From Odiellus spinosus (lineage: Eukaryota; Arthropoda; Arachnida; Opiliones; Phalangiidae): a stretch of 64,000 nucleotides of DNA. Positions within the stretch are counted from its first letter, which is position 1; every line of letters starts with the position of its first letter. Position numbers and translations under genes: made by a program. Shown here piece after piece: positions 1 through 64,000 of the stretch. The notes under the pieces were generated by a model. It searched no databases, was not told the origin of the DNA, and saw only the letters and a list, made by a program, of their open reading frames with translations. The DNA lies in contig OY987230.1 of assembly GCA_963920705.1 (NCBI GenBank), positions 3,100,001 to 3,164,000 on the forward strand. Direction: 5' to 3'.

Positions 1-104
1 TGGATTCAAATGGACACAAAACTTTTGATTTTTAAGCGATTTAGACAAAATTAAGACCACTCGAAAGACCAAATTTTGGTCTATCTAAAAAACAAGAGTT
101 TTGG

Positions 105-121
105 AAAATCCGTTGAAAAAC
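105..121 (+). repeat. 17-bp module boundary motif (first instance)
   Basis: AAAATCCGTTGAAAAAC, paired with its reverse complement at 235-251. The pair recurs in every intact unit and separates the C and K modules. It is the sequence common to all module ends whichever way they point, so orientation changes must resolve in or next to it. Occasional single-base variants are seen, such as ATCAGTTG near 3171, AATACGTTG near 2404 and GTGGAAAAAC near 9683. Confidence 0.9.
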
Positions 122-383
122 ATGGAAAATATGGACAATTCAAAAAACATCTAATATCAAAAAGCGAATTTTGAAAATCTGAAATTTGACTATTTTGATA
201 TTCTATGATTTCTTGAATTGGCCATATTTTCCATGTTTTTCAACGGATTTTTGAAAACTCTTATTATTTAAACTGTCCATTAATTGCTCTTTCGAATGAC
301 TTTGGTTTTGTCTAAATTGCAAAATTGTGACAAATATAAAATTGGTTAAAATTAAGCAAAAACGCTTAAAAATCCAAGATTAT

Positions 384-766
384 TGGATTCAAATGGACAC
401 AAAACTTTTGATTTTTAAGCGATTTAGACAAAATTAAGACCACTCGAAAGACCAAATTTTGGTCTATCTAAAAAACAAGAGTTTTGGAAAATCCGTTGAA
501 AAACATGGAAAATATGGACAATTCAAAAAACATCTAATATCAAAAAGGGAATTTTGAAAATCTGAAATTTGACTATTTTGATATTCTATGATTTCTTGTA
601 TTGGCCATATTTTTCTTGTTTTTCAACGGATTTTTGAAAACTCTTATTATTTAGACTGTCCATTAATTGCTCTTTCGAATGACTTTGGTTTTGTCTAAAT
701 TGCCAAAACGTGACAAATATAAAATTGGTTAAAATTAAGCAAAAACGCTTAAAAATCCAAGATTAT
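384..766 (+). repeat. Representative 383-bp satellite monomer
   Basis: This is one unit in the forward connector phase. The order is: the right part of a K module (TGGATTCAAATGGAC..GATTTAGACAAAATTAAG), the 17 bp boundary motif at 488-504, the C module, the inverted boundary motif at 618-634, then the left part of the next K module, ending CGCTTAAAAATCCAAGAT. The two halves are diverged inverted copies of each other. One strand reads GATTTAGACAAAATTAAG..GAGTTTTGGAAAATCCG and the other AATTTAGACAAAACCAAAG..GAGTTTTCAAAAATCCG. Most of the 383 bp is therefore an imperfect palindrome with two short asymmetric centres. Confidence 0.95.
488..634 (+). repeat. C (core) module, forward example
   Basis: This 147 bp module is bounded by AAAATCCGTTGAAAAAC (488-504) and its reverse complement (618-634). 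Arm 'a' (CATGGAAAATATGGACAATT..) faces a diverged inverted arm 'b' (reverse complement of CAAGAAAAATATGGCCAATT..) around an asymmetric centre of about 35 bp. The transcript could form a hairpin with imperfect stems. Both arms lack any coding signature. Confidence 0.9.
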
Positions 767-869
767 TGGATTCAAATGGACACAAAACTTTTGAATTTTA
801 AGCGATTTAGACAAAATTAAGACCACTCGAAAGACCAAATTTTGGTCTATCTAAAAACAATAGTTTTGG

Positions 870-1016
870 AAAATCCGTTGAAAAACAAGAAAAATATGGC
901 CAATTCAAGAAAGCATACAATATCAAAATAGTCAAATTTCAGATTTTCAAAATTCGCTTTTTGATATTAGATGTTTTTTGAATTGTCCATATTTTCCATG
1001 TTTTTCAACGGATTTT
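870..1016 (-). repeat. C module, inverted example with unchanged neighbours
   Basis: This 147 bp module has the same two boundary motifs (870-886 and 1000-1016) but reads arm b, reversed centre (AATAGTCAAATTTCAG..), arm a. The K modules on both sides, marked at 767 and 1149, are still forward. The core has therefore changed orientation without its flanks. Confidence 0.92.
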
Positions 1017-4000
1017 TGAAAACTCTTATTATTTAAACTGTCCATTAATTGCTCTTTCGAATGACTTTGGTTTTGTCTAAATTGCAAAATTGTGACAAAT
1101 ATAAAATTGGTTCAAATTAAGCAAAAACGCTTAAAAATCCAAGATTATTGGATTCAAATGGACACAAAACTTTTGATTTTTAAGCGATTTAGACAAAATT
1201 AAGACCACTCGAAAGAGCAAATATTGCTCTATCTAAAAAACAAGAGTTTTGGAAAATCCGTTGAAAAACATGGAAAATATGGACAATTCAAAAAACATCT
1301 AATATCAAAAAGCGAATTTTGAAAATCTGAAATTTGACTATTTTGATATTCTATGATTTCTTGAATTGGCCATATTTTTCTCGTTTTTCAACGGATTTTT
1401 GAAAACTCTTATTATTTAGACTGTCCATTAATTGCTCTTTCGAATGGCTTTGGTTTTGTCTAAATTGCCAAAACGTGACAAATATAAAATTGGTTAAAAT
1501 TAAGCAAAAACGCTTAAAAATCCAAGATTATTGGATTCAAATGGACACAAAACTTTTGAATTTTAAGCGATTTAGACAAAATTAAGACCACTCGAAAGAC
1601 CAAATTTTGGTCTATCTAAAAAACAATAGTTTTGGAAAATCCGTTGAAAAACAAGAAAAATATGGCCAATTCAAGAAATCATACAATATCAAAATAGTCA
1701 AATTTCAGATTTTCAAAATTCGCTTTTTGATATTAGATGTTTTTAGAATTGTCCATATTTTCCATGTTTTTCAACGGATTTTTGAAAACTCTTATTATTT
1801 AAACTGTCCAATAATTGCTCTTTCGAATGACTTTGGATTTGTCTAAATTGCAAAATTGTGACAAATATAAAATTGGTTAAAATTAAGCAAAAACGCTTAA
1901 AAATCCAAGATTATTGGATTCAAATGGACACAAAACTTTTGATTTTTAAGCGATTTAGACAAAATTAAGACCACTCGAAAGACCAAATTTTGGTCTATCT
2001 AAAAAACAAGAGTTTTGGAAAATCCGTTGAAAAACATGGAAAATATGGACAATTCAAAAAACATCTAATATCAAAAAGCGAATTTTGAAAATCTGAAATT
2101 TGACTATTTTGATATTCTATGATTTTTTGAATTGGCCATATTTTCCATGTTTTTCAACGGATTTTTGAAAACTCTTATTATTTAAACTGTCCATTAATTG
2201 CTCTTTCGAATGACTTTGGTTTTGTCTAAATTGCAAAATTGTGACAAATATAAAATTGGTTAAAATTAAGCAAAAACGCTTAAAAATCCAAGATTATTGG
2301 ATTCAAATTGACACAAAACTTTTGATTTTTAAGCGATTTAGACAAAATTAAGACCACTCGAAAGAGCAAATATTGCTCTATCTAAAAAACAAGAGTTTTG
2401 GAAAATACGTTGAAAAACATGGAAAATATGGACAATTCAAAAAACATCTAATATCAAAAAGCGAATTTTGAAAATCTGAAATTTGACTATTTTGATATTC
2501 TATGATTTCTTGAATTGGCCATATTTTTCTTGTTTTTCAACGGATTTTTGAAAACTCTTATTATTTAGACTGTCCATTAATTGCTCTTTCGAATGACTTT
2601 GGTTTTGTCTAAATTGCCAAAACGTGACAAATATAAAATTGGTTAAAATTAAGCAAAAACGCTTAAAAATCCAAGATTATTGGATTCAAATGGACACAAA
2701 ACTTTTGAATTTTAAGCGATTTAGACAAAATTAAGACCACTCGAAAGACCAAATTTTGGTCTATCTAAAAAACAATAGTTTTGGAAAATCCGTTGAAAAA
2801 CAAGAAAAATATGGCCAATTCAAGAAATCATACAATATCAAAATAGTCAAATTTCAGATTTTCAAAATTCGCTTTTTGATATTAGATGTTTTTTGAATTG
2901 TCCATATTTTCCATGTTTTTCAACGGATTTTTGAAAACTCTTATTATTTAAACTGTCCATTAATTGCTCTTTCGAATGACTTTGGTTTTGTCTAAATTGC
3001 AAAATTGTGACAAATATAAAATTGGTTAAAATTAAGCAAAAACGCTTAAAAATCCAAGATTATTGGATTCAAATGGACACAAAACTTTTGAATTTTAAGC
3101 GATTTAGACAAAATTAAGACCACTCGAAAGACCAAATTTTGGTCTATCTAAAAAACAAGAGTTTTGGAAAATCAGTTGAAAAACATGGAAAATATGGACA
3201 ATTCAAAAAACATCTAATATCAAAAAGCGAATTTTGAAAATCTGAAATTTGACTATTTTGATATTCTATGATTTCTTGAATTGGCCATATTTTTCTTGTT
3301 TTTCAACGGATTTTTGAAAACTCTTATTATTTAGACTGTCCATTAATTGCTCTTTCGAATGACTTTGGTTTTGTCTAAATTGCAAAATTGTGACAAATAT
3401 AAAATTGGCTAAAATTAAGCAAAAACGCTTAAAAATCCAAGATTATTGGATTCAAATGGACACAAAACTTTTGATTTTTAAGCGATTTAGACAACATTAA
3501 GACCACTCGAAAGAGCAAATATTGCTCTATCTAAAAAACAAGAGTTTTGGAAAATACGTTGAAAAACATGGAAAATATGGACAATTCAAAAAACATCTAA
3601 TATCAAAAAGCGAATTTTGAAAATCTGAAATTTGACTATTTTGATATTCTATGATTTCTTGAATTGGCTATATTTTTCTTGTTTTTCAACGGATTTTTGA
3701 AAACTCTTATTATTTAGACTGTCCATTAATTGCTCTTTCGAATGACTTTGGTTTTGTCTAAATTGCCAAAACGTGACAAATATAAAATTGGTTAAAATTA
3801 AGCAAAAACGCTTAAAAATCCAAGATTATTGGATTCAAATGGACACAAAACTTTTGAATTTTAAGCGATTTAGACAAAATTAAGACCACTCGAAAGACCA
3901 AATTTTGGTCTATCTAAAAAACAATAGTTTTGGAAAATCCGTTGAAAAACAAGAAAAATATGGCCAATTCAATAAATCATACAATATCAAAATAGTCAAA

Positions 4001-7000
4001 TTTCAGATTTTCAAAATTCGCTTTTTGATATTAGATGTTTTTTGAATTGTCCATATTTTCCATGTTTTTCAACGGATTTTTGAAAACTCTTATTATTTAA
4101 ACTGTCCATTAATTGCTCTTTCGAATGACTTTGGTTTTGTCTAAATTGCAAAATTGTGACAAATATAAAATTGGTTAAAATTAAGCAAAAACGCTTAAAA
4201 ATCCAAGATTATTGGATTCAAATGGACACAAAACTTTTGAATTTTAAGCGATTTAGACAAAATTAAGACCACTCGAAAGACCAAATTTTGGTCTATCTAA
4301 AAAACAATAGTTTTGGAAAATCCGTTGAAAAACAAGAAAAATATGGCCAATTCAATAAATCATACAATATCAAAATAGTCAAATTTCAGATTTTCAAAAT
4401 TCGCTTTTTGATATTAGATGTTTTTTGAATTGTCCATATTTTCCATGTTTTTCAACGGATTTTTGAAAACTCTTATTATTTAAACTGTCCATTAATTGCT
4501 CTTTCGAATGACTTTGGTTTTGTCTAAATTGCAAAATTGTGACAAATATAAAATTGGTTAAAATTAAGCAAAAACGCTTAAAAATCCAAGATTATTGGAT
4601 TCAAATGGACACAAAACTTTTGATTTTTAAGCGATTTAGACAACATTAAGACCACTCGAAAGAGCAAATATTGCTCTATCTAAAAAACAAGAGTTTTGGA
4701 AAATACGTTGAAAAACATGGAAAATATGGACAATTCAAAAAACATCTAATATCAAAAAGCGAATTTTGAAAATCTGAAATTTGACTATTTTGATATTCTA
4801 TGATTTCTTGAATTGGCTATATTTTTCTTGTTTTTCAACGGATTTTTGAAAACTCTTATTATTTAGACTGTCCATTAATTGCTATTTCGAATGACTTTGG
4901 TTTTGTCTAAATTGCCAAAACGTGACAAATATAAAATTGGTTAAAATTAAGCAAAAACGCTTAAAAATCCAAGATTATTGGATTCAAATGGACACAAAAC
5001 TTTTGAATTTTAAGCGATTTAGACAAAATTAAGACCACTCGAAAGACCAAATTTTGGTCTATCTAAAAAACAATAGTTTTGGAAAATCCGTTGAAAAACA
5101 AGAAAAATATGGCCAATTCAAGAAATCATACAATATCAAAGTAGTCAAATTTCAGATTTTCAAAATTCGCTTTTTGATATTAGATGTTTTTTGAATTGTC
5201 CATATTTTCCATGTTTTTCAACGGATTTTTGAAAACTCTTATTATTTAAACTGTCCATTAATTGCTCTTTCGAATGACTTTGGTTTTGTCTAAATTGCAA
5301 AATTGTGACAAATATAAAATTGGTTAAAATTAAGCAAAAACGCTTAAAAATCCAAGATTATTGGATTCAAATGGACACAAAACTTTTGATTTTTAAGCGA
5401 TTTAGACAAAATTAAGACCAATCGAAAGACCAAATTTTGGTCTATCTAAAAAAAAGAGTTTTGGAAAATCCGTTGAAAAACATGGAAAATATGGACAATT
5501 CAAAAAACATCTAATATCAAAAAGCGAATTTTGAAAATCTGAAATTTGACTATTTTGATATTCTATGATTTCTTGAATTGGCCATATTTTCCATGTTTTT
5601 CAACGGATTTTTGAAAACTCTTATTATTTAAACTGTCCATTAATTGCTCTTTCGAATGACTTTGGTTTTGTCTAAATTGCAAAATTGTGACAAATATAAA
5701 ATTGGTTAAAATTAAGCAAAAACGCTTAAAAATCCAAGATTATTGGATTCAAATGGACACAAAACTTTTGAATTTTAAGCGATTTAGACAAAATTAAGAC
5801 CACTCGAAAGACCAAATTTTGGTCTATCTAAAAAACAAGAGTTTTGGAAAATCAGTTGAAAAACATGGAAAATATGGACAATTCAAAAAACATCTAATAT
5901 CAAAAAGCGAATTTTGAAAATCTGAAATTTGACTATTTTGATATTCTATGATTTCTTGAATTGGCCATATTTTTCTTGTTTTTCAACGGATTTTTGAAAA
6001 CTCTTATTATTTAGACTGTCCATTAATTGCTCTTTCGAATGACTTTGGTTTTGTCTAAATTGCAAAATTGTGACAAATATAAAATTGGCTAAAATTAAGC
6101 AAAAACGCTTAAAAATCCAAGATTATTGGATTCAAATGGACACAAAACTTTTGATTTTTAAGCGATTTAGACAACATTAAGACCACTCGAAAGAGCAAAT
6201 ATTGCTCTATCTAAAAAACAAGAGTTTTGGAAAATACGTTGAAAAACATGGAAAATATGGACAATTCAAAAAACATCTAATATCAAAAAGCGAATTTTGA
6301 AAATCTGAAATTTGACTATTTTGATATTCTATGATTTCTTGAATTGGCTATATTTTTCTTGTTTTTCAACGGATTTTTGAAAACTCTTATTATTTAGACT
6401 GTCCATTAATTGCTCTTTCGAATGACTTTGGTTTTGTCTAAATTGCCAAAACGTGACAAATATAAAATTGGTTAAAATTAAGCAAAAACGCTTAAAAATC
6501 CAAGATTATTGGATTCAAATGGACACAAAACTTTTGAATTTTAAGCGATTTAGACAAAATTAAGACCACTCGAAAGACCAAATTTTGGTCTATCTAAAAA
6601 ACAATAGTTTTGGAAAATCCGTTGAAAAACAAGAAAAATATGGCCAATTCAATAAATCATACAATATCAAAATAGTCAAATTTCAGATTTTCAAAATTCG
6701 CTTTTTGATATTAGATGTTTTTTGAATTGTCCATATTTTCCATGTTTTTCAACGGATTTTTGAAAACTCTTATTATTTAAACTGTCCATTAATTGCTCTT
6801 TCGAATGACTTTGGTTTTGTCTAAATTGCAAAATTGTGACAAATATAAAATTGGTTAAAATTAAGCAAAAACGCTTAAAAATCCAAGATTATTGGATTCA
6901 AATTGACACAAAACTTTTGATTTTTAACCGATTTAGACAAAATTAAGACCAATCGAAAGACCAAATTTTGGTCTATCTAAAAAAAAGAGTTTTGGAAAAT

Positions 7001-10000
7001 CCGTTGAAAAACATGGAAAATATGGACAATTCAAAAAACATCTAATATCAAAAAGCAAATTTTGAAAATCTGAAATTTGACTATTTTGATATTCTATGAT
7101 TTCTTGAATTGGCCATATTTTCCATGTTTTTCAACGGATTTTTGAAAACTCTTATTATTTAAACTGTCCATTAATTGCTCTTTCGAATGACTTTGGTTTT
7201 GTCTAAATTGCAAAATTGTGACAAATATAAAATTGGTTAAAATTAAGCAAAAACGCTTAAAAATCCAAGATTATTGGATTCAAATGGACACAAAACTTTT
7301 GAATTTTAAGCGATTTAGACAAAATTAAGACCACTCGAAAGACCAAATTTTGGTCTATCTAAAAAACAAGAGTTTTGGAAAATCAGTTGAAAAACATGGA
7401 AAATATGGACAATTCAAAAAACATCTAATATCAAAAAGCGAATTTTGAAAATCTGAAATTTGACTATTTTGATATTCTATTATTTCTTGAATTGGCCATA
7501 TTTTTCTTGTTTTTCAACGGATTTTTGAAAACTCTTATTATTTAGACTGTCCATTAATTGCTCTTTCGAATGACTTTGGTTTTGTCTAAATTGCAAAATT
7601 GTGACAAATATAAAATTGGCTAAAATTAAGCAAAAACGCTTAAAAATCCAAGATTATTGGATTCAAATGGACACAAAACTTTTGAATTTTAAGCGATTTA
7701 GACAAAATTAAGACCACTCGAAAGACCAAATTTTGGTCTATCTAAAAAACAATAGTTTTGGAAAATCCGTTGAAAAACAAGAAAAATATGGCCAATTCAA
7801 GAAATCATAGAATATCAAAATAGTCAAATTTCAGATTTTCAAAATTCGCTTTTTGATATTAGATGTTTTTTGAATTGTCCATATTTTCCATGTTTTTCAA
7901 CGGATTTTTGAAAACTCTTATTATTTAAACTGTCCATTAATTGCTCTTTCGAATGACTTTGTTTTGTCTAAATTGCAAAATTGTGACAAATATAAAATTG
8001 GTTAAAATTAAGCAAAAACGCTTAAAAATCCAAGATTATTGGATTCAAATGGACACAAAACTTTTGATTTTTAAGCGATTTAGACAAAATTAAGACCACT
8101 CGAAAGACCAAATTTTGGTCTATCTAAAAAACAAGAGTTTTGGAAAATCCGTTGAAAAACATGGAAAATATGGACAATTCAAAAAACATCTAATATCAAA
8201 AAGCGAATTTTGAAAATCTGAAATTTGACTATTTTGATATTCAATGATTTCTTGAATTGGCCATATTTTTCTTGTTTTTGAACGGATTTTTGAAAACTCT
8301 TATTATTTAGACTGTCCATTAATTGCTCTTTCGAATGACTTTGTTTTGTCTAAATTGCAAAATTGTGACAAATATAAAATTGGTTAAAATTAAGCAAAAA
8401 CGCTTAAAAATCCAAGATTATTGGATTCAAATGGACACAAAACTTTTGATTTTTAAGCGATTTAGACAAAATTAAGACCACTCGAAAGACCAAATTTTGG
8501 TCTATCTAAAACACAAGAGTTTTGGAAAATCCGTTGAAAAACATGGAAAATATGGACAATTCAAAAAACATCTAATATCAAAAAGCGAATTTTGAAAATC
8601 TGAAATTTGACTATTTTGATATTCAATGATTTCTTGAATTGGCCATATTTTTCTTGTTTTTCAACGGATTTTTGAAAACTCTTATTATTTAGACTGTCCA
8701 TTAATTGCTCTTTCGAATGACTTTGTTTTTGTCTAAATTGCAAAATTATGACAAATATAAAATTGGTTAAAATTAAGCAAAAACGCTTAAAAATCCAAGA
8801 TTATTGGATTCAAATGGACCCAAAACTTTTGATTTTTAAGCGATTTAGACAAAATTAAGACCACTCGAAAGAGCAAATATTGGTCTACCTGAAAATCAAG
8901 AGTTTTGGAAAATCCGTTGAAAAACATGGAAAATATGGACAATTCAAAAAACATCTAATATCAAAAAGCGAATTTTGAAAATCTGAAATTTGACTATTTT
9001 GATATTCTATGATTTCTTGAATTGGCCATATTTTTCTTGTTTTTCAACGGATTTTTGAAAACACTTATTATTTAGACTGTCCATTAATTGCTCTTTCGAA
9101 TGACTTTGGTTTTGTCTAAATTGCAAAATTGTGACAAATATAAAATTGGTTAAAATTAAGCAAAAACGCTTAAAAATCCAAGATTATTGGATTCAAATGG
9201 ACACAAAACTTTTGAATTTTAAGCGATTTAGACAAAATTAAGACCACTCGAAAGACCAAATTTTGGTCTATCTAAAAAACAATAGTTTTGGAAAATCCGT
9301 TGAAAAACAAGAAAAATATGGCCAATTCAAGAAATCATAGAATATCAAAATAGTCAAATTTCAGATTTTCAAAATTCGCTTTTTGATATTAGATGTTTTT
9401 TGAATTGTCCATATTTTCCATGTTTTTCAACGGATTTTTGAAAACTCTTATTATTTAAACTGTCCATTAATTGCTCTTTCGAATGACTTTGGTTTTGTCT
9501 AAATTGCAAAATTGTGACAAATATAAAATTGGTTAAAATTAAGCAAAAACGTTTAAAAATCCAAGATTATTGGATTCAAATGGACACAAAACTTTTGATT
9601 TTTAAGCGATTTAGACAAAATTAAGACCACTCGAAAGACCAAATTTTGGTCTATCTAAAAAACAAGAGTTTTGGAAAATCCGTGGAAAAACATGGAAAAT
9701 ATGGACAATTCAAAAAACATCGTATATCAAAAAGCGAATTTTGAAAATCTGAAATTTGACTATTTTGATATTCTATGATTTCTTGAATTGGCCATATTTT
9801 TCTTGTTTTTCAACGGATTTTTGAAAACTCTTATTATTTAGACTGTCCATTAATTGCTCTTTCGAATGACTTTGGTATTGTCTAAATTGCCAAAACGTGA
9901 CAAATATAAAATTGGTTAAAATTAAGCAAAAACGCTTAAAAATCCAAGATTATTGGATTCAAATGGACACAAAACTTTTGAATTTTAAGCGATTTAGACA

Positions 10001-10187
10001 AAATTAAGACCACTCGAAAGACCAAATTTTGGTCTATCTAAAAAACAATAGTTTTGGAAAATCCGTTGAAAAACAAGAAAAATATGGCCAATTCAAGAAA
10101 TCATAGAATATCAAAATAGTCAAATTTCAGATTTTCAAAATTCGCTTTTTGATATTAGATGTTTTTTGAATTGTCCATATTTTCCAT

Positions 10188-10457
10188 GTTTTTCAACGGA
10201 TTTTCCAAAACTCTTGATTTTCAGATAGACCAATATTTGCTCTTTCGAGTGGTCTTAATTTTGTCTAAATCGCTTAAAAATCAAAAGTTTTGTGTCCATT
10301 TGAATCCAATAATCTTGGATTTTTAAGCGTTTTTGCTTAATTTTAACCAATTTTATATTTGTCACAATTTTGCAATTTAGACAAAACCAAAGTCATTCGA
10401 AAGAGCAATTAATGGACAGTCTAAATAATAAGAGTTTTCAAAAATCCGTTGACAAAC
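10188..10457 (-). repeat. First inverted K (connector) module
   Basis: Between the boundary motifs at 10188-10204 and 10441-10457 the connector reads in reverse (GTGTCCATTTGAATCCAATA at about 10292). Its ends are exchanged as expected for inversion: the left edge is now CGGATTTTCCAAAACTC and the right edge GAGTTTTCAAAAATCCG. The right boundary carries one A-to-C change (GTTGACAAAC). This is the first K inversion in the window and ends the 27-unit forward block. Confidence 0.92.
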
Positions 10458-13249
10458 AAGAAAAATATGACCAATTCAAGAAATCATACAATATCAAAAT
10501 AGTCAAATTTCAGATTTTAAAAATTCGCTTTTTGATATTAGATGTTTTTTGAATTGGCCATATTTTTCTTGTTTTTCAACGGATTTTTGAAAACTCTTAT
10601 TATTTAGACTGTCCATTAATTGCTCTTTCGAATGACTTTGGTTTTGTCTAAATTGCAAAATTGTGACAAATATAAAATTGGTTAAAATTAAGCAAAAACG
10701 CTTAAAAATCCAAGATTATTGGATTCAAATGGACACAAAACTTTTGAATTTTAAGCGATTTAGACAAAATTAAGACCACTCGAAAGACCAAATTTTGGTC
10801 TATCTAAAAAACAATAGTTTTCAAAAATCCGTTGAAAAACAAGAAAAATATGGCCTTCTCAAGAAATCATACAATATCAAAATAATCAGATTTCAGATTT
10901 TCAAAATTCGCTTTTTGATATTAGATGTTTTTTGAATTTTCCTTATTTTCCATGTTTTTCAACGGATTTTCCAAAACTCTTGTTTTTTAGATAGACCAAT
11001 ATTTGCTCTTTCGAGTGGTCTTAATTTTGTCTAAATCGCTTAAAATTCAAAAGTTTTGTGTCCATTTGAATCCAATAATCTTGGATTTTTAAGCGTTTTT
11101 GCTTAATTTTAACCAATTTTATATTTGTCACAATTTTGCAATTTAGACAAAACAAAAGTCATTCGAAAGAGCAATTAATGGACAGTTTAAATAATAAGAG
11201 TTTTCAAAAATCCGTTGAAAAACATGTAAAATATGGACAATTCAAAAAACATCTAATATCAAAAAGCGAATTTTTAAAATCTGAAATTTGACTATTTTGA
11301 TATTCTATGATTTCTTGAATTGGCCATATTTTTCTTGATTTTCAACGGATTTTTGAAAACTCTTATTATTTAGACTGTCCATTAATTGCTCTTTCGAATG
11401 ACTTTGGTTTTGTCTAAATTGCCAAAACGTGACAAATATAAAATTGGTTAAAATTAAGCAAAAACGCTTAAAAATCCAAGATTATTGGATTCAAATGGAC
11501 ACAAAACTTTAGAATTTTAAGCGATTTAGACAAAATTAAGACCACTCGAAAGACCAAATTTTGGTCTATCTAAAAAACAATAGTTTTGGAAAATCCGTTG
11601 ACAAACAAGAAAAATATGGCCAATTCAAGAAATCATACAATATCAAAATAGTCAAATTTCAGATTTTAAAAATTCGCTTTTTGATATTAGATGTTTTTTG
11701 AATTGGCCATATTTTTCTTGTTTTTCAACGGATTTTTGAAAACTCTTATTATTTAGACTGTCCATTAATTGCTCTTTCGAATGACTTTGGTTTTGTCTAA
11801 ATTGCAAAATTGTGACAAATATAAAATTGGTTAAAATTAAGCAAAAACGCTTAAAAATCCAAGATTATTGGATTCAAATGGACACAAAACTTTAGAATTT
11901 TAAGCGATCTAGACAAAATTAAGACCACTCGAAAGACCAAATTTTGGTCTATCTAAAAAACAATAGTTTTGGAAAATCCGTAGAAAAACAAGAAAAATAT
12001 GGCCAATTCAAGAAATCATACAATATCAAAATAGTCAAATTTCAGATTTAAAAATTCGCTTTTTTATATTAGATGTTTTTTGAATTGTCCATATTTTCCA
12101 TGTTTTTCAACGGATTTCCCAAAACTCTTGTTTTTTAGATAGAGCAATATTTGCTCTTTCGAGTGGTCTTAATTTTGTCTAGATCGCTTAAAAATCAAAA
12201 GTTTTGTGTCCATTTGAATCCAATAATCTTGGATTTTTAAGCGTTTTTGCTTTATTTTAACCAATTTTATATTTGTCACAATTTTGCAATTTAGACAAAA
12301 CCAAAGTCATTCGAAAGAGCAATTAATGGACAGTTTAAATAATAAGAGTTTTCAAAAATCCGTTGAAAAACATGGAAAATATGGACAATTCAAAAAACAT
12401 CTAATATCAAAAAGCGAATTTTGAAAATCTGAAATTTGACTATTTTGATATTCTATGATTTCTTGAATTGGCCATATTTTTCTTGTTTTTCAACGGATTT
12501 TTGAAAACTCTTATTATTTAGACTGTCCATTAATTGCTCTTTAGAATGACTTTGGTTTTGTCTAAATTGCAAAATTGTGACAAATATAAAATTGGTTAAA
12601 ATTAAGCAAAAACGCTTAAAAATCCAAGATTATTGGATTCAAATGGACACAAAACTTTTGAATTTTAAGCGATTTAGACAAAATTAAGACCACTCGAAAG
12701 ACCAAATTTTGGTCTATCTAAAAAACAATAGTTTTGGAAAATCCGTTGAAAAACAAGAAAAATATGGCCAATTCAAGGAATCATACAATATCAAAATAGT
12801 CAAATTTCAGATTTTAAAAATTCGCTTTTTGATATTAGATGTTTTTGAATTGTCCATATTTTCCATGTTTTTCAACGGATTTTCCAAAACTCTTGTTTTT
12901 TAGATAGACCAATATTTGCTCTTTCGAGTGGTCTTAATTTTGTCTAAATCGCTTAAAATTCAAAAGTTTTGTGTCCATTTGAATCCAATAATCTTGGATT
13001 TTTAAGCGTTTTTGCTTAATTTTAACCAATTTTATATTTGTCACAATTTTGCAATTTAGACAAAACCAAAGTCATTCGAAAGAGCAATTAATGGACAGTC
13101 TAAATAATAAGAGTTTTCAAAAATCCGTTGAAAAACAAGAAAAATATGGCCAATTCAAGAAATCATAGAATATCAAAATAGTCAAATTTCAGATTTTCAA
13201 AATTCGCTTTTTGATATTAGATGTTTTTTGAATTGTCCATATTTTCCAT
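10188..13249. repeat. Satellite block with mixed connector orientation
   Basis: Connector order from the markers is R 10294, F 10720, R 11060, F 11486, F 11869, R 12209, F 12634, R 12973. F-to-R spacing is 339-340 bp and R-to-F 425-426 bp, which sum to two units, so inversion does not disturb the register. One K module (about 10640-10834) has a hybrid right edge, GTTTTCAAAAATCC instead of GTTTTGGAAAATCC, as expected from conversion between its arms. The short frames in this block (10370-10552, 12709-12903) are repeat sequence. Confidence 0.95.
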
Positions 13250-15930
13250 GTTTTTCAACGGATTTTTGAAAACTCTTATTATTTAAACTGTCCATTAATT
13301 GCTCTTTCGAATGACTTTGGTTTTGTCTAAATTGCAAAATTGTGACAAATATAAAATTGGTTAAAATTAAGCAAAAACGCTTAAAAATCCAAGATTATTG
13401 GATTCAAATGGACACAAAACTTTTGATTTTTAAGCGATTTAGACAAAATTAAGACCACTCGAAAGAGCAAATATTGCTCTATCTAAAAAACAATAGTTTT
13501 GGAAAATCCGTTGAAAAACATAGAAAATATGGACAATTCAAAAAACATCTAATATCAAAAAGCGAATTTTGAAAATCTGAAATTTGACTATTTTGATATT
13601 CTATGATTTCTTGAATTGGCCATATTTTTCTTGTTTTTCAACGGATTTTTGAAAACTCTTATTATTTAGACTGTCCATTAATTGCTCTTTCGAATGACTT
13701 TGGTTTTGTCTAAATTGCCAAAACGTGACAAATATAAAATTGGTTAAAATTAAGCAAAAACGCTTAAAAATCCAAGATTATTGGATTCAAATGGACACAA
13801 AACTTTTGAATTTTAAGCGATTTAGACAAAATTAAGACCACTCGAAAGACCAAATTTTGGTCTATCGAAAAAACAATAGTTTTGGAAAATCCGTTGAAAA
13901 ACAAGAAAAATATGGCCAATTCAAGAAATCATAGAATATCAAAATAGTCAAATTTCAGATTTTCAAAATTCGCTTTTTGATATTAGATGTTTTTTGAATT
14001 GTCCATATTTTCCATGTTTTTCAACGGATTTTTGAAAACTCTTATTATTTAAACTGTCCATTAATTGCTCTTTCGAATGACTTTGGTTTTGTCTAAATTG
14101 CAAAATTGTGACAAATATAAAATTGGTTAAAATTAAGCAAAAACGCTTAAAAATCCAAGATTATTGGATTCAAATGGACACAAAACTTTTGATTTTTAAG
14201 CGATTTAGACAAAATTAAGACCACTCGAAAGAGCAAATATTGCTCTATCTAAAAAACAAGAGTTTTGGAAAATCCGTTGAAAAACATGGAAAATATGGAC
14301 AATTCAAAAAACATCTAATATAAAAAAGCGAATTTTGAAAATCTGAAATTTGACTATTTTTATATTCTATGATTTCTTGAATTGGCCATATTTTTCTTGT
14401 TTTTCAACGGATTTTTGAAAACTCTTATTATTTAGACTGTCCATTAATTGCTCTTTCGAATGACTTTGGTTTTGTCTAAATTGCCAAAACGTGACAAATA
14501 TAAAATTGTTTAAAATTAAGCAAAAACGCTTAAAAATCCAAGATTATTGGATTCAAATGGACACAAAACTTTTGATTTTTAAGCGATTTAGACAAAATTA
14601 AGACCACTCGAAAGAGCAAATATTGGTCTATCTGAAAATCAAGAGTTTTGGAAAATCCGTTGAAAAACATGGAAAATATGGACAATTCAAAAAACATCTA
14701 ATATCAAAAAGCGAATTTTTAAAATCTGAAATTTGACTATTTTGATATTCTATGATTTCTTGAATTGGCCATATTTTTCTTGTTTTTCAACGGATTTTTG
14801 AAAACTCTTATTATTTAGACTGTCCATTAATTGCTCTTTCGAATGACTTTGGTTTTGTCTAAATTGCCAAAACGTGACAAATATAAAATTGGTTAAAATT
14901 AAGCAAAAACGCTTAAAAATCCAAGATTATTGGATTCAAATGGACACAAAACTTTTGAATTTTAAGCGATTTAGACAAAATTAAGACCACTCGAAAGAGC
15001 AAATATTGCTCTATCTAAAAAACAAGAGTTTTGGAAAATCCGTTGAAAAACATGGAAAATATGGACAATTCAAGAAACATCTAATATCAAAAAGCGAATT
15101 TTGAAAATCTGAAATTTGACTATTTTGATATTCTATGATTTCTTGAATTGGCCATATTTTTCTTGTTTTTCAACGGATTTTTGAAAACTCTTATTATTTA
15201 GACTGTCCATTAATTGCTCTTTCGAATGACTTTGGTTTTGTCTAAATTGCCAAAACGTGACAAATATAAAATTGGTTAAAATTAAGCAAAAACGCTTAAA
15301 AATCCATGATTATTGGATTCAAATGGACACAAAACTTTTGAATTTTAAGCGATTTAGACAAAATTAAGACCACTCGAAAGACCAAATTTTGGTCTATCTA
15401 AAAAACAATAGTTTTGGAAAATCCGTTGAAAAACAAGAAAAATATGGCCAATTCAAGAAATCATACAATATCAAAATAGTCAAATTTCAGATTTTCAAAA
15501 TTCGCTTTTTGATATTAGATGTTTTTTGAATTGTCCATATTTTCCATGTTTTTCAACGGATTTTTGAAAACTCTTATTATTTAAACTGTCCATTAATTGC
15601 TCTTTCGAATGACTTTGGTTTTGTCTAAATTGCAAAATTGTGACAAATATAAAATTGGTTAAAATTAAGCAAAAACGCTTAAAAATCCAAGATAATTGGA
15701 TTCAAATGGACACAAAACTTTTGATTTTTAAGCGATTTAGACAAAATTAAGACCACTCGAAAGACCAAATTTTGGTCTATCTAAAAAACAATAGTTTTGG
15801 AAAATCCGTTGAAAAACAAGAAAAATATGGCCAATTCTAGAAATCATACAATATCAAAATAGTCAAATTTCAGATTTTAAAAATTCGCTTTTTGATATTA
15901 GATGTTTTTGGAATTGTCCATATTTTCCAT
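13250..15930 (+). repeat. Satellite block, seven forward connectors
   Basis: Forward markers lie at 13399, 13782, 14165, 14548, 14931, 15314 and 15697, all 383 bp apart. The variant mix (TCTGAAAATCAAG at about 14631, AATCCATGATT at 15301) is the same as in the higher-order copies that follow, so this stretch looks like a relative of them without the two leading reversed connectors. Nothing else is present. Confidence 0.94.
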
Positions 15931-17845
15931 GTTTTTCAACGGATTTTCCAAAACTCTTGATTTTCAGATATACCAATATTTGCTCTTTCGAGTGGTCTTA
16001 ATTTTGTCTAAATCGCTTAAAAATCAAAAGTTTTGTGTCCATTTGAATCCAATAATCTTGGATTTTTAAGCGTTTTTGCTTTATTTTAACCAATTTTATA
16101 TTTGTCACAATTTTGCAATTTAGACAAAACCAAAGTCATTCGAAAGAGCAATTAATGGACAGTTTAAATAATAAGAGTTTTCAAAAATCCGTTGAAAAAC
16201 ATGGAAAATATGGACAATTCAAAAAACATCTAATATCAAAAAGCGAATTTTGAAAATCTGAAATTTGACTATTTTGATATTCTATGATTTCTTGAATTGG
16301 CCATATTTTTCTTGTTTTTCAACGGATTTTCCAAAACTATTGATTTTTAGATAGACCAAAATTTGGTCTTTCAAGTGGTCTAAATTTTGTCTAAATCGCT
16401 TAAAATTCAAAAGTTTTGTGTCCATTTGAATCCAATAATCTTGGATTTTTAAGCGTTTTTGCTTAATTTTAACCAATTTTATATTTGTCACAATTTTGCA
16501 ATTTAGACAAAACCAAAGTCATTCGAAAGAGCAATTAATGGACAGTCTAAATAATAAGAGTTTTCAAAAATCCGTTGAAAAACAAGAAAAATATGGCCAA
16601 TTCAAGAAATCATAGAATATCAAAATAGTCAAATTTCAGATTTTCAAAATTCGCTTTTTGATATTAGATGTTTTTTGAATTGTCCATATTTTCCATGTTT
16701 TTCAACGGATTTTTGAAAACTCTTATTATTTAAACTGTCCATTAATTGCTCTTTCGGATGACTTTGGTTTTGTCTAAATTGCAAAATTGTGACAAATATA
16801 AAATTGGTTAAAATTAAGCAAAAACGCTTAAAAATCCAAGATTATTGGATTCAAATGGACACAAAACTTTTGATTTTTAAGCGATTTAGACAAAATTAAG
16901 ACCACTCGAAAGAGCAAATATTGCTCTATCTAAAAAACAAGAGTTTTGGAAAATCCGTTGAAAAACATGGAAAATATGGACAATTCAAAAAACATCTAAT
17001 ATCAAAAAGCGAATTTTGAAAATCTGAAATTTGACTATTTTTATATTCTATGATTTCTTGAATTGGCCATATTTTTCTTGTTTTTCAACGGATTTTTGAA
17101 AACTCTTATTATTTAGACTGTCCATTAATTGCTCTTTCGAATGACTTTGGTTTTGTCTAAATTGCCAAAACGTGACAAATATAAAATTGTTTAAAATTAA
17201 GCAAAAACGCTTAAAAATCCAAGATTATTGGATTCAAATGGACACAAAACTTTTGATTTTTAAGCGATTTAGACAAAATTAAGACCACTCGAAAGACCAA
17301 ATTTTGGTCTATCTAAAAAACAAGAGTTTTGGAAAATCCGTTGAAAAACATGGAAAATATGGACAATTCAAAAAACATCTAATATCAAAAAGTGAATTTT
17401 GAAAATCTGAAATTTGACTATTTTGATATTCTATGATTTCTTGAATTGGCCATATTTTTCTTGTTTTTCAACGGATTTTTGAAAACTCTTATTATTTAGA
17501 CTGTCCATTAATTGCTCTTTCGAATGACTTTGGTTTTGTCTAAATTGCCAAAACGTGACAAATATAAAATTGGTTAAAATTAAGCAAAAAGGCTTAAAAA
17601 TCCAAGATTATTGGATTCAAATGGACACAAAACTTTTGAATTTTATGCGATTTAGTCAAAATTAAGACCACTCAAAAGACCAAATTTTGGTCTATCTAAA
17701 AAACAATAGTTTTGGAAAATCCGTTGAAAAACAAGAAAAATATGGCCAATTCTAGAAATCATACAATATCAAAATAGTCAAATTTCAGATTTTAAAAATT
17801 CGCTTTTTGATATTAGATGTTTTTGGAATTGTCCATATTTTCCAT
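15931..17845. repeat. Higher-order repeat A, 5-unit copy
   Basis: Connector order is R R F F F (16037, 16420, 16846, 17229, 17612). It opens with the diagnostic AGATATACCAATATT variant at about 15967 and the CTTTATTTTAACC variant of the first reversed unit. It is the shortest member of family A. Confidence 0.88.
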
Positions 17846-20524
17846 GTTTTTCAACGGATTTTCCAAAACTCTTGATTTTCAGATATACCAATATTTGCTC
17901 TTTCGAGTGGTCTTAATTTTGTCTAAATCGCTTAAAAATCAAAAGTTTTGTGTCCATTTGAATCCAATAATCTTGGATTTTTAAGCGTTTTTGCTTTATT
18001 TTAACCAATTTTATATTTGTCACAATTTTGCAATTTAGACAAAACCAAAGTCATTCGAAAGAGCAATTAATGGACAGTTTAAATAATAAGAGTTTTCAAA
18101 AATCCGTTGAAAAACATGGAAAATATGGACAATTCAAAAAACATCTAATATCAAAAAGCGAATTTTGAAAATCTGAAATTTGACTATTTTGATATTCTAT
18201 GATTTCTTGAATTGGCCATATTTTTCTTGTTTTTCAACGGATTTTCCAAAACTATTGATTTTTAGATAGACCAAAATTTGGTCTTTCGAGTGGTCTTAAT
18301 TTTGTCTAAATCGCTTAAAATTCAAAAGTTTTGTGTCCATTTGAATCCAATAATCTTGGATTTTTAAGCGTTTTTGCTTAATTTTAACCAATTTTATATT
18401 TGTCACAATTTTGCAATTTAGACAAAACCAAAGTCATTCGAAAGAGCAATTAATGGACAGTCTAAATAATAAGAGTTTTCAAAAATCCGTTGAAAAACAA
18501 GAAAAATATGGCCAATTCAAGAAATCATAGAATATCAAAATAGTCAAATTTCAGATTTTCAAAATTCGCTTTTTGATATTAGATGTTTTTTGAATTGTCC
18601 ATATTTTCCATGTTTTTCAACGGATTTTTGAAAACTCTTATTATTTAAACTGTCCATTAATTGCTCTTTCGAATGACTTTGGTTTTGTCTAAATTGCGAA
18701 ATTGTGACAAATATAAAATTGGTTAAAATTAAGCAAAAACGCTTAAAAATCCAAGATTATTGGATTCAAATGGACACAAAACTTTTGATTTTTAAGCGAT
18801 TTAGACAAAATTAAGACCACTCGAAAGAGCAAATATTGCTCTATCTAAAAAACAAGAGTTTTGGAAAATCCGTTGAAAAACATGGAAAATATGGACAATT
18901 TAAAAAACATCTAATATAAAAGAGCGAATTTTGAAAATCTGAAATTTGACTATTTTTATATTCTATGATTTCTTGAATTGGCCATATTTTTCTTGTTTTT
19001 CAACGGATTTTTGAAAACTCTTATTATTTAGACTGTCCATTAATTGCTCTTTCGAATGACTTTGGTTTTGTCTAAATTGCCAAAACGTGACAAATATAAA
19101 ATTGTTTAAAATTAAGCAAAAACGCTTAAAAATCCAAGATTATTGGATTCAAATGGACACAAAACTTTTGATTTTTAAGCGATTTAGACAAAATTAAGAC
19201 CACTCGAAAGAGCAAATATTGGTCTATCTGAAAATCAAGAGTTTTGGAAAATCCGTTGAAAAACATGGAAAATATGGACAATTCAAAAAACATCTAATAT
19301 CAAAAAGCGAATTTTGAAAATCTGAAATTTGACTATTTTGATATTCTATGATTTCTTGAATTGGCCATATTTTTCTTGTTTTTCAACGGATTTTTGAAAA
19401 CTCTTATTATTTAGACTGTCCATTAATTGCTCTTTCGAATGACTTTGGTTTTGTCTAAATTGCCAAAACGTGACAAATATAAAATTGGTTAAAATTAAGC
19501 AAAAACGCTTAAAAATCCAAGATTATTGGATTCAAATGGACACAAAACTTTTGAATTTTAAGCGATTTAGACAAAATTAAGACCACTCGAAAGAGCAAAT
19601 ATTGCTCTATCTAAAAAACAAGAGTTTTGGAAAATCCGTTGAAAAACATGGAAAATATGGACAATTCAAGAAACATCTAATATCAAAAAGCGAATTTTGA
19701 AAATCTGAAATTTGACTATTTTGATATTCTATGATTTCTTGAATTGGCCATATTTTTCTTGTTTTTCAACGGATTTTTGAAAACTTATTATTTAGACTGT
19801 CCATTAATTGCTCTTTCGAATGACTTTGGTTTTGTCTAAATTGCCAAAACGTGACAAATATAAAATTGGTTAAAATTAAGCAAAAACGCTTAAAAATCCA
19901 TGATTATTGGATTCAAATGGACACAAAACTTTTGAATTTTAAGCGATTTAGACAAAATTAAGACCACTCGAAAGACCAAATTTTGGTCTATCTAAAAAAC
20001 AATAGTTTTGGAAAATCCGTTGAAAAACAAGAAAAATATGGCCAATTCAAGAAATCATACAATATCAAAATAGTCAAATTTCAGATTTTCAAAATTCGCT
20101 TTTTGATATTAGATGTTTTTTGAATTGTCCATATTTTCCATGTTTTTCAACGGATTTTTGAAAACTCTTATTATTTAAACTGTCCATTAATTGCTCTTTC
20201 GAATGACTTTGGTTTTGTCTAAATTGCAAAATTGTGACAAATATAAAATTGGTTAAAATTAAGCAAAAACGCTTAAAAATCCAAGATTATTGGATTCAAA
20301 TGGACACAAAACTTTTGATTTTTAAGCGATTTAGACAAAATTAAGACCACTCGAAAGACCAAATTTTGGTCTATCTAAAAAACAATAGTTTTGGAAAATC
20401 CGTTGAAAAACAAGAAAAATATGGCCAATTCTAGAAATCAGACAATATCAAAATAGTCAAATTTCAGATTTTAAAAATTCGCTTTTTGATATTAGATGTT
20501 TTTGGAATTGTCCATATTTTCCAT
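17846..20524. repeat. Higher-order repeat A, 7-unit copy
   Basis: Connector order is R R F F F F F (17952, 18335, 18761, 19144, 19527, 19908, 20291), 2679 bp. It shares the AGATATACC opening and the AATCCATGATT unit with the other copies. A 2 bp loss (GAAAACTTATTATT near 19782) makes one spacing 381 bp. Confidence 0.9.
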
Positions 20525-23500
20525 GTTTTTCAACGGATTTTCCAAAACTCTTGATTTTCAGATATACCAATATTTGCTCTTTCGAGTGGTCTTAATTTTG
20601 TCTAAATCGCTTAAAAATCAAAAGTTTTGTGTCCATTTGAATCCAATAATCTTGGATTTTTAAGCGTTTTTGCTTTATTTTAACCAATTTTATATTTGTC
20701 ACAATTTTGCAATTTAGACAAAACCAAAGTCATTCGAAAGAGCAATTAATGGACAGTTTAAATAATAAGAGTTTTCAAAAATCCGTTGAAAAACATGGAA
20801 AATATGGACAATTCAAAAAACATCTAATATCAAAAAGCGAATTTTGAAAATCTGAAATTTGACTATTTTGATATTCTATGATTTCTTGAATTGGCCATAT
20901 TTTTCTTGTTTTTCAACGGATTTTCCAAAACTATTGATTTTTAGATAGACCAAAATTTGGTCTTTCGAGTGGTCTTAATTTTGTCTAAATCGCTTAAAAT
21001 TCAAAAGTTTTGTGTCCATTTGAATCCAATAATCTTGGATTTTTAAGCGTTTTTGCTTAATTTTAACCAATTTTATATTTGTCACAATTTTGCAATTTAG
21101 ACAAAACCAAAGTCATTCGAAAGAGCAATTAATGGACAGTCTAAATAAGAAGAGTTTTCAAAAATCCGTTGAAAAACAAGAAAAATATGGCCAATTCAAG
21201 AAATCATAGAATATCAAAATAGTCAAATTTCAGATTTTCAAAATTCGCTTTTTGATATTAGATGTTTTTTGAATTGTCCATATTTTCCATGTTTTTCAAC
21301 GGATTTTTGAAAACTCTTATTATTTAAACTGTCCATTAATTGCTCTTTCGGATGACTTTGGTTTTGTCTAAATTGCAAAATTGTGACAAATATAAAATTG
21401 GTTAAAATTAAACAAAAACGCTTAAAAATCCAAGATTATTGGATTCAAATGGACACAAAACTTTTGATTTTTAAGCGATTTAAACAAAATTAAGACCACT
21501 CGAAAGAGCAAATATTGCTCTATCTAAAAAACAAGAGTTTTGGAAAATCCGTTGAAAAACATGGAAAATATGGACAATTCAAAAAACATCTAATATCAAA
21601 AAGCGAATTTTGAAAATCTGAAATTTGACTATTTTTATATTCTATGATTTCTTGAATTGGCCATATTTTTCTTGTTTTTCAACGGATTTTTGAAAACTCT
21701 TATTATTTAGACTGTCCATTAATTGCTCTTTCGAATGACTTTGGTTTTGTCTAAATTGCCAAAACGTGACAAATATAAAATTGTTTAAAATTAAGCAAAA
21801 ACGCTTAAAAATCCAAGATTATTGGATTCAAATGGACACAAAACTTTTGATTTTTAAGCGATTTAGACAAAATTAAGACCACTCGAAAGAGCAAATATTG
21901 GTCTATCTGAAAATCAAGAGTTTTGGAAAATCCGTTGAAAAACATGGAAAATATGGACAATTCAAAAAACATCTAATATCAAAAAGCGAATTTTGAAAAT
22001 CTGAAATTTGACTATTTTGATATTCTATGATTTCTTGAATTGGCCATATTTTTCTTGTTTTTCAACGGATTTTTGAAAACTCTTATTATTTAGACTGTCC
22101 ATTAATTGCTCTTTCGAATGACTTTGGTTTTGTCTAAATTGCCAAAACGTGACAAATATAAAATTGGTTAAAATTAAGCAAAAACGCTTAAAAATCCAAG
22201 ATTATTGGATTCAAATGGACACAAAACTTTTGAATTTTAAGCGATTTAGACAAAATTAAAACCACTCGAAAGAGCAAATATTGCTCTATCTAAAAAACAA
22301 GAGTTTTGGAAAATCCGTTGAAAAACATGGAAAATATGGACAATTCAAGAAACATCTAATATCAAAAAGCGAATTTTGAAAATCTGAAATTTGACTATTT
22401 TGATATTCTATGATTTCTTGAATTGGCCATATTTTTCTTGTTTTTCAACGGATTTTTGAAAACTCTTATTATTTAGACTGTCCATTAATTGCTCTTTCGA
22501 ATGACTTTGGTTTTGTCTAAATTGCCAAAACGTGACAAATATAAAATTGGTTAAAATTAAGCAAAAACGCTTAAAAATCCATGATTATTGGATTCAAATG
22601 GACACAAAACTTTTGAATTTTAAGCGATTTAGACAAAATTAAGACCACTCGAAAGACCAAATTTTGGTCTATCTAAAAAACAATAGTTTTGGAAAATCCG
22701 TTGAAAAACAAGAAAAATATGGCCAATTCAAGAAATCATACAATATCAAAATAGTCAAATTTCAGATTTTCAAAATTCGCTTTTTGATATTAGATGTTTT
22801 TTGAATTGTCCATATTTTCCATGTTTTTCAACGGATTTTTGAAAACTCTTATTATTTAAACTGTCCATTAATTGCTCTTTCGAATGACTTTGGTTTTGTC
22901 TAAATTGCAAAATTGTGACAAATATAAAATTGGTTAAAATTAAGCAAAAACGCTTAAAAATCCAAGATTATTGGATTCAAATGGACACAAAACTTTTGAT
23001 TTTTAAGCGATTTAGACAAAATTAAGACCACTCGAAAGACCAAATTTTTGTCTATCTAAAAAACAAGAGTTTTGGAAAATCCGTTGAAAAACATGGAAAA
23101 TATGGACAATTCAAAAAACATCTAATATCAAAAAGCGAATTTTGAAAATCTGAAATTTGACTATTTTGATATTCTATGATTTCTTGAATTGGCCATATTT
23201 TTCTTGTTTTTCAACGGATTTTTGAAAACTCTTATTATTTAGACTGTCCATTAATTGCTCTTTCGAATGACTTTGGTTTTGTCTAAATTGCCAAAACGTG
23301 ACAAATATAAAATTGGTTAAAATTAAGCAAAAACGCTTAAAAATCCAAGATTATTGGATTCAAATGGACACAAAACTTTTGAATTTTATGCGATTTAGAC
23401 AAAATTAAGACCACTCGAAAGACCAAATTTTGGTCTATCTAAAAAACAATAGTTTTGGAAAATCCGTTGAAAAACAAGAAAAATATGGCCAATTCTAGAA

Positions 23501-23588
23501 ATCAGACAATATCAAAATAGTCAAATTTCAGATTTTAAAAATTCGCTTTTTGATATTAGATGTTTTTGGAATTGTCCATATTTTCCAT
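20525..23588. repeat. Higher-order repeat A, 8-unit copy 1
   Basis: Connector order is R R F F F F F F (20631, 21014, 21440, 21823, 22206, 22589, 22972, 23355), 3064 bp. Variants shared with the next copy include TTCGGATGAC, ATTAAACAAAAACG, TTTAAACAAAATTAAG and ATTAAAACCACTCG. By eye the two copies are almost identical. Confidence 0.92.
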
Positions 23589-26500
23589 GTTTTTCAACGG
23601 ATTTTCCAAAACTCTTGATTTTCAGATATACCAATATTTGCTCTTTCGAGTGGTCTTAATTTTGTCTAAATCGCTTAAAAATCAAAAGTTTTGTGTCCAT
23701 TTGAATCCAATAATCTTGGATTTTTAAGCGTTTTTGCTTTATTTTAACCAATTTTATATTTGTCACAATTTTGCAATTTAGACAAAACCAAAGTCATTCG
23801 AAAGAGCAATTAATGGACAGTTTAAATAATAAGAGTTTTCAAAAATCCGTTGAAAAACATGGAAAATATGGACAATTCAAAAAACATCTAATATCAAAAA
23901 GCGAATTTTGAAAATCTGAAATTTGACTATTTTGATATTCTATGATTTCTTGAATTGGCCATATTTTTCTTGTTTTTCAACGGATTTTCCAAAACTATTG
24001 ATTTTTAGATAGACCAAAATTTGGTCTTTCGAGTGGTCTTAATTTTGTCTAAATCGCTTAAAATTCAAAAGTTTTGTGTCCATTTGAATCCAATAATCTT
24101 GGATTTTTAAGCGTTTTTGCTTAATTTTAACCAATTTTATATTTGTCACAATTTTGCAATTTAGACAAAACCAAAGTCATTCGAAAGAGCAATTAATGGA
24201 CAGTCTAAATAATAAGAGTTTTCAAAAATCCGTTGAAAAACAAGAAAAATATGGCCAATTCAAGAAATCATAGAATATCAAAATAGTCAAATTTCAGATT
24301 TTCAAAATTCGCTTTTTGATATTAGATGTTTTTTGAATTGTCCATATTTTCCATGTTTTTCAACGGATTTTTGAAAACTCTTATTATTTAAACTGTCCAT
24401 TAATTGCTCTTTCGGATGACTTTGGTTTTGTCTAAATTGCAAAATTGTGACAAATATAAAATTGGTTAAAATTAAACAAAAACGCTTAAAAATCCAAGAT
24501 TATTGGATTCAAATGGACACAAAACTTTTGATTTTTAAGCGATTTAAACAAAATTAAGACCACTCGAAAGAGCAAATATTGCTCTATCTAAAAAACAAGA
24601 GTTTTGGAAAATCCGTTGAAAAACATGGAAAATATGGACAATTCAAAAAACATCTAATATCAAAAAGCGAATTTTGAAAATCTGAAATTTGACTATTTTT
24701 ATATTCTATGATTTCTTGAATTGGCCATATTTTTCTTGTTTTTCAACGGATTTTTGAAAACTCTTATTATTTAGACTGTCCATTAATTGCTCTTTCGAAT
24801 GACTTTGGTTTTGTCTAAATTGCCAAAACGTGACAAATATAAAATTGTTTAAAATTAAGCAAAAACGCTTAAAAATCCAAGATTATTGGATTCAAATGGA
24901 CACAAAACTTTTGATTTTTAAGCGATTTAGACAAAATTAAGACCACTCGAAAGAGCAAATATTGGTCTATCTGAAAATCAAGAGTTTTGGAAAATCCGTT
25001 GAAAAACATGGAAAATATGGACAATTCAAAAAACATCTAATATCAAAAAGCGAATTTTGAAAATCTGAAATTTGACTATTTTGATATTCTATGATTTCTT
25101 GAATTGGCCATATTTTTCTTGTTTTTCAACGGATTTTTGAAAACTCTTATTATTTAGACTGTCCATTAATTGCTCTTTCGAATGACTTTGGTTTTGTCTA
25201 AATTGCCAAAACGTGACAAATATAAAATTGGTTAAAATTAAGCAAAAACGCTTAAAAATCCAAGATTATTGGATTCAAATGGACACAAAACTTTTGAATT
25301 TTAAGCGATTTAGACAAAATTAAAACCACTCGAAAGAGCAAATATTGCTCTATCTAAAAAACAAGAGTTTTGGAAAATCCGTTGAAAAACATGGAAAATA
25401 TGGACAATTCAAGAAACATCTAATATCAAAAAGCGAATTTTGAAAATCTGAAATTTGACTATTTTGATATTCTATGATTTCTTGAATTGGCCATATTTTT
25501 CTTGTTTTTCAACGGATTTTTGAAAACTCTTATTATTTAGACTGTCCATTAATTGCTCTTTCGAATGACTTTGGTTTTGTCTAAATTGCCAAAACGTGAC
25601 AAATATAAAATTGGTTAAAATTAAGCAAAAACGCTTAAAAATCCATGATTATTGGATTCAAATGGACACAAAACTTTTGAATTTTAAGCGATTTAGACAA
25701 AATTAAGACCACTCGAAAGACCAAATTTTGGTCTATCTAAAAAACAATAGTTTTGGAAAATCCGTTGAAAAACAAGAAAAATATGGCCAATTCAAGAAAT
25801 CATACAATATCAAAATAGTCAAATTTCAGATTTTCAAAATTCGCTTTTTGATATTAGATGTTTTTTGAATTGTCCATATTTTCCATGTTTTTCAACGGAT
25901 TTTTGAAAACTCTTATTATTTAAACTGTCCATTAATTGCTCTTTCGAATGACTTTGGTTTTGTCTAAATTGCAAAATTGTGACAAATATAAAATTGGTTA
26001 AAATTAAGCAAAAACGCTTAAAAATCCAAGATTATTGGATTCAAATGGACACAAAACTTTTGATTTTTAAGCGATTTAGACAAAATTAAGACCACTCGAA
26101 AGACCAAATTTTTGTCTATCTAAAAAACAAGAGTTTTGGAAAATCCGTTGAAAAACATGGAAAATATGGACAATTCAAAAAACATCTAATATCAAAAAGC
26201 GAATTTTGAAAATCTGAAATTTGACTATTTTGATATTCTATGATTTCTTGAATTGGCCATATTTTTCTTGTTTTTCAACGGATTTTTGAAAACTCTTATT
26301 ATTTAGACTGTCCATTAATTGCTCTTTCGAATGACTTTGGTTTTGTCTAAATTGCCAAAACGTGACAAATATAAAATTGGTTAAAATTAAGCAAAAACGC
26401 TTAAAAATCCAAGATTATTGGATTCAAATGGACACAAAACTTTTGAATTTTATGCGATTTAGACAAAATTAAGACCACTCGAAAGACCAAATTTTGGTCT

Positions 26501-26652
26501 ATCTAAAAAACAATAGTTTTGGAAAATCCGTTGAAAAACAAGAAAAATATGGCCAATTCTAGAAATCATACAATATCAAAATAGTCAAATTTCAGATTTT
26601 AAAAATTCGCTTTTTGATATTAGATGTTTTTTGAATTGTCCATATTTTCCAT
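23589..26652. repeat. Higher-order repeat A, 8-unit copy 2
   Basis: Markers are at 23695, 24078, 24504, 24887, 25270, 25653, 26036 and 26419, each exactly 3064 bp after its counterpart in the preceding copy. The shared private variants (TTCGGATGAC, TTTAAACAAAATTAAG) show recent duplication of the whole block. Confidence 0.92.
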
Positions 26653-29600
26653 GTTTTTCAACGGATTTTCCAAAACTCTTGATTTTCAGATAGACCAATA
26701 TTTGCTCTTTCGAGTGGTCTTAATTTTGTCTAAATCGCTTAAAAATCAAAAGTTTTGTGTCCATTTGAATCCAATAATCTTGGATTTTTAAGCGTTTTTG
26801 CTTTATTTTAACCAATTTTATATTTGTCACAATTTTGCAATTTAGACAAAACCAAAGTCATTCGAAAGAGCAATTAATGGACAGTTTAAATAATAAGAGT
26901 TTTCAAAAATCCGTTGAAAAACATGGAAAATATGGACAATTCAAAAAACATCTAATATCAAAAAGCGAATATTGAAAATCTGAAATTTGACTATTTTGAT
27001 ATTGTATGATTTCTTGAATTGGCCATATTTTTCTTGTTTTTCAACGGATTTTCCAAAACTATTGTTTTTTAGATAGACCAAAATTTGGTCTTTCGAGTGG
27101 TCTTAATTTTGTCCAAATCGCTTAAAATTCAAAAGTTTTGTGTCCATTTGAATCCAATAATCTTGGATTTTTAAGCGTTTTTGCTTAATTTTAACCAATT
27201 TTATATTTGTCACGTTTTGGCAATTTAGACAAAACCAAAGTCATTCGAAAGAGCAATTAATGGACAGTCTAAATAATAAGAGTTTTCAAAAATCCGTTGA
27301 AAAACAAGAAAAATTAGGACAATTCAAGAAATCATAGAATATCAAAATAGTCAAATTTCAGATTTTCAAAATTCGCTTTTTGATATAAGATGTTTTTTGA
27401 ATTGGCATTATTTTTCTTGTTTTTCAACGGATTTTTGAAAACTCTTATTATTAAGACTGTCCATTAATTGCTCTTTCGAATGACTTTGTTTTTGTCTAAA
27501 TTGCAAAATTGTGACAAATATAAAATTGGTTAAAATTAAGCAAAAACGCTTAAAAATCCAAGATTATTGGATTCAAATGGACACAAAACTTTTGATTTTT
27601 AAGCGATTTAGACAAAATTAAGACCACTCGAAAGAGCAAATATTGGTTTATCTGAAAATCAAGAGTTTTGGAAAATCCGTTGAAAAACATGGAAAATATG
27701 GACAATTCAAAAAACATCTAATATCAAAAAGCGAATTTTGAAAATCTGAAATTTGACTATTTTGATATTCTATGATTTCTTGAATTGGCCATATTTTTCT
27801 TGTTTTTCAACGGATTTTCCAAATTTATTGTTTTTTAGATAGACCAAAATTTGGTCTTTCGAGTGGTCTTAATTTTGTCTAAATCGCTTAAAATTCAAAA
27901 GTTTTGTGTCCATTTGAATCCAATAATCTTGGATTTTTAAGCGTTTTTGCTTAATTTTAACCAATTTTATATTTGTCACAATTTTGCAATTTAGACAAAA
28001 CCAAAGTCATTCGAAAGAGCAATTAATGGACAGTCTAAATAATAAGAGTTTTCAAAAATCCGTTGAAAAACAAGAAAAATATGGCCAATTCAAGAAATCA
28101 TAGAATATCAAAATAGTCAAATTTCAGATTTTCAAAATTCGCTTTTTGATATTAGATGTTTTTTGAATTGTCCATATTTTCCATGTTTTTCAACGGATTT
28201 TTGAAAACTCTTATTATTTAAACTGTCCATTAATTGCTCTTTCGAATGACTTTGGTTTTGTCTAAATTGCAAAATTGTGACAAATATAAAATTGGTTAAA
28301 ATTAAGCAAAAACGCTTAAAAATCCAAGATTATTGGATTCAAATGGACACAAAACTTTTGAATTTTAAGCGATTTAGACAAAATTAAGACCACTCGAAAG
28401 ACCAAATTTTGGTCTATCTAAAAAACAAGAGTTTTGGAAAATCAGTTGAAAAACATGGAAAATATGGACAATTCAAAAAGCATCTAATATCAAAAAGCGA
28501 ATTTTGAAAATCTGAAATTTGACTATTTTGATATTCTATGATTTCTTGAATTGGCCATATTTTTCTTGTTTTTCAACGGATTTTTGAAAACTCTTATTAT
28601 TTAAACTGTCCATTAATTGCTCTTTCGAATGACTTTGGTTTTGTCTAAATTGCAAAATTGTGACAAATATAAAATTGGTTAAAATTAAGCAAAAACGCTT
28701 AAAAATCCAAGATTATTGGATTCAAATGGACACAAAACTTTTGAATTTTAAGCGATTTAGACAAAATTAAGACCACTCGAAAGACCAAATTTTGGTCTAT
28801 CTAAAAAACAAGAGTTTTGGAAAATCAGTTGAAAAACATGGAAAATATGGACAATTCAAAAAGCATCTAATATCAAAAAGCGAATTTTGAAAATCTGAAA
28901 TTTGACTATTTTGATATTCTATGATTTCTTGAATTGGCCATATTTTTCTTGTTTTTCAACGGATTTTTGAAAACTCTTATTATTTAGACTGTCCATTAAT
29001 TGCTCTTTAGAATGACTTTGGTTTTGTCTAAATTGCAAAATTGTGACAAATATAAAATTGGTTAAAATTAAGCAAAAACGCTTAAAAATCCAAGATTATT
29101 GGATTCAAATGGACACAAAACTTTTGAATTTTAAGCGATTTAGACAAAATTAAGACCACTCGAAAGACCAAATTTTGGTCTATCTAAAAAACAATAGTTT
29201 TGGAAAATCCGTTGAAAAACAAGAAAAATATGGCCAATTCAAGAAATCATACAATATCAAAATAGTCAAATTTCAGATTTTAAAAATTCGCTTTTTGATA
29301 TTAGATGTTTTTTGAATTGTCCATATTTTCCATGTTTTTCAACGGATTTTCCAAAACTCTTGTTTTTTAGATAGACCAATATTTGCTCTTTCGAGTGGTC
29401 TTAATTTTGTCTAAATCGCTTAAAATTCAAAAGTTTTGTGTCCATTTGAATCCAATAATCTTGGATTTTTAAGCGTTTTTGCTTAATTTTAACCAATTTT
29501 ATATTTGTCACAATTTTGCAATTTAGACAAAACCAAAGTCATTCGAAAGAGCAATTAATGGACAGTCTAAATAATAAGAGTTTTCAAAAATCCGTTGAAA

Positions 29601-30865
29601 AACAAGAAAAATGTGGACAATTCAAGAAATCATAGAATATCAAAATAGTCAAATTTCAGATTTTCAAAATTCGCTTTTTGATATTAGATGTTTTTTGAAT
29701 TGGCCATATTTTTCTTGTTTTTCAACGGATTTTTGAAAACTCTTATTATTTAGACTGTCCATTAATTGCTCTTTCGAATGACTTTGGTTTTGTCTAAATT
29801 GCCAAAACGTGACAAATATAAAATTGGTTAAAATTAAGCAAAAACGCTTAAAAATCCATGATTATTGGATTCAAATGGACACAAAACTTTTGAATTTTAA
29901 GCGATTTAGACAAAATTAAGACCACTCGAAAGACCAAATTTTGGTCTATCTAAAAAACAATAGTTTTGGAAAATCCGTTGAAAAACAAGAAAAATATGGC
30001 CAATTCAAGAAATCATACAATATCAAAATAGTCAAATTTCAGATTTTCAAAATTCGCTTTTTGATATTAGATGTTTTTTGAATTGTCCATATTTTCCATG
30101 TTTTTCAACGGATTTTTGAAAACTCTTATTATTTAAACTGTCCATTAATTGCTCTTTCGAATGACTTTGGTTTTGTCTAAATTGCAAAATTGTGACAAAT
30201 ATAAAATTGGTTAAAATTAAGCAAAAACGCTTAAAAATCCAAGATTATTGGATTCAAATGGACACAAAACTTTTGATTTTTAAGCGATTTAGACAAAATT
30301 AAGACCACTCGAAAGACCAAATTTTTGTCTATCTAAAAAACAAGAGTTTTGGAAAATCCGTTGAAAAACATGGAAAATATGGACAATTCAAAAAACATCT
30401 AATATCAAAAAGCGAATTTTGAAAATCTGAAATTTGACTATTTTGATATTCTATGATTTCTTGAATTGGCCATATTTTTCTTGTTTTTCAACGGATTTTT
30501 GAAAACTCTTATTATTTAGACTGTCCATTAATTGCTCTTTCGAATGACTTTGGTTTTGTCTAAATTGCCAAAACGTGACAAATATAAAATTGGTTAAAAT
30601 TAAGCAAAAACGCTTAAAAATCCAAGATTATTGGATTCAAATGGACACAAAACTTTTGAATTTTATGCGATTTAGACAAAATTAAGACCACTCGAAAGAC
30701 CAAATTTTGGTCTATCTAAAAAACAATAGTTTTGGAAAATCCGTTGAAAAACAAGAAAAATATGGCCAATTCTAGAAATCATACAATATCAAAATAGTCA
30801 AATTTCAGATTTTAAAAATTCGCTTTTTGATATTAGATGTTTTTTGAATTGTCCATATTTTCCAT
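26653..30865. repeat. Higher-order repeat B, 11-unit copy
   Basis: Connector order is R R F R F F F R F F F (26759 to 30632), 4213 bp. Private variants are GAAAAATTAGGACAATT at about 27309, GGCATTATTTTTC at about 27406, CCAAATTTATTG at about 27820, and two adjacent AAAAAGCATCTAAT units (about 28475 and 28858). Its last three forward units match units at 25653-26419 of family A, so B grew partly from A. Confidence 0.88.
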
Positions 30866-33546
30866 GTTTTTCAACGGATTTTCCAAAACTCTTGATTTTC
30901 AGATAGACCAATATTTGCTCTTTCGAGTGGTCTTAATTTTGTCTAAATCGCTTAAAAATCAAAAGTTTTGTGTCCATTTGAATCCAATAATCTTGGATTT
31001 TTAAGCGTTTTTGCTTTATTTTAACCAATTTTATATTTGTCACAATTTTGCAATTTAGACAAAACCAAAGTCATTTGAAAGAGCAATTAATGGACAGTTT
31101 AAATAATAAGAGTTTTCAAAAATCCGTTGAAAAACATGGAAAATATGGACAATTCAAAAAACATCTAATATCAAAAAGCGAATATTGAAAATCTGAAATT
31201 TGACTATTTTGATATTGTATGATTTCTTGAATTGGCCATATTTTTCTTGTTTTTCAACGGATTTTCCAAAACTATTGTTTTTTAGATAGACCAAAATTTG
31301 GTCTTTCGAGTGGTCTTAATTTTGTCCAAATCGCTTAAAATTCAAAAGTTTTGTGTCCATTTGAATCCAATAATCTTGGATTTTTAAGCGTTTTTGCTTA
31401 ATTTTAACCAATTTTATATTTGTCACGTTTTGGCAATTTAGACAAAACCAAAGTCATTCGAAAGAGCAATTAATGGACAGTCTAAATAATAAGAGTTTTC
31501 AAAAATCCGTTGAAAAACAAGAAAAATTAGGACAATTCAAGAAATCATAGAATATCAAAATAGTCAAATTTCAGATTTTCAAAATTCGCTTTTTGATATA
31601 AGATGTTTTTTGAATTGGCATTATTTTTCTTGTTTTTCAACGGATTTTTGAAAACTCTTATTATTAAGACTGTCCATTAAATGCTCTTTCGAATGACTTT
31701 GTTTTTGTCTAAATTGCAAAATTGTGACAAATATAAAATTGGTTAAAATTAAGCAAAAACGCTTAAAAATCCAAGATTATTGGATTCAAATGGACACAAA
31801 ACTTTTGATTTTTAAGCGATTTAGACAAAATTAAGACCACTCGAAAGAGCAAATATTGGTTTATCTGAAAATCAAGAGTTTTGGAAAATCCGTTGAAAAA
31901 CATGGAAAATATGGACAATTCAAAAAACATCTAATATCAAAAAGCGAATTTTGAAAATCTGAAATTTGACTATTTTGATATTCTATGATTTCTTGAATTG
32001 GCCATATTTTTCTTGTTTTTCAACGGATTTTCCAAATTTATTGTTTTTTAGATAGACCAAAATTTGGTCTTTCGAGTGGTCTTAATTTTGTCTAAATCGC
32101 TTAAAATTCAAAAGTTTTGTGTCCATTTGAATCCAATAATCTTGGATTTTTAAGCGTTTTTGCTTAATTTTAACCAATTTTATATTTGTCACAATTTTGC
32201 AATTTAGACAAAACCAAAGTCATTCGAAAGAGCAATTAATGGACAGTCTAAATAATAAGAGTTTTCAAAAATCCGTTGAAAAACAAGAAAAATATGGCCA
32301 ATTCAAGAAATCATAGAATATCAAAATAGTCAAATTTCAGATTTTCAAAATTCGCTTTTTGATATTAGATGTTTTTTGAATTGTCCATATTTTCCATGTT
32401 TTTCAACGGATTTTTGAAAACTCTTATTATTTAAACTGTCCATTAATTGCTCTTTCGAATGACTTTGGTTTTGTCTAAATTGCAAAATTGTGACAAATAT
32501 AAAATTGGTTAAAATTAAGCAAAAACGCTTAAAAATCCAAGATTATTGGATTCAAATGGACACAAAACTTTTGAATTTTAAGCGATTTAGACAAAATTAA
32601 GACCACTCGAAAGACCAAATTTTGGTCTATCTAAAAAACAAGAGTTTTGGAAAATCAGTTGAAAAACATGGAAAATATGGACAATTCAAAAAGCATCTAA
32701 TATCAAAAAGCGAATTTTGAAAATCTGAAATTTGACTATTTTGATATTCTATGATTTCTTGAATTGGCCATATTTTTCTTGTTTTTCAACGGATTTTTGA
32801 AAACTCTTATTATTTAGACTGTCCATTAATTGCTCTTTAGAATGACTTTGGTTTTGTCTAAATTGCAAAATTGTGACAAATATAAAATTGGTTAAAATTA
32901 AGCAAAAACGCTTAAAAATCCAAGATTATTGGATTCAAATGGACACAAAACTTTTGAATTTTAAGCGATTTAGACAAAATTAAGACCACTCGAAAGACCA
33001 AATTTTGGTCTATCTAAAAAACAATAGTTTTGGAAAATCCGTTGAAAAAGAAGAAAAATATGGCCAATTCAAGAAATCATACAATATCAAAATAGTCAAA
33101 TTTCAGATTTTAAAAATTCGCTTTTTGATATTAGATGTTTTTTGAATTGTCCATATTTTCCATGTTTTTCAACGGATTTTCCAAAACTCTTGTTTTTTAG
33201 ATAGACCAATATTTGCTCTTTCGAGTGGTCTTAATTTTGTCTAAATCGCTTAAAATTCAAAAGTTTTGTGTCCATTTGAATCCAATAATCTTGGATTTTT
33301 AAGCGTTTTTGCTTAATTTTAACCAATTTTATATTTGTCACAATTTTGCAATTTAGACAAAACCAAAGTCATTCGAAAGAGCAATTAATGGACAGTCTAA
33401 ATAATAAGAGTTTTCAAAAATCCGTTGAAAAACAAGAAAAATGTGGACAATTCAAGAAATCATAGAATATCAAAATAGTCAAATTTCAGATTTTCAAAAT
33501 TCGCTTTTTGATATTAGATGTTTTTTGAATTGGCCATATTTTTCTT
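30866..33546. repeat. Higher-order repeat B, shortened second copy
   Basis: Markers 30972, 31355, 31781, 32121 and 32547 lie 4213 bp after those of the first copy. From 32930 on the offset becomes 3830 bp, so one of the two AAAAAGCATCTAAT units is missing. All private variants of copy 1 recur, including GAAAAATTAGGACAATT near 31523. Similarity stops after the core before 33546. Confidence 0.87.
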
Positions 33547-36500
33547 GTTTTTCAACGGATTTTTGAAAACTCTTATTATTAAGACTGTCCATTAATTGCT
33601 CTTTCGAATGACTTTGTTTTTGTCTAAATTGCAAAATTGTGACAAATATAAAATTGGTTAAAATTAAGCAAAAACGCTTAAAAATCCAAGATTATTGGAT
33701 TCAAATGGACACAAAACTTTTGAATTTTAAGCGATTTAGACAAAATTAAGACCACTCGAAAGAGCAAATATTGGTCTATCTAAAAAACAAGAGTTTTGGA
33801 AAATCCGTTGAAAAACATGGAAAATATGGACAATTCAAAAAACATCTAATATCAAAAAGCGAATTTTTAAAATCTGAAATTTGACTATTTTGATATTGTA
33901 TGATTTCTTGAATTGGCCATATTTTTCTTGTTTTTCAACGGATTTTCCAAAACTATTGTTTTTTAGATAGACCAAAATTTGTTCTTTCGAGTGGTCTTAA
34001 TTTTGTCTAAATCGCTTAAAATTCAAAAGTTTTGTGTCCATTTGAATAAAATAATCTTGGATTTTTAAGCGTTTTTGCTTAATTTTAACCAATTTTATAT
34101 TTGTCACAATTTTGCAATTTAGACAAAACCAAAGTCATTCGAAAGAGCAATTAATGGACAGTCTAAATAATAAGAGTTTTCAAAAATCCGTTGAAAAACA
34201 AGAAAAATATGGCCAATTCAAGAAATCATAGAATATCTAAATAGTCAAATTTCAGATTTTCAAAATTCGCTTTTTGATATTAGATGTTTTTTGAATTGTC
34301 CATATTTTCCATGTTTTTCAACGGATTTTTGAAAACTCTTATTATTTAAACTGTCCATTAATTGCTCTTTCGAATGACTTTGGTTTTGTCTAAATTGCAA
34401 AATTGTGACAAATATAAAATTGGTTAAAATTAAGCAAAAACGCTTAAAAATCCAAGATTATTGGATTCAAATGGACACAAAACTTTTGAATTTTAAGCGA
34501 TTTAGACAAAATTAAGACCACTCGAAAGAGCAAATATTGGTCTATCTAAAAAACAAGAGTTTTGGAAAATCCGTTGAAAAACATGGAAAATATGGACAAT
34601 TCAAAAAACATCTAATATCAAAAAGCGAATTTTTAAAATCTGAAATTTGACTATTTTGATATTGTATGATTTCTTTAATTGGCCATATTTTTCTTGTTTT
34701 TCAACGGATTTTCCAAAACTATTGTTTTTTAGATAGACCAAAATTTGGTCTTTCGAGTGGTCTTAATTTTGTCTAAATCGCTTAAAATTCAAAAGTTTTG
34801 TGTCCATTTGAATCCAATAATCTTGGATTTTTAAGCGTTTTTGCTTAATTTTAACCAATTTTATATTTGTCACAATTTTGCAATTTAGACAAAACCAAAG
34901 TCATTCGAAAGAGCAATTAATGGACAGTTTAAATAATAAGAGTTTTCAAAAATCCGTTGAAAAACATGGAAAATATGGCCAATTCAAGAAATCTTAGAAT
35001 ATCAAAATAGTCAAATTTCAGATTTTCAAAATTCGCTTTTTGATATTAGATGTTTTAGAATTGTCCATCTTTTCCATGTTTTTCAACGGATTTTCCAAAA
35101 CTCTTGTTTTTTAGATAGACCAAAATTTGGTCTTTCGAGTGGTCTTAATTTTGTCTAAATCGCTTAAAAATCAAAAGTTTTGTGTCCATTTGAATCCAAT
35201 AATCTTGGATTTTTAAGCGTTTTTGCTTAATTTTAACCAATTTTATATTTGTCACAATTTTGCAATTTAGACAAAACCAAAGTCATTCGAAAGAGCAATT
35301 AATGGACAGTTTAAAAAATAAGATTTTTCAAAAATCCGTTGAAAAACATGGAAAATATGGACAATTCAAAAAACATCTAATATCAAAAAGCGAATTTTGA
35401 AAATCTGAAATTTGACTATTTTGATATTGTATGAATTCTTGAATTGGCCATATTTTTCTTGTTTTTCAACGGATTTTCCAAAACTATTGTTTTTTAGATA
35501 GACCAAAATTTGGTCTTTCGAGTGGTCTTAATTTTGTCTAAATCGCTTAAAATTCAAAAGTTTTGTGTCCATTTGAATCCAATAATCTTGGATTTTTAAG
35601 CGTTTTTGCTTAATTTTAACCAATTTTATATTTGTCACGTTTTGGCAATTTAGACAAAACCAAAGTCATTCGAAAGAGCAATTAATGGACAGTCTAAATA
35701 ATAAGATTTTTCAAAAATCCGTTGAAAAACAAGAAAAATGTGGACAATTCAAGAAATCATAGAATATCAAAATAGTCAAATTTCAGATTTTCAAAATTCG
35801 CTTTTTGATATTAGATGTTTTTTTAATTGGCCATATTTTTCTTGTTTTTCAACGGATTTTTGAAAACTCTTATTATTAAGACTGTCCATTAATTGCTCTT
35901 TCGAATGACTTTGTTTTTGTCTAAATTGCAAAATTGTGACAAATATAAAATTGGTTAAAATTAAGCAAAAACGCTTAAAAATCCAAGATTATTGGATTCA
36001 AATGGACACAAAACCTTTGATTTTTAAGCGATTTAGACAAAATTAAGACCACTCGAAAGAGCAAATATTGGTCTATCTGAAAATCAAGAGTTTTGGAAAA
36101 TCCGTTGAAAAACATGGAAAATATGGACAATTCAAAAAACATCTAATATCAAAAAGCGAATTTTGAAAATCTGAAATTTGACTATTTTGATATTGTATGA
36201 TTTCTTGAATTGGCCATATTTTTCTTGTTTTTCAACGGATTTTCCAAAACTATTGTTTTTTAGATAGACCAAAATTTGGTCTTTCGAATGGTCTTAATTT
36301 TGTCTAAATCGCTTAAAATTCAAAAGTTTTGTGTCCATTTGAATCCAATAATCTTGGATTTTTAAGCGTTTTTGCTTAATTTTAACCAATTTTATATTTG
36401 TCACGTTTTGGCAATTTAGACAAAACCAAAGTCATTCGAAAGAGCAATTAATGGACAGTCTAAATAATAAGAGTTTTCAAAAATCCGTTGAAAAACAAGA

Positions 36501-37757
36501 AAAATATGGCCAATTCAAGAAATCATAGAATATCAAAATAGTCAAATTTCAGATTTTCAAAATTCGCTTTTTGATATTAGATGTTTTTGAATTGTCCATA
36601 TTTTCCATGTTTTTCAACGGATTTTCCAAAACTCTTGTTTTTTAGATAGACCAAAATTTGGTCTTTCGAGTGGTCTTAATTTTGTCTAAATCGCTTAAAA
36701 TTCAAAAGTTTTGTGTCCATTTGAATCCAATAATCTTGGATTTTTAAGCGTTTTTGCTTAATTTTAACCAATTTTATATTTGTCACAATTTTGCAATTTA
36801 GACAAAACCAAAGTCATTCGAAAGAGCAATTAATGGACAGTTTAAATAATAAGAGTTTTCAAAAATCCGTTGAAAAACATGGAAAATATGGACAATTCAA
36901 AAAACATCTAATATCAAAAAGCGAATTTTGAAAATCTGAAATTTGACTATTTTGATATTGTATGATTTCTTGAATTGGCCATATTTTTCTTGTTTTTCAA
37001 CGGATTTTCCAAAACTATTGTTTTTTAGATAGACCAAAATTTGGTCTTTCGAATGGTCTTAATTTTGTCTAAATCGCTTAAAATTCAAAAGTTTTGTGTC
37101 CATTTGAATCCAATAATCTTGGATTTTTAAGCGTTTTTGCTTAATTTTAACCAATTTTATATTTGTCACGTTTTGGCAATTTAGACAAAACCAAAGTCAT
37201 TCGAAAGAGCAATTAATGGACAGTCTAAATAATAAGAGTTTTCAAAAATCCGTTGAAAAACAAGAAAAATATGGCCAATTCAAGAAATCATAGAATATCA
37301 AAATAGTCAAATTTCAGATTTTCAAAATTCGCTTTTTGATATTAGATGTTTTTTGAATTGTCCATATTTTCCATGTTTTTCAACGGATTTTTGAAAACTC
37401 TTATTATTAAGACTGTCCATTAATTGCTCTTTCGAATGACTTTGTTTTTGTCTAAATTGCAAAATTGTGACAAATATAAAATTGGTTAAAATTAAGCAAA
37501 AACGCTTAAAAATCCAAGATTATTGGATTCAAATGGACACAAAACTTTTGATTTTTAAGCGATTTAGACAAAATTAAGACCACTTGAAAGAGCAAATATT
37601 GGTCTATCTGAAAATCAAGAGTTTTGGAAAATCCGTTGAAAAACATGGAAAATATGGACAATTCAAAAAACATCTAATATCATAAAGCGAATTTTGAAAA
37701 TCTGAAATTTGACTATTTTGATATTGTATGATTTCTTGAATTGGCCATATTTTTCTT
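33547..37757. repeat. Satellite block, irregular connector order
   Basis: Connector order is F 33696, R 34036, F 34462, R 34802, R 35184, R 35567, F 35993, R 36333, R 36715, R 37098, F 37524. Parts resemble family C: the R R R F run with a GATGTTTTAGAATTG core near 35049 corresponds to the GATGATTTAGAATTG core of the C copies. It looks like a precursor or degraded version. A unit at about 34049 reads GAATAAAATAATC. There is no non-satellite sequence. Confidence 0.9.
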
Positions 37758-40700
37758 GTTTTTCAACGGATTTTCCAAAACTATTGTTTTTTAGATAGAC
37801 CAAAATTTGGTCTTTCGAGTGGTCTTAATTTTGTCTAAATCGCTTAAAATTCAAAAGTTTTGTGTCCATTAGAATCCAATAATCTTGGATTTTTAAGCGT
37901 TTTTGCTTAATTTTAACCAATTTTATATTTGTCACGTTTTGGCAATTTAGACAAAACCAAAGTCATTCGAAAGAGCAATTAATGGACAGTCTAAATAATA
38001 AGAGTTTTCAAAAATCCGTTGAAAAACAAGAAAAATATGGCCAATTCAAGAAATCATAGAATATCAAAATAGTCAAATTTCAGATTTCAAAATTCGCTTT
38101 TTGATATTAGATGTTTTTTGAATTGTCCATATTTTCCATTTTTTTCAACGGATTTTCCAAAACTCTTGTTTTTTAGATAGAGCAATATTTGCTCTTTCGA
38201 GTGGTCTTAATTTTGTCTAAATCGCTTAAAAATCAAAAGTTTTGTGTCCATTTGAATCCAATAATCTTGGATTTTTAAGCGTTTTTGCTTAATTTTAACC
38301 AATTTTATATTTTTCACAATTTTGCAATTTAGACAAAACCAAAGTCATTCGAAAGAGCAATTAATGGACAGTTTAAATAATAAGAGTTTTCAAAAATCCG
38401 TTGAAAAACATGGAAAATATGGACAATTCAAAAAACATCTAATATCAAAAAGCGAATTTTGAAAATCTGAAATTTGACTATTTTGATATTCTATGATTTC
38501 TTGAATTGGCCATATTTTTCTTGTTTTTCAACGGATTTTTGAAAACTCTTATTATTTAGACTGTCCATTAATTGCTCTTTCGAATGACTTTGGTTTTGTC
38601 TAAATTGCAAAATTGTGACAAATATAAAATTGGTTAAAATTAAGCAAAAACGCTTAAAAATCCAAGATTATTGGATTCAAATGGACACAAAACTTTTGAA
38701 TTTTAAGCGATTTAGACAAAATTAAGACCACTCGAAAGACCAAATTTTGGTCTATCTAAAAAACAACAGTTTTGGAAAATCCGTTGAAAAACAAGAAAAT
38801 TATGGCCAATTCAAGAAATCATAGAATATCAAAATAGTCAAATTTCAGATTTTAAAAATTCGCTTTTTGATATTAGATGTTTTTTGAATTGTCCATATTT
38901 TCCATGTTTTTCAACGGATTTTCCAAAACTCTTGTTTTTTAGATAGACCAATATTTGCTCTTTCGAGTGGTCTTAATTTTGTCTAAATCGCTTAAAAATC
39001 CAAAGTTTTGTGTCCATTTGACTCCAATAATCTTGGATTTTTAAGCGTTTTTGCTTAATTTTAACCAATTTTATATTTGTCACAATTTTGCAATTTAGAC
39101 AAAAACAAAGTCATTCGAAAGAGCAATTAATGGACAGTCTTAATAATAAGAGTTTTCAAAAATCCGTTGAAAAACAAGAAAAATATGGCCAATTCAAAAA
39201 ACATCTAATATCAAAAAGCGAATTTTGAAAATCTGAAATTTGACTATTTTGATATTGTATGATTTCTTGAATTGGCCATATATTTCTTGTTTTTCAACGG
39301 ATTTTCCAAAACTATTGTTTTTTAGATAGACCAAAATTTGGTCTTTCGAGTGGTCTTAATTTTGTCTAAATCGCTTAAAATTCAAAAGTTTTGTGTCCAT
39401 TTGAATCCAATAATCTTGGATTTTTAAGCGTTTTTGCTTAATTTTAACCAATTTTATATTTGTCACGTTTTGGCAATTTAGACAAAACCAAAGTCATTCG
39501 AAAGAGCAATTAATGGACAGTCTAAATAATAAGAGTTTTCAAAAATCCGTTGAAAAACAAGAAAAATATGGCCAATTCAAGAAATCATAGAATATCAAAA
39601 TAGTCAAATTTCAGATTTTCAAAATTCGCTTTTTGATATTAGATGTTTTTTGAATTGTCCATATTTTCCATGTTTTTCAACGGATTTTCCAAAACTCTTG
39701 TTTTTTAGATAGACCAAAATTTGGTCTTTCGAGTGGTCTTAATTTTGTCTAAATCGCTTAAAAATCAAAAGTTTTGTGTCCATTTGAATCCAATAATCTT
39801 GGATTTTTAAGCGTTTTTGCTTAATTTTAACCAATTTTATATTTGTCACAATTTTGCAATTTAGACAAAACAAAGTCATTCGAAAGAGCAATTAATGGAC
39901 AGTTTAAATAATAAGAGTTTTCAAAAATCCGTTGAAAAACATGGAAAATATGGCCAATTCAAGAAATCTTAGAATATCAAAATAGTCAAATTTCAGATTT
40001 TCAAAATTCGCTTTTTGATATTAGATGATTTAGAATTGTCCATATTTTCCATGTTTTTCAACGGATTTTCCAAAACTCTTGTTTTTTAGATAGACCAAAA
40101 TTTGGTCTTTCGAGTGGTCTTAATTTTGTCTAAATCGCTTAAAAATCAAAAGTTTTGTGTCCATTTGAATCCAATAATCTTGGATTTTTAAGCGTTTTTG
40201 CTTAATTTTAACCAATTTTATATTTGTCACAATTTTGCAATTTAGACAAAACCAAAGTCATTCGAAAGAGCAATTAATGGACAGTTTAAATAATAAGATT
40301 TTTCAAAAATCCGTTGAAAAACATGGAAAATATGGACAATTCAAAAAACATCTAATATCAAAAAGCGAATTTTGAAAATCTGAAATTTGACTATTTTGAT
40401 ATTGTATGAATTCTTGAATTGGCCATATTTTTCTTGTTTTTCAACGGATTTTCCAAAACTATTGTTTTTTAGATAGACCAAAATTTGGTCTTTCGAGTGG
40501 TCTTAATTTTGTCTAAATCGCTTAAAATTCAAAAGTTTTGTGTCCATTTGAATCCAATAATCTTGGATTTTTAAGCGTTTTTGCTTAATTTTAACCAATT
40601 TTATATTTGTCACGTTTTGGCAATTTAGACAAAACCAAAGTCATTCGAAAGAGCAATTAATGGACAGTCTAAATAATAAGATTTTTCAAAAATCCGTTGA

Positions 40701-41201
40701 AAAACAAGAAAAATGTGGACAATTCAAGAAATCATAGAATATCAAAATAGTCAAATTTCAGATTTTCAAAATTCGCTTTTTGATATTAGATGTTTTTTTA
40801 ATTGGCCATATTTTTCTTGTTTTTCAACGGATTTTTGAAAACTCTTATTGTTAAGACTGTCCATTAATTGCTCTTTCGAATGACTTTGTTTTTGTCTAAA
40901 TTGCAAAATTGTGACAAATATAAAATTGGTTAAAATTAAGCAAAAACGCTTAAAAATCCAAGATTATTGGATTCAAATGGACACAAAACTTTTGATTTTT
41001 AAGCGATTTAGACAAAATTAAGACCACTCGAAAGAGCAAATATTGGTCTATCTGAAAATCAAGAGTTTTGGAAAATCCGTTGAAAAACATGGAAAATATG
41101 GACAATTCAAAAAACATCTAATATCATAAAGCGAATTTTGAAAATCTGAAATTTGACTATTTTGATATTGTATGATTTCTTGAATTGGCCATATTTTTCT
41201 T
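37758..41201. repeat. Higher-order repeat C, copy 1 (9 units, 3.44 kb)
   Basis: Connector order is R R F R R R R R F (37864, 38246, 38672, 39012, 39395, 39778, 40159, 40542, 40968). Private variants are CCATTAGAATCC, CCATTTTTTTCAACGG, ATATTTTTCACAATT, AAAACAACAGTTTTGG, TTTGACTCCAATAATC and GATGATTTAGAATTG. Copies 2 and 3 follow at a 3444 bp period. Confidence 0.94.
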
Positions 41202-44200
41202 GTTTTTCAACGGATTTTCCAAAACTATTGTTTTTTAGATAGACCAAAATTTGGTCTTTCGAGTGGTCTTAATTTTGTCTAAATCGCTTAAAATTCAAAA
41301 GTTTTGTGTCCATTAGAATCCAATAATCTTGGATTTTTAAGCGTTTTTGCTTAATTTTAACCAATTTTATATTTGTCACGTTTTGGCAATTTAGACAAAA
41401 CCAAAGTCATTCGAAAGAGCAATTAATGGACAGTCTAAATAATAAGAGTTTTCAAAAATCCGTTGAAAAACAAGAAAAATATGGCCAATTCAAGAAATCA
41501 TAGAATATCAAAATAGTCAAATTTCAGATTTCAAAATTCGCTTTTTGATATTAGATGTTTTTTGAATTGTCCATATTTTCCATTTTTTTCAACGGATTTT
41601 CCAAAACTCTTGTTTTTTAGATAGAGCAATATTTGCTCTTTCGAGTGGTCTTAATTTTGTCTAAATCGCTTAAAAATCAAAAGTTTTGTGTCCATTTGAA
41701 TCCAATAATCTTGGATTTTTAAGCGTTTTTGCTTAATTTTAACCAATTTTATATTTTTCACAATTTTGCAATTTAGACAAAACCAAAGTCATTCGAAAGA
41801 GCAATTAATGGACAGTTTAAATAATAAGAGTTTTCAAAAATCCGTTGAAAAACATGGAAAATATGGACAATTCAAAAAACATCTAATATCAAAAAGCGAA
41901 TTTTGAAAATCTGAAATTTGACTATTTTGATATTCTATGATTTCTTGAATTGGCCATATTTTTCTTGTTTTTCAACGGATTTTTGAAAACTCTTATTATT
42001 TAGACTGTCCATTAATTGCTCTTTCGAATGACTTTGGTTTTGTCTAAATTGCAAAATTGTGACAAATATAAAATTGGTTAAAATTAAGCAAAAACGCTTA
42101 AAAATCCAAGATTATTGGATTCAAATGGACACAAAACTTTTGAATTTTAAGCGATTTAGACAAAATTAAGACCACTCGAAAGACCAAATTTTGGTCTATC
42201 TAAAAAACAACAGTTTTGGAAAATCCGTTGAAAAACAAGAAAATTATGGCCAATTCAAGAAATCATAGAATATCAAAATAGTCAAATTTCAGATTTTAAA
42301 AATTCGCTTTTTGATATTAGATGTTTTTTGAATTGTCCATATTTTCCATGTTTTTCAACGGATTTTCCAAAACTCTTGTTTTTTAGATAGACCAATATTT
42401 GCTCTTTCGAGTGGTCTTAATTTTGTCTAAATCGCTTAAAAATCCAAAGTTTTGTGTCCATTTGACTCCAATAATCTTGGATTTTTAAGCGTTTTTGCTT
42501 AATTTTAACCAATTTTATATTTGTCACAATTTTGCAATTTAGACAAAAACAAAGTCATTCGAAAGAGCAATTAATGGACAGTCTTAATAATAAGAGTTTT
42601 CAAAAATCCGTTGAAAAACAAGAAAAATATGGCCAATTCAAAAAACATCTAATATCAAAAAGCGAATTTTGAAAATCTGAAATTTGACTATTTTGATATT
42701 GTATGATTTCTTGAATTGGCCATATATTTCTTGTTTTTCAACGGATTTTCCAAAACTATTGTTTTTTAGATAGACCAAAATTTGGTCTTTCGAGTGGTCT
42801 TAATTTTGTCTAAATCGCTTAAAATTCAAAAGTTTTGTGTCCATTTGAATCCAATAATCTTGGATTTTTAAGCGTTTTTGCTTAATTTTAACCAATTTTA
42901 TATTTGTCACGTTTTGGCAATTTAGACAAAACCAAAGTCATTCGAAAGAGCAATTAATGGACAGTCTAAATAATAAGAGTTTTCAAAAATCCGTTGAAAA
43001 ACAAGAAAAATATGGCCAATTCAAGAAATCATAGAATATCAAAATAGTCAAATTTCAGATTTTCAAAATTCGCTTTTTGATATTAGATGTTTTTTGAATT
43101 GTCCATATTTTCCATGTTTTTCAACGGATTTTCCAAAACTCTTGTTTTTTAGATAGACCAAAATTTGGTCTTTCGAGTGGTCTTAATTTTGTCTAAATCG
43201 CTTAAAAATCAAAAGTTTTGTGTCCATTTGAATCCAATAATCTTGGATTTTTAAGCGTTTTTGCTTAATTTTAACCAATTTTATATTTGTCACAATTTTG
43301 CAATTTAGACAAAACAAAGTCATTCGAAAGAGCAATTAATGGACAGTTTAAATAATAAGAGTTTTCAAAAATCCGTTGAAAAACATGGAAAATATGGCCA
43401 ATTCAAGAAATCTTAGAATATCAAAATAGTCAAATTTCAGATTTTCAAAATTCGCTTTTTGATATTAGATGATTTAGAATTGTCCATATTTTCCATGTTT
43501 TTCAACGGATTTTCCAAAACTCTTGTTTTTTAGATAGACCAAAATTTGGTCTTTCGAGTGGTCTTAATTTTGTCTAAATCGCTTAAAAATCAAAAGTTTT
43601 GTGTCCATTTGAATCCAATAATCTTGGATTTTTAAGCGTTTTTGCTTAATTTTAACCAATTTTATATTTGTCACAATTTTGCAATTTAGACAAAACCAAA
43701 GTCATTCGAAAGAGCAATTAATGGACAGTTTAAATAATAAGATTTTTCAAAAATCCGTTGAAAAACATGGAAAATATGGACAATTCAAAAAACATCTAAT
43801 ATCAAAAAGCGAATTTTGAAAATCTGAAATTTGACTATTTTGATATTGTATGAATTCTTGAATTGGCCATATTTTTCTTGTTTTTCAACGGATTTTCCAA
43901 AACTATTGTTTTTTAGATAGACCAAAATTTGGTCTTTCGAGTGGTCTTAATTTTGTCTAAATCGCTTAAAATTCAAAAGTTTTGTGTCCATTTGAATCCA
44001 ATAATCTTGGATTTTTAAGCGTTTTTGCTTAATTTTAACCAATTTTATATTTGTCACGTTTTGGCAATTTAGACAAAACCAAAGTCATTCGAAAGAGCAA
44101 TTAATGGACAGTCTAAATAATAAGATTTTTCAAAAATCCGTTGAAAAACAAGAAAAATGTGGACAATTCAAGAAATCATAGAATATCAAAATAGTCAAAT

Positions 44201-44645
44201 TTCAGATTTTCAAAATTCGCTTTTTGATATTAGATGTTTTTTTAATTGGCCATATTTTTCTTGTTTTTCAACGGATTTTTGAAAACTCTTATTGTTAAGA
44301 CTGTCCATTAATTGCTCTTTCGAATGACTTTGTTTTTGTCTAAATTGCAAAATTGTGACAAATATAAAATTGGTTAAAATTAAGCAAAAACGCTTAAAAA
44401 TCCAAGATTATTGGATTCAAATGGACACAAAACTTTTGATTTTTAAGCGATTTAGACAAAATTAAGACCACTCGAAAGAGCAAATATTGGTCTATCTGAA
44501 AATCAAGAGTTTTGGAAAATCCGTTGAAAAACATGGAAAATATGGACAATTCAAAAAACATCTAATATCATAAAGCGAATTTTGAAAATCTGAAATTTGA
44601 CTATTTTGATATTGTATGATTTCTTGAATTGGCCATATTTTTCTT
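41202..44645. repeat. Higher-order repeat C, copy 2
   Basis: All nine connectors recur 3444 bp after copy 1 (41308 to 44412) with the same private variants. Both copies share TTATTGTTAAG (40846, 44290) and CATATATTTCTTG (39278, 42721), which copy 3 lacks. Copies 1 and 2 are therefore the closest pair. Confidence 0.94.
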
Positions 44646-47600
44646 GTTTTTCAACGGATTTTCCAAAACTATTGTTTTTTAGATAGACCAAAATTTGGTC
44701 TTTCGAGTGGTCTTAATTTTGTCTAAATCGCTTAAAATTCAAAAGTTTTGTGTCCATTAGAATCCAATAATCTTGGATTTTTAAGCGTTTTTGCTTAATT
44801 TTAACCAATTTTATATTTGTCACGTTTTGGCAATTTAGACAAAACCAAAGTCATTCGAAAGAGCAATTAATGGACAGTCTAAATAATAAGAGTTTTCAAA
44901 AATCCGTTGAAAAACAAGAAAAATATGGCCAATTCAAGAAATCATAGAATATCAAAATAGTCAAATTTCAGATTTCAAAATTCGCTTTTTGATATTAGAT
45001 GTTTTTTGAATTGTCCATATTTTCCATTTTTTTCAACGGATTTTCCAAAACTCTTGTTTTTTAGATAGAGCAATATTTGCTCTTTCGAGTGGTCTTAATT
45101 TTGTCTAAATCGCTTAAAAATCAAAAGTTTTGTGTCCATTTGAATCCAATAATCTTGGATTTTTAAGCGTTTTTGCTTAATTTTAACCAATTTTATATTT
45201 TTCACAATTTTGCAATTTAGACAAAACCAAAGTCATTCGAAAGAGCAATTAATGGACAGTTTAAATAATAAGAGTTTTCAAAAATCCGTTGAAAAACATG
45301 GAAAATATGGACAATTCAAAAAACATCTAATATCAAAAAGCGAATTTTGAAAATCTGAAATTTGACTATTTTGATATTCTATGATTTCTTGAATTGGCCA
45401 TATTTTTCTTGTTTTTCAACGGATTTTTGAAAACTCTTATTATTTAGACTGTCCATTAATTGCTCTTTCGAATGACTTTGGTTTTGTCTAAATTGCAAAA
45501 TTGTGACAAATATAAAATTGGTTAAAATTAAGCAAAAACGCTTAAAAATCCAAGATTATTGGATTCAAATGGACACAAAACTTTTGAATTTTAAGCGATT
45601 TAGAGAAAATTAAGACCACTCGAAAGACCAAATTTTGGTCTATCTAAAAAACAATAGTTTTGGAAAATCCGTTGAAAAACAAGAAAATTATGGCCAATTC
45701 AAGAAATCATAGAATATCAAAATAGTCAAATTTCAGATTTTAAAAATTCGCTTTTTGATATTAGATGTTTTTTGAATTGTCCATATTTTCCATGTTTTTC
45801 AACGGATTTTCCAAAACTCTTGTTTTTTAGATAGACCAATATTTGCTCTTTCGAGTGGTCTTAATTTTGTCTAAATCGCTTAAAAATCCAAAGTTTTGTG
45901 TCCATTTGACTCCAATAATCTTGGATTTTTAAGCGTTTTTGCTTAATTTTAACCAATTTTATATTTGTCACAATTTTGCAATTTAGACAAAAACAAAGTC
46001 ATTCGAAAGAGCAATTAATGGACAGTCTTAATAATAAGAGTTTTCAAAAATCCGTTGAAAAACAAGAAAAATATGGCCAATTCAAAAAACATCTAATATC
46101 AAAAAGCGAATTTTGAAAATCTGAAATTTGACTATTTTGATATTGTATGATTTCTTGAATTGGCCATATTTTTCTTGTTTTTCAACGGATTTTCCAAAAC
46201 TATTGTTTTTTAGATAGACCAAAATTTGGTCTTTCGAGTGGTCTTAATTTTGTCTAAATCGCTTAAAATTCAAAAGTTTTGTGTCCATTTGAATCCAATA
46301 ATCTTGGATTTTTAAGCGTTTTTGCTTAATTTTAACCAATTTAATATTTGTCACGTTTTGGCAATTTAGACAAAACCAAAGTCATTCGAAAGAGCAATTA
46401 ATGGACAGTCTAAATAACAAGAGTTTTCAAAAATCCGTTGAAAAACAAGAAAAATATGGCCAATTCAAGAAATCATAGAATATCAAAATAGTCAAATTTC
46501 AGATTTTCAAAATTCGCTTTTTGATATTAGATGTTTTTTGAATTGTCCATATTTTCCATGTTTTTCAACGGATTTTCCAAAACTCTTGTTTTTTAGATAG
46601 ACCAAAATTTGGTCTTTCGAGTGGTCTTAATTTTGTCTAAATCGCTTAAAAATCAAAAGTTTTGTGTCCATTTGAATCCAATAATCTTGGATTTTTAAGC
46701 GTTTTTGCTTAATTTTAACCAATTTTATATTTGTCACAATTTTGCAATTTAGACAAAACAAAGTCATTCGAAAGAGCAATTAATGGACAGTTTAAATAAT
46801 AAGAGTTTTCAAAAATCCGTTGAAAAACATGGAAAATATGGCCAATTCAAGAAATCTTAGAATATCAAAATAGTCAAATTTCAGATTTTCAAAATTCGCT
46901 TTTTGATATTAGATGATTTAGAATTGTCCATATTTTCCATGTTTTTCAACGGATTTTCCAAAACTCTTGTTTTTTAGATAGACCAAAATTTGGTCTTTCG
47001 AGTGGTCTTAATTTTGTCTAAATCGCTTAAAAATCAAAAGTTTTGTGTCCATTTGAATCCAATAATCTTGGATTTTTAAGCGTTTTTGCTTAATTTTAAC
47101 CAATTTTATATTTGTCACAATTTTGCAATTTAGACAAAACCAAAGTCATTCGAAAGAGCAATTAATGGACAGTTTAAATAATAAGATTTTTCAAAAATCC
47201 GTTGAAAAACATGGAAAATATGGACAATTCAAAAAACATCTAATATCAAAAAGCGAATTTTGAAAATCTGAAATTTGACTATTTTGATATTGTATGAATT
47301 CTTGAATTGGCCATATTTTTCTTGTTTTTCAACGGATTTTCCAAAACTATTGTTTTTTAGATAGACCAAAATTTGGTCTTTCGAGTGGTCTTAATTTTGT
47401 CTAAATCGCTTAAAATTCAAAAGTTTTGTGTCCATTTGAATCCAATAATCTTGGATTTTTAAGCGTTTTTGCTTAATTTTAACCAATTTTATATTTGTCA
47501 CGTTTTGGCAATTTAGACAAAACCAAAGTCATTCGAAAGAGCAATTAATGGACAGTCTAAATAATAAGATTTTTCAAAAATCCGTTGAAAAACAAGAAAA

Positions 47601-48088
47601 ATGTGGACAATTCAAGAAATCATAGAATATCAAAATAGTCAAATTTCAGATTTTCAAAATTCGCTTTTTGATATTAGATGTTTTTTTAATTGGCCATATT
47701 TTTCTTGTTTTTCAACGGATTTTTGAAAACTCTTATTATTAAGACTGTCCATTAATTGCTCTTTCGAATGACTTTGTTTTTGTCTAAATTGCAAAATTGT
47801 GACAAATATAAAATTGGTTAAAATTAAGCAAAAACGCTTAAAAATCCAAGATTATTGGATTCAAATGGACACAAAACTTTTGATTTTTAAGCGATTTAGA
47901 CAAAATTAAGACCACTCGAAAGAGCAAATATTGGTCTATCTGAAAATCAAGAGTTTTGGAAAATCCATTGAAAAACATGGAAAATATGGACAATTCAAAA
48001 ACATCTAATATCAAAAAGCGAATTTTGAAAATCTGAAATTTGACTATTTTGATATTGTATGATTTCTTGAATTGGCCATATTTTTCTT
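44646..48088. repeat. Higher-order repeat C, copy 3
   Basis: Connectors run from 44752 to 47856. This copy keeps CCATTAGAATCC, GATGATTTAGAATTG and the other family C variants. It differs at TTTAGAGAAAATTAAG (about 45600), AACAATAGTTTTGG (about 45650), CATATTTTTCTTG (about 46165), TTTAATATTTGTC (about 46340) and TTATTATTAAG (about 47731). Confidence 0.93.
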
Positions 48089-51000
48089 GTTTTTCAACGG
48101 ATTTTCCAAAACTATTGTTTTTTAGATAGACCAAAATTTGGTCTTTCGAGTGTTCTTAATTTTGTCTAAATCGCTTAAAATTCAAAAGTTTTGTGTCCAT
48201 TTGAATCCAATAATCTAGGATTTTTAAGCGTTTTTGCTTAATTTTAACCAATTTTATATTTGTCACGTTTTGGCAATTTAGACAAAACCAAAGTCATTCG
48301 AAAGAGCAATTAATGGACAGTCTAAATAATAAGAGTTTTCAAAAATCCGTTGAAAAACAAGAAAAATATGGCCAATTCAAGAAATCATAGAATATCAAAA
48401 TAGTCAAATTTCAGATTTTCAAAATTCGCTTTTTGATATTAGATGTTTTTTGAATTGTCCATATTTTCCATGTTTTTCAACGGATTTTCCAAAACTCTTG
48501 ATTTTCAGATAGACCAATATTTGCTCTTTCGAGTGGTCTTAATTTTGTCTAAATCGCTTAAAAATCAAAAGTTTTGTGTCCATTTGAATCCAATAATCTT
48601 GGATTTTTAAGCGTTTTTGCTTTATTTTAACCAATTTTATATTTGTCACAATTTTGCAATTTAGACAAAACCAAAGTCATTCGAAAGAGCAATTAATGGA
48701 CAGTTTAAATAATAAGAGTTTTCAAAAATCCGTTGAAAAACATGGAAAATATGGACAATTCAAAAAACATCTAATATCAAAAAGCGAATTTTGAAAATCT
48801 GAAATTTGACTATTTTGATATTCTATGATTTCTTGAATTGGCCATATTTTTCTTGTTTTTCAACGGATTTTTGAAAACTCTTATTATTTAGACTGTCCAT
48901 TAATTGCTCTTTAGAATGACTTTGGTTTTGTCTAAATTGCAAAATTGTGACAAATATAAAATTGGTTAAAATTAAGCAAAAACGCTTAAAAATCCAAGAT
49001 TATTGGATTCAAATGGACACAAAACTTTTGAATTTTAAGCGATTTAGACAAAATTAAGACCACTCGAAAGACCAAATTTTGGTCTATCTAAAAAACAACA
49101 GTTTTGGAAAATCCGTTGAAAAACAAGAAAAATATGGCCAATTCAAGAAATCATACAATATCAAAATAGTCAAATTTCAGATTTTAAAAATTCGCTTTTT
49201 GATATTAGATGTTTTTTGAATTGTCCATATTTTCCATGTTTTTCAACGGATTTTCCAAAACTCTTGTTTTTTAGATAGACCAATATTTGCTCTTTCGAGT
49301 GGTCTTAATTTTGTCTAAATCGCTTAAAATTCAAAAGTTTTGTGTCCATTTGAATCCAATAATCTTGGATTTTTAAGCGTTTTTGCTTAATTTTAACCAA
49401 TTTTATATTTGTCACAATTTTGCAATTTAGACAAAACCAAAGTCTTTCGAAAGAGCAATTAATGGACAGTCTAAATAATAAGAGTTTTCAAAAATCCGTT
49501 GAAAAACAAGAAAAATGTGGACAATTCAAGAAATCATAGAATATCAAAATAGTCAAATTTCAGATTTTCAAAATTCGCTTTTTGATATTAGATGTTTTTT
49601 GAATTGGCCATATTTTTCTTGTTTTTCAACGGATTTTTGAAAACTCTTATTATTAAGACTGTCCATTAATTGCTCTTTCGAATGACTTTGTTTTTGTCTA
49701 AATTGCAAAATTGTGACAAATATAAAATTGGTTAAAATTAAGCAAAAACGCTTAAAAATCCAAGATTATTGGATTCAAATGGACACAAAACTTTTGATTT
49801 TTAAGCGATTTAGGCAAAATTAAGACCACTCGAAAGAGCAAATATTGGTCTATCTGAAAATCAAGAGTTTTGGAAAATCCGTTGAAAAACATGGAAAATA
49901 TGGACAATTCAAAAAACATCTAATATCAAAAAGCGAATTTTGAAAATCTGAAATTTGACTATTTTGATATTCTATGATTTCTTGAATTGGCCATATTTTT
50001 CTTGTTTTTCAACGGATTTTCCAAAACTATTGTTTTTTAGATAGACCAAAATTTGGTCTTTCGAGTGGTCTTAATTTTGTCTAAATCGCTTAAAATTCAA
50101 AAGTTTTGTGTCCATTTGAATCCAATAATCTTGGATTTTTAAGCGTTTTTGCTTAATTTTAACCAATTTTATATTTGTCACGTTTTGGCAATTTAGACAA
50201 AACCAAAGTCATTCGAAAGAGCAATTAATGGACAGTCTAAATAATAAGAGTTTTCAAAAATCCGTTGAAAAACAAGAAAAATATGGCCAATTCAAGAAAT
50301 CATAGAATATCAAAATAGTCAAATTTCAGATTTTCAAAATTCGCTTTTTGATATTAGATGTTTTTTGAATTGTCCATATTTTCCATGTTTTTCAACGGAT
50401 TTTTGAAAACTCTTATTATTTAAACTGTCCATTAATTGCTCTTTCGAATGACTTTGGTTTTGTCTAAATTGCAAAATTGTGACAAATATAAAATTGGTTA
50501 AAATTAAGCAAAAACGCTTAAAAATCCAAGATTATTGGATTCAAATGGACACAAAACTTTTGATTTTTAAGCGATTTAGACAAAATTAAGACCACTCGAA
50601 AGAGCAAATATTGGTCTATCTGAAAATCAAGAGTTTTGGAAAATCCGTTGAAAAACATGGAAAATATGGACAATTCAAATAACATCTAATATCAAAAAGC
50701 GAATTTTGAAAATCTGAAATTTGACTATTTTGATATTCTATGATTTCTTGAATTGGCCATATTTTTCTTGTTTTTCAACGGATTTTTGAAAACTCTTATT
50801 ATTTAGACTGTCCATTAATTGCTCTTTCGAATGACTTTGGTTTTGTCTAAATTGCCAAAACGTGACAAATATAAAATTGGTTAAAATTAAGCAAAAACGC
50901 TTAAAAATCCAAGATTATTGGATTCAAATGGACACAAAACTTTTGATTTTTAAGCGATTTAGACAAATTTAAGACCACTCGAAAGACCAAATTTTGGTCT

Positions 51001-51600
51001 ATCTAAAAAACAATAGTTTTGGAAAATCCGTTGAAAAACAAGAAAAATATGGCCAATTCAAGAAATCATACAATATCAAAATAGTCAAATTTCAGATTTT
51101 CAAAATTCGCTTTTTGATATTAGATGTTTTTTGAATTTTCCATATTTTCCATGTTTTTCAACGGATTTTCCAAAACTCTTGTTTTTTAGATAGACCAATA
51201 TTTGCTCTTTCGAGTGGTCTTAATTTTGTCTAAATCGCTTAAAATTCAAAAGATTTGTGTCCATTTGAATCCAATAATCTTGGATTTTTATGCGTTTTTG
51301 CTTAATTTTAACCAATTTTATATTTGTCACAATTTTGCAATTTAGACAAAACCAAAGTCATTCGAAAGAGCAATTAATGGACAGTCTAAATAATAAGAGT
51401 TTTCAAAAATCCGTTGAAAATCAAGAAAAATGTGGACAATTCAAGAAATCATAGAATATCAAAATAGTCAAATTTCAGATTTTCAAAATTCGCTTTTTGA
51501 TATTAGATGTTTTTTGAATTGGCCATATTTTTCTTGTTTTTCAACGGATTTTTGAAAACTCTTATTATTAAGACTGTCCATTAATTGCTCTTTCGAATGA

Positions 51601-51612
51601 CTTTGTTTTGAA
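51601..51612. repeat. Deletion junction in satellite, copy 1
   Basis: CTTTGTTTT runs directly into GAAAAATCCG. The intact arrangement, for example at 49684-49870, has about 177 bp more between the two GTTTT words. The spacing between reversed connectors 51259 and 51848 is 589 bp instead of 766, which agrees. The repeated GTTTT at the breakpoints points to a microhomology-mediated loss of most of one K module. Confidence 0.85.
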
Positions 51613-52190
51613 AAATCCGTTGAAAAACATGGAAAATATGGACAATTCAAAAAACATCTAATATCAAAAAGCGAATTTTGAAAATCTGAAATTTGACTAT
51701 TTTGATATTGTATGATTTCTTGAATTGGCCATATTTTTCTTGTTTTGCAACGGATTTTCCAAAACTATTGTTTTTTAGATAGACCAAAATTTGGTCTTTC
51801 GAGTGGTCTTAATTTTGTCTAAATCGCTTAAAATTCAAAAGATTTGTGTCCATTTGAATCCAATAATCTTGGATTTTTATGCGTTTTTGCTTAATTTTAA
51901 CCAATTTTATATTTGTCACAATTTTGCAATTTAGACAAAACCAAAGTCATTCGAAAGAGCAATTAATGGACAGTCTAAATAATAAGAGTTTTCAAAAATC
52001 CGTTGAAAATCAAGAAAAATATGGCCAATTCAAGAAATCATTGAATATCAAAATAGTCAAATTTCAGATTTTCAAAATTCGCTTTTTGATATTAGATGTT
52101 TTTTGAATTGGCCATATTTTTCTTGTTTTTCAACGGATTTTTGAAAACTCTTATTATTAAGACTGTCCATTAATTGCTCTTTCGAATGAC

Positions 52191-52203
52191 TTTGTTTTGG
52201 AAA
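52191..52203. repeat. Deletion junction in satellite, copy 2
   Basis: The same junction (CTTTGTTTTGGAAAATCC) recurs about 590 bp after the first. The upstream reversed units share AAAAGATTTGTGTCC and GGATTTTTATGCG (51248 and 51837), so a short block carrying the deletion was duplicated in tandem. Confidence 0.85.
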
Positions 52204-53027
52204 ATCCGTTGAAAAACATGGAAAATATGGACAATTCAAAAAACATCTAATATCAAAAAGCGAATTTTGAAAATCTGAAATTTGACTATTTTGATATTCT
52301 ATGATTTCTTGAATTGGCCATATTTTTCTTGTTTTTCAACGGATTTTTGAAAACTCTTATTATTTAGACTGTCCATTAATTGCTCTTTCGAATGACTTTG
52401 GTTTTGTCTAAATTGCCAAAACGTGACAAATATAAAATTGGTTAAAATTAAGCAAAAACGCTTAAAAATCCAAGATTATTGGATTCAAATGGACACAAAA
52501 CTTTTGATTTTTAAGCGTTTTAGACAAAATTAAGACCACTCGAAAGAGCACATATTGATCTATCTGAAAATCAAGAGTTTTGGAAAATCCGTTGAAAAAC
52601 ATGGAAAATATGGACAATTCAAAAAACATCTAATATCAAAAAGCGAATTTTGAAAATCTGAAATTTGACTATTTTGATATTCTATGATTTCTTGAATTGG
52701 CCATATTTTTCTTGTTTTTCAACGGATTTTTGAAAACTCTTATTATTTAGACTGTCCATTAATTGCTCTTTCGAATGACTTTGGTTTTGTCTAAATTGCA
52801 AAATTGTGACAAATATAAAATTGGTTAAAATTAAGCAAAAACGCTTAAAAATCCAAGATTATTGGATTCAAATGGACACAAAACTTTTGAATTTTAAGCG
52901 ATTTAGACAAAATTAAGACCACTCGAAAGACCAAATTTTGGTCTATCTAAAAAACAATAGTTTTGGAAAATCCGTTGAAAAACAAGAAAAATATGGCCAA
53001 TTCAAGAAATCATACAATATCAAAATA

Positions 53028-53254
53028 TACAAAAACGTTGTTTTGCTTCGCACTTCAAAAAAGTGCATTTATAGGTAAGAATTTCAAACCCGTGAAGGGA
53101 CAGAAATTAATTATCGTTGAGGGAACTATGAAAGTCACAGTCTAAGAAATCAGAAAGCCATAGTTAAAATAAATAAAATAAATACAAACTTACAAAAAAA
53201 TTACATATAAATTCGGCCTATCGAAACTTTAAGTTATGTTGATGTCATTCTATT
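53028..53254 (+). repeat. Left terminal inverted repeat of foldback element
   Basis: Begins TACAAAAACGTTGTTTTGC and ends near GTCATTCTATT. It contains a small perfect hairpin, GCACTT-CAAAA-AAGTGC, near 53049-53065. A 60-codon frame at 52963-53145 spans the satellite junction and this repeat and is not a gene. Confidence 0.85.
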
Positions 53255-53592
53255 GTACAATTCACCTTTGGAAATTCTAACTTTTTTCTAGAGTTGAAAA
53301 ACTCCCATGCGCGAAACGGTACAATAGCAAAATACCAAACAGTTGCAGCTCGTGTAGTTCTTGTGTGAAGAATTATGATATCTTAGCGAATGTTGCCTTT
53401 TGGATGTGGACTCAAGATTAAACATATTTTACCACGGGGTTTAAACCACTGTCAAAGTTTAGATGACAATTACTTTTCCCTTCTCCTAGACTCACATGGC
53501 GGTGGATTTAATTTTCAGTTTGTAAAAGCAAACACTGATATCTTTATATTTTTCCCATTCTTTAGCTCTTTTTTCTTTAGTGGAAAATATAG

Positions 53593-53814
53593 AATAGAAT
53601 GACTTCTGCATAAGTCTCGATAGGCCGAATTTATATGTAATTTTTTTTGTAAATTTGTATTTATTTTATATATTTTAACTATGGCTTTCTGATTTCTTAG
53701 ACTGTGACTTTCATAGTTCCCTCAACGATAATTAATTTCTGTCCCTTCACGGGTTTGAAATTCTTACCTATAAATGCACTTTTTTGAAGTGCGAAGCAAA
53801 ACAACGTTTTTGTA
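53593..53814 (-). repeat. Right terminal inverted repeat of foldback element
   Basis: Begins AATAGAATGAC and ends CAACGTTTTTGTA. It is the reverse complement of 53028-53254, with divergence concentrated in the A/T runs and the inner 30 bp. Confidence 0.85.
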
Positions 53815-53816
53815 TA

Positions 53817-54611
53817 ATTTGTGTTTGCTTTTGGAAAAATTACACAGTTGTAAGACCAATGAACCCGTTTTATTTAGTGGTACGTACTTAAAATAATAAA
53901 TTTACAAGTTGAAATTTAAATGAATTAATAAATATAAATATTTTATTTTGTACAAACTTTATTATTATTTAATGTTAATCTAAATTATGAGCTCGGAATT
54001 GGATAACGAATAACTTAGGATATCGATTGACAACTAGGATTTTTGCAGATATATAAATCTTGGATAAATTGATTGTTAATTTAAAACCACAAATTATATT
54101 AAAAAACATATTACATCGATACGAATTATCAAAACATAAAATTTTTAACTTGATTAAAAATCAAATTCCACATTTATTCAAACAGATGATGTAAAAATAA
54201 AATGATCACGCTTTTCAAAATCTATGATGAATGAAATTGAATAATTATATTTCAAACTACATTGGAAAGAACCAACTAAATCACTATATTCTAGCTTCGA
54301 GATATCAATTTGGGTTAAAATCCGTGAAGAAACTTGAGTTTACAATTTTCTTTTCCGAATGAAAAACTCGAGTATAACGTATCAATTTCGTATAGCAATG
54401 AGTACGAATAAAACGTTTGACTATCAGATACGTTAACTCAAATAAGAAATTAATATTTGTTGCAGAAGTCGTCGAAGAGTTTTAGAACTATTATAAGTAA
54501 ATTGATTTGATTTCGTTACAATTTTTTTTTGTTTTTTTTTATGTTATATAATTTTATGTAACCCTTGTTATTTTGGGGCACTTGCATATAAGGTAAGGTT
54601 AGTAAAGAGAC
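53817..54611. other. AT-rich non-coding stretch
   Basis: There is no frame of useful length, no repeat shared with the satellite and no recognisable RNA gene. It contains a T-rich run around 54521-54540 and several AATAAA-like words in AT-rich context, none with an associated gene. I see nothing further. Confidence 0.6.
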
Positions 54612-54820
54612 AGGTTAAGCATACAAACCAAATCACGTGAGTGTTTGGAATCCGGGCTTTATTCCCGAGTTGCGGCCATTTTATTTGCTACAGACAACTG
54701 AACAGATGGCGCCAGGAGAAGTGTGATGTGCCATGTATTAGTTGTATCAAAATTAGCCCCGCCCTGGAAAGCAAAACTGGATTCCGAAAAGTCACGTGAT
54801 TTGGTTTGTCTGCTTAACCT
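54612..54820. mobile_element. MITE-like element with 29-bp inverted ends containing CACGTG
   Basis: The 29 bp at 54612-54640 (AGGTTAAGC..TCACGTGA) match the reverse complement of 54792-54820 at 28 of 29 positions. The symmetry weakens but continues inward (GGAATCC on both sides). Each end holds the palindrome CACGTG. The roughly 150 bp interior is more GC-rich than its surroundings (GCGGCCATTTT, AGATGGCGCC) and non-coding. I could not find a clear target-site duplication, so the superfamily is open. Confidence 0.65.
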
Positions 54821-55140
54821 TGATAAAAGTTAATTTAGCTAAGCAGTCTGTATTCGCTGCAACAAAAGAAATAAGTTGTTACAATTTAGCTTATAACTTT
54901 CTCTTTCCTCATTGTTTAAAAGAAACTAGCCTCCTCGTGGCGTTGTTTTAATAAATAAAATTACGATCCTGTTAACCCAACAGAAATACGTTTAAATATT
55001 ATACAAAATATAGGTGGGTAACAGTTTTTCAGGAATTCCTAAAATTAGATACCCATATTGCCGAAAACCTAAAAATGTAAACAAGAGACCAGTATCCCTT
55101 AGTTAAAGGTTTTTAAATAACAAGTATGTGTGACATTGAA
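54821..55140. other. Non-coding stretch between MITE-like element and small gene
   Basis: It holds AATAAA at about 54950, followed by an imperfect inverted pair (CTGTTAACCCA at about 54969 and GTGGGTAACAG at about 55014). There is no open frame of note. The end of a long terminal repeat was considered, but no second copy or primer-binding site could be shown. Confidence 0.5.
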
Positions 55141-55167
55141 ATAAAAACACCTCTATAACAAATATGA

Positions 55168-55173
55168 TTTATT
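55168..55173 (-). terminator. Polyadenylation signal AATAAA of the small gene
   Basis: AATAAA on the minus strand lies 14 nt downstream of the stop codon. A GT/T-rich stretch (TTGTTATAGAGGTGTTTTT) follows within about 10 nt, the usual arrangement for cleavage and polyadenylation. With the initiator at 55491 the mature transcript would be roughly 330-350 nt. Confidence 0.45.
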
Positions 55174-55187
55174 TAGTCAAGCGTAAT

Positions 55188-55382
55188 TCACGCGATGGTT
55201 AAAATAAATATTTCCATGTACGCAATGATCAGGCTGACGATGTAGAAGTTCTTGCTCAGGGTTCCCACTTCCTCAAAGTCTTGACGCATAGCGCGGTTTT
55301 CTAGCAGGCAGGTTTCTTCATAGAATGACTTATGCAGATGATAAGTAGATACTGCTGACAATGTGATGGTCGAGTGTTTCAT
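55188..55382 (-). CDS. Hypothetical small protein with C-terminal membrane segment (64 aa)
   Basis: I do not recognise this product. The 64-codon frame begins MKHSTITLSAVS and ends at TGA. Residues about 1-45 are polar, with a charged patch (YEETCLLENRAMRQDFEEVG) and a single cysteine at position 25. Residues 46-64 (FYIVSLIIAYMEIFILTIA) are hydrophobic with one Glu (57), like a tail anchor or short membrane helix ending at the C-terminus. There is no N-terminal signal peptide. Several lines favour a real gene: a TATA box and TCATTT initiator upstream give a 5' leader of about 109 nt; AATAAA starts 14 nt past the stop; and many codons end in C or G (AAC TTC TAC ATC GTC AGC CTG ATC), unlike the AT-rich surroundings. 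The ATG is the first in the frame and the first in the predicted leader that opens a frame of this length. It could also be an exon remnant or a captured gene fragment carried by the island. Confidence 0.42.
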   Translation of the reverse strand: MKHSTITLSAVSTYHLHKSFYEETCLLENRAMRQDFEEVGTLSKNFYIVSLIIAYMEIFILTIA

Positions 55383-55487
55383 GGCACGCCAGTCAGTTAA
55401 TGAAGATGCGACGCTATCCTTCCACCTTGGAGTTCAAAGTAATGACTAACCAATACTTCCAAGTTGACGTCGAGATATTAAGCAGTC

Positions 55488-55524
55488 AAATGATATTGTT
55501 TCGCTGAATACCTAGCCATTTATA
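55488..55524 (-). promoter_or_regulatory. TATA box plus initiator of the small gene
   Basis: On the minus strand TATAAAT (55524 to 55518) is followed by TCATTT (55493 to 55488). The initiator A at 55491 lies 33 bp from the first T of the TATA box, close to the usual spacing for RNA polymerase II core promoters. TCATTT fits the arthropod initiator consensus TCAKTY. Transcription from here would read straight into the 64-codon frame. Confidence 0.5.
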
Positions 55525-55790
55525 CCCAAAGTAGGCAAGATAAAAAACGGGCCCATTAACAAAGAGTGGCCTACTGGGGGAGTGGTGTCCCACCGCCGAT
55601 TTTTATAAACTAATGAATTAATTAAATCTGTCTCAGAGTCTATTTTTCTAAGACATTTTGGAAATCTCATCTCTATATATCATTGAGGCTAATGTGAAAT
55701 ACCCTAGTTTATCTACCCTACGGTATATCATTCTAATTTTGTTAATAAAACATTATCAACAAAACATTCCGTGCGTTTCTTAGATATAGA
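55525..55790. other. Non-coding stretch upstream of the small gene
   Basis: This is the far upstream region of the minus-strand promoter. A GC-richer patch (GGGGGAGTGGTGTCCCACCG, about 55576-55596) stands out from AT-rich flanks. No known regulatory element can be named and there is no frame of note. Confidence 0.5.
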
Positions 55791-55866
55791 GACTAAAAAA
55801 ATAGTTTCCTTATTCCGTCTTTCGCTTTGACTAAAAAAATAGTTTCCTTATTCCGTCTTTCGCTTT
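55791..55866. repeat. Perfect 38-bp tandem duplication
   Basis: Two identical 38 bp copies (55791-55828 and 55829-55866), each GACTAAAAAAATAG..CCGTCTTTCGCTTT. There is no divergence between them, so the duplication is recent or an assembly duplicate. Confidence 0.93.
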
Positions 55867-56130
55867 AACGTTATCTAAAGTTTTTGTTATCTCAGTCGTA
55901 GTATTCAACATCAGAAAAGTATAAAAAATATAGAACACCCCAACATTTCTCTCTCTCTCGAATGCAAACTATGAATGAAACGCCGTCTTTCACGGGGCTT
56001 CAACGTTATCTATAAAGCTTTTGTTATCTCAGTCGAAGTATTCATCAGAAAAACATAGAAAAATATAGAGTACCCCCATGATCCTAACATATTTTTCTCT
56101 CTCGAATGCAAACTCTCAATGAAACGGACT
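55867..56130. repeat. Diverged ~134-bp tandem duplication
   Basis: The copy starting AACGTTATCTAAAG at 55867 is repeated from about 56001 (CAACGTTATCTATAAAG). Shared blocks in order are TTTTGTTATCTCAGTCG, AGTATTCA, CATCAGAAAA, AATATAGA, TCTCTCTCGAATGCAAACT and AATGAAACG. Small indels and substitutions separate the copies, so this is older than the 38 bp duplication beside it. Confidence 0.85.
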
Positions 56131-56138
56131 CGCAGTCG

Positions 56139-56186
56139 GGAGAAGAAGAAAAAGAAGAAGAAGAAGAAGAAGAAGAAGAAGAAGAA
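56139..56186 (+). repeat. GAA/GAAGAA microsatellite
   Basis: A nearly perfect run of GAA triplets with one early interruption (GAAAAAGAAG). Read on the minus strand it gives the run of phenylalanines in a spurious 69-codon frame at 56010-56219. Purine-strand GAA repeats can adopt triplex structure. Confidence 0.95.
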
Positions 56187-56275
56187 TATCTCAGTTATCA
56201 ATATGACAAAGAATTCCACCTCATATGGTTAATTTCCATAAACGTTTCTGATGAAATTGTGAGAGACCTATAAAT

Positions 56276-56299
56276 AAAACAGGCCGGCAGGCCTGTTTT
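56276..56299. other. GC-rich perfect hairpin at the right edge of the island
   Basis: AAAACAGGCC, loop GGCA, then GGCCTGTTTT: a perfect 10 bp stem followed by T and then the satellite (AATAGTC). It is the most GC-rich structure in an AT-rich neighbourhood and ends one base before the shared AATA. A terminal hairpin is typical of Helitron/Helentron-type 3' ends, but the canonical CTRR end is absent, so this is only a resemblance. Confidence 0.8.
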
Positions 56300-56300
56300 T

Positions 56301-59051
56301 AATAGTCAAATTTCAGATTTTCAAAATTCGCTTTTTGATATTAGATGTTTTTTGAATTGTCCATATTTTCCATGTTTTTCAACGGATTTTTGAAAACTCT
56401 TATTATTTAAACTGTCCATTAATTGCTCTTTCGAATGACTTTGTTTTGTCTAAATTGCAAAATTGTGACAAATATAAAATTGGTTAAAATTAAGGAAAAA
56501 CGCTTAAAAATCCAAGATTATTGGATTCAAATGAACACAAAACTTTTGATTTTTAAGCGATTTAGACAAAATTAAGACCACTCGAAAGACCAAATTTTGG
56601 TCTATCTAAAAAACAAGAGTTTTGGAAAATCCGTTGAAAAACATGGAAAATATGGACAATTCAAAAAACATCTAATATCAAAAAGCTAATTTTGAAAATC
56701 TGAAATTTGACTATTTTGATATTCTATGATTTCTTGAATTGGCCATATTTTTCTTGTTTTTCAACGGATTTTTGAAAACTCTTATTATTTAGACTGTCCA
56801 TTAATTGCTCTTTCGAATGACTTTGGTTTTGTCTAAATTGCCAAAACGTGACAAATATAAAATTGGTTAAAATTAAGCAAAAACGCTTAAAAATCCAAGA
56901 TTATTGGATTCAAATGGACACAAAACTTTTGATTTTTAAGCGATTTAGACAAAATTAAGACCACTCGAAAGAGCAAATATTGATCTATCTAAAAAACAAG
57001 AGTTTTGGAAAATCAGTTGAAAAACATGGAAAATATGGACAATTCAAAAAACATCAAATATCAAAAAGCGAATTTTGAAAATCTGAAATTTGACTATTTT
57101 GATATTCTATGATTTCTTGAATTGGCCATATTTTTCTTGTTTTTCAACGGATTTTTGAAAACACTTATTATTTAGACTGTCCATTAATTGCTCTTTCGAA
57201 TGACTTTGGTTTTGTCTAAATTGCAAAATTGTGACAAATATAAAATTGGTTAAAATTAAGCAAAAACGCTTAAAAATCCAAGATTATTGGATTCAAATGG
57301 ACACAAAACTTTTGAATTTTAAGCGATTTAGACAAAATTAAGACCACTCGAAAGACCAAATTTTGGTCTATCTAAAAAACAATAGTTTTGGAAAATCCGT
57401 TGAAAAACAAGAAAAATATGGCCAATTCAAGAAATCATACAATATCAAAATAGTCAAATTTCAGATTTTCAAAATTCGCTTTTTGATATTAGATGTTTTT
57501 TGAATTGTCCATATTTTCCATGTTTTTCAACGGATTTTTTAAAACTCTTATTATTTAAACTGTCCATTAATTGCTCTTTCGAATGACTTTGTTTTGTCTA
57601 AATTGCAAAATTGTGACAAATATAAAATTGGTTAAAATTAAGCAAAAACGCTTAAAAATCCAAGATTATTGGATTCAAATGGACACAAAACTTTTGATTT
57701 TTAAGCGATTTAGACAAAATTAAGACCACTCGAAAGACCAAATTTTGGTCTATCTAAAAAACAAGAGTTTTGGAAAATCCGTTGAAAAACATGGAAAATA
57801 TGGACAATTCAAAAAACATCTAATATCAAAAAGCGAATTTTGAAAATCTGAAATTTGACTATTTTGATATTCTATGATTTCTTGAATTGGCCATATTTTT
57901 CTTGTTTTTCAACGGATTTTTGAAAACTCTTATTATTTAGACTGTCCATTAATTGCTCTTTCGAATGACTTTGGTTTTGTCTAAATTGCCAAAACGTGAC
58001 AAATATAAAATTGGTAAAAATTAAGCAAAAACGCTTAAAAATCCAAGATTATTGGATTCAAATGGACACAAAACTTTTGAATTTTAAGCGATTTAGACAA
58101 AATTAAGACCACTCGAAAGACCAAATTTTGGTCTATCTAAAAAACATAGTTTTGGAAAATCCGTTGAAAAACAAGAAAAATATGGCCAATTCTAGAAATC
58201 ATACAATATCAAAATAGTCAAATTTCAGATTTTAAAAATTCGCTTTTTGATATTAGATGTTTTTTGAATTGTCCATATTTTCCATGTTTTTCAACGGATT
58301 TTCCAAAACTCTTGATTTTCAGATAGACCAATATTTGGTCTTTCGAGTGGTCTTAATTTTGTCTAAATCGCTTAAAAATCAAAAGTTTTGTGTCCATTTG
58401 AATCCAATAATCTTGGATTTTTAAGCGTTTTTGCTTTATTTTAACCAATTTTATATTTGTCACAATTTTGCAATTTAGACAAAACCAAAGTCATTCGAAA
58501 GAGCAATTAATGGACAGTTTAAATAATAAGAGTTTTCATAAATCCGTTGAAAAACATGGAAAATATGGACAATTCAAAAAACATCTAATATCAAAAAGCG
58601 AATTTTGAAAATCTGAAATTTGACTATTTTGATATTCTATGATTTCTTGAATTGGCCATATTTTTCTTGTTTTTCAACGGATTTTTGAAAACTCTTATTA
58701 TTTAGACTGTCCATTAATTGCTCTTTAGAATGACTTTGGTTTTGTCTAAATTGCAAAATTGTGACAAATATAAAATTGGTTAAAATTAAGCAAAAACGCT
58801 TAAAAATCCAAGATTATTCGATTCAAATGGACACAAAACTTTTGAATTTTAGGCGATTTAGACAAAATTAAGACCACTCGAAAGACCAAATTTTGGTCTA
58901 TCTAAAAAACAATAGTTTTGGAAAATCCGTTGAAAAACAAGAAAAATATGGCCAATTCAAGAAATCATACAATATCAAAATAGTCAAATTTCAGATTTTC
59001 AAAATTCGCTTTTTGATATTAGATGTTTTTTGAATTGTCCATATTTTCCAT
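56301..59051. repeat. Satellite block right of the island
   Basis: It resumes in the middle of a reversed C module (AATAGTCAAATTTCAG). Connectors are F 56522, F 56905, F 57288, F 57670, F 58053, R 58392, F 58818. The first four full units resemble those at 60351-61120, including the CTTTGTTTTGTC variant. No other feature is present. Confidence 0.94.
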
Positions 59052-61693
59052 GTTTTTCAACGGATTTTCCAAAACTCTTGATTTTCAGATAGACCAATAT
59101 TTGCTCTTTCGAGTGGTCTTAATTTTGTCTAAATCGCTTAAAATTCAAAAGTTTTGTGTCCATTTGAATCCAATAATCTTGGATTTTTAAGCGTTTTTGC
59201 TTAATTTTAACCAATTTTATATTTGTCACAATTTTGCAATTTAGACAAAAACAAAGTCATTCGAAAGAGCAATTAATGGACAGTCTTAATAATAAGAGTT
59301 TTCAAAAATCCGTTGAAAAACAAGAAAAATATGGCCAATTCAAGAAATCATAGAATATCAAAATAGCCAAATTTCAGATTTTCAAAATTCGCTTTTTGAT
59401 ATTAGATGTTTTTTGAATTGTCCATATTTTCCATGTTTTTCAACGGATTTTTGAAAACTCTTATTATTTAAACTGTCCATTAATTGCTCTTTCGAATGAC
59501 TTTGGTTTTGTCTAAATTGCAAAATTGTGACAAATATAAAATTGGTTAAAATAAAGCAAAAACGCTTAAAAATCCAAGATTATTGGATTCAAATGGACAC
59601 AAAACTTTTGAATTTTAAGCGATTTAGACAAAATTAAGACCACTCGAAAGACCAAATTTTGGTCTATCTAAAAAACAATAGTTTTGGAAAATCCGTTGAA
59701 AAACAAGAAAAATATGGCCAATTCTAGAAATCATACAATATCAAAATAGTCAAATTTCAGATTTTAAAAATTCGCTTTTTGATATTAGATGTTTTTTGAA
59801 TTGTCCATATTTTCCATGTTTTTCAACGGATTTTCCAAAACTCTTGATTTTCAGATAGACCAATATTTGCTCTTTCGAGTGGTCTTAATTTTGTCTAAAT
59901 CGCTTAAAAATCAAAAGTTTTGTGTCCATTTGAATCCAATAATCTTGGATTTTTAAGCGTTTTTGCTTTATTTTAACCAATTTTATATTTGTCACAATTT
60001 TCCAATTTAGACAAAACCAAAGTCATTCGAAAGAGCAATTAATGGACAGTTTAAATAATAAGAGTTTTCAAAAATCCGTTGAAAAACATGGAAAATATGG
60101 ACAATTCAAAAAACATCTAATATCAAAAAGCGAATTTTGAAAATCTGAAATTTGACTATTTTGATATTGTATGATTTCTTGAATTGGCCATATTTTTCTT
60201 GTTTTTCAACGGATTTTTGAAAACACTTATTATTTAGACTGTCCATTAATTGCTCTTTCGAATGACTTTGGTTTTTGTCTAAATTGCAAAATTGTGACAA
60301 ATATAAAATTGGTTAAAATTAAGCAAAAACGCTTAAAAATCCAAGATTATTGGATTCAAATGGACACAAAACTTTTGAATTTTAAGCGATTTAGACAAAA
60401 TTAAGACCACTCGAAAGACCAAATTTTGGTCTATCTAAAAAAAAAACAATAGTTTTGGAAAATCCGTTGAAAAACAAGAAAAATATGGCCAATTCAAGAA
60501 ATCATACAATATCAAAATAGTCAAATTTCAGATTTTCAAAATTCGCTTTTTGATATTAGATGTTTTTTGAATTGTCCATATTTTCCATGTTTTTCAACGG
60601 ATTTTTGAAAACTCTTATTATTTAAACTGTCCATTAATTGCTCTTTCGAATGACTTTGTTTTGTCTAAATTGCAAAATTGTGACAAATATAAAATTGGTT
60701 AAAATTAAGCAAAAACGCTTAAAAATCCAAGATTATTGGATTCAAATGGACACAAAACTTTTGATTTTTAAGCGATTTAGACAAAATTAAGACCACTCGA
60801 AAGACCAAATTTTGGTCTATCTAAAAAACAAGAGTTTTGGAAAATCCGTTGAAAAACATGGAAAATATGGACAATTCAAAAAACATCTAATATCAAAAAG
60901 CGAATTTTGAAAATCTGAAATTTGACTATTTTGATATTCTATGATTTCTTGAATTGGCCATATTTTTCTTGTTTTTCAACGGATTTTTGAAAACTCTTAT
61001 TATTTAGACTGTCCATTAATTGCTCTTTCGAATGACTTTGGTTTTGTCTAAATTGCCAAAACGTGACAAATATAAAATTGGTTAAAATTAAGCAAAAACG
61101 CTTAAAAATCCAAGATTATTGGATTCAAATGGACCACTCGAAAGACCAAATTTTGGTCTATCTAAAAAACAATAGTTTTGGAAAATCCGTTGAAAAACAA
61201 GAAAAATATGGCCAATTCTAGAAATCATACAATATCAAAATAGTCAAATTTCAGATTTTAAAAATTCGCTTTTTGATATTAGATGTTTTTGAATTGTCCA
61301 TATTTTCCATGTTTTTCAACGGATTTTCCAAAACTCTTGATTTTCAGATAGACCAATATTTGCTCTTTCGAGTGGTCTTAATTTTGTCTAAATCGCTTAA
61401 AAATCAAAAGTTTTGTGTCCATTTGAATCCAATAATCTTGGATTTTTAAGCGTTTTTGCTTAATTTTAACCAATTTTATATTTGTCACAATTTTGCAATT
61501 TAGACAAAACCAAAGTCATTCGAAAGAGCAATTAATGGACAGTCTAAATAATAAGTGTTTTAAAAAATCCGTTGAAAAACAAGAAAAATATGGCCAATTC
61601 AAGAAATCATAGAATATCAAAATAGTCAAATTTCAGATTTTCAAAATTCGCTTTTTGATATTAGATGTTTTTTGAATTGTCCATATTTTCCAT
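59052..61693. repeat. Higher-order repeat D, copy 1
   Basis: Connectors are R 59158, F 59584, R 59924, F 60351, F 60737, F 61120, R 61417. Every one except the last recurs 2638-2642 bp later. Private variants are GTCTTAATAATAAG, TTAAAATAAAGCAAAAACG and the 42 bp deletion near 61134. One A run near 60431-60446 is expanded, which makes the 60351-60737 spacing 386 bp. The frame at 60106-60300 is repeat sequence. Confidence 0.9.
61128..61145. repeat. 42-bp deletion in a K module, copy 1
   Basis: TTCAAATGGA joins CCACTCGAAAG directly, where intact units carry CACAAAACTTTTG..AAATTAAGA between them (42 bp). The identical junction at 63766-63783 shows that the deletion preceded the duplication of block D. 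Confidence 0.88.
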
Positions 61694-64000
61694 GTTTTTC
61701 AACGGATTTTCCAAAACTCTTGATTTTCAGATAGACCAATATTTGCTCTTTCGAGTGGTCTTAATTTTGTCTAAATCGCTTAAAATTCAAAAGTTTTGTG
61801 TCCATTTGAATCCAATAATCTTGGATTTTTAAGCGTTTTTGCTTAATTTTAACCAATTTTATATTTGTCACAATTTTGCAATTTAGACAAAAACAAAGTC
61901 ATTCGAAAGAGCAATTAATGGACAGTCTTAATAATAAGAGTTTTCAAAAATCCGTTGAAAAACAAGAAAAATATGGCCAATTCAAGAAATCATAGAATAT
62001 CAAAATAGTCAAATTTCAGATTTTCAAAATTCGCTTTTTGATATTAGATGTTTTTTGAATTGTCCATATTTTCCATGTTTTTCAACGGATTTTTGAAAAC
62101 TCTTATTATTTAAACTGTCCATTAATTGCTCTTTCGAATGACTTTGGTTTTGTCTAAATTGCAAAATTGTGACAAATATAAAATTGGTTAAAATAAAGCA
62201 AAAACGCTTAAAAATCCAAGATTATTGGATTCAAATGGACACAAAACTTTTGAATTTTAAGCGATTTAGACAAAATTAAGACCACTCGAAAGACCAAATT
62301 TTGGTCTATCTAAAAAACAATAGTTTTGGAAAATCCGTTGAAAAACAAGAAAAATATGGCCAATTCTAGAAATCATACAATATCAAAATAGTCAAATTTC
62401 AGATTTTAAAAATTCGCTTTTTGATATTAGATGTTTTTTGAATTGTCCATATTTTCCATGTTTTTCAACGGATTTTCCAAAACTCTAGATTTTCAGATAG
62501 ACCAATATTTGCTCTTTCGAGTGGTCTTAATTTTGTCTAAATCGCTTAAAAATCAAAAGTTTTGTGTCCATTTGAATCCAATAATCTTGGATTTTTAAGC
62601 GTTTTTGCTTTATTTTAACCAATTTTATATTTGTCACAATTTTGCAATTTAGACAAAACCAAAGTCATTCGAAAGAGCAATTAATGGACAGTTGAAATAA
62701 TAAGAGTTTTCAAAAATCCGTTGAAAAACATGGAAAATATGGACAATTCAAAAAACATCTAATATCAAAAAGCGAATTTTGAAAATCTGAAATTTGACTA
62801 TTTTCATATTCTATGATTTCTTGAATTGGCCATATTTTTCTTGTTTTTCAACGGATTTTTGAAAACACTTATTATTTAGACTGTCCATTAATTGCTCTTT
62901 CGAATGACTTTGGTTTTTGTCTAAATTGCAAAATTGTGACAAATATAAAATTGGTTAAAATTAAGCAAAAACGCTTAAAAATCCAAGATTATTGGATTCA
63001 AATGGACACAAAACTTTTGAATTTTAAGCGATTTAGACAAAATTAAGACCACTCGAAAGACCAAATTTTGGTCTATCTAAAAAACAATAGTTTTGGAAAA
63101 TCCGTTGAAAAACAAGAAAAATATGGCCAATTCAAGAAATCATACAATATCAAAATAGTCAAATTTCAGATTTTCAAAATTCGCTTTTTGATATTAGATG
63201 TTTTTTGAATTGTCCATATTTTCCATGTTTTTCAACGGATTTTTGAAAACTCTTATTATTTAAACTGTCCATTAATTGCTCTTTCGAATGACTTTGTTTT
63301 TTCTAAATTGCAAAATTGTGACAAATATAAAATTGGTTAAAATTAAGCAAAAACGCTTAAAAATCCAAGATTATTGGATTCAAATGGACACAAAACTTTT
63401 GATTTTTAAGCGATTTAGACAAAATTAAGACCACTCGAAAGACCAAATTTTGGTCTATCTAAAAAACAAGAGTTTTGGAAAATCCGTTGAAAAACATGGA
63501 AAATATGGACAATTCAAAAAACATCTAATATCAAAAAGCGAATTTTGAAAATCTGAAATTTGACTATTTTGATATTCTATGATTTCTTGAATTGGCCATA
63601 TTTTTCTTGTTTTTCAACGGATTTTTGAAAACTCTTATTATTTAGACTGTCCATTAATTGCTCTTTCGAATGACTTTGGTTTTGTCTAAATTGCCAAAAC
63701 GTGACAAATATAAAATTGGTTAAAATTAAGCAAAAACGCTTAAAAACCCAAGATTATTGGATTCAAATGGACCACTCGAAAGACCAAATTTTGGTCTATC
63801 TAAAAAACAATAGTTTTGGAAAATCCGTTGAAAAACAAGAAAAATATGGCCAATTCAAGAAATCATACAATATCAAAATAGTCAAATTTCAGATTTTCAA
63901 AATTCGCTTTTTGATATTAGATGTTTTTTGAATTGTCCATATTTTCCATGTTTTTCAACGGATTTTCCAAAACTCTTGATTTTCAGATAGACCAATATTT
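61694..64000. repeat. Higher-order repeat D, copy 2 (cut by window end)
   Basis: Connectors are R 61800, F 62226, R 62566, F 62993, F 63375, F 63758, and a reversed one starting near 63950 that runs off the window. It carries the same private variants as copy 1, including the 42 bp deletion near 63772. The frame at 63701-63931 is repeat sequence. Confidence 0.9.
63766..63783. repeat. 42-bp deletion in a K module, copy 2
   Basis: The same join of TTCAAATGGA to CCACTCGAAAG as at 61128-61145, 2638 bp later. The unit also carries AAAAACCCAAG in place of AAAAATCCAAG. Confidence 0.88.

Follow-up and report, generated by a model that had tools for sequence, protein, structure and literature searches.

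Architecture of the array

The window, by which we mean the whole stretch of 64,000 nucleotides analysed here, lies within a satellite array with a period of 383 bp that is interrupted once by an insertion. The array is long, tandem and built from one unit, and the genome carries 128,889 exact copies of its 17-bp box. On contig C6 the array is present at all nine places sampled between 0.1 and 3.3 Mb, window included, and the contig starts inside it (first listed junction C6:226). Each unit consists of a 147-bp C module and a 236-bp K module, with the box at the joints in alternating orientation. Segments cut at the box fall into these two modules, as a reading made from the sequence alone had proposed. 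The features are as follows.

1..53027, no strand: 383-bp satellite array, C and K modules alternating, orientations scrambled (box and segment analysis)
105..121, + strand: first forward copy of the 17-bp box, AAAATCCGTTGAAAAAC
235..251, - strand: first reverse copy of the 17-bp box
488..634, + strand: example C module including both boxes; 147-nt hairpin, -40.8 kcal/mol, z -11.45
635..869, + strand: example K module whose right end carries the marker T228 (CAATAG)
870..1016, - strand: example C module; both flanking junctions are discordant and marked, by T228 at the left and A20 at the right
1017..1252, + strand: K module whose left end carries the marker A20 (TTTAAACTG) and adjoins a C left end
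10205..10440, - strand: example K module, within the interval 10188-10457 singled out by the sequence-only reading
53028..56300, no strand: 3.27-kb insertion within a C module, with AATA on either flank
56301..64000, no strand: the same 383-bp array, continued (period and segments)

At three or fewer mismatches the window contains 161 forward and 160 reverse boxes, which alternate throughout except at the insertion near 53-56 kb. The spacing from forward to reverse box is 130 bp in 147 cases and 129 bp in 12, and from reverse to forward 253 bp in 139 cases and 252 bp in 13. The register had been described as always kept; it is broken by two K remnants of 59 bp, two of 194 bp, and the insertion. 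Both modules do occur in both directions, as had been claimed, with a bimodal orientation score: the 159 C segments divide into 80 + and 79 -, and the 159 K segments into 99 + and 60 -, the + count taking in the two ambiguous 59-bp pieces. The box-adjacent end of K turns together with K in 154 of the 155 K modules longer than 230 bp, and the outer arms are alike on both sides in 20 of the 147 C modules of 113 bp. For later counts, boxes were accepted at four or fewer mismatches; a chance box then splits one normal K at 6761-6995, which was left out together with every K of irregular length. These counts come from a scrambled-array sample composed of the window and seven further samples from contig C6 (the C6 sample).

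In predicted folding, C is a strong potential hairpin, with a z-score of about -11 against -5 for K. The box bears what we take to be a loose likeness to the CENP-B box. We rejected it as a selected protein site, its divergence being low and not exceptional: in the window, 41% of the 17-bp stretches of the unit are conserved at least as well as the forward box, and 13% at least as well as the reverse box. A dedicated site-specific recombinase acting on the box, as in bacterial shufflons, would account for a single short asymmetric motif standing in inverted pairs at nearly every boundary; however, with many other stretches of the unit equally conserved and no frequent inversion at the box in the junction markers described below, we regard it as extremely improbable. 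TTAGG repeats are also abundant in the genome, which suggests an arthropod.

The left 0.79 kb of the insertion is an inverted-repeat element with arms of about 232 bp that are 94% alike, and one 70-residue frame from the insertion had no match in Pfam. Foldback elements, with long terminal inverted repeats and internal subrepeats, were found on contigs C1-C4. All five copies have inverted arms of 1.0-1.8 kb that are 98.4-99.7% alike, the longest of which extend into the satellite core, and subrepeats recur at steps of about 149 bp among the alignments listed. Target duplications, read by eye, are an exact 9 bp in three copies, 7 bp in one and unclear in one.

Markers at the module junctions

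Marker linkage was assessed at 640 of 672 junctions, the 32 that adjoin irregular segments being excluded. The orientations of C and K are not perfectly correlated: neighbours agree at 384 of the 640 junctions and disagree at 256, an orientation switch on average every 2.5 modules, or about 0.5 kb. Where the right end of K meets the right end of C (n=128), base 228 of K is T in 125 cases, C in three and G in none, whereas at junctions of K-right with C-left (n=193) it is G in 188, T in four and A in one (Fisher p 5e-80, duplication ignored). Unique haplotypes give the same picture, with 58 T and 2 C at K-right/C-right, and 99 G, 4 T and 1 A at K-right/C-left. The uniform tract on C6 has G at this position in 25 of 25 cases and contig C5 in 46 of 47. 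At the K-left/C-left junctions (n=128), A20 with an ATGG end is found in 90, G20 with an AAGA end in 30, and other combinations in eight. The C modules at 870-1016 and 488-634, which had been cited as an inversion between the same K neighbours, are in fact flanked by different K ends (CAATAG and TTTAAACTG versus CAAGAG and TTTAGACTG).

Since T228 marks 125 of 128 K-right/C-right junctions versus 4 of 193 at K-right/C-left, most reversed joints of the sample descend from a few events, and the junction markers of the C6 sample give no sign of frequent new inversion at the box. Genome-wide, 1,329 of the 8,831 exact K-right/C-right junctions of the two marked kinds (15%) carry G, not T, which implies additional founders or else exchange within the 8 bp that follow the box. 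Contig C6 has at least 100 such places; the C6 sample holds one exact match, in a junction excluded from the 128. We rejected the foldback elements as a source of the founder joints, because each of their junctions in L010, L011, L012, L014 and L015 is concordant and has G228, and because the elements themselves switch orientation within C and K, away from the box (L010 and L014).

Misjoined repeats could in principle produce such mixed orientations, the region being repetitive and contig C6 beginning inside the array. However, long reads far exceed the interval of about 0.5 kb between switches, the junction markers are consistent among the C6 samples and with those of contigs C20 and C130, and repeated orientation blocks in the C6 sample are coherent, so that an assembly artefact is very improbable.

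The two modules differ in how their ends are associated. With 10-kb blocks, the statuses of the left and right junctions of C show a D' of -0.02 (95% CI -0.26 to 0.20) and those of K a D' of -0.67 (CI -0.83 to -0.48). Exchange has thus reassorted both ends of C, and those of K far less. By locus, D' for C ranges from -1.00 to 0.19; for K the linkage is absent at L020 (-0.06) and has the opposite sign at L024 (+0.24).

Orientation patterns and a two-step reading

The orientation of C tends to alternate, adjacent copies agreeing in only 96 of 317 cases in the C6 sample, and K is concordant in 79 of the 96 places where it is flanked by C copies of one direction. One locus, L024, contains a one-direction run of about 3.8 kb. 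Contig C6 is scrambled at 3.17 Mb and uniform at 3.30 Mb, where a tract of 51 modules (L026) contains no inversion although 47 of its 52 boxes are exact and its diversity equals that of the scrambled array. Because this tract has equal diversity and intact boxes and is uniform, scrambling looks nucleated. Two further uniform tracts, of 45 and 51 modules, occur on contig C5, with greater diversity and fewer exact boxes.

All K classes are seen in both orientations (both junctions concordant 43/36, right-discordant 66/44, left-discordant 63/48, both discordant 13/4). Among repeated K haplotypes of the same class, 9 of 49 are identical in both orientations, for which gene conversion could be an alternative source, and pairs of identical modules in opposite orientations make up 3,298 of 6,835 for C and 159 of 413 for K. 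We dropped such pairs as proof of ongoing fast flipping, since conversion can mimic it and near-identical five-module contexts reveal none: a turned centre occurs in 0 of 255 pairs with the uniform tract L026 excluded, and in 0 of 260 with pairs within that tract included. Turning must therefore be slow relative to duplication. Three-module contexts with four or fewer differences have a turned centre in 294 of 1,459 pairs, comprising 289 K and 5 C, the 289 K being a weak test of descent since the C flanks are nearly all alike.

Recurrent inversion of each module in place between its flanking boxes, by template switching or recombination, is what the sequence-only reading had in mind. Such a process would draw on the near-perfect inverted boxes on both sides of both modules, would turn K ends with their K, and might explain the C modules with alike outer arms and the 15% of K-right/C-right junctions without the mark. 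However, the founder markers on the sampled discordant junctions, the uniform tracts on C6 and C5 and the concordance of K between same-direction C copies all speak against it, and we consider it improbable. The modules, their two orientations and their boundaries at the box are supported, as is an origin by inversion between inverted arms. The notion of independently inverting cassettes and its analogy to a shufflon are not supported, given the founder markers, the tendency of C to alternate, the inversion-free tract L026 and the lack of turned centres in five-module contexts.

We favour a scrambling in two steps, with a probability of roughly 0.6: rare inversions that make joints, followed by commoner exchange, centred on C, that conserves them. 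In the first step, an inversion in a head-to-tail array would break within the perfect inverted box of 17-18 bp or within homologous C arms, joining the right end of K to the right end of C and the left end of K to the left end of C, probably through template switching between inverted repeats. One founder at the level of the box could explain nearly all sampled K-right/C-right junctions, and about two would be needed for the sampled K-left/C-left junctions. In the second, more frequent step, these joints would be spread by duplication, loss and homologous exchange, with C as the centre of these events; C is a near-palindrome of 147 bp and is likely to stall forks or to extrude. Exchange between C copies of the same direction would duplicate or delete, and exchange between opposed copies would turn the K modules, or short runs, between them while making no new joints. 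As exchange in C conserves every junction, K modules would serve as linkers whose ends are coded (left-right, right-right or left-left), and the linkers would set the orientation of C. On this view, the mixed directions look inherited from a small number of old inversions that ordinary recombination then spread, and do not look like the work of an active switching system.

There is indirect support for a turning of K, and of short runs of modules, between opposed C copies that conserves the junctions. Reversed near-identical runs of four and five modules number 18 each, against 0.5 and 0.3 in shuffles (these are pairs, not events), and direct runs of the same lengths number 23 and 28. The observations themselves are the junction markers, the linkage patterns, a uniform tract and the hairpin potential; we infer that turning takes place through exchange in C, that forks or breaks initiate it and that it continues today. 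In simulations, few seeds produced as large a proportion of discordant junctions as is observed. When C took 85% of exchanges and there was one founder, 2 of 400 seeds were retained, one with class counts close to those observed and the other a mismatch (K D' 0.07); with exchange in C only, 1 of 400 was retained, with a K D' of -1.0. Besides the mismatched simulations, the genome-wide junctions that carry G, the variation in linkage from locus to locus and the unturned five-module contexts count against the two-step reading.

A few old inversions might also suffice by themselves, if orientations were set early, amplified as higher-order repeats and homogenised by gene conversion with no continuing turning. 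The absence of turned centres in the 255 five-module pairs would follow, as would the maximum run lengths, 23 modules for direct runs and five for reversed ones. However, K classes are split between orientations, and reversed runs of four to five modules occur about as often as direct ones, so that blocks of nearly 1 kb must have been copied in inverted orientation. We consider this account rather unlikely.

The two-step reading could be carried further. Possibly, though we hold this only tentatively, the C palindrome gives the array a built-in site of exchange and so lets it scramble itself. A head-to-tail array would be stable until a single seeded inversion supplied opposed C copies, and exchange in C would then randomise the K linkers over megabases. 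If so, array orientation would be a two-state, nucleated property of the satellite, and junctions would be heritable markers of seeding events.

Satellite arrays are usually taken as head-to-tail, and their rearrangement has been argued largely from copy number. Here, module polarity and joints that homologous exchange cannot make provide two separate records, of rare joint-making inversions and of more frequent joint-conserving exchange. They allow exchange to be compared between C and K within one unit, and let the idea of hairpin-directed recombination in satellite arrays be tested within a single genome. Why a single array should hold both scrambled and uniform tracts, similar in sequence and diversity, is puzzling in its own right.

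Comparison with known systems

The array is near the macro-dyad satellites of Tribolium, yet scrambled at the scale of modules. The satellite of Tribolium brevicornis has a complex monomer of inverted subunits; unlike the modules here, these are fixed in orientation within the monomer. The major and minor satellites of Tribolium madens, according to the sections consulted of PMC13081366, are megabase satellites with macro-dyad symmetry; their monomers run in both directions, sequence is conserved where the orientation switches, and the minor-satellite monomer forms imperfect inverted repeats about 300 bp long. Our array shares the two orientations, the megabase extent and the conserved sequence at switches, where T228 is the counterpart at K-right/C-right junctions. 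However, in T. madens it is whole subarrays of several kb that are inverted (PMC13081366, same sections). Here the orientation switches on average every 2.5 modules, reversed runs reach at most five modules, the two modules differ in behaviour, and the switches fall at the joints between modules. Recurrent inversion at a short repeat, as in a shufflon, is not what the C6 sample and uniform tract indicate, although exceptions exist genome-wide.

Template switching at inverted repeats in yeast genes, in the portion of PMC8604942 consulted, inverts spacers and homogenises arms between short inverted repeats. This agrees with our founder step and with the C modules whose ends are alike; it concerns small spacers in genes, not module exchange in arrays. 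Break-induced replication and fork stalling at non-B DNA have been put forward as sources of array change at satellite centromeres (excerpts of PMC12321929 and PMC8997354), and fork stalling at non-B DNA is common to that model and ours. The main text of PMC12321929 as available contains none of the terms 'inversion', 'inverted' or 'opposite orientation', and the available text of PMC8997354 has 'inversion' once, for a maize centromere, and 'inverted' nowhere.

In Drosophila virilis, the foldback transposon Tetris and the TIR-220 satellite share tandem units (PMC4079207, in part), much as the foldback elements and the satellite do here. In Tetris the tandem units lie in the terminal repeats, whereas here satellite units are located in the core between the long arms.

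Modular layout and extent of the array

The 17-bp box that joins the C (147 bp) and K (236 bp) modules of the 383-bp satellite unit has 161 forward and 160 reverse copies in the window (three or fewer mismatches), and its directions alternate throughout, an insertion excepted. Box spacings are 130/129 and 253/252 bp, with exceptions at 10 of 320 intervals. Cutting the array at every box yielded two modules, each in both directions, as the sequence-only reading had proposed: 159 C segments (80 plus, 79 minus) and 159 K segments (99 plus, 60 minus). Orientation scores are well apart, the only exceptions being two 59-bp remnants. The insertion interrupts a C module, and an inverted-repeat element with arms of 232 bp makes up its leftmost 0.79 kb:

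Window 53028-56300: insertion inside a C module, AATA on both flanks

Exact boxes number 63,717 forward and 65,172 reverse in the assembly (443 Mb, 286 contigs), from which, with the window's exact share (293 of 322 boxes), we estimate a genomic content of about 70,000 units or 27 Mb. Samples along C6, the contig on which the window spans 3100001-3164000, contain scrambled array at 0.1, 1.0, 2.0, 2.5, 3.0, 3.09, and 3.16 Mb, a uniform stretch of it at 3.30 Mb, and none at 4.0 or 6.0 Mb; typing covered about 134 kb of the scrambled part. Other short-period satellites occupy most or all of some sampled stretches, with periods of 23 bp (L030, L038, L056, L067), 22 bp (L039), 16 bp (L058), and 14 bp (L044, L070). 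Five-fold TTAGG has 7,381 forward and 2,915 reverse exact matches in the assembly, with many interstitial sites on contig C1.

Satellite units in opposed halves also form the core of a foldback-like element on contigs C1-C4, whose arms start GGCTCCGTCAACTTGG and which has exact 9-bp target duplications in three of five copies. Some core K copies carry about 125 extra bases, including a small hairpin-like inverted repeat.

L010:2597-7458: foldback-like element
L012:1195-7003: foldback-like element
L014:2488-8008: foldback-like element
L011:2868-7498: foldback-like element
L015:2521-6865: foldback-like element
L010:4341-4701: core K copy with extra bases
L014:3929-4287: core K copy with extra bases

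C and K are each an imperfect palindrome: compared with its own reverse complement, the first copy of C is 81% alike and that of K 62%. Single-strand DNA folding gave -40.8 and -41.3 kcal/mol for two C copies (z -11.45 and -10.74) and -35.1 for one K copy (z -5.18). The asymmetric sites of C turn together in most copies. Template switching between arms is expected to leave alike outer arms (PMC8604942), and this trace is seen in 20 of 147 C copies of 113 bp, where the outer arms match on both sides.

Junction markers and uniform tracts

We sorted 640 of 672 junctions in the window and seven further scrambled C6 samples (L019-L025) by the module ends that meet, excluding 32 beside irregular segments. 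Concordant (head-to-tail) joints comprise 193 K-right/C-left and 191 K-left/C-right; discordant (reversed) joints comprise 128 K-right/C-right and 128 K-left/C-left. At K228, the ninth base from the box, K-right/C-right junctions show 125 T, 3 C, and no G (of the window's 65, 62 are T and 3 are C), and the tally for K-right/C-left junctions is 188 G, 4 T, and 1 A. K-left/C-left junctions combine A20 with an ATGG end (90) or G20 with an AAGA end (30), with 8 others. K228 is G in the sampled uniform C6 tract, C5, C18, and the foldback copies, one A in C5 being the sole exception. Short stretches of C20 and C130 have T at all four K-right/C-right junctions and also at one of three K-right/C-left.

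As exact patterns in the C6 sample, K-right/AAGA reads 121 T and 1 G, and K-right/ATGG 157 G and 1 T; the lone G lies in L025, beside a shortened K left out of the 640-junction sort. Genome-wide, K-right/AAGA reads 7,502 T and 1,329 G, so about 15% of these junctions are without the T mark. Every unmarked place among the matches listed, at least 100, is on C6. No discordant junction on C1-C5 appears among the matches listed (up to 100 per pattern, apparently in contig order).

The uniform C6 tract at 3.30 Mb (L026) has 51 modules in a single orientation and 47 of 52 boxes exact. Its pairwise diversity is 2.65% for C and 2.47% for K, versus 2.5-2.6% and 3.0% in the scrambled samples. Two C5 tracts (45 and 51 modules) are likewise uniform, with diversity of 8 to 11%; they are a weaker control because fewer of their boxes are exact (37/49 forward, 19/49 reverse). 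The first seven modules of C18 likewise share one orientation. Arrays that bear the box thus do not invert in a clock-like way. This fits a nucleated process in which opposed C copies must arise first, for which the one sampled main-array tract gives thin support.

Origin of the turned modules

A lone inverted C would start with both of its own ends discordant, and each neighbouring K with one. Among C modules, 105 are concordant at both ends, 147 discordant at one, and 50 at both (D', the linkage between a module's two junctions, -0.01); the corresponding K counts are 79, 221, and 17 (D' -0.67). The two ends of C are now independent, and K retains much of the founding pattern. The two D' values have non-overlapping block bootstrap intervals; counted by unique haplotypes, they are -0.07 for C and -0.59 for K. 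The K pattern is missing in two of eight loci (L020, L024), and D' of C ranges from -1.00 to 0.19 across loci. Because K ends stay linked though K is longer than C, we infer that per-base exchange is higher in C. Neighbours agree in orientation in 96 of 317 cases for C and 155 of 302 for K; alternation of C follows from the linked K ends without further assumption, since a K whose two ends face C ends of one kind forces the next C to turn.

After canonicalisation, the commonest base differs between orientations at no position in the window's modules, and modules differ on average by nearly as much within as across orientations (C 2.7 versus 2.9%, K 2.98 versus 2.99%). Identical pairs in the window and seven C6 samples are oppositely oriented in 3,298 of 6,835 cases for C and 159 of 413 for K. 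The proposal that single modules invert recurrently nevertheless finds no support in near-identical five-module contexts (four or fewer differences, L026 excluded), where the centre is turned in 0 of 255 pairs; it is turned in 3 of 519 at eight or fewer differences and 47 of 1,214 at twelve or fewer. Simulated recurrent flipping gave D' of -0.14 to 0.15 for both modules (five seeds shown). In three-module contexts with four or fewer differences the centre is turned in 294 of 1,459 pairs (K 289, C 5), counts that tell little about how recently turning occurred because nearly all C flanks resemble one another. Between the same C flanks a given K class turns up in either direction; C almost never does so between the same K flanks. 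A competing account has conversion across orientations producing the single-module part of K turning.

Our main explanation, with a probability of roughly 0.63, is rare founder joints followed by joint-conserving exchange centred on C. Homologous exchange between opposed C copies would reverse the intervening stretch with all joints kept. Reversed near-identical runs of four and of five modules number 18 each, where ten shuffles gave 0.5 and 0.3; the counts are of pairs of runs and not of independent events. K is concordant between same-direction C copies in 79 of 96 cases. The longest near-identical runs span 5 modules reversed and 23 direct, which speaks for the unlikely alternative of a few old inversions only; against it, all K classes are split between the two orientations. 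Of 49 repeated same-class K haplotypes, 9 occur in identical form both ways. When exchange centred on C was simulated from one founder with 85% of exchanges in C, two of 400 seeds were retained, one near the data (K classes 96/216/16, C classes 129/150/49) and the other a mismatch (K D' 0.07). When exchange was confined to C, a single seed out of 400 was retained, with K D' of -1.0.

Comparison with known satellites

We found no account of a satellite with singly reversed modules in a collection of open-licence papers, surveyed mostly by titles and abstract openings, a scope outside which most subscription papers lie; passages of PMC13427858, which cites the Tribolium madens work, hold nothing bearing on such modules. 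According to PMC13081366, Tribolium had until then been the sole documented case of macro-dyad symmetries in satellite arrays, and the T. madens satellites described there are the nearest known system.
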